Shown here: in pieces, positions 1 to 64,000 of the stretch | How the letters are laid out: each line of letters opens with the position of its first letter | Position numbering within the stretch: the stretch's first letter is position 1 | NCBI RefSeq assembly: GCF_002127655.1 | Contig: NZ_NEHB01000013.1 | Coordinates: 136,522 to 200,521 of the forward strand | Reading direction: 5' to 3' | Source of the DNA: Janthinobacterium sp. GW456P | GTDB lineage: Bacteria > Pseudomonadota > Gammaproteobacteria > Burkholderiales > Burkholderiaceae_D | Length of the DNA: 64,000 nt | Notes under the pieces: model-generated | What the model was told of the DNA's origin: nothing | Seen by the model: the letters and a program-made list of their open reading frames with translations, nothing else | The model's database searches: none | Program-made: the position numbers and the translations under genes

Positions 1-755
1 ACGACGCTGCCGGCCTGCAGATCGCTACCCGCCTGAAAGCACAGACCAGCGGCATGACGGTCGCCATGAGCAACACGCAAAACAGCACCTCGATGCTGCA
101 AACGGCTGAAGGCGCGTTCGGCGAAGTCACCAACATGCTGGTGCGCATGAAAGATCTGGCAACGCAAGCTGCCGATGCTTCGTCGAACACGGCCGACAAG
201 ACCGCCATGCAAGCCGAATACGACGCGCTGGGCCTGGAACTGTATAACGTGATGACCAATACCACGTTCGGCGGCCAGAATCTGCTGGGCGACGGCACGA
301 CCGGCAAGGGCACCCTGTCGGAAGCCAAGATGACATTCCAGATCGGCGCCGCCAAGTCGGAAACCATGGACTTCACCGTGCAAGCAGGCATGGTCACGCT
401 GGACGGCGCACTGAAAGGCCTGTCCGCCAACAACTTCAAGGCAGCCAGCGCCGGCGTCGGCACGGAACTGACCGGCACGGCAAACGCCACGATCGACCTG
501 CTGAAAAATGCCATCGACAATGTCGGTACGATCCGCTCCTCCCTGGGCGCCGCCGCCAACCGCCTCGACCACGTCAACAGCAACCTGTCGAACATCGCCA
601 CCAACACCAAGGCCGCGACCGGCCGCATCATGGACGTCGACTTCGCCACCGAAAGCTCGAACATGACCTCGTCGCAAATGCTGCTGCAAGCCGGCACCGC
701 GATGCTGAAACAAAGCAACAGCATGTCCTCGATGGTCATGTCCTTGCTGCAATAA
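1..755 (+). CDS. fliC: Flagellin, 5'-truncated by the window edge (first of two tandem copies)
   Basis: This is the structural subunit of the flagellar filament, exported through the flagellar type III apparatus. The open frame is already running at base 3 (D-A-A-G-L-Q-I-A-T-R), which is the conserved flagellin N-terminal helix, so about 45 residues including the start lie outside the window. The D1 helix, a short variable centre of about 100 residues and the conserved C-terminal helix ending M-S-L-L-Q are all present. It is closely similar to the complete flagellin that follows at 928. A strong terminator directly downstream suggests it is its own transcription unit. In a lateral-type system it corresponds to LafA. 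Confidence 0.95.
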   Translation, partial: DAAGLQIATRLKAQTSGMTVAMSNTQNSTSMLQTAEGAFGEVTNMLVRMKDLATQAADASSNTADKTAMQAEYDALGLELYNVMTNTTFGGQNLLGDGTTGKGTLSEAKMTFQIGAAKSETMDFTVQAGMVTLDGALKGLSANNFKAASAGVGTELTGTANATIDLLKNAIDNVGTIRSSLGAAANRLDHVNSNLSNIATNTKAATGRIMDVDFATESSNMTSSQMLLQAGTAMLKQSNSMSSMVMSLLQ

Positions 756-785
756 TTTTGGCCCGGCCGCTTGCGGCCAGCAAAC

Positions 786-813
786 AAAGCCAGACTGCGG
801 TCTGGCTTTTTTT
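786..813 (+). terminator. Rho-independent terminator after the first flagellin
   Basis: A 10-bp perfect stem (AAAGCCAGAC / GTCTGGCTTT) with a four-base loop is followed by a run of T. It lies about 30 bases after the flagellin stop codon and separates the two flagellin genes into independent units. Confidence 0.9.
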
Positions 814-927
814 ATGCGAAAAACGTATCTATTTGACTATATTGCCTTTCGATTTAACAATGCTGGCGGCGCAGTCGCCTATACAAGATAGACCCGACTC
901 ACCCTCACCGCCCACCGGAGCAGCCAC

Positions 928-1806
928 GTGCTGAGCATTCACACCAATATCGCCGCAATGTACGCCCAAAGCGCCGCCGCCAGTGCGCAAAGCCGGCTGG
1001 CAACATCGATGCAGCGTCTCGCCACCGGCTTTCGCATCAACTCGGCCATGGACGACGCCGCTGGCTTGCAGATCGCCACGCGCCTCAGTGCCCAGGTGAG
1101 CGGCATGACGGTGGCCATGCGCAACACGCAGAACAGCACCTCGATGCTGCAGACGGCCGAAGGCGCGTTTGGCGAAGTGACAAGCATGCTGGTACGCATG
1201 AAAGACCTGGCCACGCAGGCGGCCGACGCTTCGTCCAACCAGACCGACCGCGACGCCATGCAGTCCGAATACGATGCGCTGGGACTCGAGCTGTACAACG
1301 TCATGACCAACACCACCTACGGCGGCAACCTGCTGCTGGGCAACGGTGGCACCGGCAAGGGCACCTTGTCGGAGGCGATGACCTTCCAGATCGGCGCCAG
1401 CAGCAGCGAAACCATGCAGTTCGACGTGTCAGGCAAGATGGGCAGCCTGGATACCTTACTGAAAGCCATTTCCGCCAACTTTGCCGCCGCCGGCACGGCA
1501 GGCAGCGAAATTGGCACGAATGGCGGCGCCAACAGCATGATCGACCAGCTGGCGGCGGCGCTCGACCAAGTCGGCGGCGTGCGCTCGGCCCTGGGCGCGG
1601 CGGCCAACCGCCTCGACCACGTGCACAACAACCTGGCCAACATGGTCACCAATACCAAGGCCGCCATCGGCCGCATCATGGATGTCGATTACGCGGCGGA
1701 AAGCGCCAACATGGTGTCGGCGCAAATGCTGCTGCAGGCCAGCACGGCGATGCTCAAGCAAAGCCAGAGCATGCAGAAAATGATACTGTCGCTGTTGCAG
1801 CCATGA
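928..1806 (+). CDS. fliC: Flagellin, complete second copy
   Basis: This is a 292-residue flagellin filament subunit. The N-terminal D0/D1 region (about residues 1-150, starting M-L-S-I-H-T-N-I-A-A) and the C-terminal D1/D0 region (about 205-292, with SQMLLQASTAMLKQ) are well conserved, and the central domain is short, so the filament surface should be simple. The GTG start is supported by a GGAG at 916-919. It follows the first flagellin after a terminator and about 115 bases of intergenic DNA that presumably carries its own promoter; no convincing sigma-28 promoter could be assigned there. The high identity of the two copies in the outer helices indicates tandem duplication. It corresponds to LafA of lateral systems. 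Confidence 0.95.
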   Translation: MLSIHTNIAAMYAQSAAASAQSRLATSMQRLATGFRINSAMDDAAGLQIATRLSAQVSGMTVAMRNTQNSTSMLQTAEGAFGEVTSMLVRMKDLATQAADASSNQTDRDAMQSEYDALGLELYNVMTNTTYGGNLLLGNGGTGKGTLSEAMTFQIGASSSETMQFDVSGKMGSLDTLLKAISANFAAAGTAGSEIGTNGGANSMIDQLAAALDQVGGVRSALGAAANRLDHVHNNLANMVTNTKAAIGRIMDVDYAAESANMVSAQMLLQASTAMLKQSQSMQKMILSLLQP

Positions 1807-1862
1807 TGGCTGATGCTGGCTGATGCACCGGCTTTTATAGACTTTCTTCTGGACATAGTGGC

Positions 1863-2963
1863 ATGGCGATAGACCGCATTTCATCGGGCAACCCGGTTCC
1901 CCTGATTACCCAGCGCTTCGACGTCAGCCCCGCCACGCCGATGGTACCGGGCGTGGTGCAGCCGCTGGTGCCGATCGGCCCCTACATGGCGCCCGCGCCC
2001 GACGCCGGCACCCTGCCCGCCCAGCTGCAGCAGCAGGGCCAGGACAGCCTGGCGTCCCTCATCAAGCCCAACGCCGACGGCACGGGTGGCGCCTTGCCGC
2101 GCGACAGCAGCGCCATGCAGGTCAATCAGCTGTTCTTCACGCGCCAGCTGGTCTGGCAGCCGCCCGACGCGGCGCAGCTGGCCGCCTCGTGGCGCGTAAT
2201 GATCAGGACCTATGGCGAACAATATGCGGCCCTGCAGGAACAAGCGCGCGGCCAGCACGTGCCGGGCAACCTCTTCATGGCCGAGCAGCAACCGGCGCTG
2301 CTGCGCGAAGGCGCCCGTCCGCCGCTGACGGTCGACAGCGAAGCGTGGCGCTTTGCCGTGTATGGCTGGGGCGGCCAACGCCTGCTGCTGCGCGTGCTGG
2401 CCAGCGACGAAGACGAAGAGACAACGCCGAGGCGGCGCGGCAAGGTGGCGCTGCGCGTCGAGCTGATCATCATCGGCATCGGCCGGGTCGTGATCCAGAT
2501 GGAGCCGTCCGGCGACGGCGTGCTGCTGGAACTGGCCGCCGACGAGGAAGCCGCGCTGCGCCATCTGCGCCTGGCCCTGCCCGAGATCGCCGACGCCGTG
2601 CGGCGCGCGGGCCTGCGCCTGGTGCGCTGCCGCCTGAACCGCCAGCTGCATGCACAGCGCATGCACGGCAATTACCCGATGCAGGCGGGCGCCGCTGCGC
2701 TGTCCCTGCCCCTGTTCCGCGCCATGGCCGAAGTGGCCCTGCTGCTGACGCAGCCGGAAGCGGAGGCGGCGGCCGATCCCGATGCACCCGCGGCTGCCGC
2801 GGCCGAAGCCGAAGAGGAGGCCATCTTTATCTCGAAGGAAGTGGCGGCGCCGCTCGGTTACGACTATGGCGACGAGGAAGACGCGGCCCAGGGCGGCACC
2901 GTGCTGCTGCTGGCCGACGGCCAGGAGCACGAGCTGCTGCCGCCCATCGACGAGCAGGATTGA
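1863..2963 (+). CDS. Flagellar-locus orphan with a FliK C-terminal-like segment
   Basis: This is a 366-residue protein of unestablished function placed between the flagellin and the flhA operon. Residues about 192-262 read like the C-terminal domain of FliK: a basic-hydrophobic strand pair (GRVVIQM), a short turn and strand, then a helix with the pattern A-L-R...A-L-P-E-I...A-G-L-R-L. In FliK this domain contacts FlhB and switches export specificity. The N-terminal half is Pro/Ala/Gln-rich and the last 70 residues are Ala- and acid-rich. The real fliK is at 17874, so this would be a second FliK-like protein. No membrane segment or signal peptide is visible. The FliK relationship is my inference from the sequence pattern; a plain hypothetical call is the fallback. 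Confidence 0.6.
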   Translation: MAIDRISSGNPVPLITQRFDVSPATPMVPGVVQPLVPIGPYMAPAPDAGTLPAQLQQQGQDSLASLIKPNADGTGGALPRDSSAMQVNQLFFTRQLVWQPPDAAQLAASWRVMIRTYGEQYAALQEQARGQHVPGNLFMAEQQPALLREGARPPLTVDSEAWRFAVYGWGGQRLLLRVLASDEDEETTPRRRGKVALRVELIIIGIGRVVIQMEPSGDGVLLELAADEEAALRHLRLALPEIADAVRRAGLRLVRCRLNRQLHAQRMHGNYPMQAGAAALSLPLFRAMAEVALLLTQPEAEAAADPDAPAAAAAEAEEEAIFISKEVAAPLGYDYGDEEDAAQGGTVLLLADGQEHELLPPIDEQD

Positions 2964-2985
2964 TGTAACAGGATTAATACAACAT

Positions 2986-3017
2986 AAAAAAACGGCGCCT
3001 GAAGCGCCGTTTTTTTT
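2986..3017. terminator. Bidirectional Rho-independent terminator between convergent genes
   Basis: An 8-bp stem (AACGGCGC / GCGCCGTT) with a five-base loop has an A run on the left and a T run on the right. It can therefore terminate both the rightward FliK-like gene and the leftward flhA operon, which converge here. Confidence 0.9.
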
Positions 3018-3031
3018 ATCGTTCCTGCATT

Positions 3032-5119
3032 TTATCCCACCGTGCCGATGATGCTCACTTCGCGGTTTTCCGGAATTTCGTTGTATGACAGCACGTGCAG
3101 GCCCGGCGCGAACAGGCGCGCGTAGCGGGCCAGCAGCGGACGGATCTGCGGCAGCACCAGCAGCAGCGGCGGCGTCGCCTGCTGCTTCATCTGCTCGCGT
3201 GCCACCGGCATGTTCACTTGCAGCTGCGACAGCAGATGCGGGTCGATCGGATAGTTATCCAAGGTCACCTTGCCCGCCTGGCGCGCCTGGTTCAAGGAAC
3301 CGAGCAGCATGTTTTCCAGTTCGCCACCCAGGTTGAATGCCTGCATTTCCATCTTCTGGCCGAACAGGCCGCTAACGATCTGGCGCCGCAACGCGCAGCG
3401 CACCTCGGCCGCCAGCAGGATCGGATCCTTGGTGGTTTCCGAACTGTCGAGCAAGGTGGTGGCGATGGGCACGATATCCTTCAGTGACACATTTTCCGCC
3501 AACAAGACGCGGAACACGCGCAGCATCTGCGTGTGCGTCAGCGCCTTGTCCAGCGCGCCGGCCAGCTTCGGCGACAGGGCCGTCAGGCGCTCCATCAGGT
3601 TCGACACGTCTTCGTGGCGGAACAGTTCCGGCAGGTATTCGCGCACCATTTTCGACAAGTGCGTGGCGATCACGCTGGGCGCCTCGATGACCTGGTAACC
3701 GAGGCCCAGCGCATGCGCCTTTTCACTCGGCTCGATCCACGTGACGGGCATGCCGTAGGCCGGTTCGATGCCGGGAATGCCGTCGAGCTGGCCGTACACG
3801 TTCGGCGACGGGATCGCCATCAGGCGGTCGGCCTGCACTTCCGCCTGCGCCACCACGGTGCCCGACAGCACGATCGCGTACTGCGACGGTTTCAGGGCCA
3901 GATCGTCGCGCACGCCGATATTCGGCAGCAGCAAACCCATCGCTTCGGACAGGCTCTGGCGCACGCCCTTGACGCGCTTGGTCAAAGGTTCGCCCTGGGT
4001 TTTATCCACCATGCCGACCAGCTTGTAGCCGAGCATCACCATCAAGGGCTGCACGGCGGGCAGTTGCTGCCATTCCAGTTCGGCAGGCTTGTCGTCGCGC
4101 AAGGCCGCCTCGATGGCTGCCATGCCGGCCGCGTCGGGCCCCTTCACGCGCTTGCTCAGGCGCCAGGCAACAAAGGCCAGCACGGCGGCAAAGGTCATGA
4201 ACATGAACCACGGCATGCCCGGAATCAGGGCCAGTGCCACCATCATGCCGGCCGCACTGAAGATCACCGTCGGCGACGTCAATACCTGGCCGGCCACTTG
4301 CTGCTCGAAATCGCCCGAATCGCTGATGCGGGTCACCAGGATGGCGGCGGCGGCTGACAGCAGCAGCGCCGGAATCTGCGCCACCAGGCCATCGCCGATG
4401 GTCAGCAGTGCGTACTGACGGAAGGCGTCGCCGAACGACAGGTCGTGCATCAGCGAGCCGATGGCCACGCCGCCGACCATGTTGATGATCAAAATCAGGA
4501 TACTGGCGACGGCGTCGCCGCGCACGAACTTCGACGCGCCGTCCATGGCGCCATAGAAATCGGCTTCGGCGGCCACGTCCTTGCGGCGGATCTGGGCTTT
4601 TTCCTGGTTGATCAGGCCGGCATTCAGGTCGGCGTCGATCGCCATCTGCTTGCCCGGCAAGGCATCGAGGGTAAAACGCGCGGACACTTCGGAAATACGC
4701 TCGGCGCCCTTGGTGACGACGGCGAAGTTGATGATCATCAAGATCACGAAGACCACGATACCGACGACGAAGTTGCCGCCGATGACCACGTTACCAAACG
4801 CCTCGATCACCTTACCGGCAGCATCGGCGCCTGTATGGCCGTGCAGCAGTACCACGCGCGTGGACGCCACATTGAGGGTCAGCCTGAGCATGGTGGTCGC
4901 CAGGATCACCGTCGGGAAGACGGAGAAATCGAGCGGCCGCTTGGCAGACACGCTGACGAGGATGACGATCAGTGCCAGCACGATATTGAAAGTGAACAAG
5001 ATATCGAGCAGCACGGGCGGCAGCGGCAGGATGATCATCGCCAGGATCACCAGCAGGAACAGCGGCGTGGCGAACTTGTGGCGGCGCATTTCGGCAACCA
5101 ACCGGTTCAGGAAATTCAT
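3032..5119 (-). CDS. flhA: Flagellar type III export gate protein FlhA
   Basis: FlhA (695 residues, the usual family length) forms the nonameric export gate in the inner membrane. About eight transmembrane helices fill the first 330 residues, followed by a large cytoplasmic domain that docks chaperone-substrate complexes and couples proton flow to export. The N-terminus (MNFLNRLVAEMRRHKFATPL) and the segment with R-P-L-D-F-S-V-F-P-T are typical. It is the last gene of the leftward operon and starts inside the flhB stop codon (ATGA overlap), which implies translational coupling. It equals LfhA of Flag-2 loci. Confidence 0.98.
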   Translation of the reverse strand: MNFLNRLVAEMRRHKFATPLFLLVILAMIILPLPPVLLDILFTFNIVLALIVILVSVSAKRPLDFSVFPTVILATTMLRLTLNVASTRVVLLHGHTGADAAGKVIEAFGNVVIGGNFVVGIVVFVILMIINFAVVTKGAERISEVSARFTLDALPGKQMAIDADLNAGLINQEKAQIRRKDVAAEADFYGAMDGASKFVRGDAVASILILIINMVGGVAIGSLMHDLSFGDAFRQYALLTIGDGLVAQIPALLLSAAAAILVTRISDSGDFEQQVAGQVLTSPTVIFSAAGMMVALALIPGMPWFMFMTFAAVLAFVAWRLSKRVKGPDAAGMAAIEAALRDDKPAELEWQQLPAVQPLMVMLGYKLVGMVDKTQGEPLTKRVKGVRQSLSEAMGLLLPNIGVRDDLALKPSQYAIVLSGTVVAQAEVQADRLMAIPSPNVYGQLDGIPGIEPAYGMPVTWIEPSEKAHALGLGYQVIEAPSVIATHLSKMVREYLPELFRHEDVSNLMERLTALSPKLAGALDKALTHTQMLRVFRVLLAENVSLKDIVPIATTLLDSSETTKDPILLAAEVRCALRRQIVSGLFGQKMEMQAFNLGGELENMLLGSLNQARQAGKVTLDNYPIDPHLLSQLQVNMPVAREQMKQQATPPLLLVLPQIRPLLARYARLFAPGLHVLSYNEIPENREVSIIGTVG

Positions 5120-6255
5120 GAAGGTACTACCTCGCTCAAATGAGATGGCACGACCACCTCGGTGGGAAATGGGGGCTGGGCGGCGCGCTGCCCAGTACGG
5201 AATGCTTTCAGCTGCAGGATGTAGTTGAGCACCTGCGACACGGCCTGGTACAGCTGCACGGGAATCTGCTGCTGCACCTGGCTGGTGTTGTAGATGGCGC
5301 GCGCCAGCGGCGGCAACTCCAGCGTTTCGATGTTGTGTTCCTTCGCTACCTGCCGGATATACAGCGCCATCTCGTCGACGCCCTTGGCAACGACAAACGG
5401 CGCCTCGGCGCGGTCCTGGTCATACTTGAGCGCGACGGCGTAATGCTCGGGGTTGACGATCACCACGTCGGCGTCGGGCACGGTCTTGCGCACGCTGCGC
5501 CGGCCGATCTGCTGCTGCAGCTGGCGGATGCGCTGGCGCACTTCGGGCCGCCCTTCGCTGCTTTTATGTTCTTCCTTGACGTCCTGCTTGCTCATGCGCT
5601 GGTTGCGGGCAAAGAAAAACGCCTGCGCCGGCACGTCGATGATGGCAAACAGGACGAAAACGGAAATGAGGGCCATCAGGCCGTCGAGCATCAGCGCCGA
5701 GCCGTCGAGCATGGCTTGCTGCAGGGGCCGGTGCTGCAGATCCACGTACTGTGTCAGGCTGGAGCGGCTCACATGCACGAGCACCATGCCCAGCACGGCG
5801 GCCTTGGCGATCGACAAGCCGAATTCAAAGCCATGCTTGGGCGACACCAGGCGGCCCAGGTTCTTGGCCGGACTCAGGCGCTCCATCTTCGGCATCCAGT
5901 TCTTCGTGCTGATGACCCAGCCGCCAGGGACCAATGAGCCGAGCACAACGAACAAGGGCACGCAGAACAGCGGCACGATCATCTTGATCAGCAAGCCCAC
6001 GGACGTGGTAAACGCCATCGACATGGCATTGTCCAGCGCACCCTTGCTGTCGAGCGGCATGAAGGCCATGGCGAACAGCTCGCGAAAGCTCACCAGATAG
6101 CCGGGCAGCAGGTAAATGAAGACCTTCATGCTGATCAGAATGCCCAGCGCCGTCGACAGGTCGCGCGAACGCACCACCTGCCCTTCCTGGCGCGATTTCT
6201 TCAGCTTCTGCGCTGACGCCTTTTCTGTCTTGTCGCCCGTGCTGCTATCCGCCAT
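5116..6255 (-). CDS. flhB: Flagellar export specificity-switch protein FlhB
   Basis: FlhB (379 residues) sits in the export gate and changes specificity from rod/hook to filament substrates after self-cleavage. Four hydrophobic segments in the first 215 residues are followed by a charged linker and the cytoplasmic domain. The autocleavage motif reads N-P-E-H at residues 268-271 instead of the canonical N-P-T-H; the Asn-Pro bond that is cut is kept. I chose the ATG at 6255 because an AAGG-type ribosome site precedes it and the next residues (MADSSTGDKTEKAS) match the family; an upstream extension in frame adds only 10 unlikely residues. A 137-bp repeat-containing gap separates it from fliR upstream. 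Confidence 0.97.
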   Translation of the reverse strand: MADSSTGDKTEKASAQKLKKSRQEGQVVRSRDLSTALGILISMKVFIYLLPGYLVSFRELFAMAFMPLDSKGALDNAMSMAFTTSVGLLIKMIVPLFCVPLFVVLGSLVPGGWVISTKNWMPKMERLSPAKNLGRLVSPKHGFEFGLSIAKAAVLGMVLVHVSRSSLTQYVDLQHRPLQQAMLDGSALMLDGLMALISVFVLFAIIDVPAQAFFFARNQRMSKQDVKEEHKSSEGRPEVRQRIRQLQQQIGRRSVRKTVPDADVVIVNPEHYAVALKYDQDRAEAPFVVAKGVDEMALYIRQVAKEHNIETLELPPLARAIYNTSQVQQQIPVQLYQAVSQVLNYILQLKAFRTGQRAAQPPFPTEVVVPSHLSEVVPS

Positions 6256-6289
6256 GGGCCGCACCTTTCCGCACGTGCCCCACAAGCGT

Positions 6290-6373
6290 AGCGAGCAAGT
6301 TCAATGCCGGGTTGAGTAGCGCAGCTGTACGGAGGTACAGCGAGCAACGGATGCCCGGAAGTGGACTGCGCAG
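6290..6373. repeat. Two imperfect ~35-bp direct repeats flanking a small hairpin
   Basis: Within the only sizeable gap of the export operon (6256-6392) two copies of a roughly 35-bp unit occur at 6290-6324 and 6339-6373. Both begin AGCGAGCAA, carry an ATGCC-GG core and end GCGCAG. Between and overlapping them is a perfect 7-bp inverted repeat, GCTGTAC (6324-6330) with GTACAGC (6335-6341) and a four-base loop. No coding potential fits here. It may be a REP-like intergenic element or an mRNA-processing or stability hairpin between fliR and flhB. Confidence 0.6.
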
Positions 6374-6392
6374 TAGCTTGTTGGTACGTGCG

Positions 6393-7190
6393 CTATCCAT
6401 GGGCCACCCGCATCTGTTCGGCGATCATGTCGAGCACGCGGTTCGTCATGGCGATGTAGTGCTCCGGGATAAAGCGCACGATCTGTCCCAGCATCAGCAG
6501 GCCGAACATGGTGATCATGGAAAAGCCCAGCGAAAACAGGTTCAGCGACGGCGCCACGCGGTTCAGGAAGCCAAAGCCCAGCTGCACCACCATGGTGGAA
6601 AAAACGATGGGCAAGGCCAGCAGCATGGCGGCGGCGAAGATCCACGCCACGTTATACGCCACCGTCTGCAGCAGCAGCGGCCCGTAGCCCTGCCCCACGG
6701 GCCAGGCCTTGAAACTGGCGCCGATCACGCCCGTCAGCACAAGGTGGCCGTCGATGGCGAAAAACACGATCATGCACATGATGGTGAGCATCCCCGTGAT
6801 CACGTCCGACGAGGTGCCGTTGAGCGGATCGTTCATGACGGCCATGGAAAAGCCCACCTGGCTCGACACGAGGTAACCGAGCACCGACATGACGGACATG
6901 GCGAAGTGGAAAGCCAGGCCCAGGACGAAGCCGATGACGGCCTGCTCGAGGGTGGCGACAAGGGCGTGCAGGGAAAACGGATCGATCTTCAACAAGTCCT
7001 GCGACACGCCCGAGGCCTGCATGACGGGCAGCATCAGGATCGCCAGCACCAGCGACAGCAGCACCCGCACGGGGACGGGCACCATGGCGTCGCCGATCAC
7101 GGGCGAAGCGCTGAGCATGGCCAGGATGCGGCAGAACGGCCACCACACGGCCAGCAGAAACGGCAGCACCTGATTGAAAATCTGATCCAT
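6393..7190 (-). CDS. fliR: Flagellar export gate protein FliR
   Basis: FliR (265 residues) is a polytopic inner-membrane protein of the FliPQR export core. About six hydrophobic segments are visible, and the motif with G-Y-L-V-S-S-Q-V-G-F-S-M near the middle is family-typical. The start at 7190 (MDQIFNQVLPF) is chosen because it matches FliR N-termini and leaves an 11-base gap after fliQ; a longer reading would run into fliQ with unlikely residues. It is part of the tightly packed leftward export operon. Confidence 0.97.
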   Translation of the reverse strand: MDQIFNQVLPFLLAVWWPFCRILAMLSASPVIGDAMVPVPVRVLLSLVLAILMLPVMQASGVSQDLLKIDPFSLHALVATLEQAVIGFVLGLAFHFAMSVMSVLGYLVSSQVGFSMAVMNDPLNGTSSDVITGMLTIMCMIVFFAIDGHLVLTGVIGASFKAWPVGQGYGPLLLQTVAYNVAWIFAAAMLLALPIVFSTMVVQLGFGFLNRVAPSLNLFSLGFSMITMFGLLMLGQIVRFIPEHYIAMTNRVLDMIAEQMRVAHG

Positions 7191-7201
7191 GGCGCGCGGC
7201 G

Positions 7202-7474
7202 CTATCCGACCAGGGTGGCCGCGCGCTGAAAAATGGACACGCAATAATCCATCAGGTAACCGGCCATCCAGCGTCCGGCCAGGATCAGGGCCAGCAGGGT
7301 GACCAGCAGGCGCGGCAGGAAACTCATGGTCTGTTCATTGATCGAGGTGGCCGCCTGCACCAGCGCGACCAGCAAGCCCATGAGCAAACCTGGCACGACC
7401 AGGATCACCACCAGCAGCATGACGACATGCAGCGCTTCGATGATCAGGTCGACGGCGACTTCAGGGGTAAACAT
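7202..7474 (-). CDS. fliQ: Flagellar export gate protein FliQ
   Basis: FliQ (90 residues, family-typical) has two transmembrane helices (about 15-40 and 52-75) and the conserved polar turn Q-A-A-T-S-I-N-E-Q-T between them. Four copies surround the FliP-FliR helix in the export core. It follows fliP after three bases and precedes fliR by 11 bases. Confidence 0.98.
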   Translation of the reverse strand: MFTPEVAVDLIIEALHVVMLLVVILVVPGLLMGLLVALVQAATSINEQTMSFLPRLLVTLLALILAGRWMAGYLMDYCVSIFQRAATLVG

Positions 7475-7477
7475 CGG

Positions 7478-8248
7478 TCAATAGCCCTGTATGCTGGTAA
7501 CTAAGGTGTTGACGGTCAGCGTCCAGCCGTCGACCAGCACGAACAGCAGCAGCTTGAACGGCAGCGAGATGACGAGCGGCGAGAGCATCATCATGCCCAT
7601 GGCCATCAGCACGGACGCCACCACCAGGTCGATGATGAGGAAGGGGATGAACAGCATGCAGCCGATCTGGAACGCTGTCTTGAGTTCGGACAACACGAAC
7701 GCGGCCAGCTTGACCGTGAAACTGTGGTCTTGCGGACGCATGCTCGACGGTTCGCCGGCCAGGTGCGCGATCTGCGCCAGCGCGGCCTTGCTCGTCTGCG
7801 CCAGCATGAAGCGCGAAATCGGCACTTCGGCGATCTTCAGCGCTTCCTGCATGCCGATCTGGTCGCGGTCATAGGGCACGAACGCGTCTTTCCACACCTG
7901 GTCGCCGATGGGACGCATGACCAGCAAGGTGAGAATCAGGGCGATGCCGGTGACGATACGGTTGGGCAAGCCCTGCTGCAGGCCCAGGGCCTGGCGCAGC
8001 AGGGACAGCACGATGACGAAGCGGGTAAAGCTGGTCATCATCATGACCATCACGGGCAGCAGCCCGAGCAGGGTCATGACGACGAGGATCTGCATCTTCA
8101 CCGACAGGTCGGTTTTCGCGCCCGGCACCACGCCGGCGAGCAGGTCCTGCGCGCCGGCGGCGCCGCAGCACAGCATCAGAACAGGGACAGCCAGCGCGGC
8201 AGCCAGCGCGCCGCGGCGCCGGCTCAAGCCGGGTACCGCCAGCTTCAT
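7478..8248 (-). CDS. fliP: Flagellar export gate protein FliP
   Basis: FliP (256 residues) forms the pentameric core of the export channel. A cleavable signal peptide (about residues 1-33, ending C-G-A-A-G-A-Q) is followed by a transmembrane pair, a periplasmic segment containing M-R-P-I-G-D and a C-terminal transmembrane pair with F-Q-I-G. The gene starts inside the fliN stop (ATGA overlap). FliO, which in most primary systems is encoded between fliN and fliP and helps FliP assemble, is missing, as in lateral systems. Confidence 0.98.
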   Translation of the reverse strand: MKLAVPGLSRRRGALAAALAVPVLMLCCGAAGAQDLLAGVVPGAKTDLSVKMQILVVMTLLGLLPVMVMMMTSFTRFVIVLSLLRQALGLQQGLPNRIVTGIALILTLLVMRPIGDQVWKDAFVPYDRDQIGMQEALKIAEVPISRFMLAQTSKAALAQIAHLAGEPSSMRPQDHSFTVKLAAFVLSELKTAFQIGCMLFIPFLIIDLVVASVLMAMGMMMLSPLVISLPFKLLLFVLVDGWTLTVNTLVTSIQGY

Positions 8249-8622
8249 GCTGTCATCAGGTCGAGATTGAGGCCGTCGAGGTCGATGACTTTCAGGCCAT
8301 AGTTCTCGCCGGCCACCACCACTTCGGCACGGCCGATCGGCGTGCCATTGACCTTGATCACCAGCGGTTCGCCGGCCAGCATGTCGAGTTCAATCACGCT
8401 TTCCGGGCCGATGGCCATCAACTCTTCCAGTGAAATGCGGGCCGAGCCCACTTCCAGGGTCAGGGTGACGGGAATCTTGCGCATCATTTGCGGAATGTCG
8501 CGGCGCGCGCGGGTGCTGGCCACGTCGGCGACGTCGCCCTGGTCGATGATCATGTCATCGCCCAGGTCTTCCAGCAGGGTTTCGCTCTGGTTGGTATCGG
8601 TCATATTCATATTATTCGACAT
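8245..8622 (-). CDS. fliN: Flagellar motor switch protein FliN
   Basis: FliN (125 residues) builds the lower C-ring and binds FliH-FliI. The C-terminal SpoA domain (about residues 50-120) shows I-P-V-T-L-T-L-E-V-G and the V-N-G-T-P-I-G-R-A-E-V-V strand pair. The likely start is the ATG at 8622, which overlaps the fliM stop by 11 bases; further in-frame ATGs follow at 8610 and 8604 and none has a clear ribosome site, so translation may be coupled to fliM. Confidence 0.95.
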   Translation of the reverse strand: MSNNMNMTDTNQSETLLEDLGDDMIIDQGDVADVASTRARRDIPQMMRKIPVTLTLEVGSARISLEELMAIGPESVIELDMLAGEPLVIKVNGTPIGRAEVVVAGENYGLKVIDLDGLNLDLMTA

Positions 8623-9490
8623 CTTCAAATGAGGTTAAACAGAGCTTGCCCTTGTGTTCGGAAACAGCCGCTGTAAATAAACGGGAATCGTCTAGCATGA
8701 CGTCAGTACGGCTCAGACTGACGGGAATCACGTCGCCCACGCGCAGGTCGAACAAGGCGCCCAGCTGCATCTGCTTGCTGACGAGCCGGCCTTCCAGGGT
8801 CACTTGCAGGCGCGAAGCGAGCGGGCGCACGCTGCCACGCAAGGCTTTCTTCGCTTGCGCGCGTTCGGGCAGCAGGCCGCGCAGCACATCGGCCATCAGG
8901 CGCTTGTCCAGCGAGAACCAGAACTGGCCGCTCTGCCCCGCCTCGACGTCGCTGAGCGACACCGTGACGATCCAGCTGCCGCGCGCCGGGTGCACGCCGG
9001 ACTGCACGGCCACCTCGGCACTGGTGTCGATGTCGCTGCTCTTGCCCAGAGTTTGCAAATTCTTGTGGATGCGCGTGAACAAACTGTTCACCAACTGTTG
9101 TCCCAGCACCACAGCGAGGCGCTCTTCCGTGGCCGTCACGCGCACTTGCGCCGGATCGGGCCGCGCGCCCTTGGCGCCGGCACTACCGTAGCGATAGTTC
9201 AGCACGCTCAAGAGGATCTGCCGTTCGAGCGCAAAGCCCGGCTGACCAGCCGGCGTGGAAAAACTCAGCCAGCGATTCGCGCTGTCCTCGCTCTCCACGC
9301 GCGACAAGGTCACGGCATCGATCTGGAAATTGCCCCAGTAGCGCCGGCTCATCGGCTGGCGCAGGGCCACGGCCAGGTCGTCGCGCAGCTGGGCGCCGAA
9401 TACATGCAGCAAATGGACAGGACGTCCAAGCAGACAGGAATCGAGGACTTGATGGCGCACAGTTTGATCTGTCTTGGTAATGATTGTCAT
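8612..9490 (-). CDS. fliM: Divergent FliM-type motor switch protein lacking the CheY-binding N-terminus
   Basis: This 292-residue protein is the first gene of the leftward export/switch operon. Its C-terminal about 85 residues form a SpoA domain (L-E-G-R-L-V-S-K...L-R-V-G-D-V-I-P-V), and the middle matches a FliM CheC-like region only loosely. The first residues (MTIITKTDQTVRHQV) contain no LSQxEIDxLL motif, the peptide through which phospho-CheY binds canonical FliM, and the usual extra 40 N-terminal residues are absent. This is the state reported for lateral-type FliM. The start codon at 9490 has no convincing ribosome site. A FliM call rests mainly on position between fliN and the operon start plus the SpoA domain. 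Confidence 0.88.
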   Translation of the reverse strand: MTIITKTDQTVRHQVLDSCLLGRPVHLLHVFGAQLRDDLAVALRQPMSRRYWGNFQIDAVTLSRVESEDSANRWLSFSTPAGQPGFALERQILLSVLNYRYGSAGAKGARPDPAQVRVTATEERLAVVLGQQLVNSLFTRIHKNLQTLGKSSDIDTSAEVAVQSGVHPARGSWIVTVSLSDVEAGQSGQFWFSLDKRLMADVLRGLLPERAQAKKALRGSVRPLASRLQVTLEGRLVSKQMQLGALFDLRVGDVIPVSLSRTDVMLDDSRLFTAAVSEHKGKLCLTSFEDVE

Positions 9491-10041
9491 GTAGTGGTCA
9501 TGTCGGTATTGCGGTGGCAGAACAAATTATACGGATCGCCCGAAATTAAATACAGCATCATCTTGGCCTTGCCAACCGGCCGGCGAGCAAACGATTGCGC
9601 ATCGTATCGCATGCTGGATGACTACGGTGCTGAACAATACATGAAAAAGCAAAATATTGCCATGTATCAATATTCCTTGAGGCAATCCTCTCTTTACTTT
9701 ATAGTTGCCCCGAGGTAAGCTTATAGCGAGAAAAAAGTGATTTGCAGTGCGCCATTCCGCTTACCTGATTCCGGTTTTTATGGCAGTTTCCAGCCCCTCT
9801 TATTGCCACCAGAAGAAACTTTTATCAGATAATTATTAGTTGTCATGGCCATGTAAATCATTCGGCGCGGTTCTGCCGGGTTTGTTTGAATCTGCTTGAG
9901 CGGATGGTGTGGCAACTGATAAAACTGATGGGCTCTGTCAATTGGGCCGGGCAAGATGGCATTGGATGTAATGCCTGCCGGAATGGCAACACCAGTAATT
10001 TCTGATTGATACGTCACCGCATATTGAAAGTAGAGGGCAAG
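9491..10041. other. Long intergenic region between the divergent fliM and fliE operons, without lafK
   Basis: This 551-bp stretch is clearly less GC-rich than its neighbours and holds no convincing gene on either strand. It must contain the divergent promoters of the fliM-flhA and fliE-fliJ operons. A small inverted repeat, GGCATT (9958-9963) and AATGCC (9970-9975) with six bases between, lies about 70 bases before fliE and could be an operator. In Vibrio, Aeromonas and E. coli Flag-2 loci the sigma-54 activator gene lafK occupies this place. I found no match to a GG-N10-GC sigma-54 promoter. Confidence 0.7.
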
Positions 10042-10380
10042 ATGAGCAACGAACTCGCAGGTCTGATCAAGGCCGATCTGGCAGCACTGAGCAATGACGC
10101 GCGCGCCCTGGGCGCCAGCATCGCGCCGGCCGCCCAGTTCGGCGCACCGGAACAATCCGGCTTCTCGTTTGCGCAAAGCATGAAAGACGCCATCGGCAAG
10201 GTCAACGGCGATGACCGCATGGCTGCACAAAAAATGAGCGACGTCGACAGCGGCAAGAGCGACGACATGGTCGGCGCCATGCTGGCCAGCCAGGAAGCGA
10301 GCCTGTCCTTTTCCATGTTGATGCAAGTGCGCAACAAGGTCATGGGCGCGGTCGACGAACTCATCAAACTGCCTCTGTAA
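10042..10380 (+). CDS. fliE: Flagellar MS-ring/rod junction protein FliE
   Basis: FliE (112 residues, usual length) is the first rod component exported and links the MS ring and FliPQR to the rod. The C-terminal helix with S-F-S-M-L-M-Q-V-R-N-K-V followed by a short tail is characteristic. The ATG at 10042 is preceded by GAGGG at good distance, so the in-frame upstream extension is rejected. It opens the rightward fliEFGHIJ operon; 48 bases separate it from fliF. Confidence 0.96.
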   Translation: MSNELAGLIKADLAALSNDARALGASIAPAAQFGAPEQSGFSFAQSMKDAIGKVNGDDRMAAQKMSDVDSGKSDDMVGAMLASQEASLSFSMLMQVRNKVMGAVDELIKLPL

Positions 10381-10428
10381 TCTTCACGTCCTGATCCACG
10401 CCCAGCCTCCCAGCGAAAGTTACCCCAA

Positions 10429-12171
10429 GTGATTACCACCATGAAGTCCGCATTTGCGCGCTGGCGCCCTGGCGCCCAGCCCGCCATCCCGCCCGCCCTG
10501 CTGAAAAACCTGGTTCCCATCGTCGTGCTGGCCATCGGCATCACCGCCATGGTGACCATGTATGCCTGGCGCGACCAGGCCAACTACAAGCCGGTGTTTG
10601 GCGCGCGCGAAAAAGTGGCCGTGACGGACATGATGGCCACGCTGGACGCCGAGCACATCCCCTACCGCTTGCATCCGGACAGCGGCCAGGTGCTGGTGCC
10701 CGACGCCATGCTGGGCAAGGTACGCATGCTGCTCGCCTCGAAGGGCGTGACGGCGCAGCTGCCGGCCGGCCTGGAACTGATGGACAAGAATGACCCGCTG
10801 GGCGTGTCGCAATTCGTGCAGGACGTGCGCTTCCGCCGCGGCCTGGAAGGCGAACTGGCGCAAAGCATCATGACGATGGACGCGATCGCTTCGGCGCGCG
10901 TCCATCTGTCGATTGCCAAGTCGACGTCGTTTGTCGCCAGCGACGGCGACAAATCGTCAGCCTCCATCGTCGTGGCGCTGAAACCGGGCCGCACCCTGGC
11001 GCCGGAACAGATCGCCGCCGTCATCAACATGGTGGCCGGCAGCGTCGCCAGCCTGGCGCCCACGCGCGTGAGCCTGGTCGACCAGGGCGGCAACCTGCTC
11101 TCCTCGCACGTCGACCTGACGGACGGCTTCGACGCCTCGGCCGCCGGCAATGAGGGTGCAAAACGCTTCCAGGATGAAATCCGCCGCAACGTCACGGGCT
11201 TGCTCGGTCCCGTCATCGGCGAAGACAACTTCAAGCTCAGCGTGACGGCCGCCGTGAACAACGACCGCGTGAACGAAACGCTGGAAAAATACGGCGAAGC
11301 CCCGAAAGTGACGAGCGAAGCGATGCGCGAAGAGCAGGAACGCAACCGCACCGTGGCCGGCATTCCCGGCAGCCTGTCGAACCGTCCGCCAGCGGCCGCC
11401 GTGCCGGCACCGGCCGATGCCGCCGGCGCCGCACCCGCCGATGGCGCGCCGAAGCCGTCCGACGATGGCACGGCCCGCAAGAACGCCACCACGCGCCAGT
11501 ACGCATATGACCGCAGCATCACGCAGATCAAGCGCAGCCGTGGCCGCCTGGAAAAACTCAGCGTCGCCGTCGTCCTCAACAGCGCCGCCGCACCGAACCC
11601 GAAAACGGGCTGGACACCAGCCGAACTGGGCAATATCGAAAAAATGCTGAACAGCGGCCTGGGCATCAACACCCAGCGCGGCGACAGCCTGAGCCTGACG
11701 GCGCTGGCCTTCCCTGCCAAACCGCCCGTGGCGCAATGGTGGGAAGAGCGCGACACCGTCGTCGATTTCAGCAGCTGGCTGCTGTACGCCCTGGGCGCCG
11801 TGCTCGGCTACTTCCTGATCCTGCGCCCGCTGCTGCGCCTGCTGACCACGCGCCTGGCGCCGCCAGCACTGAAACAGCTCGATCCGGCCCTGGCGCTGGG
11901 CGGCAGCAACGCCGCCGCCAATGGCGTGGCCGCCGCCAGCGCGCCGGCCTTGGGCGTGAATGGCAGCCCGCTGGCGCTCGAGGGCGAAGCCGCCGCCGGC
12001 AACGCCATGCCGGTCGTGCCGCTGCTGGAAAATTATGACTTGCCGCCACCAGGCTCGGCGGTCGACGTGATGGTCGACCACCTGAAAGTGCTGGCGGAAA
12101 AAGAACCCGAGCGTGTCGCCGAAGTCGTCAAACAATGGATGCAGAAAAATGGCCGAACTCAACAACAGTAA
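10429..12171 (+). CDS. fliF: Flagellar MS-ring protein FliF
   Basis: FliF (580 residues) forms the MS ring in the inner membrane, on which the motor is built. Transmembrane helices lie at about residues 24-44 and 444-464, flanking periplasmic ring-building motifs (for instance R-R-G-L-E-G-E-L-A-Q-S-I). An Ala/Pro-rich loop lies near residues 320-345. The C-terminal end binds FliG. A GTG at 10429 or an ATG four codons later (10441) could start it; a GAAAG lies at a suitable distance from the GTG. The 3' end overlaps fliG by 23 bases. Confidence 0.97.
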   Translation: MITTMKSAFARWRPGAQPAIPPALLKNLVPIVVLAIGITAMVTMYAWRDQANYKPVFGAREKVAVTDMMATLDAEHIPYRLHPDSGQVLVPDAMLGKVRMLLASKGVTAQLPAGLELMDKNDPLGVSQFVQDVRFRRGLEGELAQSIMTMDAIASARVHLSIAKSTSFVASDGDKSSASIVVALKPGRTLAPEQIAAVINMVAGSVASLAPTRVSLVDQGGNLLSSHVDLTDGFDASAAGNEGAKRFQDEIRRNVTGLLGPVIGEDNFKLSVTAAVNNDRVNETLEKYGEAPKVTSEAMREEQERNRTVAGIPGSLSNRPPAAAVPAPADAAGAAPADGAPKPSDDGTARKNATTRQYAYDRSITQIKRSRGRLEKLSVAVVLNSAAAPNPKTGWTPAELGNIEKMLNSGLGINTQRGDSLSLTALAFPAKPPVAQWWEERDTVVDFSSWLLYALGAVLGYFLILRPLLRLLTTRLAPPALKQLDPALALGGSNAAANGVAAASAPALGVNGSPLALEGEAAAGNAMPVVPLLENYDLPPPGSAVDVMVDHLKVLAEKEPERVAEVVKQWMQKNGRTQQQ

Positions 12172-13189
12172 TCTCCCCGACGGCGCCGAATACGAAAGCG
12201 CCAGCCTGAATCCCGTGGAACAGGCCGCCATCGTGCTGCTGAGCATCGGCGAAGAACAGGCCGCCAATGTGTTGCGCTGCCTATCGCGCGAAGAATTGCT
12301 GGAAGTCACGCAAGTGATGTCGCGCATGAGCGGCATCAAGGTCGAATCCGTGAAAACGGCCATGCAGACCTTCTTCGACGACTACCGCCAGCAAAGTGGC
12401 GTGCATGGCGCCTCGCGCAGCTACCTGAAACGCTCGCTGGACATGGCGCTGGGCAGCGATATCGCCAACAGCGTCCTGAACAATATTTACGGCGACGCCA
12501 TCCGTCCCAAAATGGCGCGCCTGCAATGGGCCTCGCCAAAATGGCTGGCCGAATACATCGTCAACGAGCACGTGCAGATGCAAGCCGTGTTCCTGGCCTT
12601 CCTGCCGCCCGCGCTGGCCGGCCAGATCCTCGACGCCCTGCCCGTCGAAGGCCGCGACCTGGTCTTGCTGAACCTGGCGCGCCTGGACGAGATCGACCGC
12701 GACCTGCTGGTCGAGCTCGACGAACTGGTGGGCCGCTGCCTGGGCGCGCTCGACACGCAAAGCACCAGCGTGGAAGGCATCCGCCAGGCGGCCGAGATTC
12801 TCAACCGCATGCCGGGCAACCGCGCCGCGCTGGTCGAACTGCTGCGCGCGCACGACCCGGACGTCGTGTCGGAAATCGAACTGAGCATGTACGACTTCCT
12901 GATCCTGGCCACGCAGAGCGATGTCACGCTCACGCGCATCCTGGAAGACGTGCCGATGGAACAGTGGGCGATCGCACTGAAGGGTGCGGAACCGTCGATC
13001 CGCGACGCCGTGCTGAAAACCATGCCGCGCCGCCAGGCGCAGAGCTTCGAAGACATGATGCGCCGCTCCGGCCCCGTGCCCCTGTCGCGCATCGAACAGA
13101 CGCGCCAGGAAATCATGGCCACCGTCAAGGGCCTCGCCGACGCGGGCGAGATCGAAGTGCAGTTGTTTGCCGAAGCGGTGATCGAATGA
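12149..13189 (+). CDS. fliG: Flagellar motor switch protein FliG
   Basis: FliG (346 residues) couples the MS ring to FliM and interacts with the stator through charged residues in its C-terminal domain. All three helical domains are present. The middle-domain motif that binds FliM is normally E-H-P-Q; here it reads E-H-V-Q at residues 140-143. The C-terminal torque region with L-E-D-V-P-M-E and a later R-R-Q-A is present. The ATG at 12149 overlaps the end of fliF. The stop overlaps the fliH start (ATGA). Confidence 0.95.
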   Translation: MAELNNSNLPDGAEYESASLNPVEQAAIVLLSIGEEQAANVLRCLSREELLEVTQVMSRMSGIKVESVKTAMQTFFDDYRQQSGVHGASRSYLKRSLDMALGSDIANSVLNNIYGDAIRPKMARLQWASPKWLAEYIVNEHVQMQAVFLAFLPPALAGQILDALPVEGRDLVLLNLARLDEIDRDLLVELDELVGRCLGALDTQSTSVEGIRQAAEILNRMPGNRAALVELLRAHDPDVVSEIELSMYDFLILATQSDVTLTRILEDVPMEQWAIALKGAEPSIRDAVLKTMPRRQAQSFEDMMRRSGPVPLSRIEQTRQEIMATVKGLADAGEIEVQLFAEAVIE

Positions 13190-13875
13190 AACACTTCCGC
13201 TCGTATCGTTTCCCGCCGCTGTCGCAATTCATCGCCGCCGGCCAGCGTGCCTCCAACGAGGACACGGATGGCCAGTGGCAGGCGTCCGTCTCGGAAGGTT
13301 TCGAGCAGGGCCAGCGCGACGGCTATGAAGTGGGCCTGGTGCAAGGCCAGCAGGACGGCTACGACGCCGGCCGCAGCGACGGCATGGCGCAGGGCCGCGA
13401 AGAAGGCCGCAATGAAACGCTGGTGGCGCTGGACCGCCTGGCGCGCCCCGTCGACGCCATCTTGCGCGACCTGAAAAAAGTACGCGCCGATTACCGCGAA
13501 GCGCAGCGCAAGGAAGTGGTCGACCTGGTGGCCAAGGTGGCGCGCCAGGTGATCCGCGCGGAACTGGCGCTGCAGCCGGTGCAATTGCTGGCCCTGGTCG
13601 ACGAAACCCTGGCCTCGATGCCGCCCACGCGCGAGGAAATCGACGTCTTCCTCAATCCGGAAGAACTCAAACGCATCAGCGAACTCGATCCGAAGCGCGC
13701 CAAGCGCTGGAACCTGATCGCCGACGCGCGCCTCGACGCGGGCGAATGCCGCATCAAGGCCGGCGACAATGAAGTCGACGCCGGCTGCCATCAGCGCCTG
13801 TCGGCCTGCATGGAGCAGGTCAGCAGCCACCTGGCGCTGGCCGCCGAACACGCGGACCAGGGCGCGCCTGCATGA
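13186..13875 (+). CDS. fliH: Flagellar export ATPase regulator FliH
   Basis: FliH (229 residues) dimerises, binds and restrains the FliI ATPase and tethers it to FliN. Residues about 38-80 contain the glycine-repeat helix typical of FliH (E-G-F-E-Q-G-Q-R-D-G-Y-E-V-G and further GxxxG steps), followed by a coiled-coil segment and the C-terminal FliI-binding domain. It starts in the fliG stop codon and ends in the fliI start codon, both by four-base overlaps, so the three genes are probably translationally coupled. Confidence 0.95.
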   Translation: MKHFRSYRFPPLSQFIAAGQRASNEDTDGQWQASVSEGFEQGQRDGYEVGLVQGQQDGYDAGRSDGMAQGREEGRNETLVALDRLARPVDAILRDLKKVRADYREAQRKEVVDLVAKVARQVIRAELALQPVQLLALVDETLASMPPTREEIDVFLNPEELKRISELDPKRAKRWNLIADARLDAGECRIKAGDNEVDAGCHQRLSACMEQVSSHLALAAEHADQGAPA

Positions 13876-15182
13876 TCGCCGACACGCTGCGCAGCTTCGA
13901 GATCGGCGATATCCCGGTCGCGACGCCGACCGGCCGCCTGGTCGGCGCCTCCGGCCTGCTGCTGGAAAGCGCCGGCTGCCGCCTGCACACGGGCCAGCGT
14001 TGTCAAATTGAAACAGTCAATGGCGAATGGCTTGATGCGCAAGTCGTCGGTTTCCGCGAAAAACTCTCCTATCTGATGCCGTTCAAGAAGGCCACGGGCC
14101 TGACCACGGGCGCGCGGGTGCTACCCCTGCCCGACAAGGCCAGCCTGCAGATCGGCCCGTCGTGGCTGGGCCGCATGGTCAATGGCCTGGGCGAACCGAT
14201 CGACGACCTGGGCCGCCTCGGCGGCGAACACGTCCTGGAAGTCACGCCGCCGAAGATCAACCCGCTGAAGAAACAACCGGTGGTCGAACCGCTGGACGTG
14301 GGCGTGCGGGCGATTAACAGCATGCTGACCCTGGGCAAGGGCCAGCGCGTGGGCCTGATGGCCGGCTCCGGCGTGGGCAAGAGCGTGCTGCTGGGCCTGA
14401 TCACGCGCCAGACCGTGGCCGATGTGGTCGTCGTCGGCCTGATCGGCGAACGGGGCCGCGAAGTGCGCGAATTCGTGGAAAAATCGCTGGGCGCCGAAGG
14501 CTTGAAAAAAGCCGTGCTGGTGATCGCGCCGGCCGACGAATCGCCCTTGATGCGCATCATGGCCACCGAACTGTGCCATTCGATCGCCGCCCATTACCGC
14601 GACCAGGGCAAGCACGTGCTGCTGCTGGTCGACTCGCTCACGCGCTATGCGATGGCCTTGCGCGAAGTGGCGCTGGCCCTGGGCGAACCGCCGGCCACGC
14701 GCGGCTACCCGCCGTCCGTCTTCTCGAACTTGCCGCAACTGGTGGAAAGCGCCGGCAACGGCACCCACCCTGACGGCAGCATGAGCGCCATCTACACGGT
14801 GCTGGCCGAAGGCGACGACCAGCAAGACCCCGTGGTCGACACGGCGCGCGCGATTCTCGACGGCCACATCGTGCTCACGCGCGAACTGGCCGAGCGGGGC
14901 CACTACCCCGCCATCGATATCGCCGCCTCGATCAGCCGCTGCATGGCGCAGGTGATCACGCCCCCCCACATGCAGGCGGCGCGCGCGCTGAAAGCATCGA
15001 TGGCGCGCCATGCGCGCGTGCGCGACCTGATCCCGCTGGGCGCCTACGTGCCCGGCGCCGACCCGATCACCGACCGCGCCGTGCAGTTGCACGCGCCCAT
15101 CGAAGCCTTCCTGTGCCAGGGCACGAAGGAAGAGGCGCCGATGGGGCCGTGCATCGAACAACTTGAACAGATCATGGCTTAG
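13872..15182 (+). CDS. fliI: Flagellum-specific ATPase FliI
   Basis: FliI (436 residues) is the F1-beta-like hexameric ATPase that unfolds and delivers substrates to the export gate. The Walker A loop A-G-S-G-V-G-K-S is at residues 164-171, and the Walker B strand L-L-L-V-D-S-L-T-R-Y follows. The length and E-R-G-R-E-V catalytic region are typical. It starts with an ATGA overlap on fliH and is followed by fliJ after eight bases. Confidence 0.98.
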   Translation: MIADTLRSFEIGDIPVATPTGRLVGASGLLLESAGCRLHTGQRCQIETVNGEWLDAQVVGFREKLSYLMPFKKATGLTTGARVLPLPDKASLQIGPSWLGRMVNGLGEPIDDLGRLGGEHVLEVTPPKINPLKKQPVVEPLDVGVRAINSMLTLGKGQRVGLMAGSGVGKSVLLGLITRQTVADVVVVGLIGERGREVREFVEKSLGAEGLKKAVLVIAPADESPLMRIMATELCHSIAAHYRDQGKHVLLLVDSLTRYAMALREVALALGEPPATRGYPPSVFSNLPQLVESAGNGTHPDGSMSAIYTVLAEGDDQQDPVVDTARAILDGHIVLTRELAERGHYPAIDIAASISRCMAQVITPPHMQAARALKASMARHARVRDLIPLGAYVPGADPITDRAVQLHAPIEAFLCQGTKEEAPMGPCIEQLEQIMA

Positions 15183-15190
15183 GAGCATAC

Positions 15191-15628
15191 GTGAGCGACG
15201 CGCATACCATCCGCAACCTGACCACCCTGGTCGGCCTGCGCAGCACCGAAGTGGAACGCCTGCAAGGCGAAATGGCGGCGCAGACGGCCGTGCGCGAGCG
15301 CTACCAGAAAAACCTGGAGCGCCTGACGGGCCTGTACACGGATAGCGGCCCCAGCGGCGCCCTGCCCCTGGCCCTGTCCGTCAACTGCGGCAACTTCAAG
15401 CAAGCCGTCATGCAGATGGCCGACCAGCACCGTACCGACCTGCATTTGCACGAAGCCAACATGGCCGTTTCGCAACGCGCGCTCAATACGGCCTGGGCCA
15501 AGCGCGAAGTGCTGGACCAGGTGCTGACGCAAAAACAAAAATATGTTGCAAATGAGCAACAACGTGTCGATGCCAAGCGGCAAGACGAGCTGGCGACGCA
15601 ATTCTGGTTCCGCGGGCAGGTAAAATGA
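15191..15628 (+). CDS. fliJ: Flagellar export chaperone/ATPase stalk protein FliJ
   Basis: This 145-residue, highly charged, almost wholly helical protein with a coiled-coil profile fits FliJ, the central stalk of the FliI ATPase that also contacts FlhA. Sequence conservation in FliJ is low, so the assignment rests on size, the two long helices and position directly after fliI. Translation starts at GTG 15191, with a GGAG at the end of fliI providing the ribosome site. It closes the fliE-J operon; 89 bases separate it from fliD. Confidence 0.9.
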   Translation: MSDAHTIRNLTTLVGLRSTEVERLQGEMAAQTAVRERYQKNLERLTGLYTDSGPSGALPLALSVNCGNFKQAVMQMADQHRTDLHLHEANMAVSQRALNTAWAKREVLDQVLTQKQKYVANEQQRVDAKRQDELATQFWFRGQVK

Positions 15629-15717
15629 GCTTGGTGTAAGTTTCTTTCAGGAAAACTTCACAAAACGGGAATAGGGGTCGCCTTGTACCGGTATATCCCT
15701 TTATTCAGGAGTCAGGC

Positions 15718-17127
15718 ATGGCAAGCGTAATTACTGCACCGCAATACGATCCGATCCCAACGGCCGAAAAACTGGCGACCAAGGCTGTCGCTGCGCAGAA
15801 GGCAGCCCTGCAAGCGCAGAACACGCTGGCCAGTAATACCAGCACGGCGCTGGGCAACCTGAAGTCGGCCATCTCGGCCTTCCAGAGCGCCATGTCGAGC
15901 ATGACCAGCAGCAAATCGGTGCTGAGCCAGTCCGCCACCTTCCCGGCCGCAGGCTACGGCTCTGCCACGGCCGGCATCAATGCGACGCCAGGCACCTATT
16001 CCTTTTTTGTTGAAAAACTGGCCACGGCCAGCCAGATGTCGTATGGTGGCCTGAGCAGCGTCAATACCGCCGATGGCACGGGTACGCTGAAAGTGAAAAT
16101 TGGTGACGGTGTGGGCGACAACACGCTCGACATTGATCTGGCCGCCGCCGACAAGGATGGCAACGGCACGCTGACACCACAGGAAATCGCTGCCGCCATC
16201 AATGGCAACAGCAAGAACAATTCGCGCGTAACTGCGTCCATCGTGACCATCGACAACCAGGCGCAACTGGTACTGACGTCGAATGCGACGGGCATCGCCA
16301 ACGCCGCCACGCTCGATGCCAATGGTGTCGCGAATGTCGCGCTGAAAGGCGCGCTGATCGCTCCGGCCAACATCAAGGAAGTCGTCAAGGCAGACGACGC
16401 CATCGTCTGGCTGGGCGGCAAACCCGGCGGCACGGCCATCACGCAGGCATCGAATACCTTCACCAACGTGCAAGATGTGAAAGTGACGTTCACCCGCGCC
16501 ATGAGCGCCGCCGAAGCGCCCGTGACCTTGACTGTCGCCACAGATAGTGCCGGCACCGCCGCCAACGTGCAGGCATTCGTCGATGCCTACAACAAACTGA
16601 AAAGCCTGATGGATGGACTGTCCAGTCCCGGCAACCCGGAAAAGGGTATTGCTGCGGGCATCTTCGCCCATGATTCAGGCCTGAACGCCCTACGCAGCAG
16701 CATGGGCGACGCCCTGCGCCTGAACGTGAACGGCGTATCGCTGGTGTCCTACGGCATTACGGCCCAGCGCGACGGCACAATCAGCCTCAACGCCGCCAAA
16801 CTTACGGCCAAGTTGGCCGACAACCCGACAGGCCTAGACAAGCTTTTTGGCAACAACAGCCTGTCCGCCCCTGCAGGCGTGCTCGGCAGCTTGGACAAGG
16901 TACTCGGCCAGTGGAGCAATATCACCAAAGGCCAGATCACCCAACGCCAGGCCGCCACGGAAAAGTTGCAGAAAAGTCTGGTGAAGAGCGGCGAACGCCT
17001 CACGGCCCAATATGACACCGCATACAAACGTTTCCTCGATCAATTTACGCGCCTGCAAGTACTGCAGGAGCAAATGAGCAAGACGTCCGATATGTTCGAT
17101 GCCATGTTTAGCAACAATAAATCCTAA
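15718..17127 (+). CDS. fliD: Flagellar filament cap protein FliD
   Basis: FliD (469 residues) forms the pentameric cap at the filament tip and guides flagellin folding. The N-terminal FliD domain (about 10-110), central hook-associated domains with flagellin_IN-like repeats and the C-terminal domain ending in a long helix (L-D-Q-F-T-R-L-Q-V-L-Q-E-Q-M) are all visible. A GGAG ribosome site precedes the ATG. It heads the run fliD-S-T-K-L-fliA-motAB, matching lafB at the head of the lateral-flagellum block. Confidence 0.96.
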   Translation: MASVITAPQYDPIPTAEKLATKAVAAQKAALQAQNTLASNTSTALGNLKSAISAFQSAMSSMTSSKSVLSQSATFPAAGYGSATAGINATPGTYSFFVEKLATASQMSYGGLSSVNTADGTGTLKVKIGDGVGDNTLDIDLAAADKDGNGTLTPQEIAAAINGNSKNNSRVTASIVTIDNQAQLVLTSNATGIANAATLDANGVANVALKGALIAPANIKEVVKADDAIVWLGGKPGGTAITQASNTFTNVQDVKVTFTRAMSAAEAPVTLTVATDSAGTAANVQAFVDAYNKLKSLMDGLSSPGNPEKGIAAGIFAHDSGLNALRSSMGDALRLNVNGVSLVSYGITAQRDGTISLNAAKLTAKLADNPTGLDKLFGNNSLSAPAGVLGSLDKVLGQWSNITKGQITQRQAATEKLQKSLVKSGERLTAQYDTAYKRFLDQFTRLQVLQEQMSKTSDMFDAMFSNNKS

Positions 17128-17177
17128 GGCGGATGCGCCCGTTGCGCCGCCACAGTTAACATAGCGAGAAGACAACA

Positions 17178-17567
17178 ATGTTGAACAATGAAGCTTACGG
17201 CAACTACCATGCCGTCAACCTGGATGCCCAGACGGCCCGCGCCACACCGGTCGAGCTGGTACTGGTGCTGACGGACGGCCTGCTGGAAGAACTGGCGCGC
17301 GCGCGCGGGCATATCGTAGGCAAGCGCTACGAGCAAAAGGCCATCAGCCTGGATAAATGCACGCAAATCATCAACGGTTTGTCGAGCTCGCTCGATTTCG
17401 ACAATGGCGGCGAAGTGGTCGTCAACCTGGCCCGCCTGTACGACTATTGCGTGGCGCGCCTGTACACGGCCGGCATCAAGCTCGACCCGACCCTGATCGA
17501 CGAAGTGACGACCCTGATGACCACCATCAAGCGCGGCTGGGTGGGCGTCCAGGCCAACAATGCCTAG
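17178..17567 (+). CDS. fliS: Flagellin export chaperone FliS
   Basis: FliS (129 residues) binds the C-terminal helix of flagellin in the cytoplasm and prevents premature polymerisation. The N-terminal A-T-P-V-E-L-V-L-V-L-T-D-G-L-L motif and helical bundle pattern with L-D-F-D-N-G-G-E are typical. It follows fliD after 50 bases and overlaps the next small gene by eight bases. It corresponds to LafC. Confidence 0.95.
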   Translation: MLNNEAYGNYHAVNLDAQTARATPVELVLVLTDGLLEELARARGHIVGKRYEQKAISLDKCTQIINGLSSSLDFDNGGEVVVNLARLYDYCVARLYTAGIKLDPTLIDEVTTLMTTIKRGWVGVQANNA

Positions 17568-17877
17568 GCGCGGCGCCCTGCAACAGCTGAACCGGCAATT
17601 GAGCGCCGCCATCGCGCAAGCGGATTGGGAAGCAATGGGAAAACTGTCCGCCAGCCTGGCGAAAAACATCCCCCTGCTGGCCGAACGGGGCGCATGGAAT
17701 GCGCTGGAACAAACAGAATTGTTGCAATTGCGCAAAAATCACGCGCAAGCGGTTAAAATTTGCTCTGAGGAAAAAGAGCGCCTGGGTCAACACCTGGGTG
17801 CATTACAGGCAAATAAGGAAGGTTGGGTCGCCTACGCCGCGCTCGGCGAATACGACTCGGACGGGAATCAAGCATGA
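17560..17877 (+). CDS. fliT: FliT-like chaperone candidate
   Basis: This is a 105-residue helical, charged protein between fliS and fliK. In many systems fliT, the chaperone of FliD, follows fliS, and lateral loci have a similar small gene (lafD) in this place. The sequence itself shows amphipathic helices with K-N-H-A-Q-A-V-K-I but no diagnostic motif, so the FliT call is positional. It overlaps fliS by eight bases, and its stop codon contains the start of fliK (ATGA). Confidence 0.65.
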   Translation: MPRRGALQQLNRQLSAAIAQADWEAMGKLSASLAKNIPLLAERGAWNALEQTELLQLRKNHAQAVKICSEEKERLGQHLGALQANKEGWVAYAALGEYDSDGNQA

Positions 17878-19031
17878 TCATGAACTTCAACACGGCGCCG
17901 GCCGCTCCGGCACCAGCGACCCCTGCGGCATCTGCACCAGCACCGGCGGCGGCACCGTCACAGGCCGCCGCCTTGCCCGGCACACCAGGCTATGCCGCTA
18001 CTGGCGCCGTGCCCTCCGCCCTGCCCCTGTTTGCGCAGGTGCTTGACGTGACCGGCGTGGAAACGGCCGACGCCGACACGCCCGCTCCCGCGAAGGAGAG
18101 CGACAGCGACAGCCAGGCCGACAGCAGCCTGCCGGCCATGGCCGTCCCCGTTATCGGCTTGCCGGTGACCATGCTGCCGCCAACGGACGCGGCCGAGGCG
18201 CGTGCCGCCGCCCAGGCGCAAGTACAGACACAAGCGCAGACACAGGTGCAGGCGAATGCGGTGCAAGCCAATCCGGCACTCAACATCAGCCTGCATCCGT
18301 CGGCGGTCACCCTGAACGCGGCGGCAACGGCGCCAGCGCCAGGCCGCGACACGCGCGAGCCGCTGGCCGCCGCCAACCCGGCGACGGCCGCCAAGGGCGG
18401 CGTGCCGGCACAGCCGTTCGAATCGCTGCTGCAGCAAAGCGCTTCGGCAAGCGCCGTCGCCGCGCCTGCCGTTGCCGCGCGCGAAGGCGAACGTGGCGCC
18501 GCGACGCCGGCACCGGCCACGCCCAACCTGGGTCTGGCGGGCGCGGTCGGCAATACGGCCACAGCGGCCCCGGCCGGCGACACCATCAAGCTCAACGGCC
18601 CAGCCCAGCAATGGCAGGAACCGCTGCGCGAAGCGCTGGGCGAACGCCTGCAGACGCAGATCGGCCGCAACAGCGAACACGCGACGATCCGCCTCGAGCC
18701 GCCCATGCTGGGTCGCATTGAAATTTCCATCCGCCATACGGCCGGCGCGCTGCAGGTGAACGTCACGGCGTCGAATTCGGAAGTGTTGCGCCAGTTGCAA
18801 GGCATCGGCGAGAACATGCGCAGCGACCTGGCGCAGCGCCAGTACACCGACGTGGCCGTCAATATCAGCGCCACCCCGCGCAGCCCCGCTGCCCAGGCGT
18901 TCGCCGAAGGCGATGCGCGCGGCCAGCGTCAGCCGGGCCGCCAGCAGGACGACGCCGAACCGGGACGCGCCCTGTCCGACGGCAGCACCGCCGCCACCAC
19001 ATACGCCAGCCACGAGCGAGAGACCGCCTGA
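17874..19031 (+). CDS. fliK: Flagellar hook-length control protein FliK
   Basis: FliK (385 residues) measures the hook and triggers the FlhB switch. The first 250 residues are Ala/Pro/Gln-rich and low in complexity, as expected of the secreted ruler part. The C-terminal Flg_hook domain (about 255-345) has the expected R-L-E-P-P-M-L-G-R-I-E-I-S-I pattern, followed by a helix with L-R-Q-L-Q. Start choice is the ATG at 17874 overlapping the upstream stop; an ATG at 17880 is also possible. It matches LafE. Overlap with fliL is one base. Confidence 0.93.
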   Translation: MIMNFNTAPAAPAPATPAASAPAPAAAPSQAAALPGTPGYAATGAVPSALPLFAQVLDVTGVETADADTPAPAKESDSDSQADSSLPAMAVPVIGLPVTMLPPTDAAEARAAAQAQVQTQAQTQVQANAVQANPALNISLHPSAVTLNAAATAPAPGRDTREPLAAANPATAAKGGVPAQPFESLLQQSASASAVAAPAVAAREGERGAATPAPATPNLGLAGAVGNTATAAPAGDTIKLNGPAQQWQEPLREALGERLQTQIGRNSEHATIRLEPPMLGRIEISIRHTAGALQVNVTASNSEVLRQLQGIGENMRSDLAQRQYTDVAVNISATPRSPAAQAFAEGDARGQRQPGRQQDDAEPGRALSDGSTAATTYASHERETA

Positions 19032-19507
19032 TGAATATGAAAATGAAACTGATAGCCGGCTTTGTCGGCGTGGCCGTGCTGGCCGCTGGCGCCGCTGGCG
19101 GCGCCATCTGGTATTTGGCCAAGCCGGTCGCCGGCCATGCCGAAGTCGCCGAAGCGAAAGCCCCGCCACCGCCCGCCACGGGCAAGAAAGCGCGCAAGTT
19201 CCTCACGCTGGACAAAGTCATCGTGATGTTGCGCCGCGGCCCCGGCGAAGGCGAGACGCATTACCTGTCGGCCGACCTGGTGATCGCCACCACCGAGGAA
19301 AAGGAAAAGCTGACCAAGGATCACTTGCCGCTGATGCGCTCGATCGCCGTCAGCACCCTGTCGAGTTTTCCGCTCGACAAGGCGCAGACCATGACCGTGG
19401 AACAATATGCCGAGCAGATCAACAAAGCCTTCAATGTCAGCTACGAGCGTGAACAGATGGAAAAACCGTTCACCGAAGTCATGGTCGGCAAGCTGATCAT
19501 TGAATAA
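19031..19507 (+). CDS. fliL: Flagellar basal-body-associated protein FliL
   Basis: FliL (158 residues) has one N-terminal transmembrane helix (about 5-25) and a periplasmic domain that surrounds and supports the stator. The segment F-L-T-L-D-K-V-I-V-M-L and the C-terminal F-T-E-V-M-V-G-K-L-I-I-E fit the family. It overlaps fliK by one base and precedes the sigma factor gene, matching lafF in lateral loci. Confidence 0.93.
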   Translation: MNMKMKLIAGFVGVAVLAAGAAGGAIWYLAKPVAGHAEVAEAKAPPPPATGKKARKFLTLDKVIVMLRRGPGEGETHYLSADLVIATTEEKEKLTKDHLPLMRSIAVSTLSSFPLDKAQTMTVEQYAEQINKAFNVSYEREQMEKPFTEVMVGKLIIE

Positions 19508-19528
19508 GCCAACACGCCAGCCGACCTA

Positions 19529-20284
19529 GTGGGAGATCCCTTGGCCTATGTAGAGCAATACCAGGAAGCGTATGGCGCCGGCGAATATGCCGCCGCCAGC
19601 GCTTGCGCGGCCGTGCTCAGCATTGCCGAAGAGCAACAACATCTGGTGGCGTACTCCCCTTTGGTGAAACGCATCGTGCGCCAGCTCAATTCGCAGGTGT
19701 CGGGCGCCATCGACCGCGACGACATGGAACAGATCGGCCTGATGGGCCTGCTCGAAGCCTTGCGCCGCTACGGCGTGCCGGACCAGTCTTTCGGCAGCTA
19801 TGCCAGCCTGCGCATCCGTGGCGCCATCCTCGATGAACTGCGACGCCAGGACTGGCGCCCGCGCGCCGTGCGCCAGGAAAGCCACCGTCTGCGCGACAGC
19901 GTGCGCGCCCTGACCCGCCGCCTCGGACGCGAGCCGCTGGACGCGGAAATCATGGCCGCGCTGAAGCTGACCCCCGAAGCTTTCCAGGAATACCAGTTGG
20001 CGGAAAACGCCGAGCTGATCGCCAGTTTCGATGAAGTGCTGCAGGAAAGCCTGGGACAGGCCGACAGCGCACCGAGTCCGGAAGAGCAATTGATGGTGCG
20101 GCGCAGCCTGGAGCAGGCGCTGCGCGCGCTCGACGAACGCGAGCAGCGCGTGATCCAGATGTATTACGAATTCGAACTGAGCTACAAAGAAATAGCCGCC
20201 GTACTGGACCTGAGCGACGCCCGCGTCTGCCAGCTCAACAAGACGGCGCTGGGCAAGATGAAAGCCATGCTGCAAGACGCATAA
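19529..20284 (+). CDS. fliA: Flagellar sigma-28 factor FliA (LafS-like)
   Basis: This 251-residue sigma-70 family protein has regions 2, 3 and 4. Region 2 includes Y-S-P-L-V-K-R-I-V and R-D-D-M-E-Q-I-G-L-M-G-L, region 3 follows, and region 4 carries the helix-turn-helix L-S-Y-K-E-I-A-A-V-L-D-L-S-D-A-R-V. It should direct transcription of late genes such as the flagellins, and FlgM encoded at 22260 is its likely antagonist. The GTG at 19529 gives the full N-terminus; a TTG at 19541 with GGGAG six bases before is a credible alternative start. Its place between fliL and motA matches lafS. Confidence 0.95.
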   Translation: MGDPLAYVEQYQEAYGAGEYAAASACAAVLSIAEEQQHLVAYSPLVKRIVRQLNSQVSGAIDRDDMEQIGLMGLLEALRRYGVPDQSFGSYASLRIRGAILDELRRQDWRPRAVRQESHRLRDSVRALTRRLGREPLDAEIMAALKLTPEAFQEYQLAENAELIASFDEVLQESLGQADSAPSPEEQLMVRRSLEQALRALDEREQRVIQMYYEFELSYKEIAAVLDLSDARVCQLNKTALGKMKAMLQDA

Positions 20285-20340
20285 GTTTCAGCACTATCCA
20301 TCAAATTGACGCAGCACAATGACGCAGAAAGGCAGTTGAC

Positions 20341-21255
20341 ATGGTAATTATCGGTATCTTAATCGTGATGGGGTGTGTATTCGGAGGCTTCGCCCTGATG
20401 GGCGGCACCGTCCACGCGATCTGGCAACCGGTCGAGTTGATCATCATCATCGGCGCCGCCGTCGGCGCCCTGGTGCTGGGCAACCCGAAGCATGTACTCG
20501 GTGAAATGCTGCACCAGATGCGCAAGATCGTCACGCACAAGAAGCAAGGCTCGGAATTCCAGCGCCAGTTGCTGCTGCTGATGTATGAACTGCTGCAAAC
20601 GGCCGCCGGCGGCCTGAAGGCGCTGGACGCCCACGTCGAGGCGCCGCGCGAAAGCGCCCTGTTCCAGCGCTATCCGCTGGTGCTGGAAGAGCCGAAGCTG
20701 CTGGCCTTCATCGTCGACAACTTCCGTTTGATGGCGATGGGCAAGATCAACGCGCATGAACTCGAAGGCGTGCTGGAGCAGGAACTCGAAGCCATCCACG
20801 ACGAATTGCTGCAGCCGTCGAAGTCGCTGCACAAGATCGCCGAGGCCATGCCCGGCTTCGGTATTCTGGCCGCCGTGCTCGGCATCGTGATGGCCATGAA
20901 TTCCGTGGCCGACGGCGCCGACGCGGCGGAGATTTCGGAAAAAGTGGGCGCCGCCATGGTCGGTACCTTCATCGGCATCTTCTTCTGCTACGGCGTGCTC
21001 GATCCGATGTGCAACATGATGAAACAGCTGGTGGGCGAGGAAGGCTCGACCATGGAATGCGTGAAAGTCGTGCTGGTCACGCACGTGGCGGGCAAACCGC
21101 CGCTGCTGGCCATCGATGCGGGCCGCCGCCTGGTGCAGCTGAACATCAAGCCGAGCTTCGCCCAGCTGGAAAGCTGGATCAATGCGCTGGAAGATGGCGG
21201 CGCGGAACAAGAGCAAGGCCAAGGCCGGGGAGGCCGCCGTGCTAAAGCCGCATGA
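20341..21255 (+). CDS. motA: Flagellar stator protein MotA (LafT-like)
   Basis: MotA (304 residues) has four transmembrane helices, two at the N-terminus and two near 165-225, with the cytoplasmic loop between them that contacts FliG. The proline-bearing P-G-F-G-I-L-A-A-V-L-G-I helix and the following stretch are typical of proton-driven MotA. An AAAGG ribosome site precedes the ATG. Ending at 21255 it overlaps motB, as in many stator pairs. A dedicated stator inside the locus is typical of lateral flagella. Confidence 0.96.
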   Translation: MVIIGILIVMGCVFGGFALMGGTVHAIWQPVELIIIIGAAVGALVLGNPKHVLGEMLHQMRKIVTHKKQGSEFQRQLLLLMYELLQTAAGGLKALDAHVEAPRESALFQRYPLVLEEPKLLAFIVDNFRLMAMGKINAHELEGVLEQELEAIHDELLQPSKSLHKIAEAMPGFGILAAVLGIVMAMNSVADGADAAEISEKVGAAMVGTFIGIFFCYGVLDPMCNMMKQLVGEEGSTMECVKVVLVTHVAGKPPLLAIDAGRRLVQLNIKPSFAQLESWINALEDGGAEQEQGQGRGGRRAKAA

Positions 21256-22243
21256 GAAACATGAACAGGCCATCATCAAGCGTGCCGGACGCAAGCATGA
21301 CGACGATGGCCATGGCGGCGCCTGGAAAGTAGCGTTCGCCGACTTTTGCCTGGCCCTGCTGTCGCTGTTCCTGGTGCTGTGGCTGATGGCCGCGCGCGAG
21401 CAGCAGGCGATGAAAGAAATCATGATGGACGCATCGGCAGGCAGCCGCCAGGGCGAAGGCCAGGGCGTCATGCCGGAACAGAAAGGCGGCCCGCGCGGCA
21501 GCCTGATCGAGCGCTTCCCCATGCCCCGCAAGGGCACCGGCGACACGCGCACGGAAGGCAAGCAGACGCAGGACGGCAAGGCTGGCGCGGCGCCGCAAAA
21601 CCAGACCAAGGTCAGCTACCAGTCGCCGGAAGACTTGCTGTCCCTGTCGCGCGCGCTCGACAAGCTCAGCGACGAAGCAGGACTGAAGAGCAATCTGCAA
21701 TCGGTGATCACGCCATACGGCTTGCGCGTCATGCTGCACGATACGGACAAGCAAGGCATGTTCGTGCGCGGCAGTGCCGTGCCGACCGACCGCTTCCGCA
21801 AGCTGCTGCGCCAGATGGGCCCCGTGTTTGCGCAAATGGACAACCAGATGCTGATCGTCGGCCATACGGACTCGATGCAATACGCCAATACCGGCTATGA
21901 AGGCTTTTCCAACTGGACCCTGTCGGCCAACCGCGCCATGTCGGCGCGCGCGCAATTGCTGATCGGCAGCATGAGTCCGGACAGCGTGCTGCAAGTGGTC
22001 GGCATGGCCGACCGCGCGCCGCTGGACGTGAAAAATGCCAGCGCCGGCATCAACCGCCGCATCGAACTGTTAATATTGACGCGTGGCCAGGCCGACAGCA
22101 TCGCCGCCATGTTCGGCATGGCCGGACAAAAGCCGCAAGGCGACGAGCTGCAGGTGGGTGAACCGGACTCCGGCACCCTGCAACGCCTGCGCGAAAAACT
22201 GGGCCTGCCCGCAAAGAAAGATCGGGAAGAGCATGCAAATTAA
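21239..22243 (+). CDS. motB: Flagellar stator protein MotB (LafU-like)
   Basis: MotB (334 residues) has one transmembrane helix after the motif K-V-A-F-A-D-F, in which Asp35 is the predicted ion-carrying residue, and a C-terminal OmpA-like peptidoglycan-binding domain (V-G-H-T-D-S and N-W-T-L-S-A-N-R-A). I place the start at GTG 21239 because GGGGAGG lies five bases before it; an ATG 45 bases further upstream would extend it by 15 basic residues. It overlaps motA by 17 bases. Confidence 0.95.
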   Translation: MLKPHEKHEQAIIKRAGRKHDDDGHGGAWKVAFADFCLALLSLFLVLWLMAAREQQAMKEIMMDASAGSRQGEGQGVMPEQKGGPRGSLIERFPMPRKGTGDTRTEGKQTQDGKAGAAPQNQTKVSYQSPEDLLSLSRALDKLSDEAGLKSNLQSVITPYGLRVMLHDTDKQGMFVRGSAVPTDRFRKLLRQMGPVFAQMDNQMLIVGHTDSMQYANTGYEGFSNWTLSANRAMSARAQLLIGSMSPDSVLQVVGMADRAPLDVKNASAGINRRIELLILTRGQADSIAAMFGMAGQKPQGDELQVGEPDSGTLQRLREKLGLPAKKDREEHAN

Positions 22244-22259
22244 GGGCAAGGGACAACGT

Positions 22260-22550
22260 ATGAAAATCTCCTCCGGCAACACCGGTGCTGCCACGCGCAG
22301 CAGCGCCGTCGCGCCGGCCGAGGCGATCGCCGAGAACGCGGGCGCCGCAGGCGCCATGGGCGGCTCGTCGGCCGGGGCGGAACTGCAATCGGCCGTGCTG
22401 CAGCCGGCCATGGCCGCCCTGCGCGCCATGCCCGAGATCGACCATGAACGCGTGGCCATGCTGCGCGATGCGCTGGCCAAGGGCGAGTTGCCGTTCGATC
22501 CATCGAAACTGGCGGGCCTGATCCAGCGTTTCCACGGCGGCGAATCGTGA
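22260..22550 (+). CDS. flgM: Anti-sigma-28 factor FlgM
   Basis: This 96-residue protein has the low-complexity N-terminal half needed for export and the C-terminal helical sigma-binding segment with R-V-A-M-L-R-D-A-L-A-K-G followed by I-Q-R-F-H. FlgM holds sigma-28 inactive until hook completion allows its secretion. The ATG at 22260 has AAGGGA upstream; an in-frame ATG at 22233, inside motB, is an alternative. It sits one gene after the stator pair and overlaps flgN by four bases. Confidence 0.9.
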   Translation: MKISSGNTGAATRSSAVAPAEAIAENAGAAGAMGGSSAGAELQSAVLQPAMAALRAMPEIDHERVAMLRDALAKGELPFDPSKLAGLIQRFHGGES

Positions 22551-22987
22551 CCGCGCCGCGCAAGGGCATCACGCGCCAGGAAGCCGTGCGCCGCGTGCTG
22601 CAGGGCATGACGGACGACCGCGCCGGCTATGCCGCGCTGCAAACCTTACTGGAAGAGCAATTTCAGGCCACCTTGCACCACCAGAGCACCCGGCTGACGG
22701 CGCTGGCCGACCAGGTCGTCGCCGCCGTCGAGCCACTCGACGCACGCCGCCGCCAGCGTGTCAGTCTCGTCACCGCCCTGCTGGGCCCGCAAGGCGACAT
22801 GCCCCAATTTTTTGCGCTGTTGCAAGAAGACGCGCGTGCGACCGCCCAGCGCGACTGGGCCGCGCTGGAGCAGATGGTACTCGAATGCAAGCGCCTGAAT
22901 GCCCGCAACAGCGATTTATTAACAGAGCAGTACAGCATCATGCAGCGCGTGCTGCATGGCGAGGAAGATACGTATGCGCCAGGCTGA
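22547..22987 (+). CDS. flgN: Flagellar chaperone FlgN
   Basis: This is a 146-residue helical protein in the place of FlgN, the export chaperone for the hook-filament junction proteins FlgK and FlgL. It is rich in Ala, Gln, Leu and Arg, with a helix-turn around R-L-N-A-R-N-S-D-L-L near the C-terminus, which is the most conserved part of the family. Translation starts at GTG in an overlap with the flgM stop. The muramidase gene begins inside its last codons. Confidence 0.88.
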   Translation: MTAPRKGITRQEAVRRVLQGMTDDRAGYAALQTLLEEQFQATLHHQSTRLTALADQVVAAVEPLDARRRQRVSLVTALLGPQGDMPQFFALLQEDARATAQRDWAALEQMVLECKRLNARNSDLLTEQYSIMQRVLHGEEDTYAPG

Positions 22988-23726
22988 TTTCCTGACCACC
23001 CGCGCCACGGCGGCGACGCCATCGACGGCGGCGACCCATGCCGTGCAGAGCAATATGCGCGCCACCGAATCCACGGCCTCCAGCGGCAGCTTTGCCAGCG
23101 TGTTCCGGCAAGTACAGGGCGAAGTGGCCCGCTTCATCGAACAGGGCGGCGGCAACGCCACCAACCTGAGCCCGCAAGGACGCGCCTACCTGGAGCAAAG
23201 TCAGCCCGTCAATGTGCTGGGCGCCATCAGCCAGGGCGGCGAGATTGGCGAAACGCAGCAGCAATTCCTCGCCTCGATCAAGCCATGGACGGAAGAAACG
23301 GGCGCGCGCCTGGGGGTGGCACCGGAAATCGTCGCCGCCCACGCGGCGCTGGAATCGGGCTGGGGCCAGCGTCCGCTGCGCCAGGGCACGGGCGCGGACA
23401 CCAATAATCTGTTCGGCATCAAGGCCGGCGGCAAATGGCAGGGCGACGTGGCCAGCAACCTGACGACCGAATACGAGGCCGGCAGCGGCACGGCGCTGAA
23501 GAAAACCGAGCGCTTCCGCAGCTACCCGGACCAGGCCAGCGCGTTCCGCGACTATGCGCAAGTACTGCTCGACAATCCACGCTACCGCGCCGCCCTGAAC
23601 ACGGGTGCCGACGCGGGCGCCTTCGCGCAAGGCCTGGCGCGCGGCGGCTATGCCACCGACCCCAACTATGCTGCCAAGCTGACGCAGCTGGCGACACGTC
23701 TGCAGCGCACGGCGGCCGCGGACTGA
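22974..23726 (+). CDS. flgJ: Stand-alone flagellar muramidase (C-terminal half of FlgJ)
   Basis: This 250-residue protein carries a glucosaminidase (GH73-type) domain like the C-terminal half of enterobacterial FlgJ, which opens peptidoglycan for rod passage. The catalytic Glu is E127 in A-A-L-E-S-G-W-G-Q-R, and the N-N-L-F-G-I-K and T-T-E-Y-E motifs follow. The N-terminal about 90 residues lack the FlgJ rod-cap domain, which is encoded separately at 30685. The ATG at 22974 has GAGGAA upstream and overlaps flgN by 14 bases. There is no classical signal peptide, consistent with export by the flagellar apparatus. It converges on flgA with a six-base gap. Confidence 0.9.
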   Translation: MRQADFLTTRATAATPSTAATHAVQSNMRATESTASSGSFASVFRQVQGEVARFIEQGGGNATNLSPQGRAYLEQSQPVNVLGAISQGGEIGETQQQFLASIKPWTEETGARLGVAPEIVAAHAALESGWGQRPLRQGTGADTNNLFGIKAGGKWQGDVASNLTTEYEAGSGTALKKTERFRSYPDQASAFRDYAQVLLDNPRYRAALNTGADAGAFAQGLARGGYATDPNYAAKLTQLATRLQRTAAAD

Positions 23727-23732
23727 CTTGCC

Positions 23733-24494
23733 TTAACGGCCCGTCATATCGGCCGGTTCCACCACGCCCGCATCGACCACCCTGGCACGTATCACCGTGC
23801 CGCTGGTGGCGTTGCGCACGCGGATCAGCTCGCCAAGCGCGCCCGGATCCATCGCCTCGCCGGCCATGCTCACTTCCACCTGCTCCTTGCGCGCCACGAT
23901 GCTGACCGCACTGCCCCGCTTGATCAGCACAGGCGAGGCCAGCTGCCCCTGGCGCAGCACTTCGCCGGCACGCAAGCTGCGCCGGCTCGACAGGCCAATC
24001 GCGCCAGGCAAGGCAGAAATACTGTCCGGCACCATCGTCACGTCGCGCCGCGCCAGCACCACGTCACCCGATTGCAACGGCGTATTGGCCGTGACGGGGG
24101 CGCTGGTGACGGCCACTTGCGCCGTGATGCTGCCGCGCGCCAGCATTTCGTAACGCCATCCGTTGCTTCCAGGACACACTGCGACAAAGCGCATGCGCTG
24201 CGCCGAGCGGCTGTCCGCCGTTTCCAGCGCAACGGGCGCGGCGCACGCCGGCATGGGGCGCGTGCTTTTCACGACGGTCACCTGAAACTGGGGTTCCAGC
24301 AGTCCCGCCGTGGCCGCCTGCTGTGTCAATTGCTCGCGAGCTAACTGTTCCACGCGTGAAAATATATTGTCGGCTGGCAATTCTGCGCGACCTGCACTAC
24401 TATATAGGCTGGTCAGTAAAAATAGGCTTGGCAGCAGTATGCGACGACATTGCGCCTTGTTCCACATCACGGAATAGTTCTCAAAATAAATCAT
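23733..24494 (-). CDS. flgA: P-ring assembly chaperone FlgA
   Basis: FlgA (253 residues) is a periplasmic chaperone that helps FlgI build the P ring. A signal peptide is visible (hydrophobic core R-I-L-L-P-S-L-F-L-L-T-S-L), followed by a SAF domain (V-T-A-N-T-P-L-Q-S-G-D-V-V) and the C-terminal domain with I-R-V-R-N-A-T-S-G. The ATG at 24494 has AAGG upstream; an ATG nine codons later would also leave the signal peptide intact. It is transcribed divergently from flgB. Confidence 0.95.
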   Translation of the reverse strand: MIYFENYSVMWNKAQCRRILLPSLFLLTSLYSSAGRAELPADNIFSRVEQLAREQLTQQAATAGLLEPQFQVTVVKSTRPMPACAAPVALETADSRSAQRMRFVAVCPGSNGWRYEMLARGSITAQVAVTSAPVTANTPLQSGDVVLARRDVTMVPDSISALPGAIGLSSRRSLRAGEVLRQGQLASPVLIKRGSAVSIVARKEQVEVSMAGEAMDPGALGELIRVRNATSGTVIRARVVDAGVVEPADMTGR

Positions 24495-24634
24495 TGCTAA
24501 CCTTAATCAAAGATACTGAAGCGGCATGACCTTACCATGCGTCAACATGACTTGGCTGGGATTTTACCTCTGCACCACTTATTTTCTGGACCAAACCGCA
24601 AAAAGCACGATCGAATTCAACACAAAGGATGACC
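24495..24634. promoter_or_regulatory. Divergent flgA / flgB control region
   Basis: This 140-bp region must hold promoters for leftward flgA and for the rightward flgB-L run. It is less GC-rich than the coding DNA. AAAGG at 24624-24628 is the flgB ribosome site and fixes the start at 24635. I could not assign a sigma-28 or sigma-54 promoter with confidence. Confidence 0.6.
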
Positions 24635-24997
24635 ATGGGGATTAATTTCAAGGATGCGCTGGGCGTGCATGCCGATGCACTCGCACTGCGTGCCGACCGT
24701 ACACGCGTGCTGGCGGCCAACATCGCCAATGAAAACACGCCCGGCTTCCAGGCCATGGACATGGATTTCGGCAGCGCCCTGCAACAATTGCAGGATAACG
24801 AGGCCGGCCTGCTGTCGACCGATGACGATGCCAGTGCCCTGTACCGCGTACCCTACCACCCCAGCCGCGACGGCAATACCGTCGAAATCGGCGTCGAGCA
24901 GGCGGCGTTCTCGCAGAATGCCACCGACTTCCAGACCAGCCTCACTTTCGTCAACATGAAACTGAAGGGTCTGTCCAAGGCCATTTCCGGACAATAA
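24635..24997 (+). CDS. flgB: Flagellar proximal rod protein FlgB
   Basis: FlgB (120 residues) is a proximal rod subunit. The N-terminal rod motif with A-L-R-A-D-R-T-R-V-L-A-A-N-I-A-N and the C-terminal helix are typical. The ATG at 24635 is six bases after AAAGG, while the ATG at 24629 directly abuts the ribosome site and is less likely. It heads the flgBCDEFGHIJKL run. Confidence 0.96.
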   Translation: MGINFKDALGVHADALALRADRTRVLAANIANENTPGFQAMDMDFGSALQQLQDNEAGLLSTDDDASALYRVPYHPSRDGNTVEIGVEQAAFSQNATDFQTSLTFVNMKLKGLSKAISGQ

Positions 24998-25005
24998 GGA
25001 TCAGC

Positions 25006-25422
25006 ATGAGCTTCCAGGATATTTCCAAGATCGCCGGTTCGGCGATGGCGGCGCAGACCGTGCGCCTCAATACCATCGCCAGCAACCTGGCCAATGCCGA
25101 TTCCGTGGCCGGTTCCGAAGGCGAAACCTACCGCGCGCGCAAGCCCGTGTTTGCGGCCGTGATGGATGGCCCGGGTGCCAGCGGCGCCGGCGGACGAGTA
25201 CAGGTGCTCGACGTGGTGCAAAGCGATGAGCCGCTGCGCAAGGTGTATGAACCGGGCCACCCGATGGCCAATGCCGACGGCATGGTGTTCTACCCCAACG
25301 TCAACCAGGTAGCCGAGATGACCGACATGATGTCGGCCTCGCGCGCGTTTGAAACCAATGTCGAAGTTCTGGGCCGCATCAAGTCGATGCAGCAATCGCT
25401 CCTCAAATTAGGTGAAGCATAA
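25006..25422 (+). CDS. flgC: Flagellar proximal rod protein FlgC
   Basis: FlgC (138 residues) is a proximal rod subunit with the conserved N-terminal helix (A-Q-T-V-R-L-N-T-I-A-S-N-L-A-N), the P-N-V-N motif and a C-terminal helix ending S-M-Q-Q-S-L-L-K-L. AAGGA lies upstream of the start. It lies eight bases after flgB and three before flgD. Confidence 0.97.
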   Translation: MSFQDISKIAGSAMAAQTVRLNTIASNLANADSVAGSEGETYRARKPVFAAVMDGPGASGAGGRVQVLDVVQSDEPLRKVYEPGHPMANADGMVFYPNVNQVAEMTDMMSASRAFETNVEVLGRIKSMQQSLLKLGEA

Positions 25423-25425
25423 TCC

Positions 25426-26079
25426 ATGGAAACCAATCTCTTTACAAACAACACCAGCGGCAGCGGCGGCAACAACAATGCCGTCAAATCGCAAAACAAT
25501 GCCACCCAGGATATGTTCACCAAGTTGCTGGTCGCGCAGATCAAGAACCAGGATCCCCTGGCGCCGACCGATCCGAGCCAGTTCGTCAATCAATTGACGC
25601 AGCAGGCGCAGACGGAAGCGATGCAAAACCTGTCGACGCTGACCAGCGCCAATGCCAGCGTGCTGCAATCGATGCAGGTGCTGGCCCTGGGCGCGCAGGT
25701 AGGCTCCGAAGTCATGGTCAACAGCGAAACGGTGCAGCTCGACAAGAGCAAGGTCAACGGCAGCATCGCGCTGGCGGCCGGCACCACCAAGACCACCGTG
25801 ACCCTGAAAGGCATTGACGACAAGGAATACAAGATCGAACTGGGCGCCAAGTCGGCCGGCACGGTGCCGTTCACCATCGATCCCGTCGCCTTGGGCTTGC
25901 CTGCAGGCACTTACACCATGGCGGTCACCACCAATGGCACCGAAAAACCATCGGTCGACATCGCGGGCAAGCTCAACAGCGTGCGCCTGTCGTCCGGCGG
26001 CAGCATGATTTTGAGCGTGTCGAACCTGGGCGAAGTCAACCCTGGCGCGATCACCGGCTTCAACGGCAAGACGGCCTGA
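25426..26079 (+). CDS. flgD: Hook cap / hook assembly protein FlgD
   Basis: FlgD (217 residues) scaffolds polymerisation of FlgE. The N-terminal motif (D-M-F-T-K-L-L-V-A-Q-I-K-N-Q-D-P-L) is diagnostic, and the rest forms the FlgD Ig-like/tudor region (about 90-200). It follows flgC directly and is separated from flgE by 58 bases. Confidence 0.97.
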   Translation: METNLFTNNTSGSGGNNNAVKSQNNATQDMFTKLLVAQIKNQDPLAPTDPSQFVNQLTQQAQTEAMQNLSTLTSANASVLQSMQVLALGAQVGSEVMVNSETVQLDKSKVNGSIALAAGTTKTTVTLKGIDDKEYKIELGAKSAGTVPFTIDPVALGLPAGTYTMAVTTNGTEKPSVDIAGKLNSVRLSSGGSMILSVSNLGEVNPGAITGFNGKTA

Positions 26080-26137
26080 TCCGCTCGCCCCTTCGTTTCC
26101 TGAACACTAATCTCGTCCTTCACTAAAGGAAGTCAAC

Positions 26138-27316
26138 ATGAGTTTCGACATCGCGCTGTCCGGTATCCAGTCCATCAACCAACAGTTGAACAGCACCAGT
26201 AACAATATCGCCAATGCCGGCACCTACGGCTTCAAGAGCAGCCGCGCCAACTTTTCGGCCATGTATGCCGGTTCGCGCGCCACGGGTACGGAAATCGGCT
26301 CGATCACGCAAAGCATGTCGCTCACTGGCGGCGTGCTGAACACGGGCCGCGCGCTCGACGCGGCCATCGACGGCCGCGGCTTTTTCGTCGCGCGCGATGC
26401 GCAAAACACCATGAGCTACAGCCGGGTCGGCATCTTTTCGGCCAGCAGTGATGGCAAGCTGATCGACTCGAACGGCCGCCTGGTGCAGGGCTATGCCGCC
26501 GTCAAAGGCAGCACGACCCTGGGCACCATGGGCGACATGAACATTCCGACGGGCCAGATTCCCGCCGTGGCATCGACCAAGCTGGCCTATGCCGCCAACA
26601 TGTCGTCCGAATGGACCATCAAGGCTGTGCCTTTCAACAAGACCAACGAACTGAGCTACAACAGCGCCAAGTCCTCGATCGTCTACGATTCGCTGGGCGC
26701 CAAGCACTCGCTGGGCCAGTACTTCGTCAAGACGGCGACGGGCGTGGACGTGCACTACACCTTTGACAACGCCGATGTGACGCCGGTGACGAGCATGACC
26801 TTCGACACGAACGGCAAGCTGGTGACCGGAACCACCGCCACGCCGGTGTTCCCGACGCCGCCTGGCGCCGCAGCGCTGTCGATCGCCATCGACTACACGG
26901 GCACGACCCAGTTCGCCGGCGAAGCGACCACCTCGACCGACCGCGCCGACGGCTATGCCTCGGGCACGTACACGGGCGTGGAATTGGCCGACGACGGCTC
27001 CGTCGTGGCGAAATACACGAACGGCCAGAAGCAAAGCATCGGCGTGATCGCCCTGGCCACCTTCCCCGACGAAGGCGGCCTGACGGCCGTCAACGATACC
27101 AGCTGGGTCGCCTCGACCACCTCCGGCACCGCCATCTATGACCGTCCGGGCGTCGGCATGGCCGGCAAACTGGTGACGAGCTCGCTGGAACAGTCGAACG
27201 TCGACATCACCTCCGAACTGGTGGGCCTGATGACGTCGCAGCGCAACTACCAGGCGAACTCGAAGGTCATCTCGACCGAGAACGCCATGCTGCAATCGCT
27301 GATGCAAGCGCTGTAA
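26138..27316 (+). CDS. flgE: Flagellar hook protein FlgE
   Basis: FlgE (392 residues) is the hook subunit. The N-terminal S-G-I-Q-S-I-N-Q-Q-L-N helix with S-N-N-I-A-N, the middle hook domain and the C-terminal motif with E-L-V-G-L-M-T-S-Q-R-N-Y-Q-A-N are all clear. An AAAGGAAG ribosome site precedes the ATG. The length is close to enterobacterial FlgE. Confidence 0.97.
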   Translation: MSFDIALSGIQSINQQLNSTSNNIANAGTYGFKSSRANFSAMYAGSRATGTEIGSITQSMSLTGGVLNTGRALDAAIDGRGFFVARDAQNTMSYSRVGIFSASSDGKLIDSNGRLVQGYAAVKGSTTLGTMGDMNIPTGQIPAVASTKLAYAANMSSEWTIKAVPFNKTNELSYNSAKSSIVYDSLGAKHSLGQYFVKTATGVDVHYTFDNADVTPVTSMTFDTNGKLVTGTTATPVFPTPPGAAALSIAIDYTGTTQFAGEATTSTDRADGYASGTYTGVELADDGSVVAKYTNGQKQSIGVIALATFPDEGGLTAVNDTSWVASTTSGTAIYDRPGVGMAGKLVTSSLEQSNVDITSELVGLMTSQRNYQANSKVISTENAMLQSLMQAL

Positions 27317-27342
27317 TCGACGATACGCAAAGGTAAAAAGCA

Positions 27343-28071
27343 ATGGATGCGCTGATTTATACCGCCATGAGCGGGGCCGACCGTGCCCTGCGGGCACAGC
27401 AGGTACACGCCAACAACCTGGCCAATATCGAGACGGGCGGCTTTCGCGCGAACATGGAAGTGTCCACCGCCCAGCCGCTGCAAAACGGCTATGGCTACGA
27501 CGACCGCCACATGACGCAGACGCAGTCAAGCGCCGTCGGCACGCGCACGGGTACGATCAAGGAAACGGGACGCGAACTCGACGTGGCCGTCACGGGCCCC
27601 GGCTTTCTCGCTGTGCAATGGCAAAACGGTGAAGCCTACACGCGCGCCGGCGCCATGGACCTCGATGAAACGGGCGCGCTGACCATCAACGGCCGGCCCG
27701 TGCTGGGCGAAGGCGGCCCGATCACGATTCCCGAGCACACCAGTCTGTCGATCGGCGCCGATGGCACGATTTCCATTCAGGTGCCAGGAACGGCGCAAAT
27801 GCAGACCGTCGACAAGCTCAAGCTGGTCAATGCGGAATCGGGCGAGTTGACGAAGAACGAGGCGGGTCTGATCGTGGCACGCAGCGGCGAAGACTTGCAG
27901 GCCGATCCGGCGGTGCGTCTGCGCGACCGCCACCTGGAAGGCAGCAACGTCTCGGCCGTCGAGGAAATGGTCGCCACCATGAGTCTGAACCGCAGTTTCG
28001 AAATGCAAATGAAAGTTTTCAAGGCCAGCGATTCCATGACGGAATCAGGCAACCGCCTGCTGGGCGCGTAA
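27343..28071 (+). CDS. flgF: Flagellar proximal rod protein FlgF
   Basis: FlgF (242 residues) is a rod subunit with the N-terminal M-D-A-L-I-Y-T-A-M-S-G-A and N-N-L-A-N-I motifs, the central rod domain (G-R-E-L-D-V-A-V-T-G-P-G-F) and C-terminal helix with S-L-N-R-S-F-E-M-Q-M. AAAGG precedes the start at good spacing. It sits between flgE and flgG as in nearly all rod operons. Confidence 0.97.
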   Translation: MDALIYTAMSGADRALRAQQVHANNLANIETGGFRANMEVSTAQPLQNGYGYDDRHMTQTQSSAVGTRTGTIKETGRELDVAVTGPGFLAVQWQNGEAYTRAGAMDLDETGALTINGRPVLGEGGPITIPEHTSLSIGADGTISIQVPGTAQMQTVDKLKLVNAESGELTKNEAGLIVARSGEDLQADPAVRLRDRHLEGSNVSAVEEMVATMSLNRSFEMQMKVFKASDSMTESGNRLLGA

Positions 28072-28103
28072 GCCCAACGCCAACCAATTACCAGGAGTAA
28101 ATC

Positions 28104-28892
28104 ATGAATCCAGCAATGTGGATCAGCAAGACCGGCGTGCAGGCACAAGATGCCAAACTGCAAGCCATCGCAAATAACCTGGCCAACGTCAATACCGTCG
28201 GCTTCAAGCGCGACCGCGTCGTCTTCGAAGACCTGTTTTACCAGGTCGAGCAGCAGCCGGGCACGCAGCGTGCCGACAATACCCTGTCGCCATCGGGCGT
28301 GCAGCTGGGTAACGGTACGCACATGGTCGGCACGCAAAAGGTGTTTACCACCGGCAGCCTGCAAACGACGAGCCGCGAATTCGACGTCGCCATCACCGGC
28401 AACGGCTTTTTGCAGGTGCTGCGCCCGAACGGCGAAGCGGCCTACACGCGCGCCGGCCAGCTCGGCATCAATGAAAACGGCGTGATGGTCAACGCCCAGG
28501 GCTTGCCGCTGGTGCCGCAGATCACCGTGCCGAACAATGCGACGGCGATCACCATCGGCGAAAACGGCATGGTCACGGCCACCGTGCCGGGCAATGTCAA
28601 CGGCACCCAGCTGGGCCAGCTGAACCTGACCAGCTTCGTCAACCCGACGGGCTTGCTGGCACTTGGCGAAAACCTGTTCCAGGAAACGGCATCGAGCGGC
28701 ACGCCGACCGAAGGCCGTCCCGGCGAAGGCGCACTGGGCAAACTGAAACAGTTCGCGCTGGAAGGCTCGAACGTGCAGGTGGTCGAAGAGATGGTCGACA
28801 TGATCGCTGCCCAGCGCACCTATGAAATGAACACCAAGGTGCTGTCGGCCGCCGACAATATGCTGCAATACCTGGCGCAAGCGGCACGCTGA
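28104..28892 (+). CDS. flgG: Flagellar distal rod protein FlgG
   Basis: FlgG (262 residues) forms the distal rod. The N-terminal segment with W-I-S-K-T-G-V-Q-A-Q, N-N-L-A-N-V-N-T-V-G-F-K, the S-R-E-F-D-V-A-I-T-G-N-G-F motif and C-terminal A-A-Q-R-T-Y-E-M-N-T-K are standard. An AGGAG ribosome site precedes the ATG. It overlaps flgH by one base. Confidence 0.98.
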   Translation: MNPAMWISKTGVQAQDAKLQAIANNLANVNTVGFKRDRVVFEDLFYQVEQQPGTQRADNTLSPSGVQLGNGTHMVGTQKVFTTGSLQTTSREFDVAITGNGFLQVLRPNGEAAYTRAGQLGINENGVMVNAQGLPLVPQITVPNNATAITIGENGMVTATVPGNVNGTQLGQLNLTSFVNPTGLLALGENLFQETASSGTPTEGRPGEGALGKLKQFALEGSNVQVVEEMVDMIAAQRTYEMNTKVLSAADNMLQYLAQAAR

Positions 28893-29566
28893 TGACAGCC
28901 GCCATGAAAGCCACGGCAGCCATGCTGCTGGTGTTGATGGCCGGTTGCGCCAGCCGGCCGGCCGCGCCGGTGGTGCCCAGCTTTTCCGATACGCCGCTGC
29001 CCGTGGCGCCGCGCAGCGCTGCGCGCGGCGGCGTGGGCGGCGGCGTGTTCAATCACGACGCCGGCCTGGACCTGATCTCGGACAGCCGCGCCTTCCGCGT
29101 CGGCGATGTCGTCACGGTGGCCCTGCAGGAAACCACGCAAGCGAGCAAGAAAGCCGGCACCTCGTTCAACAAGGGTTCGTCCGTCGGCGTGAATGCCGCC
29201 AACATCCTCGGCAAGACCTTCCCGAAGACGGGCATCGACCTGTCGGCCGACCGCAACTTCGCCGGCGACTCGACCAGCACGCAGCAAAATGCGCTGTCCG
29301 GCGCCATCACCGTGATCGTGCAGGAAGTGCTGCCGAACGGCTTGCTGCGCGTGCAGGGCGAGAAAACGCTGACCCTGAACCAGGGCGAGGAATTCGTGCG
29401 CCTGCGCGGCTACCTGCGCGCGGCCGACATCGATTCGAACAACCAGGTCTCGTCCCTGCGCATCGCCAATGCACAGATCGCCTATTCCGGCCAGGGCACC
29501 CTGGCCGAAGCCAATACACCAGGCTGGCTGACGCGCTTCTTCGTCGGCCCATGGATGCCGTTTTAA
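28892..29566 (+). CDS. flgH: Flagellar L-ring lipoprotein FlgH
   Basis: FlgH (224 residues) makes the outer-membrane L ring. A lipoprotein signal peptide ends at M-A-G-C with Cys19 as the lipidated residue. The body shows R-V-G-D-V-V-T-V-A-L-Q-E-T-T-Q-A-S-K and L-R-V-Q-G-E-K-T-L-T-L-N, both typical. It starts in the flgG stop region and is followed by flgI after nine bases. L and P rings show the structure belongs to a two-membrane cell. Confidence 0.97.
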   Translation: MTAAMKATAAMLLVLMAGCASRPAAPVVPSFSDTPLPVAPRSAARGGVGGGVFNHDAGLDLISDSRAFRVGDVVTVALQETTQASKKAGTSFNKGSSVGVNAANILGKTFPKTGIDLSADRNFAGDSTSTQQNALSGAITVIVQEVLPNGLLRVQGEKTLTLNQGEEFVRLRGYLRAADIDSNNQVSSLRIANAQIAYSGQGTLAEANTPGWLTRFFVGPWMPF

Positions 29567-29575
29567 GGTGAGCTC

Positions 29576-30688
29576 ATGAAATTTCGTTCCGCCCTGCCCC
29601 TGGCAGCCATGCTGGCCGCGCTCTCCGGCTTTGCCCTGCCCGCCAGCGCCGCGCAAGTGCTGCGCAACCTGGTCAGTATCGAGGGCGTGCGCGACAACCC
29701 GCTGGTCGGCTACGGCCTCGTCGTGGGCCTGAACGGCAGCGGCGACACCACCCAGGTGAAGTTTTCCAGCCAGTCCGTGGTCAACATGCTCAAGCAATTC
29801 GGCGTGAAGATGCCTGACGGCGCCGAAGCAAAAAGCAAGAACGTCGCCACCGTCATGGTCAGCGCCGTGTTTCCTCCAGGATACCGCCGTGGCCAGGCCA
29901 TCGATGTCACCGTCTCGTCCCTGGGCGATGCGAAGAGCTTGCGCGGCGGCACCTTGTTGCTGACGCAATTGCGCGCGGCCGACAATGAAACGTATGCGCT
30001 GGCACAAGGCAACGTCGTCGTCGGCGGCTTGAACGCCACCGGCAAGAGCGGCTCGTCCGTCACCGTCAACACGCCAACCTCGGGCCGCATTCCCAACGGC
30101 GCCAACATCGAACGCGAAATCCTCAGCGATTTCTCGACCAAGCCGACCGTCACCCTGAACTTGCGCCACCCGCATTTCGAAACGGCCATCAATATCGTCG
30201 AAGCCGTCAACCGCCGCTTTGGCGCCGTCGCCACCACGCGCGACGCCACCAGCGTGGAAGTGCTGGCGCCGGAAAACCCGACCCAGCGCGTGGCCTTCAT
30301 GGCCAAGCTCGAAGCGCTGTCCGTCGATGTCGGCGTCGATACGCCGAAAGTGGTCTTCAATTCGCGCACCGGCACCGTGGTCATCGCCGAAGGCTTGCGC
30401 GTCAAGGCGGCCGCCGTCACGCACGGCTCGCTCAAGGTTGTCATTTCCGAAAGTTCGGCCGTCAGCCAGCCGGCGCCGTTCGGCCGCGGCCAGACCACCG
30501 TCACGCCGCAGTCGAAAGTGTCCGTCGACCAGGGTAATGGCAATATGTTCAAATGGCCGGCCGGTGCCAAGTTGCAGTCGATTATCGACGTGGTCAACAG
30601 CCTGGGCGCCTCGCCCGATGACATCATGGCAATTCTGCAAGCCCTGGATCAAGCCGGGGCCATCGAAGGTGAACTGGTGGTCATATGA
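29576..30688 (+). CDS. flgI: Flagellar P-ring protein FlgI
   Basis: FlgI (370 residues) forms the P ring in the peptidoglycan layer. It has a Sec signal peptide (cleavage near A-L-P-A-S-A-A, about residue 25), followed by the conserved [16 protein letters not shown] and later N-P-T-Q-R-V-A-F motifs. The stop overlaps the flgJ start by four bases. Confidence 0.98.
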
Positions 30689-31077
30689 TGAATATCAACG
30701 ACAGCAGCGGCGCCCTGCCCTCGGCGCTCGACGACAAGACGCCCGCCGCGGCCACGCCGGCCGATCCCCGCTATGCGGCCAAGGCCACCGAGGCGGCCGT
30801 CAAGTTCGAAGCCTTCTTCATCTCGCACATGCTGCGCCAGATGCGTTCGGGCACGCGCGAGATGGCGGGCGAAGACAGCGTCTTCAAGGACCCGATCAAC
30901 AGCGACATGCTGGAAATGGCTGATAACCTGGTGGCCGACAAGATGGCCGGCCAGCGCGCCTTCGGCATCGCCGACGCCATCCTGCGCCAGCTGCTGCCGC
31001 CTGCCGGCGCCCCGGTGACAGCCCGTGGCGCTGTCAAAACCGACAATATTGCGGCGCCGCTTAATAAATCCGTCTGA
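30685..31077 (+). CDS. flgJ: FlgJ rod-cap domain protein without the muramidase domain
   Basis: This 130-residue protein contains only the N-terminal rod-scaffold domain of FlgJ (about 28-105: [16 protein letters not shown] and the later helix with D-M-L-E-M-A-D). The C-terminal peptidoglycan hydrolase domain found in enterobacterial FlgJ is missing and is encoded as a separate gene at 22974. The frame ends cleanly with no sign of a frameshift, so this looks like a genuine short form. It overlaps flgI by four bases. Confidence 0.93.
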
Positions 31078-31158
31078 AGCGTCGCCTGTACAAGGTAACA
31101 ACGATTCAATGCCTGCCCACCCGCATGCGCCACACTCTTCACGAAAGAAACTTGCCCA

Positions 31159-32520
31159 ATGAGCATCATCAGCAATGCATTGTCAGGCAGCATCGCCGCC
31201 CAGGCCGCACTCAATGCGGCCAGCCAGAACATCGCCAACCTGCAAACGGCGGGCTATACGCGCCAGGGTGTGCTGCTGGCATCGCTTGGCGCCACCGCCG
31301 GCGTGCGTTCGGCCGGCAATGGCGTGGAAGTGTCCGCCTTGCTGCGTTTTGCCGATGCGTATAAGAGCCAGCAAATGTGGCGTGCCGCGTCCGACCAGGG
31401 CGCCCGCTCGCAGACCCAGCCTTACCTGACCCAGCTCGAGCGCGTGATGGGCGACGATGCGTCGAGCATCAGCAATGGCATCGACGGTTTCTTCAAGGCC
31501 CTGAACGCGGCCGCCGTCGACCCAACGTCGACGCCGCTGCGCCAGCAGATCGTCACTTCCGCCGACGCCATGGCGCAGCGCTTCAACAGCATCAGCACCG
31601 TCATGGGCAACCAGTTGCTGTCGGTCCAGCAACAACGGGCAGCGATTGTGCCGCAAGCCAATACCACCCTGGCCAATATCGCCGCGTTGAACCAGCGTAT
31701 CAGCACCTCCACGGCGTCGGGCACGAACGTGTCGTCGCTGATGGATGCGCGCGACCAGCTGATCGATGGCCTGGCCTCGCAAATGGGCATCGAGGTGCTC
31801 GACCAGCCGGACGGCTCGCGCAATGTCTCGCTGAAGTCGGGCCAGCCTCTGGTCATCGGCAGCCTGGCCGGCACCCTGAGCAGCACCATGACGAACACGG
31901 GCGACCAGACGCTGAGCCTCGATTTCGCCAAGTCCTCGTACACGCTCGATCTGGTCGCCATCGGCGGCCAGATGGGCGGTCTGGGCGAATTCGAAAAAAA
32001 TACCCTGAAACCGCTGCAGCAGTCGCTGCAAGACATGGCCACCCAGTTGACCAGCAAGGTCAACGCGCAACTGGCGCTGGGAACAACCATGGCCGGCACG
32101 GCCGGAGGTCCCCTGCTGGCCTATGCGAATGGCAAGCTGAGCATTACCCCTGGCTTCAACGCCAAGGACCTGGCCCTGTCACTGACGGGCCAGGCCGGCG
32201 ACAGCGGCAACTTGCAGAAACTGATCGACATCAAGAATCAACCGATCAGCGTCAGCTGGGTGGGTTCCGTCCTGATGAGCGATGCGGACACGCAGCTGGT
32301 CGGCAAGCTGGCGATCTACAGCCAGCAGAATCAAGCCTTGCTGAAGACGGCCAGCACGGTGCGCGCGCAAGCGATCGACGACTGGAAATCCACAAGCGGC
32401 GTGAACAAGGACGAAGAAGCGATGAACCTGGTCGAATTCCAGAATATGTACCAGGCAAACATGAAAGTCATTTCCGTGGCGAATACCTTGTTTGACGCCA
32501 CTTTGCAAATGATGGGTTAA
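31159..32520 (+). CDS. flgK: Hook-filament junction protein FlgK (HAP1)
   Basis: FlgK (453 residues) joins hook and filament. The N-terminal helix (A-L-S-G-S-I-A-A-Q-A-A-L-N-A-A-S-Q-N-I) and the C-terminal region with E-E-A-M-N-L-V-E-F-Q-N-M-Y-Q-A-N are characteristic. It is shorter than enterobacterial FlgK (about 545), the difference being in the middle domain. It follows flgJ after 81 bases and precedes flgL by 10. Confidence 0.96.
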   Translation: MSIISNALSGSIAAQAALNAASQNIANLQTAGYTRQGVLLASLGATAGVRSAGNGVEVSALLRFADAYKSQQMWRAASDQGARSQTQPYLTQLERVMGDDASSISNGIDGFFKALNAAAVDPTSTPLRQQIVTSADAMAQRFNSISTVMGNQLLSVQQQRAAIVPQANTTLANIAALNQRISTSTASGTNVSSLMDARDQLIDGLASQMGIEVLDQPDGSRNVSLKSGQPLVIGSLAGTLSSTMTNTGDQTLSLDFAKSSYTLDLVAIGGQMGGLGEFEKNTLKPLQQSLQDMATQLTSKVNAQLALGTTMAGTAGGPLLAYANGKLSITPGFNAKDLALSLTGQAGDSGNLQKLIDIKNQPISVSWVGSVLMSDADTQLVGKLAIYSQQNQALLKTASTVRAQAIDDWKSTSGVNKDEEAMNLVEFQNMYQANMKVISVANTLFDATLQMMG

Positions 32521-32530
32521 GGAGAAGATC

Positions 32531-33442
32531 ATGCGTGTTGCCAGTAGCCAGTACCAATCGCTGATTAATATTTCTCTTCAGCAAAATCAAGAACGCATCA
32601 ATTACCTGACGCAGCAGATGGCTTCGGGCTTGCGCATCCAGCTGCCGTCGGATGACCCGATCGGCAACGTGCGCATTTCGCGCCTGACGCGCGAGCAAGC
32701 CATGGTCACGCAGTACCAGGACAATATCGCCACAGTCAAAGTGCGCCTGCTGAAAAACGAAAACTACCTGTCGAGCATGGTTACCGACATGGGCCAGGCG
32801 CGCGACCTGCTCGTATGGGCGGCCGACGGCAGCAACGCCCCCGCCGACCTGAATGCCATGACGCAATCGCTGGTCGCCTTGCGCGACAGCGTGCTGTACA
32901 CGGCCAACCTGAAGGACCAGGAAGGCCGCTACATGTTTTCCGGCACCGCCACCGACCAGCCGGCGATCAAGTACGACGCGACAGCGGCTGCCGGTTCGCG
33001 CTACAGCTACATCGGCAATACCGACACGCAGACCGTGGTAGTGGGCAATGGCGTGACGCAGGCGGCCAACGTCGACGTGAAGAATCTGGAAGTATGGCTC
33101 AACAAGATCGACCAGGTCATCACCACCCTCGGCACGCCGGGCGTCAGCCCGAATGACCCGGCCGTGCGGGCCGTGGTGGGCGCAGGCCTGAATGGCACGG
33201 ACGACGGCATGGATCTGCTCTCGGGCAAGATCGCCATCTTCGGCGGCGCGCAGAACATCCTGTCCACCTTGTCCGGCAACCTGTCCAATGTCTCGCTGTC
33301 GAACGATTCGGCCCTGCTGGACCTGAAAAAGACCGACATGGGTGCGGCGGCCATCGAACTGACCGGCTACCAGACAGCCCTGCAGGCAACCTACAAGGCA
33401 TACGCCAAGGTTGGCACCATTTCCCTGTTTGATCTTCTCTGA
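32531..33442 (+). CDS. flgL: Hook-filament junction protein FlgL (HAP3)
   Basis: FlgL (303 residues) is the second junction protein, a flagellin homologue. The N-terminal helix with M-R-V-A-S-S-Q-Y-Q and L-T-Q-Q-M-A-S-G-L-R-I, followed by P-S-D-D-P, and the flagellin-like C-terminal helix (E-L-T-G-Y-Q-T-A-L-Q-A-T) are typical. An AGGAGA ribosome site precedes the ATG. Confidence 0.96.
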   Translation: MRVASSQYQSLINISLQQNQERINYLTQQMASGLRIQLPSDDPIGNVRISRLTREQAMVTQYQDNIATVKVRLLKNENYLSSMVTDMGQARDLLVWAADGSNAPADLNAMTQSLVALRDSVLYTANLKDQEGRYMFSGTATDQPAIKYDATAAAGSRYSYIGNTDTQTVVVGNGVTQAANVDVKNLEVWLNKIDQVITTLGTPGVSPNDPAVRAVVGAGLNGTDDGMDLLSGKIAIFGGAQNILSTLSGNLSNVSLSNDSALLDLKKTDMGAAAIELTGYQTALQATYKAYAKVGTISLFDLL

Positions 33443-33447
33443 CCATC

Positions 33448-34491
33448 ATGCAAATCGTTCAGACCTCCTCCTCTTCCGGCGTCAATGCCAAAGGCGCCGG
33501 CACAGCCCGCGTCGTTGATGACGCGTCCGCCGCCATCAACGGCAGCGCCAGCGCGCGCAGCGATGCGCCGGCAGCGAAGAGATCGACGGCGAGCCTGCAA
33601 CGCGGCCTGAGCAACTGGGATCACCAGCTGCAGGGGGAGATTTCCAACGCGCAACAAACGCTCGACTACCTGGAACGCAGCAGCAGCCAGTTGCAAGCGC
33701 TGAAAAGCGAGCTGGCGGCCAAGCTGGCCGCACGCCAGGGCCGCGAAGGGCAAGTCGAAGCAAGGGTACGCCAGTTCAGCAATACCTGGCGCCAGCGCGC
33801 CAGCGCCTCGGGCGGCACGCTCGACGCACAGCTCAGCTATACCAGCCCGCGCGCGGCACAGCAAAACTTCAGCATCCGCGGCCTGACCATGGCCAGCCTG
33901 CAGGAAGGCCCGCAGGAAGTGCTGGCGTTTTCCGTCGGCGGCGCGAACCAGGCTTTGCGCTCGGTCAATATCGAACCTGGCCTGAGCGCGAACGAAATCG
34001 TCTCGCGCTTCGACCGCGCCTTGATGCCATCGGGTATCGGCGTCAAACTGGGCGAGAATGGCGAACTGGTGTTCAGCACGTCGGAAGCGGCCTGGGCCAA
34101 CGTGCGCGACAGCCTGTCCGTGCGCGGCAGCGGCATCCGCTATCCGACCGGCCAGATGAGCCGCGTGCGCACGGATGCGGAACCGGCCGCCATCGCACCG
34201 GAAGAATGGCATACCGGCGACGTGGAAGCCCTGCGCGCCACCTTGCAGCAAGTGGTGCAAGCGCTGGCGCAGTTGCAGGCGGCGCGCAGCGCCGTCGGCC
34301 TGGCCCTGGCGCAAGCCACTGGACGAGTTGCCCGAGCGCAACCAGTGCAAGTGCACGTCAGCATGGATACCTTGGCGGAAAACTTCACGCAAAAGGCCAG
34401 CGAGCCCGGCTATGAATCGCTGCTGGCGATCAGCTCGGCATTGGTCGGCATCAGCCGCGAGCGAGTCGTCGCCCTGCTGGGCCTCGAATAA
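33448..34491 (+). CDS. Orphan hook-associated-like flagellar protein (possible LafW counterpart)
   Basis: This 347-residue protein starts five bases after flgL and is therefore almost certainly in the flg operon. It has no signal peptide or membrane segment. Residues about 45-110 are a long charged helical region with coiled-coil character (L-Q-A-L-K-S-E-L-A-A-K). Residues about 165-215 read like a flagellin_IN or FliD-type insert (N-I-E-P-G-L-S-A-N-E-I-V then G-V-K-L-G-E-N-G-E-L-V-F-S-T). The C-terminus is helical and rich in Ala and Gln. In Flag-2 loci a putative hook-associated protein gene, lafW, also follows lfgL. The LafW equivalence is inferred from position and this pattern. Confidence 0.6.
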   Translation: MQIVQTSSSSGVNAKGAGTARVVDDASAAINGSASARSDAPAAKRSTASLQRGLSNWDHQLQGEISNAQQTLDYLERSSSQLQALKSELAAKLAARQGREGQVEARVRQFSNTWRQRASASGGTLDAQLSYTSPRAAQQNFSIRGLTMASLQEGPQEVLAFSVGGANQALRSVNIEPGLSANEIVSRFDRALMPSGIGVKLGENGELVFSTSEAAWANVRDSLSVRGSGIRYPTGQMSRVRTDAEPAAIAPEEWHTGDVEALRATLQQVVQALAQLQAARSAVGLALAQATGRVARAQPVQVHVSMDTLAENFTQKASEPGYESLLAISSALVGISRERVVALLGLE

Positions 34492-34501
34492 TCGCTGCCC
34501 G

Positions 34502-34526
34502 CGCGTGCGCCGCCTTGGCGCACGCG
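34502..34526. terminator. GC-rich hairpin after the flagellar locus
   Basis: A perfect 10-bp stem (CGCGTGCGCC / GGCGCACGCG) with a five-base loop begins about 10 bases after the last flagellar gene. There is no T run, so it may work as a Rho-assisted end, an mRNA-protecting hairpin or an attenuating structure before the glycosyltransferase gene. Confidence 0.4.
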
Positions 34527-34559
34527 GCAATAATGGGACACGCCCCCTAGCTCAGGACG

Positions 34560-35708
34560 GTGGAAATCCGTAAGATGCTGCTGTCGCCATCTACTTCCGG
34601 AGTTTCCTTGATAAAAACCGCCGCCCGGCTGATCAGTTATGCCCTGCTGGGCAAATCCGGCAAGCAGCCCCTCGATATCGCCAAGGTGCGCAAGGTACTG
34701 ATTTTGCGCAACGACAAGATCGGTGACATGATCGTCACCTCGGCCCTGCTGCGCGAGCTGAAGAAAAACTATCCGCACTGGCAGATCGACGTGGCCGCCA
34801 GCAGCGCCAACCGCGATGTCATCGCCGAGAACCCGCATGTGAACGAGATCCTGATCTGGGACAAGCAGCCGCTGCTGCGCGACTTGCGCACCACCATCGC
34901 CGCGCTGCGCCGGCGCCGCTACGACGTCATCTTCAATCCCTACAACCGCTTTTCGATTCCCTTGCTGCTGCGTATCAAATGGCTGGGTGCGCGCTATCTG
35001 ACGGGCTTTGCCATTCCCAAGTACGGCACCTCGACGGCGAAGCTGGGCATGTTCGACCATACGGTGCCGTGCGACCGCAGCCGCCATATCCTGCACAGCT
35101 TTTTCGCCACCTTCGAACAATTTGGCTTGCGCGACATCGATATGCGCTATGAACTGTTCGGCGTGGACGCGCACGCGGCCCAGGTCGACGCCGCCTGCGA
35201 CACCTTGCTGCGCACGCATGAAGGCTTGTTCTGCCTCAATTTCCAGGGCAGCAATGCGCAGCGCACGGTCAGCGTGGCCGACGCCCAGCGCTGCTGCGCG
35301 GCCCTGGCGGCACGCTATCCGCGCCATGCGCTGCTGGTGATCGCCGCGCCGGGCACCGAGGCGCGCGCCGCCGAAATCGTGCGCGGCGCCGGCCATGCCA
35401 ACGTGATGAGCGCGCCACCCACGGGCCACATCCTGGAGCTGGCGGCCCTGATCCGCCGCTGCGAACTGGTGCTGTCGCCCGACACGTCGGTGATCCACAT
35501 CGCCTCGGCATACGACAAGAACATCGTCGGCTACTACATCCGCACCGACAACTACCGCTGGTTCTATCCTGCCAGCCGCCATTACCGCGTGATTCTGGCG
35601 CCGGGCCTGACGCTGGCCTCGGTCAGCGCCGCCGAGACGCTGGCCGCCGTGGAAGAGCTGATGGAAGGCGGCGGACAGGCGCAGGAGACGCTTCAGGCCG
35701 CCGGCTGA
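34560..35708 (+). CDS. GT9 family glycosyltransferase (heptosyltransferase-like)
   Basis: This 382-residue protein matches glycosyltransferase family 9, which transfers heptose from ADP-heptose in lipopolysaccharide core synthesis or, in some cases, to proteins. The N-terminal motif K-V-L-I-L-R-N-D-K-I-G-D-M-I-V-T (about residue 45) and the C-terminal nucleotide-sugar motif with C-E-L-V-L-S-P-D-T-S-V-I-H-I-A are clear. The assigned start is GTG 34560; ATG 34575 and a TTG near 34608 preceded by GGAG are alternatives. It lies alone directly after the flagellar locus and overlaps the next, convergent gene by 16 bases. Acceptor and sugar are not evident from the sequence. Confidence 0.82.
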   Translation: MEIRKMLLSPSTSGVSLIKTAARLISYALLGKSGKQPLDIAKVRKVLILRNDKIGDMIVTSALLRELKKNYPHWQIDVAASSANRDVIAENPHVNEILIWDKQPLLRDLRTTIAALRRRRYDVIFNPYNRFSIPLLLRIKWLGARYLTGFAIPKYGTSTAKLGMFDHTVPCDRSRHILHSFFATFEQFGLRDIDMRYELFGVDAHAAQVDAACDTLLRTHEGLFCLNFQGSNAQRTVSVADAQRCCAALAARYPRHALLVIAAPGTEARAAEIVRGAGHANVMSAPPTGHILELAALIRRCELVLSPDTSVIHIASAYDKNIVGYYIRTDNYRWFYPASRHYRVILAPGLTLASVSAAETLAAVEELMEGGGQAQETLQAAG

Positions 35709-37867
35709 GACGCCAGCAGGCGGTCCATCTGCCCCGCCGGCAACGCGCGCGAAAAAAAGTACCCTTGCGCATAGTCGCAGCCGGCGGCGCGCAGCAGGTC
35801 GCGCTGCGACGCCGTCTCCACGCCTTCGGCCACGACTTTCAGCCCCAGCCGCTGCGCCAGCGCGATGATCGCCTCGCACAGGCCCTGCCCGTCGCCATCG
35901 CGCCCCAGCTCGCCGACCAGGGCACGGCCGATCTTGAGAAAATCGATGTCGGCCTTCTTGATGCACGCGAGCGACACCTGGCCGCTGCCGAAATCATCGA
36001 GCGCCAGGGCCAGGCCCATGGCGCGGAACTGGCGCAGGCGGTCGACCACCTGGCGCCCCTCGTCGAGCAGCACCGCTTCCCTCGTCTCGATGACGATGGC
36101 GCCCGGCGCCAGCCCCTGGCGCGCCAGATGCCCGCCCCAGTCCTGGTACAGCGCGGCGTCGCAGCGAAATTCCATGGCCGACTTGTTGATGCTGATCTGA
36201 AACGGGGCGCCATGCTCGTCCTGCCACTTCCGCGCCTGGCGCACGACCTGGCGAAAGACCCACTCGCCGATATCGATGATCAGGCCGTTCGCCTCGGCAA
36301 AGGCGATGAAATCGGCGGGCACCAGCAAGCCGCGCAGCGGATGGCGCCAGCGCAACAGCGCCTCGGCCCGCTCGATGGCGCCATCGCGCAGGCGGATGAT
36401 GGGCTGGTAATGCACTTCGAACTGGTCCTGCGCCAGCGCCAGGCGCATCTCGCGCACCGTGCTGCGGCGCAATTCGGCCGCCTGCTGCAAGGCCGGCGTG
36501 AAATAGCTGTAGCCGTTGCGCCCCGCACTCTTGGCCGCGTACATGGCCTGGTCGGCATGCCGCAGCAAGGCGTCCGGCGCCTCGGCGTCGGCCGGATACA
36601 GGGCCACGCCGATGCTGGCCGACACTTGCGCCGTGTCGCCGTCGAGCAGGAACGGCAGCGCCAGCGCGGCCGTCAGTTCCTGCAGCACGCGCTCGATGCC
36701 GCCCAGCTGCCCCACGCCGGCCAGGATGACGGTGAATTCGTCGCCGCCCAGGCGCGCCACCGTATCGGTGGTGCGCACGCGCTCGCTGATGCGGCGCGCC
36801 GCCTGGCGCAGCAGCATGTCGCCCTTCTCGTGACCGAGGCGGTCATTCACCTGCTTGAAATGGTCGAGGTCGATGAACAGCAGGGCAAGGCAAGCGCCTT
36901 CGCGTTTGGCATGGGCCGCCTCGTGCTGCAAGCGGTCGAGAAACATGTGGCGGTTCGGCAAGCCTGTCAGCTGGTCGAAATTGGCTTGCCGCCAGATGCG
37001 CTCGGACGCCGCGCGCTGCGCCGTGATGTCGCTGACCAGCGCCAGCGCGCCCAGGTAGGTGCCGCTGGCATCGAAGATGGGATTCGTGGCCAGGGTGGCC
37101 CACAGGGTGCTGCCGTCACGCCGCAGGAACTTGAATTCGTGGCGCTCGACGATGCCGTCCTGGCGCCGCGCAATGTTGCGCTCCAGGATGGCGCGCCCCT
37201 CCTCATCCATGAAGGCCGCCAGCGGCTGGCCCAGCATATCCTCGATCTGGCAATCGAGCATCTGCGCCATCTTCGGATTGACAAAGCTCGTCAGCGCCTG
37301 CGCATCGATTTCCCAGATGCCCTCCTCGGCGCTGTGCACGATGCGCCGGAAACGCTCTTCGCTGCGTTCGAGCGCGGCCAGCTTGCCTTCGGCCTGCTCC
37401 AGCACCAGGCGCAGCGCCTGGCCGTTCGGATCGGCGCTGCCCAGCAGGCTGACGGGCAAGCCGGCCTCGCGCGCGCCGGGACGCGGCGGCGGCAGCTGTA
37501 CCTGCAGCTGGATGCGCTCGGGTTCACTGCTGTTGAGCACGCGCTGCACGAACTGGTCGTAATCGTGGCGGAACGCCGCGTGGACAAAGGAACGGAACAG
37601 CACGTGGCCGGGATGCCCGCGCGCCAGGCCGAACAGTTCCGCCGCCACCAGGTTGACCTGCAGGATCACGCCATCGAGACCGAGCACGAAATAGGCGACG
37701 GGCGCGAGCAGGTATAAATCGTTGAAATAAGCTTGTTCGCGTTCGGCCTTCATCCGTTCCGGACTGAAGACGCCATCGTCAAGCAGGGGCGCGACATGCC
37801 GCGGCACGCCGTCGTGGCCGAGCGGGGAGGAATCCAGAGCAGGTACCGCTTGCGGTGCTGTATCCAT
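35693..37867 (-). CDS. PAS-PAS-GGDEF-EAL cyclic-di-GMP signalling protein
   Basis: This 724-residue cytoplasmic protein has two PAS-like sensor segments (about 48-115 and 168-290), a GGDEF domain and an EAL domain. The GGDEF motif (374-378) is intact and an RxxD product-inhibition site (R-T-T-D, 365-368) lies five residues before it. The EAL domain keeps E-A-L (502-504), the D-D-F-G pair and E-G-V-E-T; the usual E-I-T-E stretch is changed to I-E-T-R-E. It could therefore both make and degrade c-di-GMP. The ATG at 37867 has an ideal AAAGGA. No membrane segment is seen. Its 3' end overlaps the convergent GT9 gene. Confidence 0.92.
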   Translation of the reverse strand: MDTAPQAVPALDSSPLGHDGVPRHVAPLLDDGVFSPERMKAEREQAYFNDLYLLAPVAYFVLGLDGVILQVNLVAAELFGLARGHPGHVLFRSFVHAAFRHDYDQFVQRVLNSSEPERIQLQVQLPPPRPGAREAGLPVSLLGSADPNGQALRLVLEQAEGKLAALERSEERFRRIVHSAEEGIWEIDAQALTSFVNPKMAQMLDCQIEDMLGQPLAAFMDEEGRAILERNIARRQDGIVERHEFKFLRRDGSTLWATLATNPIFDASGTYLGALALVSDITAQRAASERIWRQANFDQLTGLPNRHMFLDRLQHEAAHAKREGACLALLFIDLDHFKQVNDRLGHEKGDMLLRQAARRISERVRTTDTVARLGGDEFTVILAGVGQLGGIERVLQELTAALALPFLLDGDTAQVSASIGVALYPADAEAPDALLRHADQAMYAAKSAGRNGYSYFTPALQQAAELRRSTVREMRLALAQDQFEVHYQPIIRLRDGAIERAEALLRWRHPLRGLLVPADFIAFAEANGLIIDIGEWVFRQVVRQARKWQDEHGAPFQISINKSAMEFRCDAALYQDWGGHLARQGLAPGAIVIETREAVLLDEGRQVVDRLRQFRAMGLALALDDFGSGQVSLACIKKADIDFLKIGRALVGELGRDGDGQGLCEAIIALAQRLGLKVVAEGVETASQRDLLRAAGCDYAQGYFFSRALPAGQMDRLLASQPAA

Positions 37868-37985
37868 GGCTGTCCTTTGCACGGCCGGCCTGGCAAACAG
37901 GTGGGTGCAGTAGCGAGACTAGCACGCGTCACGCGCAGTGTCGAGCCATGCCCGCCACAGATAACGATTCTGCAACAAGGCCGAT

Positions 37986-38438
37986 TCAGCGGCCCATCCG
38001 GTGACGGCGCAAGCCGAAATCGTGGCCCACCACCAGCAAGGTGCTGGCCACCAGGCTCGATAGCCCCACGATCAGCTGGATCAGCTTATCGTCAGGCAAT
38101 ATCCACAAGGACGAAGCGGGTGTCTCGCAGCCCGTGGCGGCGCTGATCAGGGGAGACACCCATGCCGCGTCCGGCGTCACGTCGAGCACGACGGCGCCGT
38201 CGGCGCTCGTCTGCATATAGATGTCGCCGCCTTCGGCCAGGGTAAAGCAGATGCCCACGCCCGTTTCCGTGGCGCGGATATTGTCCTGCATGCTGCGATT
38301 ATGTTCCTCGATCCACACTTCCACGTCGTACGGCGTTTCCAGGTGCTCCCACGGACGGGGACGGAAACGGGGACGCTCTTCCGCGCTGGCGGGGGAATCC
38401 GGGATATCGGGAATGTTGCTGTCTGCTGCGCCTTGCAT
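37986..38438 (-). CDS. Hypothetical protein with a C-terminal membrane segment
   Basis: I do not recognise this 150-residue protein. The N-terminus is Pro/Asp-rich, the centre is a compact soluble region (F-T-L-A-E-G-G-D-I-Y-M-Q-T), and a hydrophobic segment with I-V-G-L-S-S-L-V-A-S-T-L-L-V-V lies near the C-terminus, followed by a basic tail, as in a tail-anchored protein. The ATG at 38438 has AAAAGG upstream, so the longer in-frame reading to 38540 is not preferred. It stands alone between the c-di-GMP protein and a rightward gene. Confidence 0.6.
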   Translation of the reverse strand: MQGAADSNIPDIPDSPASAEERPRFRPRPWEHLETPYDVEVWIEEHNRSMQDNIRATETGVGICFTLAEGGDIYMQTSADGAVVLDVTPDAAWVSPLISAATGCETPASSLWILPDDKLIQLIVGLSSLVASTLLVVGHDFGLRRHRMGR

Positions 38439-38632
38439 GCTCGTTGACCTTTTCTGCGGTGATGTTCTGCGGTGATGCGCGGGAGCGTTTGCCCGCCAGG
38501 CGCCATTATCCCTCGTTCGCGGCAAGCATGGTAATTCCACGCCATATTCATCAGAAAAACTGACAGCTATCGACTTTTAACATCAGCATGACTGACTTAA
38601 GATACGCGCCATCTCTTCTTTACAGGTTTTAC

Positions 38633-39100
38633 ATGCAAGGCATCAAACGCAAAATCGTCTACGTCACCGCCTTTGAAATCATCGGCATGGCCATTTCCAC
38701 GGCCTGGCTGACCCTGCTGTCGGGCGAGTCGCCCACCAGCACGGGCCCGCTGGCCATCATGATCACCACCATCGCCGTGATCTGGAACCTGCTCTACAAC
38801 ACGGCCTTCGAATACTGGGAAATCCGGCAAGTGTCGCGCACGCGCACCGTCTGGCGCCGCATCCTGCACGCGATCGGCTTCCAGATCACGCTGGTCATCT
38901 ACCTGATCCCGCTGATTGCCTGGTGGCTCGACATCAGCCTTTGGCAGGCCTTCGTGCTGGACTTCGCGCTGATGCTGATCATCCCCTGCTACAGCTTCAT
39001 CTTCAATTACTTCTTCGACGGCCTGTTCGGCGTGCCCCTGTCGGCGCAGCAGCCGAAGGAAGAGCCCAATGATGCTCAGGCCGCTTCGCTGAGCAACTGA
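38633..39100 (+). CDS. PACE-family proteobacterial antimicrobial efflux protein
   Basis: This 155-residue protein has four transmembrane helices arranged as two bacterial transmembrane pair domains. Each pair opens with a basic motif (K-R-K-I-V-Y-V-T-A-F-E-I-I and R-R-I-L-H-A-I-G-F-Q), and the first pair ends with F-E-Y-W-E, as in AceI-type chlorhexidine and acriflavine exporters. I prefer the ATG at 38633 because the family starts just before the first basic motif; an ATG at 38588 adds 15 residues. It overlaps the convergent LysR gene by 25 bases at its 3' end, and the pair may be functionally linked. Confidence 0.85.
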   Translation: MQGIKRKIVYVTAFEIIGMAISTAWLTLLSGESPTSTGPLAIMITTIAVIWNLLYNTAFEYWEIRQVSRTRTVWRRILHAIGFQITLVIYLIPLIAWWLDISLWQAFVLDFALMLIIPCYSFIFNYFFDGLFGVPLSAQQPKEEPNDAQAASLSN

Positions 39101-39957
39101 AGAAAGGACCGTGCCGCCATGCCCAGCGGCCGGTCCTTCATCCACACGAGGTGGATGGGAACGACCAGGCCATTGCCCGTATTCTTGAACGCCACGCAGC
39201 GCACCCGCCCCGCCGCCAGCGAGTGCTGGATGGCCGAGGCGGCAAAGTTGCCCCAGCCCAGTCCCGCCTCCACCATCGCCAGCGCCATCGGCAAACTGTC
39301 CGTGCGCCAGTAGGACAGCCCCACCACGGGGCGCGCATCGGCCAGATCGAGTTCGCGGCTGGCCACGATGATCTGGCGCAAATTCACCAATTCCTCGATA
39401 TACAGGGGCCGGCCCGCCGCGTCGGGCGGATGCTGGGTGGAAATAATCGCCAGCAAGGCATCGCTGCCCACCAGCTGGAACTGTTCCTCATGATTGATGC
39501 GCCCGCCGGCGAAAGCCATGCAGGCGCTGATGCGGCCCCGGTGCAGCATGTCGAGCACGTCATCCTGCGGCGCCGTCAGCACCTCGATGTCGAGCAGCGG
39601 ATGGCGCTGCGACAGCGCGCGCACGGCGGCAAGGAAAGGTGCATGGTCGAGTTCGGCCGCGATACCGAGCGAAATACGGCTTTCCAGCCCCTGCGACAAT
39701 TCCCGCACATGCAGGTGCAACTGCTTCAGCTGCTCGGCGATCAGGCGCGCGTGGGGCAGCAGCGCCATCGCGGCCGGCGTGGGCACGGCTTCGCGCGCGC
39801 CCCGGTCGAACAGGGCGATGCCCAGTTCCGCCTCGATATTGGCGATCGCCATGCTGACGGCCGATGGCGCCCGGCGCAAGGTGCGCGCGGCAGCCGAAAA
39901 CGAGCCGCCATCGACGACGGCCAGGAACAGTTCGATGTTATGGCTGGAAAGTTTCAT
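39076..39957 (-). CDS. LysR-family transcriptional regulator
   Basis: This 293-residue LysR regulator has the N-terminal winged helix (I-E-L-F-L-A-V-V-D-G-G-S-F-S-A-A-A-R) followed by a linker helix and a periplasmic-binding-type effector domain (about 90-290). It is convergent and overlapping with the PACE efflux gene and divergent from the small DUF3460 gene at 40026. AceI-type efflux genes are often governed by LysR proteins, so a regulatory link is plausible but unproven here. No clear ribosome site precedes the ATG. Confidence 0.92.
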   Translation of the reverse strand: MKLSSHNIELFLAVVDGGSFSAAARTLRRAPSAVSMAIANIEAELGIALFDRGAREAVPTPAAMALLPHARLIAEQLKQLHLHVRELSQGLESRISLGIAAELDHAPFLAAVRALSQRHPLLDIEVLTAPQDDVLDMLHRGRISACMAFAGGRINHEEQFQLVGSDALLAIISTQHPPDAAGRPLYIEELVNLRQIIVASRELDLADARPVVGLSYWRTDSLPMALAMVEAGLGWGNFAASAIQHSLAAGRVRCVAFKNTGNGLVVPIHLVWMKDRPLGMAARSFLQLLSEAA

Positions 39958-40025
39958 GGGGAAGTGAAAAGTGCGGCACTTTCTGGTGCGTGGGCGGTCA
40001 AACGGTCCATCACAGGAGGACGCCC

Positions 40026-40229
40026 ATGCGCCATCGACTAGCGTACCGCCGCAGCGGTTACGTCTCGGAATTTACCCGCTTCATCGACGACTACCTGCAA
40101 ACGCATCCCCAGGCGCGCGAAAACCAGCGCCGCGGCTGGCGCATCTGGTGGGAGCGCCCGGCCAAGCTGCGCGAACTGGAACTGATCCAAGCCGATAGCG
40201 TGCCGGAGCCGCCCTACCACTACGATTGA
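40026..40229 (+). CDS. DUF3460 family small protein
   Basis: This is a 67-residue protein of a family known mainly from betaproteobacteria. The conserved core is Y-V-S-E-F-T-R-F-I-D-D-Y followed by R-R-G-W-R-I-W-W-E-R. Function is unknown. An AGGAGG ribosome site lies at an ideal distance before the ATG, which argues for strong translation and fixes the start. It is convergent with the DUF882 gene, with only a six-base gap, and divergent from the LysR gene. Confidence 0.88.
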   Translation: MRHRLAYRRSGYVSEFTRFIDDYLQTHPQARENQRRGWRIWWERPAKLRELELIQADSVPEPPYHYD

Positions 40230-40235
40230 AAAGCC

Positions 40236-40985
40236 TTAGCCTTTCCAGGTGCGCTGCAAGCCCGTATCCGCATGGATCCAGCCGCCGCGGGGGCCCGAGC
40301 GGTAATAAAAGCCCACGCCGCCTTGCTTGAAGCTGCGCACGAGCGAACCGAGCACTTCCGCGTTCAGATTCGCCACGCGGATATCGGCGGCGCGGCCCGA
40401 GATGTGCAGCGACTGGCGCGCGGCCGGCACGCCCGCTTCGCGCAGCTTGCCGTTCGACTCGGCCGTGCGGTAGCCCGACAGGATCTCCAGCGGCTGCTCG
40501 ATGCCGTAACGGGCCACGAACGCTTGCGTGCCCCACAGGGTTTCCAGCAGTTTCGGGTCGATGGGCGCCGTCTTCTTGCCGTTCACGTCGCGCAGCAAGT
40601 GGCACAGTTCCTGGTAGGCGGAATCGATGACTTCGCCATCTTTCCAGTACAGCAGTTTCGCTTTTTCATTGCTGGCCGGGCGCACCACTTCCAGGGTGCG
40701 CGGCTTGAGCCAGAATTCCAGGTCCAGCGCCTGCGCGTCGAAGATGTCCGGTGGCGGTTCCAGTTCCGTGATGGCCTGGCGCGACTGCGAGGTGATCGAG
40801 CGGTCGACGCTGGCCAGTTGCGTCGGCTGGGGCGGCACGCCCGTGCGCGGTGCGCGCGGCTTGGCGCTGGCCGAAGCCGAGGCGGGAGCGGCCGTGCGCG
40901 AGGCGCAGCCGATGAGTGGGGTGGCTACCAGGCCCAGCGCGGCCAGGCCCATACCGTGATGTAGAAAATTTCTGCGCGATGCCAT
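40236..40985 (-). CDS. DUF882/YcbK-like M15 peptidase, Tat-exported lipoprotein
   Basis: This 249-residue protein has a twin-arginine signal (S-R-R-N-F-L, residues 3-8) with a lipobox-like L-I-G-C ending at Cys27. The mature part carries the DUF882 (peptidase M15A-type) domain with Zn-ligand pattern S-L-H-I-S-G-R-A-A-D-I-R and W-I-H-A-D-T-G. Relatives such as YcbK are thought to act on peptidoglycan. A Pro/Ala-rich linker follows the lipobox. It appears to be monocistronic. Confidence 0.88.
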   Translation of the reverse strand: MASRRNFLHHGMGLAALGLVATPLIGCASRTAAPASASASAKPRAPRTGVPPQPTQLASVDRSITSQSRQAITELEPPPDIFDAQALDLEFWLKPRTLEVVRPASNEKAKLLYWKDGEVIDSAYQELCHLLRDVNGKKTAPIDPKLLETLWGTQAFVARYGIEQPLEILSGYRTAESNGKLREAGVPAARQSLHISGRAADIRVANLNAEVLGSLVRSFKQGGVGFYYRSGPRGGWIHADTGLQRTWKG

Positions 40986-41084
40986 AGTCAGTCCAATGTA
41001 ACGATGGGAATACTATAGCGTATTGTGCTGCGAAGAAAAACCCTCAATACCTATCGTGCCGCCCTCATTTCGACATCTGCCCCC

Positions 41085-41912
41085 CTAGGCGGTGGCGGCA
41101 ACGTCCCGATTTGCCTGCGCCAGCGCCGTCAGTGGCTTGTCCAATAAATATCCCTGGGCGACGATGGGCAAGCGCGTGATGGCGGCCACGCGCTGCAGCG
41201 CGGCCAGCGCGGCCGGCGTGTCGAGGCGCTTGAAAATGACGCGTATCTTCGCCGCATGGCATACGGTGATGAAGCTGGCGACGGCTTGCTCGTCGCTGAG
41301 GTTGCCCGCGTCCAGCTTGAACGCATGCGGGTGCAAACGCTCCAGCATGCCCGTTGCCTCCTGCACGCTGGCCACGTTGATGGCCAGGCGGAAACCGTTG
41401 CGCCGGTAATTGTCGGCCACGTAGTTGAGCAGCCAGCCCTGGTTCGGCGTCACCGCCGGCAATTGCAGCACGATGCGCGCTATGGGCAAGCCCAGCGCAT
41501 CGAGGATGCGCTGGAAGGCGTGGCCGTGATTGCTGCTGACGGCGCTGAGCAAGCGGTCATGCACGTTCAGGTACAGGTCGGACTGCTCCGCTTCGCCCTG
41601 GCGGAAGAAATTAATGGCGTGCAGCATGCGGCACAGCCGGTCCAGCTCCACGGATTCGTCGTCGCTGGCCGCGTGGTCCAGCAGGCGCCACAGCGACAAG
41701 CCTTCATCGGCCTGCGACACGCTGCGCGCCAGCCCCTCGAACGCCACCAGCTTGCCGCTGTCCAGTTCGCGCAGCGGCTGGAAGGCGCTCGTCATGGTGC
41801 AATTGAAAAAGCGCCCCAGCGCCCTGCCTTCGCCGTCGAGCCAGACGCTGGTGCCGGCCTGGGTCTGGTGCGACAGGCGGGCCAGATAGTTTTTCAGGAC
41901 GGGAAATGGCAT
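41085..41912 (-). CDS. Degenerate EAL-domain protein
   Basis: This 275-residue protein is an EAL domain without other modules. The signature is E-G-L (residues 59-61) instead of E-A-L, one Asn ligand remains (L-Y-L-N-V-H-D), but the E-I-T-E, D-D-F-G and E-G-V-E elements required for metal binding and catalysis are changed (V-L-Q-L-P, A-I-N-V-A, F-K-R-L-D). It is therefore probably not a phosphodiesterase and may act by binding c-di-GMP or a partner protein. AAGGAG precedes the ATG at 41912, so the longer reading to 41966 is rejected. Confidence 0.85.
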   Translation of the reverse strand: MPFPVLKNYLARLSHQTQAGTSVWLDGEGRALGRFFNCTMTSAFQPLRELDSGKLVAFEGLARSVSQADEGLSLWRLLDHAASDDESVELDRLCRMLHAINFFRQGEAEQSDLYLNVHDRLLSAVSSNHGHAFQRILDALGLPIARIVLQLPAVTPNQGWLLNYVADNYRRNGFRLAINVASVQEATGMLERLHPHAFKLDAGNLSDEQAVASFITVCHAAKIRVIFKRLDTPAALAALQRVAAITRLPIVAQGYLLDKPLTALAQANRDVAATA

Positions 41913-42146
41913 ACGTGCTCCTTCATCGGGCTGCGCCGGCATCCCGCATGGGGACGACGGCGCCAAAGTGTGCAGAGTAAGGCTGCGCCAATCAAAGGAG
42001 AACGAATGGTTTCGCCATTTGATATGCGCGCAGCAAATATGGACGACACAACGGACGGCGCATATCGATAGTCGGAAACATTCGTTCCCGCGCCCCGCCC
42101 CGGCCTTTACTGTGGGCGTGTACCGATACCACCAGGAAGGGCCGCC

Positions 42147-42959
42147 ATGTGCCAGTTACTCGCAATGAACAGCAGCAAGCCGGCCGCGCTGGGATTTTCC
42201 TTTGCCGGCTTTGCCGAACGGGGCGGTCGCACGGACGAGCACCGCGACGGCTGGGGCATCGCCTATCATTCCGGTAGCGGCTGCACCTTGCTGACCGATC
42301 ACCTGGCCGCCATCGATTCGCCGCTCGCGGCCCAGGTGCAGCAACATCCCGTGAAGGCGAAAAACATCGTTGCGCACATCCGCAAGGCCACGCAGGGCCG
42401 CATCGCCCCCGAAAATACCCACCCGTTCGCCCGCGAACTGTGGGGCAAGACCTGGTCCTTCGCGCACAATGGCGACCTGAAAACCTGGCGCGCGCCCGCC
42501 AATGCCGACTACCACGCCAGCGGCGACACGGACAGCGAACAGGCGTTCTGCCACCTGCTGGCCCGCTTGCGCACACAGTTTCCCGCAGGTGAGCCCGCGC
42601 GCGCCGCCCTGCGCGCCGCCATCGCCGAGGTCGCCAAAGACATCGCCGCGCACGGCACCTTCAATTTCATCCTGTCGGACGGTGAGCTGCTGTTTGCCCA
42701 CTGCTCCACGCATCTGCACTATGTGATCCGCGAATACCCGTTTTCCGTGGCGCAACTGATCGACTGCGAGCGCAGCATCGATTTTCGCCAGCACAACCAT
42801 CTGGACGACCGCATCGCCGTCATCGCCACGCATCCGCTGACGCAAAACGAGGACTGGCTGGCGTTCGCACCCGGCGAACTGAAACTGTTTGCCGGCGGCA
42901 CCTTGCTGCCAGCAAACGATGCGGTGCCGCACGGCGTGTATATCCAGATCAGTTACTGA
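42147..42959 (+). CDS. Class II glutamine amidotransferase (YafJ-like)
   Basis: This 270-residue protein is a stand-alone Ntn-type glutamine amidotransferase. Cys2 directly after Met is the expected nucleophile (M-C-Q-L-L-A-M-N), and D-G-W-G-I-A, H-I-R-K-A-T and F-A-H-N-G-D-L motifs of the active site follow. Hydrolysis of glutamine or a gamma-glutamyl compound is expected; no synthase partner is adjacent. AGGAAGGG precedes the ATG. It is transcribed divergently from the EAL gene. Confidence 0.9.
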   Translation: MCQLLAMNSSKPAALGFSFAGFAERGGRTDEHRDGWGIAYHSGSGCTLLTDHLAAIDSPLAAQVQQHPVKAKNIVAHIRKATQGRIAPENTHPFARELWGKTWSFAHNGDLKTWRAPANADYHASGDTDSEQAFCHLLARLRTQFPAGEPARAALRAAIAEVAKDIAAHGTFNFILSDGELLFAHCSTHLHYVIREYPFSVAQLIDCERSIDFRQHNHLDDRIAVIATHPLTQNEDWLAFAPGELKLFAGGTLLPANDAVPHGVYIQISY

Positions 42960-42985
42960 AGGGAAATATTCAAAGGAAGGGAAAG

Positions 42986-43007
42986 GCCCGCCGCCGGATG
43001 GGCGGGC
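42986..43007. terminator. GC-rich hairpin between convergent genes
   Basis: A 7-bp stem (GCCCGCC / GGCGGGC) with an eight-base loop lies in the 66-bp gap between the rightward amidotransferase and the leftward acetyltransferase. There is no T run, so a terminator role is likely from position but weak on sequence. Confidence 0.4.
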
Positions 43008-43025
43008 TGAAAGGCTGGCGGGCCG

Positions 43026-43556
43026 TCAAGCCGAATTGCAGTTGCAGAAGCGCTTGCGCTTGGGGTCGCCGCTGGCGATGCCTGCGGGGTCAATCTGTTT
43101 CCAGCAAAAAATCGTTTCCACACCATATGGCGAACGCACATTGCCCGCCTCGATGTAGCCCTGCTTGACGAAAAAGGCCTGGCTGCTGGCCGTGCTGTGC
43201 AGTTGCAAGGCCTTGATGCCCCACTCGCGCGCCTGCGCTTCCAGCTGAGCCACCAGCGCCTTGCCAGCGCCGCGGCCTTGCGCCTCGGGCAGCAGATAGC
43301 ACAGGGCCAGCTTGCCGGCGCGCGTCAGCAAGCCGACGCCGACGACGGCGCCCTGCTCGACTGCGACCAGCGAAAAATTGGTGGGTGACGCAAACCAGCA
43401 CGCCACCATCTGCGGTGTTTTATTGCCCAGCCAGGCTTCCAGGATGGCCGGATCGTCCCGATGATCGAGGCTGCAGCATTCGACGATGGAGCGTCGTAAT
43501 ACGTTGCACGCCTCGAAAGCGTCGGTCGATGTTGCAATACGAATTTCAAGACTCAT
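43026..43556 (-). CDS. GNAT family N-acetyltransferase
   Basis: This 176-residue protein has the GNAT fold: an N-terminal I-R-I-A-T-S-T-D strand, the acetyl-CoA pyrophosphate loop Q-G-R-G-A-G-K-A-L (about residue 95) and the C-terminal A-F-F-V-K-Q-G-Y motif. The substrate cannot be told. The C-terminus has an unusual Cys/Lys/Arg-rich tail. No strong ribosome site is visible before 43556. Confidence 0.9.
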   Translation of the reverse strand: MSLEIRIATSTDAFEACNVLRRSIVECCSLDHRDDPAILEAWLGNKTPQMVACWFASPTNFSLVAVEQGAVVGVGLLTRAGKLALCYLLPEAQGRGAGKALVAQLEAQAREWGIKALQLHSTASSQAFFVKQGYIEAGNVRSPYGVETIFCWKQIDPAGIASGDPKRKRFCNCNSA

Positions 43557-43857
43557 GTACGCTCACAAAATATTCCAGTTGCCGATGCAGACGGTTTTAC
43601 CCCTGTATCGCGCGATTCGACTATACACCAAGCGGCGCAATCGGGTTTTTTGCCGCACGCCACGCGCTGGTTTTGCCTATGGCGCCATGCTTGCAGACTA
43701 AGCGCTGGTGCGCGCCTTGCCCACGAATGTTTCCAAAAATCGATATCTGTTTTTTAGCGCAAACGGGAATCGTATCTAAGCATATTACGAAAAATTCGTT
43801 TCTTTTCCGGCCGGAATTTTAGACTATGTCTGTCTATTCTCACAACAAGAGTTCAAC
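43557..43857. promoter_or_regulatory. Intergenic region upstream of the sulfate-binding protein gene
   Basis: This 301-bp non-coding stretch separates the divergent acetyltransferase and sbp genes and must hold both promoters. It is AT-richer towards sbp. A perfect 12-bp palindrome TTCCGGCCGGAA occupies 43805-43816, about 40 bases before the sbp start, where it could overlap the promoter. No known operator is claimed. Confidence 0.5.
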
Positions 43858-44913
43858 ATGACCCATTCCAACGCCGTACCGACCACCGCAGCGACGCTCG
43901 CCCAACGCTCGCGCCGCTGGTTCCTGGCCAGCGCCCTGGCCGCTTCCGCCGCCGCCATGAGCCTGCCGATGGCAGCCAGCGCCGCCGAACCCGTGGTCTT
44001 GCTGAACGCCTCGTACGACGTGATGCGCGAACTGTTCAAGGATGTGAATCCCGCATTTATTGCTGACTGGAAAGCCAAAACGGGCGAAACCATCACCATC
44101 AAGCAGTCGCACGGCGGTTCGAGCAAGCAGGCGCGCTCCGTGGCCGATGGCCTGGAAGCGTCCGTCGTGACCATGAACCAGGCCAATGACATCGATATCC
44201 TCGTCGACCGCGGCCTCGTGGTGGCCGACTGGGCCAAGAAATTCCCGAACAATGCGGCGCCGTTCTATTCCACGATGGTATATCTGGTGCGCAAAGGCAA
44301 CCCCAAACACATCAAGGATTGGGACGATCTGGCCAAGCCCGGCATCAAGGTCATCGTGCCGAACCCGAAAACGTCGGGCAACGGCCGCTACACCTACCTG
44401 GCAGCCTGGGGCTATGCCGTGAAAAAAGGCGGCAGCGAAGCGCAGGCGCGCGAACTGGTGGCCAAGCTGTTCAAGAACGTGCCCGTGCTGGACGGCGGCG
44501 GCCGCGGCGCCACCACCACGTTTACGCAGCGCGAAATCGGCGACGTGCTGGTGACGTTTGAAAACGAAGTGCAACTGGTGCGCGCCGAATTCGGCGACAA
44601 CTTTGAGGTGGTGTATCCAAGTATCTCGATCCTGGCCGAGTCGCCGGTGGCCGTCGTCGACAAGGTGGTCGACCGCCGCGGCATCCGCAAGGAAGCCACG
44701 GCCTACCTGCAATACCTGTACTCGGAACCGGGCCAGGAACTGGTCGCCAAGCACTACCTGCGCCCCCGTTCGGCCACGGTCGCGAAAAAATACGCGGCCA
44801 GCTTCAAGCCGATCAGCCTGTTCACCATCGATGAGGTGTTTGGCGGCTGGAAACAAGCACAAAAGAAACACTTTGACGATGGCGGTGAATTCGACAAGAT
44901 TTATCAGAAGTAA
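43858..44913 (+). CDS. sbp: Sulfate ABC transporter periplasmic binding protein
   Basis: This 351-residue protein binds sulfate or thiosulfate in the periplasm for the CysTWA permease. After the signal peptide come V-V-L-L-N-A-S-Y-D, the K-Q-S-H-G-G-S-S-K-Q anion-binding loop and later N-P-K-T-S-G-N-G-R-Y, all family-typical. The signal sequence has S-R-R-W-F-L at residues 18-23 and ends with A-A-S-A-A; this twin-arginine-like motif is unusual for a family that normally uses Sec. No cysT, cysW or cysA lies next to it. A strong terminator follows. Confidence 0.95.
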   Translation: MTHSNAVPTTAATLAQRSRRWFLASALAASAAAMSLPMAASAAEPVVLLNASYDVMRELFKDVNPAFIADWKAKTGETITIKQSHGGSSKQARSVADGLEASVVTMNQANDIDILVDRGLVVADWAKKFPNNAAPFYSTMVYLVRKGNPKHIKDWDDLAKPGIKVIVPNPKTSGNGRYTYLAAWGYAVKKGGSEAQARELVAKLFKNVPVLDGGGRGATTTFTQREIGDVLVTFENEVQLVRAEFGDNFEVVYPSISILAESPVAVVDKVVDRRGIRKEATAYLQYLYSEPGQELVAKHYLRPRSATVAKKYAASFKPISLFTIDEVFGGWKQAQKKHFDDGGEFDKIYQK

Positions 44914-44930
44914 TCTGATCTGCATCAACA

Positions 44931-44958
44931 AAAAACCGGGACTTGTCCCGGTTTTTTT
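44931..44958. terminator. Bidirectional terminator between sbp and the LuxR-type gene
   Basis: CCGGGAC and GTCCCGG form a tight hairpin flanked by an A run on the left and seven T on the right. It can serve both the rightward sbp and the leftward regulator, whose stop codon overlaps its right end. Confidence 0.88.
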
Positions 44959-46102
44959 ATGGCTGCGCGCCAGCGTCCCACTCCAGCGCGCTGAACAGGC
45001 TGGCGATCTCGCTGCAGCGGCGCGTGCCCGTCTTGCCCAGGATGGCCTGGATCTGGCTGCGCACGGTGCTGATACGCACGCCCTTGCGCTGCGCGTATTC
45101 GGCTGGCTCCATGCCGTCGGCCAGGGCCAGCGCCAGCGACCACTCCGCGCCCGTCAGGCCGCACGGCCGCTCGGTCGTGCCGGGCCAGTGCCGCCGCCCG
45201 TTCCTGAACAGTGGCCGCAAGGACAGCATGGCCAGGCTGGCCCCCTCTCCGCCTGTCTGGCCCAGCCGCAAGGGCAGCGGCAGGATGCCGATTTCCAGTG
45301 CCGGCCGGCCGTCTGCGTCACTCGCATACAAGGGAGCGGGACGGTGGCACGCCAGTCCGGCACAGGTCTGCCGCACGCGCTGCGCCAGTTGCTGCTGCAA
45401 CTGACTCATGCGCACAAGCACCTTCCCGCCATGCAAGGTGAGCACGGCAGCGAGCGGCGACGTGGCGGCCAGCAGCCGCTGCGCCGCCATGTTCATGAAG
45501 ATCAGGCGCAGGCAAGCGTGTACCAGCAGGAGGGCGCGCGGCGAGGCATCGAGCGCCTCCCAGGCCAGCGCGCCCTGGGCCTGGGCTTGCTGCGCCGTAT
45601 CTCGCAGGCGAAACACATTCGGCAGATGATCGAGCACGCGCTGCAGCTGGCTGTGCGTGCTCTGGTCATACGGCCCCTGGCCGGCGGCGCGGTGCGCGGA
45701 CAGGATGGTCAGCGCGCCATTGTCGCGCACGATACCGCTGCATGAATAACGCACACCCGCGCGCAAATAGAAATCCTGGAAATATTCACTGCGCGCCACG
45801 ACCTGCTCGCTGAAATAATCCTGCATCAGATGCATGCGCCCGGGCGGCGCGCGCGCGAGGACAGCATAGCCAGGATCGAGCGCGTGGTAGTAGCGCCGGT
45901 AACCGTCCTCCCACGCCCCCTGGTCCAGCCCGGTCACATAGCCGCGCGACGGCACCGCGCCCGTTTCCGCTTTCAGGAAACAGCACGCGACATCGCCGCC
46001 CGCCAGCCGGGCGAACGCGCGCATCGCCACGCTCCACTGCAGCGGTTCCAATGCTGCCCGGTAAAAGGCGGCGATGACCGGGTCGGCGCCTTCTTGATCC
46101 AT
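44957..46102 (-). CDS. LuxR-type helix-turn-helix regulator
   Basis: This 381-residue protein ends in a LuxR-type DNA-binding domain (L-T-G-A-E-W-S-L-A-L-A-L-A-D-G...S-T-V-R-S-Q-I-Q-A-I-L-G-K-T-G). The N-terminal about 300 residues resemble the uncharacterised sensor half of LuxR proteins with a PAS-like centre and show no autoinducer-binding motif, no receiver domain and no membrane segment. The ATG at 46102 follows an AGGAGG ribosome site; the longer in-frame reading to 46240 is not preferred. It is divergent from the lipoprotein gene at 46244. Confidence 0.85.
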   Translation of the reverse strand: MDQEGADPVIAAFYRAALEPLQWSVAMRAFARLAGGDVACCFLKAETGAVPSRGYVTGLDQGAWEDGYRRYYHALDPGYAVLARAPPGRMHLMQDYFSEQVVARSEYFQDFYLRAGVRYSCSGIVRDNGALTILSAHRAAGQGPYDQSTHSQLQRVLDHLPNVFRLRDTAQQAQAQGALAWEALDASPRALLLVHACLRLIFMNMAAQRLLAATSPLAAVLTLHGGKVLVRMSQLQQQLAQRVRQTCAGLACHRPAPLYASDADGRPALEIGILPLPLRLGQTGGEGASLAMLSLRPLFRNGRRHWPGTTERPCGLTGAEWSLALALADGMEPAEYAQRKGVRISTVRSQIQAILGKTGTRRCSEIASLFSALEWDAGAQP

Positions 46103-46243
46103 CCCTCCTCCTAACAGCGCCGCATCCTTCATCCGAAGGATGCGCGGCGATGGCGCGGCAAGCACGATGTTGTCAATGACGGCTGCATGCGGCGCTGTCG
46201 CCAGCCGATCAGTATCCCCATTTAACGTACAAGGAGCCACATC

Positions 46244-47422
46244 ATGCCTGCCACATACAACACCGTTTCAGACAGTTCCGTGTCGTCCCATATTTCTTCT
46301 TCCTGTTGGCGCCTGCTCTTCGGCAGCGCCGTGCTGCTGTCGCTCTCGGCTTGCGCCAACCTGCACACCATCAACCGGACGACGGAACTGCCGGGTGATG
46401 GGAAGGCCATCCATCTGGATGCTCCGCAGCGCCTCGTATATGCCGACGCCCTGGGGCACACCTGTGCGGAGCCGACACCCGATGCCCTGCAAGCGTACAT
46501 CTCGTCCGCCGGCGCCGGGGTTAACAGTGGCCAGAACGCCGCCTCCATTTCAACTGCCCTGAGCGCCAATGCCGCCAGCGTCGGCTTGCATTCGCAGTCG
46601 ATCACCCTGATGCGTGAACATCTGTTCCGTATCTGCGAATTCGCGCAAAACAAGTCGATCAACCCTGCCGACACCATGCTACTGATGGAACGCTCGCAAG
46701 ACCTGACAATGGGCGTGCTCGCCATCGAACAACTGACGGGCGCGGTCGTGGCGCGCCAGGCAGCATTGACGGGACAAGGCCAGTCCGCCGCATCGGCTGG
46801 CGTGCTGGCAACCCAGGCACAGCTTGACAAGGCGGAGAAACGCCTCGCCGAACGCGAAGGCGACCTTGACGATGTCCGCAATGCGCACATTGCCCAAGCC
46901 AGCGCAAGCGATCACGCACAACAGGCGCTGCAGGATGCCACCAAGGCCGATCCCAAAAAAACCACGGCCGAAATTAAGACCTTGCAGGAGGCAGCGAGTT
47001 CCGCCCAATTGAAGCTGGCTCAACTCGACGCGCGTCTGGCCGCTACCCAGGTGGCCGTAGACAAGGCCGAGAAAGAAAGGGACGCTCTGGAGAAAAAACT
47101 TGATGTGGCACTTGCCGACAGCAATGCATCGGCCACGGGAACGGCGCAGTCATGGGGTGGACGTAGCCACAGCAATGTCTCGCCTGCCACGGCGCGCTAC
47201 CTGGCAAGGGCCAGCGTCGAGATCGTGAAAGCAGTGCTGGAGAAAGGCCACATGACCGATAACTGCATCAATTTCATGAGTGCCATACGAGAACACAAGC
47301 CGGAGCGCAGCGACGCGCCGATTCAGGCCATGACGACGCTGTGTACAAAGGTATTCGAGGCAGCCATCAAGAAAAACCTGGAGAACCCGGATGGAAAAAC
47401 AATGAGGAAGATGACAGAATGA
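46244..47422 (+). CDS. Hypothetical coiled-coil lipoprotein
   Basis: This is a 392-residue predicted lipoprotein with a long N-terminal extension before the hydrophobic core and the lipobox L-S-A-C (Cys37). The mature N-terminal part (about 60-165) resembles an uncharacterised lipoprotein family with a C-A-E-P-T-P-D-A-L motif and a later G-V-L-A-I-E-Q-L-T-G-A-V. Residues about 185-290 are a charged coiled coil. The C-terminal domain holds two Cys (N-C-I-N-F and T-L-C-T-K). It is divergent from the LuxR-type regulator, which may control it. Function is unknown. Confidence 0.75.
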   Translation: MPATYNTVSDSSVSSHISSSCWRLLFGSAVLLSLSACANLHTINRTTELPGDGKAIHLDAPQRLVYADALGHTCAEPTPDALQAYISSAGAGVNSGQNAASISTALSANAASVGLHSQSITLMREHLFRICEFAQNKSINPADTMLLMERSQDLTMGVLAIEQLTGAVVARQAALTGQGQSAASAGVLATQAQLDKAEKRLAEREGDLDDVRNAHIAQASASDHAQQALQDATKADPKKTTAEIKTLQEAASSAQLKLAQLDARLAATQVAVDKAEKERDALEKKLDVALADSNASATGTAQSWGGRSHSNVSPATARYLARASVEIVKAVLEKGHMTDNCINFMSAIREHKPERSDAPIQAMTTLCTKVFEAAIKKNLENPDGKTMRKMTE

Positions 47423-47446
47423 AAACAGCGTGCATCGGAACACTTT

Positions 47447-47462
47447 CGCATATTGATATGCG
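47447..47462. promoter_or_regulatory. 16-bp palindrome upstream of the molbindin gene
   Basis: CGCATAT and ATATGCG face each other across two bases, about 85 bases before the molbindin start. The AT-core, CG-flanked design recalls ModE-type operators that control molybdenum genes, but the spacing differs from the E. coli consensus. A ModE role is a guess from the neighbouring gene. Confidence 0.4.
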
Positions 47463-47547
47463 CATCGATTCGTGGTCAAAACTGCGCGCGCGCCGTACTC
47501 TGGCCCTGTCGCGCCGCATGGCGTATTACGGGCACAAAGGAAACATC

Positions 47548-47766
47548 ATGGCTATCTCGGAAGTGAATGTACGCAATCAGTTTCGCGGCAAGATCAAGGA
47601 AATCATCTTCGGCCCCGTGGTCTCGGAAGTGGACGTGGAAACGCCGCACGGCATCGTCACCTCGGTGATCACGTCGCGCTCGATCAAGGACCTGGACTTG
47701 AAGGTCGGCAGCGAAGTCATCGCCTTGGTCAAGTCGACGGAAGTATCGATCGCCAAGATCCAGTAA
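47548..47766 (+). CDS. mop: Molbindin (TOBE/Mop-domain molybdate-binding protein)
   Basis: This 72-residue protein is a single Mop/TOBE domain (A-I-S-E-V-N-V-R-N-Q-F-R-G-K-I-K and the later S-R-S-I-K-D-L-D-L-K-V-G-S-E-V), which binds molybdate or related oxyanions as a hexamer and buffers them in the cytoplasm. The length is typical. AAAGGA precedes the ATG at good spacing; in-frame upstream sequence is not protein-like. It stands alone, with a palindrome upstream. Confidence 0.93.
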   Translation: MAISEVNVRNQFRGKIKEIIFGPVVSEVDVETPHGIVTSVITSRSIKDLDLKVGSEVIALVKSTEVSIAKIQ

Positions 47767-47822
47767 GCACTGCCTCGTTGCCCACGCGCCCCGCCATGCG
47801 CGGCGCGCGTGCCTGCACAGCG

Positions 47823-48572
47823 CTAGTCGCGGAACAGATAGGTAAACGTCCGGCTGACGGGCAGCTTTTCCGTGCTGCCGCGCACCAGCACCTGCATGCG
47901 CTCGGCGTCGACGCGTTCGGCCGCTTCGATGGCTTTCACGTTGACCATGGTACCGCGGTGGATTTGCCAGAACTGGTCCGGATCGAGGCCGCCCAATAAA
48001 TCCTTCAGCGGCGTGCGCACCAGCGCTTCGGAACCGGCCAGCACCACGCGCGTGTACTTGGTGTCGGCCTGAAAGAACAGCACGTCGTCGATGTCGATCA
48101 GGCGAATCTGCTTGCCCACGCTGGCCCTGATCCATTTCAACTTGTCGCGCGGTGCGGCCGGCAAGGCGGCGCGCAGCGACTGCAATAAGTTGGCCATGTC
48201 GGCCGGCTGCGCGTCCAGCTTGTCGCGCAGGCGGGCCAGCGCCCGCTGCAAGCGCTCGGCCTGCACGGGTTTCAACAGGTAGTCGACGGCGCCCGCGTCG
48301 AAGGCGTCGACCGCGTACTGGTCGTAGGCCGTGACGAACACCACGTGGGCGCGCTTGCCGATGCGCTCGGCCACTTCCAGGCCCGACATGCCCGGCATGC
48401 GGATGTCGAGGAAGACCACGTCCGGCTCATGCTCGAGGAAACCGTCCCAGGCATCGTTGCCGTTTTCCGCCACCAGCACGACTTGCGCCTCGGGCCAGGC
48501 TTGCGCCAGCAGCATTTGCAGGCGCTCGCGCATCAGCGGTTCATCTTCGGCGATCAGGATGGTGGGGTTCAT
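47823..48572 (-). CDS. LytTR-family response regulator
   Basis: This 249-residue regulator has an N-terminal receiver domain with Asp56 as the phosphorylation site (V-V-F-L-D-I-R-M-P-G) and a C-terminal LytTR DNA-binding domain (about 140-245: I-R-L-I-D-I-D-D-V-L-F-F and F-W-Q-I-H-R-G-T-M-V-N-V). It resembles the AlgR/LytR type. It starts in the stop codon of the kinase gene (ATGA), so the two form a two-component pair. Confidence 0.95.
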   Translation of the reverse strand: MNPTILIAEDEPLMRERLQMLLAQAWPEAQVVLVAENGNDAWDGFLEHEPDVVFLDIRMPGMSGLEVAERIGKRAHVVFVTAYDQYAVDAFDAGAVDYLLKPVQAERLQRALARLRDKLDAQPADMANLLQSLRAALPAAPRDKLKWIRASVGKQIRLIDIDDVLFFQADTKYTRVVLAGSEALVRTPLKDLLGGLDPDQFWQIHRGTMVNVKAIEAAERVDAERMQVLVRGSTEKLPVSRTFTYLFRD

Positions 48573-49819
48573 GCGGCGGGTACTTTCAGGCTGGATACAA
48601 TTTGGATGGGTAACATTATTTCAGCGATCACGCCACCCTCTTCGGCATCGCGCAGGGTCAGGCTGGCGGATGGATCGCACAGCAACAGCCGGCTGCGCAC
48701 GTTTTCCAGGCCCAGGCCGCCTCCCTGTACGCTGTCCGCGCCGCCGGCCGGCAGGCCCATGCCCGTGTCCTGCACGCGCAAGAGCAGCATGCCGTCCACC
48801 CGCAACGCCGACAGGCGGATCTCGCCGCCGCGCAACGATGGTTCGATACCATGCTTGATGGCATTTTCCGCCAGGGTCAGCAAGATCATGCTCGGTATCG
48901 TCGCCTGCGCCAGCTCGGCCGGCAAGTCCAGGCTGAAGCCCAGGCGCGGGCCCATGCGCGCCTGCATCACGCGCAGATACGCGGCCACCATGTCGAACTC
49001 GCTTTGCAAGGGCACTTGCTCGCTGCGCATCTCGGCCAGGCTGGCGCGCAGGAAGGCGATCAGGTCGGCCGTCAGCGCCGCAGCCCTGGGCGCGCCCTGC
49101 TCGGCCAGTTGCTGCACCGCGCCCAGGGTATTGAACAGGAAATGCGGCTCGATCTGGGCGCGCAGCAGGCGCAGCTGCGATTCGCTCAGTTCGCGCGCCA
49201 GGCGCTCTCGCTCGGCATCCTGCTGCAGCTGCACCGTCAGCGCTTCGTACTGCCGGTTGCGCCAGGTGGTCACGACCGCCAGCGGCACCATGTAGAACAG
49301 GCCGGCCACGAGCAAGGCGATGCCGCCCACGCGCAGCAGTCGTTCGAAGGCCATGGTCATGGAGCCGGTATCGCTCAAGCCGGCCAGCAGCACGCCGGCC
49401 GCGACCCCGGCCGCGCAGGTCGACATGATCAGCAAGAGTTTCCTGAACTTGTAGCGCACGGAACTGCGGTAATTGAACCAGACGCCCACCAGGCCCCACG
49501 CCAGCGCAAACCCCAGGCCGTTGCTGAAGACCAGGGCCTTGAGCAATTCGAAGCGGGCCGGCAGCAGCTGGTGCAGGACGACGCCGATGGCGCTGAACAG
49601 CAGCATCAGCTTGAACGCGGCGATGTAAAAACCGGCGCCGCGGTACTTGAGCAGAAAATCGTGCAGTTGCTGGCGTTCGATCGGCGTCAGCTTCACCAGC
49701 TTCATGGCGACGTAGCGGCGCACCCGTCCCTGGACCTGCTCCGCTATCTCCGGGTGTTTCAGCACCCGCAGCGATTCCTCATCGATACTGCGGTACCAGT
49801 CCGTATATTTTTTTAACAC
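48569..49819 (-). CDS. LytS/AlgZ-type sensor histidine kinase
   Basis: This 416-residue membrane kinase has about four to five hydrophobic segments (roughly 63-85, 98-114, 128-148, 162-184) and a His_kinase domain with the phospho-acceptor His226 in Q-I-E-P-H-F-L-F-N. The ATPase domain has the N box A-E-N-A-I-K-H-G and G-G-G-L-G-L-E-N. The sensed signal is not evident. It starts with GTG 49819, preceded by GGAG, and overlaps the response regulator gene by four bases. Confidence 0.93.
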   Translation of the reverse strand: MLKKYTDWYRSIDEESLRVLKHPEIAEQVQGRVRRYVAMKLVKLTPIERQQLHDFLLKYRGAGFYIAAFKLMLLFSAIGVVLHQLLPARFELLKALVFSNGLGFALAWGLVGVWFNYRSSVRYKFRKLLLIMSTCAAGVAAGVLLAGLSDTGSMTMAFERLLRVGGIALLVAGLFYMVPLAVVTTWRNRQYEALTVQLQQDAERERLARELSESQLRLLRAQIEPHFLFNTLGAVQQLAEQGAPRAAALTADLIAFLRASLAEMRSEQVPLQSEFDMVAAYLRVMQARMGPRLGFSLDLPAELAQATIPSMILLTLAENAIKHGIEPSLRGGEIRLSALRVDGMLLLRVQDTGMGLPAGGADSVQGGGLGLENVRSRLLLCDPSASLTLRDAEEGGVIAEIMLPIQIVSSLKVPAA

Positions 49820-50234
49820 GATGCGTTCTCCGTGGTCTGTGATTCAGGCATGAACGCAGTCTACGGCGCCCCTGTTGCGGGGCATAGCGCGGGGCGACGA
49901 AGCACGAAGCGGCAGGCATCAACGACGAAGCGCGCGGCGCCTGCCGGAACTTCGCTGCCAATATTGCTGAAATCATACGAAGTTTCCAAGATGAAATCAA
50001 TAAGTGCGTAACAATTTTCACTACGGCAAGAATAGTCCCATTTATTTGTCAAATTGCCCGCAACGCCGCCTGTGGCGCGCTTGTACCGTAGACATCGCTT
50101 GATCTTTAATGGTATTGTTTAAGCTTGGCAAATATTGCCTCCGAGATACACGCTGCGTTCCCACGCGGCCCGTTCCGGATTTGCGCGCAGCGCCCACGAT
50201 GGCGCCCCAAAACTGCTTTCCCACATACAATCCC
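49820..50234. promoter_or_regulatory. Intergenic region between the kinase and PbpG genes
   Basis: This 415-bp non-coding stretch lies between the divergent kinase and endopeptidase genes. Close to the kinase it is GC-rich and contains an 8-bp inverted repeat, CGGCAGGC (49910-49917) and GCCTGCCG (49939-49946), which could fold in the kinase leader. The middle is AT-richer and likely contains promoters. No gene is supported. Confidence 0.5.
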
Positions 50235-51113
50235 ATGCTCAAAAAAATATTCGCCGCGGTGCTGATGACGCTTTCAACAGCGGCCATCGCCGTGCCCTTC
50301 GGTTCCCAGTCGATACTGGTGGTCGAAGACGGCACAGGCAAAGTCTTGCTTGAAAAAAATTCCAACGTGGTGGTGCCCATCGCCTCGCTGACCAAACTCA
50401 TGACGGCCATGGTCGTGCTTGACTCCAAGGCGAATATGCAGGAAGAGATCAGCATCGACCGCGAGGATGTCGATACCCTCAAGCACAGCACCTCGCGCGT
50501 GCCCGTGGGCGCCACCCTGAGCCGCCACGACGTGCTGCAGCTGGCGCTGATGTCGTCCGATAACCGCGCCGCCGCCTCGCTGGCGCGCACCTTTCCCGGC
50601 GGCCCGACGGCGTTCGCCGTGGCCGTCAACGCCAAGATCAAGGCCCTGGGCATGCGCCAGACCGTGATCGAGGAGCCGACGGGCTTGTCGCCGAACAACC
50701 AGTCGACGGCGGCCGACCTCGTCAAGATGGCCGTGGCCGCCTCGCGCTATCCGGAAATCAGCCGCATCACCACCGATTCGAAGGACATCATCCAGATCAA
50801 GGGCCGCGACGTGGAATACCACAACACGAACCGCCTGGTGGGCGCCAAGGGCTGGGACATCGGCCTGTCGAAGACGGGCTACACGAATGAAGCGGGCCGC
50901 TGCCTGATCATGCGCATCAAGTCGGCCGGCAAGTTCGCCACCATGATCCTGCTCAACGCGCGCGCCAATTCCGTGCGCGCCATGGACGCCGTCAACATCC
51001 GCCGCATGCTGGCGGCCGAGAACGGCATCGAAGAGCCGAAAGTGATGCGCGCTTCCGTCAGCCGGCACAAGAAGGCGCCAGCCAAGCCTGGTAAACGCCG
51101 CCGCGCGAAATAA
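50235..51113 (+). CDS. pbpG: D-alanyl-D-alanine endopeptidase (PbpG/PBP7-like)
   Basis: This 292-residue S11-family enzyme cleaves peptide cross-links in peptidoglycan in the periplasm. A signal peptide (about 1-20) is followed by the serine motif S-L-T-K (Ser51 to Lys54), the S-D-N motif (108-110) and K-T-G in L-S-K-T-G-Y-T-N. The C-terminal tail is very Lys/Arg-rich. I chose ATG 50235 because it gives a regular signal peptide (M-L-K-K-I-F-A-A-V-L); in-frame upstream ATG/GTG codons would add residues unlike a signal. Confidence 0.92.
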   Translation: MLKKIFAAVLMTLSTAAIAVPFGSQSILVVEDGTGKVLLEKNSNVVVPIASLTKLMTAMVVLDSKANMQEEISIDREDVDTLKHSTSRVPVGATLSRHDVLQLALMSSDNRAAASLARTFPGGPTAFAVAVNAKIKALGMRQTVIEEPTGLSPNNQSTAADLVKMAVAASRYPEISRITTDSKDIIQIKGRDVEYHNTNRLVGAKGWDIGLSKTGYTNEAGRCLIMRIKSAGKFATMILLNARANSVRAMDAVNIRRMLAAENGIEEPKVMRASVSRHKKAPAKPGKRRRAK

Positions 51114-51143
51114 GCACGGCTGAGAAAACGCCCATTCACTGCC

Positions 51144-51170
51144 GGGGTCAGACCCGACGGGTCTGCCCCC
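51144..51170. repeat. GGGGTCAGACCC-type palindromic element
   Basis: A 7-bp stem CAGACCC/GGGTCTG with a three-base loop is extended on both sides by GGGG and CCCC across one mismatch. It lies between the convergent pbpG and EamA genes and could act as a terminator although the T run is poor. I recall similar GGGGTCAGACCC elements as scattered intergenic repeats in related genomes, but cannot check it here. Confidence 0.55.
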
Positions 51171-51174
51171 AAAA

Positions 51175-52107
51175 TTATTTCGCTTGCCGGTTGGTCATCA
51201 CCACGCCGGCTATCGTCACCGCGCCACCCACCAGCATCGAGGCGAGCACCGGCTCGCCCAAGAGTCCCGCCGCCAGCACGATGCCGAACACGGGCACGAG
51301 GTTGTTGAAGACGGCCGTGCGCGACGGGCCCAGCGCCTTGACGCCCTCGTAATACCAGACGAAGCCGATCACCGTGCCGAACACGCCCAGGTAGCCGATG
51401 GCGGCCCAGACTTGCCAGCCAAAGCTGTGCCACGGCACCGTCGGGAATTCCACGGCCGCCCCCACCAGCAGGAAAGCCAGGCCCCACATGGCCGCATACG
51501 TGGTGGCGGCGATCGGCGACAAGCCCTTCAGCGCGACCCGGCCGATCAGGGTGTAGGCGGCCCAGCTGGAAATGCCGCAAAACATGAACACCTCGCCCAT
51601 GCCGATGCCGCCGCCCGTGCCGTGCAGCACGCCGGCCAGGTCGCCGCGCGTGATGACGATGGCCGTGCCGCAAAACGCCAGCATGATGCCCAGCCACTTG
51701 AACGATCCGAGCCGTTCGCGGAACAGCATGGCCGAGGCCAGCGCCGTGACGATGGGATTCAGGGCCACGAACAGCGCCGTGCGTCCGGCCGGCATGCGCG
51801 ACAAGGCCGCCAGGAAGCACAGGTTATATAAAAAGATGCCCGTCAGGCCCAGCGCGGCCGTCGTCGCCAGCTGCTTGCGGTCCAGGCGCGGCAAGCCCCC
51901 TTCCAGCTTCCACGCCAGCACCACGAGCAGCAGCACGGCCACGCCGAAGCGCCCGCTGGCGGCCGTCATGGGCGGCATCTGCTGCGCCAGCACGCGGCCC
52001 GCGATAAAGGTCCCGCCCCAGAACAGGGCGACGCAGATCAGTTTCAGATAGACGAGCGGCGATTGCGCGGCAGGCAAGGCGGCTGAAGGTACGGCGGAAG
52101 AAGACAT
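51175..52107 (-). CDS. EamA/DMT-family transporter
   Basis: This 310-residue protein has about ten transmembrane helices in two EamA repeats (roughly 20-155 and 165-300), the second starting around E-V-F-M-F-C-G-I-S-S-W-A-A-Y. Such proteins mostly export metabolites or amino acids; the substrate cannot be told. AGGA lies at suitable distance before ATG 52107, so the longer reading is rejected. It is divergent from the LysR gene at 52228, which probably regulates it. Confidence 0.93.
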   Translation of the reverse strand: MSSSAVPSAALPAAQSPLVYLKLICVALFWGGTFIAGRVLAQQMPPMTAASGRFGVAVLLLVVLAWKLEGGLPRLDRKQLATTAALGLTGIFLYNLCFLAALSRMPAGRTALFVALNPIVTALASAMLFRERLGSFKWLGIMLAFCGTAIVITRGDLAGVLHGTGGGIGMGEVFMFCGISSWAAYTLIGRVALKGLSPIAATTYAAMWGLAFLLVGAAVEFPTVPWHSFGWQVWAAIGYLGVFGTVIGFVWYYEGVKALGPSRTAVFNNLVPVFGIVLAAGLLGEPVLASMLVGGAVTIAGVVMTNRQAK

Positions 52108-52162
52108 GGGAGTTCCTGTAAAGCCGCTTGCGCGGCGGGTGGCGTACGTGCTGTACACTTAT

Positions 52163-52208
52163 ATATTAATACTAATATCAACTCATGAAATAATGAGCAA
52201 ATACTCAT
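52163..52208. promoter_or_regulatory. Candidate LysR operator between the divergent EamA and LysR genes
   Basis: This AT-rich segment contains ATATTA (52163-52168) and TAATAT (52173-52178) separated by four bases, and CTCAT (52182-52186) with ATGAG (52193-52197) separated by six, plus a further CTCAT at 52204-52208. Dyads in this place are typical of LysR-type binding sites, and the segment stands out from the GC-rich surroundings. Confidence 0.45.
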
Positions 52209-52227
52209 ACACAAAAGAAGCCACACG

Positions 52228-53127
52228 ATGACCTTCACGCAACTGGAAATCTTTACCCTGGTGGCCGAACTGCACGGTTTTTCCGCCGCCGCCGCGCAGC
52301 TGGGCATCAGCCAGTCGGCCGTCTCGCATGCGTTAAAAGCGCTGGAAAAGGAGATGGGCGTGGACCTCATCGTGCGCCACCAGGCGTCGGCCGAACTGAC
52401 GGACGTGGGCCGCCAGCTGCTGGTGCGCGCGCGCGAAATCCTCGGTTTGTCGGAAGCGATGCGCCAGGAAGCGGCCGACGTGCTGGGCCAGCGCCAGGGC
52501 AGCCTGCGCATCGGTTCCTTCGGCCCGACGTCGTCGCTGAACCTGCTGCCCGCCATCACGGCGCAATTCCGCCTGCGCTATCCGGGCATCGCCCTGCGCA
52601 TCGACGAAGGCGCCGACCATGAAGTGGTGCAGTGGATACGCGAACGCCGCGTGGATGTGGGTTTCGTCGTGCTGCCCGACGAGCGTTTCGACACGGCGCC
52701 GCTGGTGGAAGACCAGATGATGGCGTTGGTGCCGCGCAGCCACCCGCTGGCCGGCGAAACGGCCATCACCCTGGCGCAGCTGTGCGAAGGGCCGTTCATC
52801 ATGTCCGAGGCAGGCTGCGCCTGCCTGATCGAGCCGCTGTTCGCCAACGCGGGGCTGCAGCCGCATGTCCCCTACCGCATCAGCCAGGTCATCACCATCC
52901 TCGACATGGTCAGCCGTGGCGACGGCCTGTCCATCGTCGCCGAACTGGCCCTGCCGCAGCGCCTGCGCGAGCAGTATCCGGAACTGGTCGCCCTGCCCTT
53001 GAACCCGCCCGTCAGCCGCAAGGTGGGTCTGGCCGTGCGCGACCGGCGCCAGAACACGCCGGCCACCAACGCTTTTTTCGAGGTGGCGAAGCAGATGGCG
53101 CCGACCCTGGCGCCGCGGCGCGCCTGA
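52228..53127 (+). CDS. LysR-family transcriptional regulator
   Basis: This 299-residue regulator has the N-terminal winged helix (F-T-L-V-A-E-L-H-G-F-S-A-A-A-A-Q-L-G-I-S-Q-S-A-V in sections) and a C-terminal effector domain (about 92-290). It lies divergently to the EamA exporter with 120 bases between them, the classical arrangement in which a LysR protein controls its neighbour. The downstream gene is convergent with a seven-base gap. Confidence 0.94.
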   Translation: MTFTQLEIFTLVAELHGFSAAAAQLGISQSAVSHALKALEKEMGVDLIVRHQASAELTDVGRQLLVRAREILGLSEAMRQEAADVLGQRQGSLRIGSFGPTSSLNLLPAITAQFRLRYPGIALRIDEGADHEVVQWIRERRVDVGFVVLPDERFDTAPLVEDQMMALVPRSHPLAGETAITLAQLCEGPFIMSEAGCACLIEPLFANAGLQPHVPYRISQVITILDMVSRGDGLSIVAELALPQRLREQYPELVALPLNPPVSRKVGLAVRDRRQNTPATNAFFEVAKQMAPTLAPRRA

Positions 53128-53134
53128 GCGCTGC

Positions 53135-55060
53135 TTAGAACGTTTCCCACTCCTCGCTGCGCTCGGGCTTGGCGGCGGCCTTCGCTACCGGGCGGCTGGC
53201 GATGCGCGGCGCGGCGGCCGCGCGCGCCACGGGCCTGGCCGGCGGCTGCACGGCGACCGGAGCGTCATCGAGCTTGAACACGCCCACCACTTGCGCCAGG
53301 GTGCTGGCCTGGTCCTGCAGGCTTTCGGCCGCGGCGGCCGCCTCCTCCACCAGCGCTGCATTCTGCTGCGTCACCTGGTCCATTTGCGCGATCGCCTGGT
53401 TCACCTGCTCGATGCCCGAGCTTTGCTCGGCGCTGGCGGCCGTGATCTCGCCCATGATGTCGGTGACGCGGCGCACGCTGTCGACGATTTCCTGCATCGT
53501 CGCCCCCGCCTCGTCCACCAGGCGCGCGCCCGAGTCGACCTTGCCCACCGAATCGTCGATCAGCAGCTTGATTTCCTTCGCTGCGCCAGCGGAGCGCTGG
53601 GCCAGACTGCGCACTTCCGTCGCCACGACGGCAAAACCGCGTCCTTGTTCACCCGCGCGCGCCGCTTCCACGGCCGCATTCAAGGCCAGGATATTCGTCT
53701 GGAAGGCGATGCCGTCGATGACGGAAATAATGTCGACGATCTTCTTCGACGAATCGTTGATCGAGGCCATGGTGTCGACCACCTGCGCCACCACTTGACC
53801 GCCCTTGCTGGCCACGCCGGACGCCGATTGCGCCATCTGGTTGGCCTGGCGCGCATTGTCCGCGTTCTGCTTGACGGTGGACGTCAGCTCCTCCATCGAG
53901 GCGGCCGTTTCTTCCAGCGAGCTCGCTTGCTGTTCCGTGCGCGACGACAGGTCCTGGTTGCCGGCGGCGATTTCCGACGACGATACTTTGACCGATTCGC
54001 TGGCCGTGCGGATCTTCACCAGCACGGCGGCGATCTTGTCGATGAAGCGGTTGAAGGCGCCCGCGATCTGCGCCAGTTCATCCACGCCGGAAGCGTCGAG
54101 GCGGCGCGTCAGGTCGCCTTCGCCCGAGGCAATGTCGTCGAGCGCGTCGCGCACCAGTTCCAGGCGCTTGAGCATTTTGAACACCAGCAGCGACAGCAGC
54201 AGCGCCGCCAGCCCCGTCAGCAGCGCGGCCGTGACGGTGGCCGTCGTCAGCATCGTCTGCAAGGCTTGCATGGCTTCCTGCTGGTCGAGCACCACGGCCA
54301 GCAGCCAGTCGGTGCCCGCCACGCGCGTGACATACAGCTTGCCGTCGCGCTCATTGAGGCGCACGGCCTCGCTCGCGCGCGCGCTTTCCAGGCGGTTGAC
54401 CTGCGCCGCCGACAGCGCGGCATCGAGTTTCGCCACCGGCTGCAGACTCAGTTCCTTGTCCGCATGCGCGATGATGGTGCCGCTCTGGTCGACCAGGAAG
54501 GCAAAGCTGTGCGGCGTCGGCTTGATTGCCACCACGTTGGCAATCACCGTATCGAGCAGCACGTCCGCGCCCGCCACACCCCGCAGCGCCTCTTTCGGGC
54601 CGACGGGCGCCGTGAACGACACCACCAGCTTGTGGCTGGCCGCGTCCACGTACGGCGGCGTGAGCATCGGCACGCCCGCCTTGACGGTGTCCGTGTACCA
54701 GGCGCGCGCCGTCGGATCGAAATCGGCCGGGCGGCCCGGATGGGTAAACACGGAACGCTTGTCCGCGTAGCCGATGAACACTTCCGCAAAATCGCCGGCC
54801 TTTTCCGCGATCTGGAAGGCGCGCAGCGGATCAGGCGTCTCGGCCGACATGACGACGGAGGCCATGACTTTCTTCTTGCCATCGACCCATTGCGCCAGCA
54901 CGGCGGACTGGCTTTGCAGCAGCTGCTGCATCTGCTGGTCCGACGACGACAGCATGCTGCTGCGCGTGGTGACGTAATTGGCGACCGACAAGGCCAGCAT
55001 GGACAGGACGACGATGGCCACGCAAATGAGCACCAGGCGCGTGCGAAGGGAAGACAACAT
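53135..55060 (-). CDS. Methyl-accepting chemotaxis protein with CheR-docking tail
   Basis: This 641-residue chemoreceptor has an N-terminal transmembrane helix (about 7-29), a periplasmic double-Cache-like sensor (about 35-270), a second transmembrane helix (about 275-300), HAMP and a signalling domain with the hairpin tip [10 protein letters not shown]. The C-terminus ends E-E-W-E-T-F, which fits the xWxxF pentapeptide that tethers CheR and CheB. The sensor should bind a small molecule such as an amino or organic acid. GAGGAG precedes ATG 55060. No che gene is nearby. Confidence 0.95.
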
Positions 55061-55217
55061 GATGGACTCCTCGTTTCGATTGTATTGGCGTGAACAGTGC
55101 TTTTGCACTACTTCACCTATGCAAGCATTTTTACACAAAAAACGGAACAATTATCGTCAATATTCGGAATACAACACATATATTTCCACGCGGAAATGCA
55201 CCTCCCCCCTCAAGTCA

Positions 55218-57176
55218 TCAACCGATCAACCTTCTCAGCCCGCTGGCGCGCTGCGTGCGGCGCAAAATCGCGTCGAACAGCACGGCCTGCGTGGGCGAGA
55301 CAAGGGTAAAGAAGTCGCGCGCGCGCGTGATGCCCGTGTAGACCAGCTCGCGCGCCAGCATGGCGCCGCCTTCCTGCGGCAGCACCAGCACCGTGTGGCG
55401 AAATTCCGAGCCCTGCGACTTGTGTACCGTCATCGCGAACGCCGTTTCCACGTGGCGCAAACGCGTGGCCAGCACGCTGCGCACGTTCTCGCCTTCCAGG
55501 AAGTATACGCGCAGGGAGCCGGGCCGCGCCGGGTCGCGCAGGGTCAGGCCGATGTCGCCATTGAACACGCCCGTGCCGTAGTCGTTGCGCGTGACCATCA
55601 CGGGACGGCCCACATACCATTCGCTGCGGCGTATCAGCCCGTCCTTTTCCAGCCGCAGCTCGATGGCCGTGTTCAAGCCCGCCACGCCCCATTCTCCCTC
55701 GCGCACGGCGCACAGGATGCGGAACGCTTCAAAAGCGTGCAGCACGGCGCGCACCCAGTCGTCATGCCGCGCGTACGCCGCTTCGCCGGCATGCACCAGC
55801 GCCAGGTAAGGCTGGTAGCCGCCCGGCGCGTCGAGGCGCCCGCGCAAGGCCAGGCGCAGCACGTCTTCCTGCTGCGCCGGCACGCTCCACGCCAGTTGGC
55901 CGCCGCTGTCTCCGGCGAAGCACGCCTTGGCCAGATCGGGCCTGCCGGCATTCACGGCCAAGGCCAGTTCGCCGATCGGGCCGCTGAAGCGGTGGCTGTG
56001 GCGCAGCATCACCGTCTGCTGCGCCAGCGCGCCGGCGGTGCCGGCAAACTGCGCGGGAATGGCCACGCCGCTGGCCGCCTGCGCATACGCGATGGTGTCC
56101 CCCGTGTAGCCGCCCGCCTGCGCGTCATGGCACAAGTCGCCCAGCACGGCGCCCGCTTCCACGGACGCCAGCTGGTCCTTGTCGCCCAGCAGAATCAGTA
56201 TGGCCGTGGGCGGCAAGGCGTCGAGCACGGACGCCATCATCTCCAGGTGCACCATCGACGCTTCATCGACGATCAACACGTCGACGTCGAGCGGATTGCC
56301 CGCATGGTGGGCAAAGGCGCGCGTATCGGGCCGCGCGCCCAGCAGGCTATGCAGGGTGCGCGCCGCGCCCATGCGCCGCGCCAGTTCCAGCAGGGGCAAG
56401 GCTTCCCCGACCTTTTCCGCCAGGCCGCTCAAGGCCTTGTCGATCGACTGTTTTAATCGCGCGGCCGCCTTGCCCGTCGGCGCGGCCAGCGCGATGCGCA
56501 GCTGCTCCGGCTGCGGCGAGACGGCGAACAGCAAGGTCAGCAAACTGGCCACCGTGTACGTCTTGCCCGTGCCCGGGCCGCCCGTGATGATGGCCACCTT
56601 GCCGCGCAAGGCGACGGCGCACGCCACCTTTTGCCAGTCCGGGCCACCGTCCTGCGTGGGCTGGTCGAACAGGATGTCGAGCCATTGCCGCACCTGCGCC
56701 AGCGGCGGATTAGTCAAATCCTGCGCGCGCGCGGCGATCTTTTCACCGACCAGAGTTTCGTCGCGCCAGTAGCGGCGCAGGTACAGGCGGTCGCCATCGA
56801 GCACCAGCGGCTGGCGCACGTCGGCTGTCCCCACCTGCCACACCTGCGGCGCGCCGGCCAGCAGCGCGCGCCAGCCGGCGACGCGGTCCGGCAGCGGGCC
56901 GGAAACGGCCAGCACGGCATGCCACAATTCCTCGCTCCAGCCCAGCAGCTGCGACGGTTCGCCCGCCAGGTCAGCCAGCATCAAACAGCTGTGGCCCCGC
57001 CCTTCCAGCTCGGACAGCACCACGCACGCCACTGCCACGGCGGGCGCATGCGGCGCCTCCTCGTCCAGGCTGGCGATGAAGCGGGCAAAGGCGGCGCTCA
57101 GGCGGCGCAGATGGCCATCCCCGGCGACGCCGTCGACGTGGCTGAACAAGGCATTCATTTGCTCACTATGCTGCAT
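55218..57176 (-). CDS. recD: Exodeoxyribonuclease V subunit alpha RecD
   Basis: RecD (652 residues) is the 5'-3' helicase of RecBCD, which processes double-strand breaks. The Walker A loop G-G-P-G-T-G-K-T is at residues 199-206, Walker B reads L-I-V-D-E-A-S-M, and the late motif V-H-K-S-Q-G-S-E-F precedes the C-terminal V-Y-T-G-I-T-R-A-R. I chose ATG 57176, overlapping the recB stop by 11 bases; ATG 57158 is also possible. It is the last gene of the recC-B-D operon. Confidence 0.96.
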   Translation of the reverse strand: MQHSEQMNALFSHVDGVAGDGHLRRLSAAFARFIASLDEEAPHAPAVAVACVVLSELEGRGHSCLMLADLAGEPSQLLGWSEELWHAVLAVSGPLPDRVAGWRALLAGAPQVWQVGTADVRQPLVLDGDRLYLRRYWRDETLVGEKIAARAQDLTNPPLAQVRQWLDILFDQPTQDGGPDWQKVACAVALRGKVAIITGGPGTGKTYTVASLLTLLFAVSPQPEQLRIALAAPTGKAAARLKQSIDKALSGLAEKVGEALPLLELARRMGAARTLHSLLGARPDTRAFAHHAGNPLDVDVLIVDEASMVHLEMMASVLDALPPTAILILLGDKDQLASVEAGAVLGDLCHDAQAGGYTGDTIAYAQAASGVAIPAQFAGTAGALAQQTVMLRHSHRFSGPIGELALAVNAGRPDLAKACFAGDSGGQLAWSVPAQQEDVLRLALRGRLDAPGGYQPYLALVHAGEAAYARHDDWVRAVLHAFEAFRILCAVREGEWGVAGLNTAIELRLEKDGLIRRSEWYVGRPVMVTRNDYGTGVFNGDIGLTLRDPARPGSLRVYFLEGENVRSVLATRLRHVETAFAMTVHKSQGSEFRHTVLVLPQEGGAMLARELVYTGITRARDFFTLVSPTQAVLFDAILRRTQRASGLRRLIG

Positions 57177-60100
57177 GATGTTCCGCTTCTTCTGACAATA
57201 ATTGATCGAGGCCGTCCAGCAGCGCCGCTTGCGGCGCCAGCCAGTAGCAGCCATGCGTGTCCGCATTCGCGATACCGCGCAGGAACAGGAAGATGGCGCC
57301 GCCCAGGTGTTCGGCCGGGTCGTAGGCGTCGCCCAGCCGGCTTTTCAACAGCCGGTGCAGGGCCAGCATATAGATGGCGCCCTGGATATCGTAGCGGTGC
57401 TGCGCCATGCCGGCCGCCAGCGCGGCCGTGTGGTAGGCGGCATCGTTGGCACCCAGCGCATTCGACTTGTAGTCGAGCACCCAGTAGCGCCCATCCTGTT
57501 CGATGACCAGGTCGGCAAAGCCTTTCAGCATGCCATGCAGCTGGCGCCGCGGCAGCGCGGGACGCGGCGCGCCATCGAGCAGCAAGCGCGTGCACAGTTT
57601 ATCCAGCGCTTCGGTGGACAAATGCTCGCTGGGGAACCAGAACTCCATCTCGGACAGGGTGCTGTCCAGCTGCGACAGCGATGCATCGAGCCGCGGCAGC
57701 GGCGTGACGGCGATTTCCCTGAGCCAGGCGATGGCGTCCTCCTGGCGGTGGCCCCAGCCCGCCCTTTCGCAGCGCGCGGCCAGGCGCGTGTCGAAATTGT
57801 CGTCGTGGACGCTGTCAAAGCCTTCGCCGCCCATCCACTCGAGCTGCTCGTGCAGAAAATTGCCAGGCACGGAACCGCGCGGGAAGCGGTGCCACGGCGC
57901 GTCGCCCATGGGCGTCGGCGCGGCCACGGCCACAGCCGTGCCATCTTCCAGCAAGGTCTCTTCCAGCGCCCGCTGCGGCACGTGCGCGGCCGCCACGGCG
58001 CCGATCTGGCGCGTCAGCGACGTAAAACTGCCCACCGACCAGTCGCGCTCGAACTCGCCCGCGAACACGGGCGCGGGACGCAGCTCGGGGCGGCGCTCGA
58101 TGCGGTCGAGCACCGTGCAGGCGTCGGGCTGCGCCAGGGAACGCACATCAATGGCGTCGCAGCTGCCCGCCACCTGCTGCCAGCGCTGCAGCAGCTGCTC
58201 CGCCGGCAGCTTGTCGCCGCCCGTCAGCAGGTAGCCGAGCGCCGATTCGTGCAAGGTGTTCTCGCCCGCCTTGCGCGCCGCCTGGGCGGCCACGCCCAGC
58301 CACAGGAAGTGGCGCGCGCGCGTCAGGGCGACGTACAGCAGGCGCAAGTCTTCCTCGATGCGCGCCTCTTCGACCGCCGCCATCGCCTCGTCGGACAAGG
58401 ACAGGTCGAGGCGGCGCTCGCCTTTTTCATCCGCATAGTCGAAGAAGCTGCGGTTGCGTTTATCGACCTTGCGCGCCGTGACGGCGAACGGCAGATACAC
58501 GAGCGGATATTCGAGGCCCTTGGACTTGTGCACGGTGATGACCTTGACCAGTTCCGCATCGCTTTCCAGGCGCAGCACGCGCTCGTCGCCGCCCTCGCCT
58601 TCGCCGGCGATCTGCTCGGCCAGCCAGCGTATCAGCGCCTGCTCGCCATCGAGCTGGCGGCTGGCCGATTGCAGCAGTTCGGCCAGGTGCAACAGATTCG
58701 TCAGGCGCCGCTCGCCGCCCGTCTGCTGCAGCAGCATGGCGGGCAATTGCAGCTCGTGGATGAAGCGGCGCAGCATGGCCAGCACGCCCTGGCGCTGCCA
58801 GATCAGGTGCAGGGCCTTCAATTGCTCGACCCGGCGTTCCCATTCCAGCTCATCGCTCGACAGGCGCGCCAGCTCGCCCAGCGACAGGCCGATGGTGCGC
58901 GTGGCAAACGCGGCGCGCGCCAGTCCCCCGTCGAGCGGGTTGGCCAGCGCCGCCAGCCAGCGCAGCACGTCTTGCGCCTCCTCGCTGTCGATGACGGAAT
59001 CCTTGTCGGACAGGTAGACGCTGGCGACCCGGCGGCGCGCCAGCGCGCGGCGGATGGCCGCCGCCTCCTTGCGGTCGCGCACGAGCACCGCGATATCGGC
59101 CGGCCGCAGGCGCACAAATCCGTCGGAACCGTCGAAACCCGCTTGCGCATCGCCCAGCATGGCGACGATGTGCTCGGCGCAGTGCTGGGCAAAGTATTCG
59201 CGGTAGCTGTCGCCGCGCAGCCCTTCGTCGCTGGCGCAGGCGGCCAGCAGGGCCGGCAGCGGGCCGCCGGCGTTCACCAGGTACTCGTCGCGCCCCTTGG
59301 CGTCGACGGCCTCGAACGGCAGCGGGTTTTCGCCGTTTTTGCGGTAGCGGAAGGCCCCAAGCGGCACCTCGGCGCGCTCGGCATGCAGGAAGAGCTGGTT
59401 GACGGCCGCCACCAGCGGCGCCGTCGAACGGTAGTTGGTGCCCAGCTGGTAGTGACGCCCCGTGGTGGCGCGCCGCGCCGCCAGATAGCTCTGGATGTCG
59501 GCGCCGCGAAAGCCGTAGATCGACTGTTTCGGGTCGCCGATCAGGAACAGGCCCAGCGCCGGATCGTTGTCGGCAATGCGGTACAGAGAATTGAATATCT
59601 GGTACTGGCTTGGGGCCGTATCCTGGAATTCATCGACCATCGCCAGCGGGTACTGGTCGATGATGCGCTGGCGCAGGGCCGGGCCATTCTCGCCGGCCAG
59701 CGCGTCGTGCAGGCGCTGCAGCATGTCGGCAAAGCCGAACTGGCGCGACTGGCGTTTTAATTGATCCATGCGCCGCGCGATGGCCGCCGCCGCATGCAGG
59801 TGCAGCTTGTGCGCCAGCGGCGTGATGGCCGCCAGGGCGCGGCCCAGCGCCTCGGTATGTTCGAAGCACTCGGGCACCTGCGCCGTGAAACTCTTGGCGA
59901 ACGCATCCTCGATGCCGAACGTCGTCAATCGTTCCCACGCCTTGGCCGTGATGGCGGGGAGCAGCAGGAGCGGGTCCTGCGCCCAGCGGCGCAAGCCGTC
60001 GAACCACTTCGCCAGGTTCTCCGGCTTCATCTTGACGCCGTTAAAACACTTGGGATTGGCGGCGCGGTGGTCGTTGATCCAGGCGGCCATCAGGTCCACG

Positions 60101-60840
60101 CGCTCGACCCAGCCCGCCTTCAGGGTGGCCAGCTGCGCGGCCAGCGCCCGCTGTTCGCGTGCGATCAGGGTGGACAACGGTTCCTCGTCCGCCATGCCCA
60201 TGATGTCGGTGCGGCGCGCCAGCTCGCGCGCGCCCTTCTTCAGCGCGCCGACGTCAGGCCAGCATGCCAGCAGCACGTCGAGCGCCTGCGGCGGCAAGGG
60301 ATAGACTTGCTGGCGCCAGTAATCGTGGGCCGCATCCTCGAACAGCGCCTGCTCGTCGCTGACCAGTTCTTCGTCGAACAGGCTGCCGCTGTCGAACGCG
60401 TGCTCGCGCAGCATGCGCTGGCACCAGGCATCGATGGTGAAGATGGCCGCTTCATCCATCGTCTCGGCGGCCAGCATCAGCCGGTGCGCAGCCTTTTGCC
60501 GCTCGCTCTCGTCAGGGTAGGATTCGAGCAAGGCGTCGAGAAACGGGTCGCCGCCGCCGGATTCAATGCCAAATTCGTGACGAAAATACGCGGCCGCCTC
60601 GATCAGGCGCTCGCGCACGCGGTTCGACAATTCGCGCGTGGCGGCGCGCGTAAACGTCATCACCAAAATGTCGGCCGGCAGCAGGGGACGCGTGAATCGG
60701 CTGTCATCGTCGCCGTGTCCCAGCACGAGCCGCACATACAGCGCGGCGATGGTCCAGGTCTTGCCCGTGCCGGCGGACGCCTCGATCAGGCGCGAGCCGT
60801 GCAGCGGAAACGCCAGGGGGTTGAGCAGATGGCTCGTCAT
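57166..60840 (-). CDS. recB: Exodeoxyribonuclease V subunit beta RecB
   Basis: RecB (1224 residues) is the 3'-5' helicase and nuclease of RecBCD. The superfamily 1 Walker A loop A-S-A-G-T-G-K-T is at residues 21-28 and M-V-D-E-F-Q-D-T is the Walker B. The C-terminal nuclease domain keeps the catalytic pattern D1110, then D1123-Y-K1125, so it should be active. The start overlaps the recC stop by four bases, implying coupled translation. Confidence 0.97.
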   Translation of the reverse strand: MTSHLLNPLAFPLHGSRLIEASAGTGKTWTIAALYVRLVLGHGDDDSRFTRPLLPADILVMTFTRAATRELSNRVRERLIEAAAYFRHEFGIESGGGDPFLDALLESYPDESERQKAAHRLMLAAETMDEAAIFTIDAWCQRMLREHAFDSGSLFDEELVSDEQALFEDAAHDYWRQQVYPLPPQALDVLLACWPDVGALKKGARELARRTDIMGMADEEPLSTLIAREQRALAAQLATLKAGWVERVDLMAAWINDHRAANPKCFNGVKMKPENLAKWFDGLRRWAQDPLLLLPAITAKAWERLTTFGIEDAFAKSFTAQVPECFEHTEALGRALAAITPLAHKLHLHAAAAIARRMDQLKRQSRQFGFADMLQRLHDALAGENGPALRQRIIDQYPLAMVDEFQDTAPSQYQIFNSLYRIADNDPALGLFLIGDPKQSIYGFRGADIQSYLAARRATTGRHYQLGTNYRSTAPLVAAVNQLFLHAERAEVPLGAFRYRKNGENPLPFEAVDAKGRDEYLVNAGGPLPALLAACASDEGLRGDSYREYFAQHCAEHIVAMLGDAQAGFDGSDGFVRLRPADIAVLVRDRKEAAAIRRALARRRVASVYLSDKDSVIDSEEAQDVLRWLAALANPLDGGLARAAFATRTIGLSLGELARLSSDELEWERRVEQLKALHLIWQRQGVLAMLRRFIHELQLPAMLLQQTGGERRLTNLLHLAELLQSASRQLDGEQALIRWLAEQIAGEGEGGDERVLRLESDAELVKVITVHKSKGLEYPLVYLPFAVTARKVDKRNRSFFDYADEKGERRLDLSLSDEAMAAVEEARIEEDLRLLYVALTRARHFLWLGVAAQAARKAGENTLHESALGYLLTGGDKLPAEQLLQRWQQVAGSCDAIDVRSLAQPDACTVLDRIERRPELRPAPVFAGEFERDWSVGSFTSLTRQIGAVAAAHVPQRALEETLLEDGTAVAVAAPTPMGDAPWHRFPRGSVPGNFLHEQLEWMGGEGFDSVHDDNFDTRLAARCERAGWGHRQEDAIAWLREIAVTPLPRLDASLSQLDSTLSEMEFWFPSEHLSTEALDKLCTRLLLDGAPRPALPRRQLHGMLKGFADLVIEQDGRYWVLDYKSNALGANDAAYHTAALAAGMAQHRYDIQGAIYMLALHRLLKSRLGDAYDPAEHLGGAIFLFLRGIANADTHGCYWLAPQAALLDGLDQLLSEEAEHHAA

Positions 60841-63800
60841 GGTTCTTCTCCCGCGCCGTCATCGGGCGCGCTGATCGGGTCGATCGTGATGTGTTGTTGC
60901 AGCCAGTCGGCCAGCGGGCCATACAGCTCGCGCGTGCAGTCTTCCCAGGCCTCTTCGTCGGCCAGGGCGGAAAACTCGGGCCACAGGCGCGCCAGGCACA
61001 GTTCATCGCGCTCGCCCGAGATATCAAAGCCGCCGTCATACACGGCGCGCGGGTCGCCCTGCTGCACCAGCGCCAGCCCCGTCTTGCAGGCTGTGGGCAG
61101 CGGATGGTTCATGCCTTCGCGCCACAGCGCCAGCAGGGTGGCCAGCGCGTCGCGCGAACTGGCCGGATCGAGCGGCGCCATGCTGACGATGGCGTCGTGC
61201 GCCACCAGATAGCCGGTGACGGGAAAGCCGAGGGCGGCGGCGGCCAGCTGGCGCAGCCACATCAGCATCAGCTTGTCGCCGCGCGCCTGGCCGGCCTTGT
61301 CCGTCACCTTCGAGGAAATCTGCATCAGCCAGGCCGTCTCTTGCCCGTTGCTGCACAGTCTGTCGAGCCAGTCGTCGATCTGCACCTCGCCGAACGGCAA
61401 GTTGATGGCGCGCTTGTCGGCCGCCAGCGGGAACGAGGCGCGCAAGGACAGCCACGCGCTGCGCACAGGCACCAGCGCCTCGACCAGCTGCGCCTGCACC
61501 TGCCGGCCAATCAGGCCGATGGGCAGCACGCCCTCGCGCGCCAGTTTTTCTGCGCGCGCTTCCAGGCTGGCGCGCACGTCGTCGATCTCTTCCACGGCGC
61601 CGCCGTCGTCCAGCATGGTGTCTTCCAGCAGGTAGCGCTCGAGCGCATTCAGACCGAACGGTTCTTCATCCTCGCCCAGCATGGCCGCATCGGCGAAATA
61701 CACGCTCAAGCGGCGGCGGAAGAAGTACTTGACGGGCTGGCGCAGGAAGCTGGCCAGCTCGCCCAGCTTCAGGCGCGTGCCGGGATCGAGCTCGTACGGC
61801 CCCAGCGCCAGCGCGTCGTCCGCCTGCGGCGCGTCGGCGTGGGCCACGCGCCATTCGCGCGCGTAGGTCAGCAAGCCATCGGCTTCGAAATAGCGGCGGC
61901 TGAACGGCTGCAGCGCGTGCTCGGTGGTGAGCGACGCCAGGTGCCGGTCCAGCGACCAGCCGGCGGCCAGGTAGTCGCGCAGCTGCGACACCAGCACGGA
62001 CGGCGGCTGCTCGGAATTGTCGCGCACATTGCGCCCCACCCAGCTCACGTACAGCTTGTCGCGCGCGGCCAGCAAGGCTTCGAGCATCAGGTAGCGGTCG
62101 TCGTCGCGGCGCGAACGGTCGCCCGGGCGCGCCATGCCGGGCAGCGCCAGCAGGTCGAAATCGGCCTTCTGCGCGCGGCGCGGGAAATCGCCGTCGTTCA
62201 TGCCCAGCAGGCAGACGACGCGGAACGGCACGGCGCGCATCGGCATCAGGGTGCAGAAGGTGACGCCGCCGGAGACGAATTGGTGGTTCAGGGTCGGTTC
62301 GTCCAGCGCGCCCAGCCACGCCACGCGCAGCACGGACAGCGGCACCGGCTCGACAAAGCCCGCATGCCCGCAGGTTTCCAGCCAGCCCTGCAAGGCGCCC
62401 TCGAGCTGCGCCAGGGTCAGGCGGTCGCCCTCGTCGTCGGCGTCGAAAAAAGCGGCCAGCAGCGCGCGCGCCTGCGCGCCCCACTCGGCCGGCGTGCGCG
62501 CGCCGGCCAGCACGGTGCGCCAGTGCAGCAGCGCCTCGACCAGCTGCGCCAAAGACCCTGCCAGCGCCGCATCGAGACCGCCCACTTCCGCATACGGCTC
62601 GATGCCGCCGAAGCTGGCGCCACTGCCGCTGGCATAGCCGAGCAGCATGCGCCGCACGCCGAAGATCCACGCATTCTGTTCCCCGGCCGCGCCCAGCCCC
62701 AGGCCGGCGCGGTGTTCCTGGTCCAGGCCCCAGCGCACGCCCGCCCCTTCGATCCAGGCGCCCAGGGTGGCCAGGTCGTCCGGCTGCAGGCCAAAGCGGG
62801 TGGCCAGCGCCGGCACGTCGAGCAGGTCGCGCACTTCGCTCTGGCGGCAGCGCTGCTGCGGCAGCTGCAGCAGCCACTCGAGCGCGACGAGCAGCGGGTT
62901 GACGCTGCGGTCCTTCACGTCGCCGATCTCGAACGGAATGAAACGCTCGTCGTTGCGCCGGTACTGGTCGAAGACGGCGTGGATGGCGGCCGTAAACGTG
63001 TCGATGTCGGGCACCATCACCACCACATCGCGCGGACGCAAGAGCGTCTCGGCGCTGTGCGCGAACATGGCCAGCAACTGGTCGTGCAGCACTTCCACTT
63101 CGCGCTGTACGCTGTGCGCCACGTGAAATTCGATCGAGCGGTCGCCTGCCTCGGGCGGCGTTTGCGCATGCTCGGCCAGCGGGCGCAGTTCGCGGATGGC
63201 CACCTGCACCTGCTGCAGCAGGGTTTCGCCCGTTTCCTCGCCGAACAGGTCGATGCGCAGGCTGTCGTCGCGTCCTTCGGCTTGCGCGTGTTCGTCGAAT
63301 TCGTCGAGCATGCGGATGAAATCGCGCCCTTGCCTGCCCCAGCTGGCCAGCAGCGGATGGCTGTGCGCATGCAATTCCTCCAGCGGAATTTGCGCCAGGT
63401 CGGTGCCGTTGCGCTGCCGCTGGCGCTTGTTTTCCGCGCGCAGCAGGTCGCGCCCGTCGATGATGTCGCCCCAGTAGAACTGGCAGGGATTGGGCACGGC
63501 CAGCACCACCTGCGTGTGGCGCGCCAGCGCGGCCAGCGCCTGCAAGGTCTGGTAGGGCAAGGCCGACACGCCGAACAGCACCACCCTGCGCGGCAGCTTG
63601 CCGGCGGGCGCGTCGCCGGCGGCGATCGCCGCCAGGAAGGCGTCATGGATGTCGGCGCGGCCCGTGTCGCGCTCCAAGGCCTCGACGTCCTGGCCCACGG
63701 CGCGCCACAACTGCGCCTGCCAGCGCTGGTCTTCCTTCAAGACGATGGCTTCCCCGCGCGCCGTGCGCAACTGGTTGCGCCCGGCCGCCCAGTCGGCCAG

Positions 63801-64000
63801 CCAGTCGGCGCGGTAGACCTGATACTGGTCGAACAAGTCGGCCAGGCGCTCGGCCAGCTGCAGCCGGCGTTCGCAATCGCCATCGGCCAGGAAGTAGCGC
63901 AGCGGCGCAAACACCGGATCGGCCAGCAGCGACGGCAACAGCCGCATCAAACGCCAGGTCAGCGGGGATTTATCGAACGGCGACACGCGCGGGACGCGCT
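60837..64000 (-). CDS. recC: Exodeoxyribonuclease V subunit gamma RecC, 5' end outside the window
   Basis: RecC is the Chi-recognising scaffold subunit of RecBCD. At least 1054 residues are present; the frame stays open to the right edge (…R-V-S-P-F-D-K-S-P-L-T-W-R-L), so the N-terminus lies beyond it. Helicase-like motifs without an ATP-binding loop, P-M-R-A-V-P-F-R-V-V-C-L-L-G-M-N-D-G-D-F-P in sections and the C-terminal region are RecC-typical. It is the first of the three rec genes in this window and overlaps recB by four bases. Confidence 0.96.
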   Translation of the reverse strand, partial: RVPRVSPFDKSPLTWRLMRLLPSLLADPVFAPLRYFLADGDCERRLQLAERLADLFDQYQVYRADWLADWAAGRNQLRTARGEAIVLKEDQRWQAQLWRAVGQDVEALERDTGRADIHDAFLAAIAAGDAPAGKLPRRVVLFGVSALPYQTLQALAALARHTQVVLAVPNPCQFYWGDIIDGRDLLRAENKRQRQRNGTDLAQIPLEELHAHSHPLLASWGRQGRDFIRMLDEFDEHAQAEGRDDSLRIDLFGEETGETLLQQVQVAIRELRPLAEHAQTPPEAGDRSIEFHVAHSVQREVEVLHDQLLAMFAHSAETLLRPRDVVVMVPDIDTFTAAIHAVFDQYRRNDERFIPFEIGDVKDRSVNPLLVALEWLLQLPQQRCRQSEVRDLLDVPALATRFGLQPDDLATLGAWIEGAGVRWGLDQEHRAGLGLGAAGEQNAWIFGVRRMLLGYASGSGASFGGIEPYAEVGGLDAALAGSLAQLVEALLHWRTVLAGARTPAEWGAQARALLAAFFDADDEGDRLTLAQLEGALQGWLETCGHAGFVEPVPLSVLRVAWLGALDEPTLNHQFVSGGVTFCTLMPMRAVPFRVVCLLGMNDGDFPRRAQKADFDLLALPGMARPGDRSRRDDDRYLMLEALLAARDKLYVSWVGRNVRDNSEQPPSVLVSQLRDYLAAGWSLDRHLASLTTEHALQPFSRRYFEADGLLTYAREWRVAHADAPQADDALALGPYELDPGTRLKLGELASFLRQPVKYFFRRRLSVYFADAAMLGEDEEPFGLNALERYLLEDTMLDDGGAVEEIDDVRASLEARAEKLAREGVLPIGLIGRQVQAQLVEALVPVRSAWLSLRASFPLAADKRAINLPFGEVQIDDWLDRLCSNGQETAWLMQISSKVTDKAGQARGDKLMLMWLRQLAAAALGFPVTGYLVAHDAIVSMAPLDPASSRDALATLLALWREGMNHPLPTACKTGLALVQQGDPRAVYDGGFDISGERDELCLARLWPEFSALADEEAWEDCTRELYGPLADWLQQHITIDPISAPDDGAGEEP

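Follow-up and report, generated by a model that had tools for sequence, protein, structure and literature searches.

A complete lateral-type (Flag-2/Laf) flagellar locus in Janthinobacterium with a predicted sigma-28 promoter code of its own

We analyzed a 64-kb stretch of DNA, referred to here as the window, from a 336-kb contig (C5) of a Janthinobacterium-type genome. Positions 1–34491 of the window contain an intact flagellar locus of the lateral (Flag-2/Laf) type (Table 1). Judged from sequence, genes for the basal body, hook, export gate, filament, cap, stator, sigma-28 factor and anti-sigma factor are all present in the locus. FlgC through FlgI, FlgK and FlgL were placed through matches to the primary flg block together with 98–100% identity to a complete genome of the genus, and the remaining families were assigned by profile search, with the best lateral-type models coming from NCBIfam. 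These searches recovered the structural, export, stator, sigma-28 and anti-sigma genes that the original prediction had claimed for the region. It had also described positions 1–34491 as a single block, which holds for the gene content and not for the boundary, since the locus begins to the left of the window, extending there for about 2 kb through further lateral flagellin genes (lafA1 and another flagellin, at C5:134467–137276, form the left part of the locus).

Table 1. Genes and predicted elements of the lateral flagellar locus, in window coordinates
Feature	Coordinates	Strand	Evidence
lafA1, lateral flagellin, cut by window edge and assembly joint	1..755	+	NF038071 E=9e-77, below cut-off
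Predicted lateral late promoter TTAA-N16-GTCGCCT, upstream of lafA2	854..880	+	motif scan
lafA2, lateral flagellin	928..1806	+	NF038071 E=5e-89, below cut-off; PF00669/PF00700
Second FliK-like (T3S4-domain) protein, tentative	1863..2963	+	PF02120 weak, E=0.0075
flhA (lateral)	3032..5119	-	TIGR01398 E=2e-231; tree
flhB (lateral)	5116..6285	-	TIGR00328 E=3e-98
fliR	6393..7244	-	TIGR01400 E=1e-45
fliQ	7202..7474	-	TIGR01402 E=6e-24
fliP	7478..8248	-	TIGR01103 over cut-off
fliN	8245..8628	-	TIGR02480 E=9e-24
fliM, divergent, without N-terminal CheY-binding segment	8612..9490	-	PF01052 found, PF02154 not
Gap, lafK-sized frame here in gamma loci; no gene called	9491..10005		
fliE	10006..10380	+	TIGR00205 over cut-off
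fliF	10429..12171	+	TIGR00206 over cut-off
fliG	12113..13189	+	TIGR00207 E=1e-57
fliH, start estimated	13186..13875	+	NF009925/PRK13386 over cut-off
fliI (lateral)	13872..15182	+	NF005535/PRK07196 over cut-off; tree
fliJ	15191..15628	+	TIGR02473 E=1e-12
Predicted lateral late promoter TTCA-N16-GTCGCCT, upstream of fliD	15657..15683	+	relaxed motif
fliD (LafB)	15718..17127	+	PRK08032 E=1e-35
fliS (LafC)	17178..17567	+	TIGR00208 over cut-off
fliT-like, weak	17560..17877	+	PF05400 E=0.025; 32% match in Vibrio lateral locus
fliK (LafE), start may be further downstream	17823..19031	+	PF02120 E=2e-14
fliL (LafF)	19031..19507	+	PF03748 E=2e-9
fliA, lateral sigma-28 (LafS)	19529..20284	+	PRK12427 E=9e-81, below cut-off; TIGR02479 over cut-off
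motA (LafT)	20341..21255	+	TIGR03818 over cut-off (MotA1 model)
motB (LafU), start may be further downstream	21182..22243	+	PRK06778 LafU E=2e-59, below cut-off
flgM anti-sigma, start estimated	22260..22550	+	PF04316 and TIGR03824 over cut-off
flgN	22547..22987	+	PF05130 E=3e-12
Separate FlgJ-type glucosaminidase	22956..23726	+	TIGR02541 E=8e-53; PF01832
flgA	23733..24494	-	TIGR03170 over cut-off
flgB, flgC, flgD, flgE, flgF, flgG, flgH, flgI	24629..30688	+	flgB by PRK12685, TIGR01396
flgJ, rod-cap part only	30685..31077	+	PF10135 E=7e-5, just below cut-off
Predicted lateral late promoter TTAA-N16-GTCGCCT, upstream of flgK	31061..31087	+	motif scan
flgK and flgL	31159..33442	+	matches to primary flgK/flgL; Ralstonia lateral 40-43%
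LafW-like hook-associated protein	33448..34491	+	no Pfam family over cut-off

Two genes that the original prediction had left unnamed can be added to the locus. The product of 1863–2963 has a low-confidence predicted fold that most closely resembles the PscP SS domain and the C-terminal domain of FliK. The product of 33448–34491 has a 34% match adjoining flgL in a Ralstonia lateral locus, and two Vibrio lateral loci have 27–30% matches located beyond motB; the name LafW is given tentatively, from the place of the gene. The fliO, flhF and che genes had been predicted to be missing from the block, and tblastn searches agree: no match was found in 1–34600 to the genome's own FliO, E. coli FliO or the genome's own FlhF, or in 1–34491 to E. 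coli CheA, CheB, CheR, CheW, CheY, CheZ or Tar. According to PMC12248157, a FliO missing from the lateral set yet present in the polar set is a frequent pattern.

From lafA2 through position 34491, all genes have intact open frames. All 40 window genes tested are present, near full length, in the complete genome of the genus, although fliD reaches just 71% identity there. Of 36 other Janthinobacterium genomes, 34 carry the lateral FliI, at 86–99% identity; of 368 other genomes sampled from the class, one does. This retention across the genus, the complete gene set and the open frames make it very unlikely that the locus is decaying into a silent or broken relic and that motility is left to the primary set alone. 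Such decay has precedent in Enterobacterales, whose additional flagellar loci have been described with transposons, pseudogenes and deletions (PMC7526173), and the tandem lafA genes to the left of the window do look broken. However, the breaks coincide with N joints of the draft assembly, and four other genomes of the genus carry two or three full-length lafA copies at the same place. The odd start of lafA1 is likewise most likely an assembly joint, because the first base of the window directly follows an N (base 16521 of L008).

Lateral-type models score above their cut-offs for FliI (PRK07196) and FliH (PRK13386), and are the best models, below cut-off, for FliA (PRK12427), MotB (LafU) and the flagellins (LafA). 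In a check set beforehand, both FlhA and FliI grouped with lateral systems. FlhA of the window falls inside a 15-row lateral clade with support of 100/100, clustering with lateral-type FlhA of Vibrio, Hafnia, Enterobacter and Stutzerimonas, and the genome's own primary FlhA lies outside. FliI falls in the lateral group, also with 100/100. The FlhA tree comprises 34 of 80 loci and four other rows, with the lateral label assigned by us from gene order and identity. Neither protein groups with primary systems in the sampled trees, in which the betaproteobacterial primaries are those of this genome and of one other Janthinobacterium. On this sequence evidence, FlhA and FliI of the locus are of lateral ancestry.

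Since the core genes are homologous to those of the primary set, the locus might instead be a duplicated or relocated copy of a primary betaproteobacterial flagellum, outside the lateral lineage. We regard this as almost certainly wrong. FlhA and FliI share 45% and 53–55% identity, respectively, with their primary counterparts in this genome, whereas FlhA is 65–86% identical to that of lateral-type loci in nine other betaproteobacterial genera; the two trees, the absence of FliO from the block, and LafA and LafU as best models argue in the same direction. At the tree sampling used, the reading of the locus as a primary copy fails.

A primary flagellar set, which the original prediction had placed elsewhere in the genome, is indeed encoded separately. 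Contig C41 carries primary FlhB, FlhA, FlhF, FliA and flg genes, C32 carries primary fliC to fliR including FliO, and C5 carries FlhDC, motAB and cheA, cheW, cheR, cheB and cheY about 77–90 kb past the end of the window. The genome search thus located FliO, FlhF, FlhDC, motAB and che genes outside the lateral locus. A third flagellar-type locus is present on another contig, in which no flagellin, filament-cap or stator matches were found. We consider it very probable that the lateral genes specify a complete second flagellum of the Flag-2/Laf lineage, a standing Janthinobacterium trait beside the separately encoded primary flagellum.

LafK, a sigma-54 activator, is the usual master regulator of lateral systems. 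We found no LafK gene between fliM and fliE (9491–10005). Elsewhere in the genome there are 13 NtrC-type matches to Vibrio LafK at E <= 1e-40, the best being 54% over residues 125–364 of 442.

For the filament genes, we predict the promoter code TTAA-N16-G[TC]CG[TC]CT, in contrast to TAAAGTTT-N11-GCCGATAA for the primary system. The lateral pattern occurs in 17/17 lafA upstream regions, with a spacing of 16 in all, and in 2/8500 shuffles, although the 17/17 arises partly by construction, because the pattern was first spotted by eye in those regions. This set omits two flagellins, one from Massilia whose upstream region contains a run of N and one from Enterobacter truncated where the locus ends; two Vibrio upstream regions were tallied separately. 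Two Vibrio loci show the variant TTAA-N16-TCCGC[AC]T. The independent sites are those of flgK and fliD only, the latter requiring a one-base relaxation. In the 64-kb window the strict motif occurs twice, before lafA2 and flgK, and the relaxed motif adds one site outside the locus, at 50327. A scan for sigma-28 and sigma-54 consensus sequences near gene starts gave no excess over reversed-motif controls. In region 2.4 of FliA, DWR is common to the lateral proteins, and DWL or DWV takes its place in the primary ones. The measured FliAL regulon of Plesiomonas shigelloides includes fliC_L, flgMN, flgKL and fliDS to lafTU (PMC11242183), and all three operons flagged here by predicted promoters fall within it. 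The lateral late motif was not found ahead of flgM, though flgMN belongs to that regulon.

The CheY-binding segment of FliM, assessed by motif and profile alignment, is present in 0/14 lateral versus 8/8 primary proteins. The lateral sample is without the Rhodoferax locus L029, which holds no FliM, and the primary sample consists of the six proteins obtained from nine loci searched, the E. coli protein and the genome's own. Without this segment, the lateral motor probably does not respond to chemotaxis through the FliM route. The loss is not proof of such deafness, because CheY can also act through FliN.

These features suggest a sequence of events in which a factor other than a LafK encoded in the locus would activate the early lateral genes. 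Completion of the hook would lead to export of FlgM, and the lateral FliA thus freed would read its own code before lafA, fliD and flgK; control of the filament genes would therefore belong to the lateral sigma-28 factor instead of the primary one. The motor, with a FliM that lacks the CheY-binding segment, would turn without chemotactic switching by that route; it would supply extra thrust on surfaces or in viscous media, and steering would be left to the primary flagellum. We see about an even chance that lateral flagella run on a sigma-28 code of their own and that, given the lack of LafK in the locus and the FliM without a CheY segment, the betaproteobacterial lateral machine is insulated from the primary one at the level of both gene switch and motor, and rotates without chemotactic control. 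Vibrio and Enterobacterales lateral loci show the same signs, which suggests that insulation may be common to the lateral lineage rather than a quirk of one genus.

Lateral flagella are the kind used to move over surfaces, and we infer from this family a placement on the side of the cell and a use in swarming. A locus of lateral lineage might instead build a filament that serves chiefly in adhesion or signalling, or a small number of additional polar filaments. In Burkholderia dolosa, which has a related lafA, loss of lafA leads to more swimming and more polar flagella (PMC5773237). However, the Janthinobacterium locus retains its stator and switch genes and a full set of motor genes, with MotA above the cut-off of the MotA1 model, and we consider a non-swarming organelle unlikely.

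How one cell runs two flagella with paralogous parts and no mixing is a standing question. The locus offers two direct tests, namely the two sigma-28 promoter motifs within one genome and the lateral FliM without a CheY site, and Janthinobacterium is a tractable, pigment-forming genus in which to carry them out.

The system is of a known kind, and lateral genes in Janthinobacterium are already in print: polar and lateral flagella genes are reported, as a gene set, for Janthinobacterium sp. SLB01 (PMC8929069). The lateral flagella of Vibrio, Aeromonas and Enterobacterales have the same gene blocks and the same FlhA/FliI lineage as the locus described here, and share with it a sigma-28 factor, FlgM, a stator and a LafW-like protein of their own, as well as the lack of FliO and che genes. 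In contrast to those systems, in Janthinobacterium there is no lafK between fliM and fliE, the flagellins adjoin flhA rather than fliD, the filament block precedes the flg block, FlgJ is split in two genes, and there is a tentative second FliK-like protein. The Enterobacterales Flag-2 order is given as LfhAB-LfiRQPNM-LafK-LfiEFGHIJ-LfgN to L-LafW to U (PMC7526173). This strict order is not followed here, with the same blocks in another order and no lafK in place, which agrees with the rearrangement originally predicted. Plesiomonas shigelloides has a cluster without LafK, as in Janthinobacterium; however, it is a gammaproteobacterium, and its lateral genes may respond to FlaK (PMC11242183). 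Burkholderia dolosa provides a betaproteobacterial lafA system without its own FliO, FlhF, FlhG, FlhC and FlhD, and its lafA mutant outspread the wild type at four agar concentrations (PMC5773237). In that species the genes are spread over separate clusters, with FliL and FliT reported as absent (PMC5773237), whereas the Janthinobacterium genes form one block that includes FliL and a weak FliT.

The 34-kb flagellar block at the left of the window is real: NCBIfam and Pfam profile searches named most of its genes, and the frames of flgC to flgI, flgK and flgL were identified via their matches to the genome's primary flg block. The original prediction of a secondary, lateral-type flagellum (one of the Flag-2/Laf lineage) is borne out by trees of the lateral FlhA and FliI proteins and by a separate primary set elsewhere in the genome. 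FliI and FliH score over the cut-offs of PRK07196 and PRK13386, respectively, while the top models for FliA (PRK12427), MotB (LafU) and the flagellins (LafA) score under theirs; the three PRK models were built on lateral proteins. Comparison of 41 window frames, the flanking glycosyltransferase among them, with a complete congeneric genome (G031) recovered every one in matching order, and 38 are 96–100% identical. The exceptions are the two flagellins (76–79%) and the cap gene fliD (71%). GC content is 63.0% in the block versus 65.3% in the remainder of the window.

Several smaller features of the block were also noted. FlgJ is split into a rod-cap part and a glucosaminidase, encoded by separate genes about 7 kb apart, and in the primary set on contig C41 a single 307-aa frame matches both parts. 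The LafW-like gene has a match adjoining flgL in Ralstonia and, in each of two Vibrio lateral loci, a match on the far side of motB. The tentative second FliK-like gene carries a weak FliK C-terminal signal; its predicted fold is of low confidence, with the PscP substrate-switch domain and FliK as best matches, and counterparts occur in Rugamonas (52%) and Massilia (37%).

Coordinates of features in the window and of related loci on other parts of the genome
Feature	Location	Remarks
Lateral flagellar block	window 1-34491	
Second FliK-like gene	window 1863-2963	tentative
FlgJ, glucosaminidase part	window 22956-23726	
FlgJ, rod-cap part	window 30685-31077	
LafW-like gene	window 33448-34491	
PAS-GGDEF-EAL protein	window 35693-37882	just past the flagellar locus
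EAL protein	window 41085-41966	just past the flagellar locus
Relaxed lateral promoter motif	window 50327	outside the locus
dCache-HAMP chemoreceptor (MCP)	window 53135-55150	about 19 kb outside the block
Further lafA copies	C5:134467-137276 (L008:14467-17276)	tandem, left of the window
Primary genes on C5	277-290 kb	flhDC, motAB, cheY, cheA, cheW, receptor, cheR, cheB; outside the window
Primary genes on C32		fliC, fliD, fliS, fliF to fliR including FliO
Primary genes on C41		flhB, flhA, flhF, fliA, MotA-family stator gene, flg block
Third flagellar-type locus	C25:39495-61371	28 genes; outside the window

The primary set is distributed over three contigs (C41, C32 and C5, the last also carrying the window) of this 6.27-Mb, 78-contig assembly, and a single copy of FlhD was found in the genome. 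As originally proposed, the lateral block lacks che genes, FlhF and FliO: none of the 18 CheW-domain matches falls in the window, and the FlhF and FliO encoded elsewhere in this genome match nothing in window positions 1-34600. Two c-di-GMP enzymes adjoin the locus of the putative surface flagellum and could be its switch.

In an FlhA tree (38 rows, LG+C20), the 15 rows labelled lateral beforehand from gene order and identity fall on one side of a branch with support of 100/100, and Endozoicomonas is the nearest row outside them. The primary FlhA of this genome stands with that of E. coli K-12 and neighbours that of Janthinobacterium sp. SUN073 on a short branch. A smaller FliI tree, with 13 rows labelled in the same way, of which three are partial and only two primary, also groups the lateral rows at 100/100. 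Lateral-type FliI is present in 34 of 36 other genomes of the genus at 86–99% identity, the two without it being 82% and 98% complete. Across 24 genomes of the order's other families, no FliI exceeds 59% identity, which is the level of primary FliI, and an even sample over the class yielded lateral FliI in one of 368 other genomes (E <= 1e-165, with no more than four candidates per genome scored). The lateral locus is therefore almost universal in this genus and of scattered occurrence elsewhere, with named FlhA relatives (65–86%) in Rugamonas, Massilia, Rhodoferax, Pseudorhodoferax, Chromobacterium, Methylibium, Roseateles, Ralstonia and Pandoraea.

The window starts within an array of genes for the lateral flagellin (lafA). 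The copies to its left appear broken, with N bases in or close to the broken positions; one of these copies is flanked by an 82-base repeat located at the window edge, and the first window base stands one base past an N joint. Because four other genomes of the genus carry full-length lafA genes at the same place, two or three in each, the broken frames, including window positions 1-3, are most likely assembly artefacts. Between genomes of the genus (loci L116, L118, L119 and L120) the best flagellin matches are 76–95% identical, compared with 96–100% for most other locus genes, and lateral fliD was compared in one such genome, G031. By these identities, filament and cap evolve rapidly in concert.

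The lateral-type flagellum is thus correctly identified and ordinary in kind; lateral flagellar genes in Janthinobacterium, and lafA homologs in Duganella, Janthinobacterium and Chromobacterium, are mentioned in portions of earlier reports (PMC8929069 and PMC5773237, respectively). Three features raise the interest of the locus: the usual master regulator LafK is missing from its place, FliM has lost the segment that binds CheY, and a separate promoter code is predicted.

A regulator-sized frame of 340–471 aa lies between fliE and fliM in the Hafnia and Enterobacter loci, two Vibrio loci and one Stutzerimonas locus, and was taken by its place as putative lafK. The window's fliM-fliE gap of 515 bases is empty and holds no lafK gene. 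No coding-looking frame above 120 aa occurs in this interval in Massilia, Rugamonas, Chromobacterium, Roseateles, Methylibium or Pandoraea; other genes occupy it in Pseudorhodoferax, and in Ralstonia a flagellin adjoins fliM, with fliE beyond the stretch compared. The absence is not unique to Janthinobacterium, since the P. shigelloides lateral cluster is also described, in an excerpt of PMC11242183, as being without LafK. According to part of PMC5013049, an Aeromonas lafK mutant loses swarming and the activities of the fliM, flgB and lafA promoters, and a lateral system without LafK therefore needs another activator. Elsewhere in the genome there are 13 NtrC-type matches to the Vibrio LafK-place protein, the best at 54% over 240 residues.

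The lateral FliM differs from its primary counterpart at the N-terminus. The CheY-binding segment, LSQxE[IV]DALL, is present in all eight primary FliM proteins, this genome's included, and in none of 14 lateral ones, including that of the window. The profile alignment begins only at primary residue 72, and PF02154 detects the primary protein and has no match to the window FliM. The lateral motor is predicted not to be switched by CheY through FliM.

Upstream of lafA we found the motif TTAA-N16-G[TC]CG[TC]CT in 17 of 17 cases (four genomes of the genus, Massilia with two genes, and Rugamonas, Chromobacterium, Methylibium and Ralstonia), always with a spacing of 16 although 15–17 was permitted, compared with two of 8500 shuffled and none of 17 reversed upstreams. 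The canonical site is in none of the 17. The motif was first spotted by eye in these lafA upstreams; the sites upstream of flgK and fliD are therefore the real tests. On both strands of the 64-kb window the strict motif gives two sites, upstream of lafA2 and flgK, and relaxation to TTCA adds one upstream of fliD and one outside the locus. Both lafA upstreams left of the window also fit. The motif is not found upstream of fliE, fliM, flgB, flgA, flgM, motA, fliA, flhB or the second FliK-like gene. In the primary set, TAAAGTTT-N11-GCCGATAA precedes a gene adjoining flgA that was read as putative primary flgM, and GCCGATAA precedes fliD; neither primary-type site was seen upstream of fliC. Where three primary FliA (sigma-28) proteins read DWL or DWV, four lateral ones share DWR, and near the C-terminus the primary RVSQ is replaced in the lateral proteins by RVCQ or RICQ; these differences may underlie the different promoter. 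Vibrio lafA upstreams carry TTAA-N16-TCCGC[AC]T in both of two lateral cases. The P. shigelloides FliAL regulon, as outlined in a section of PMC11242183, comprises the same three operons (lafA, flgK and fliD) and flgMN, whereas here flgMN lacks the lateral motif.

More unusual than the lateral locus is the flagellar-type locus on contig C25 (extracted as L006, L007 and L114). It encodes rod, rings, hook, hook scaffold, MS ring, export gate, ATPase and FliM/FliN-type proteins, as well as a FliO-like protein, a sigma factor and two TPR proteins, several of these names resting on place and reading. Outside one masked stretch of this 93-kb contig, tblastn found no match to flagellin, FlgK, FlgL, FliD, FliS, MotA or MotB. 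Its genes were matched in comparison genomes G025 (28 of 28), G364 (27), G328 (25) and G284 (23), where the same seven are absent on the stretches compared; most or all of the set occurs on a 292-kb contig of another genome of the genus and in three genomes of other families. C25-type FliF is present in two of the 40 genomes of the genus, one of them being this genome, and in three of 368 other genomes of the class sample (E <= 1e-70, again with no more than four candidates per genome scored). The locus probably encodes a system for secretion or a surface appendage rather than a motility organelle, and may be a secretion system without filament or stator. Named proteins of this type occur in Duganella, Pseudoduganella and Massilia, and an Undibacterium plasmid carries an annotated cousin of the set. 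A loose precedent is Lysobacter enzymogenes, described in a portion of PMC9927559 as retaining flagellar genes without flagella.
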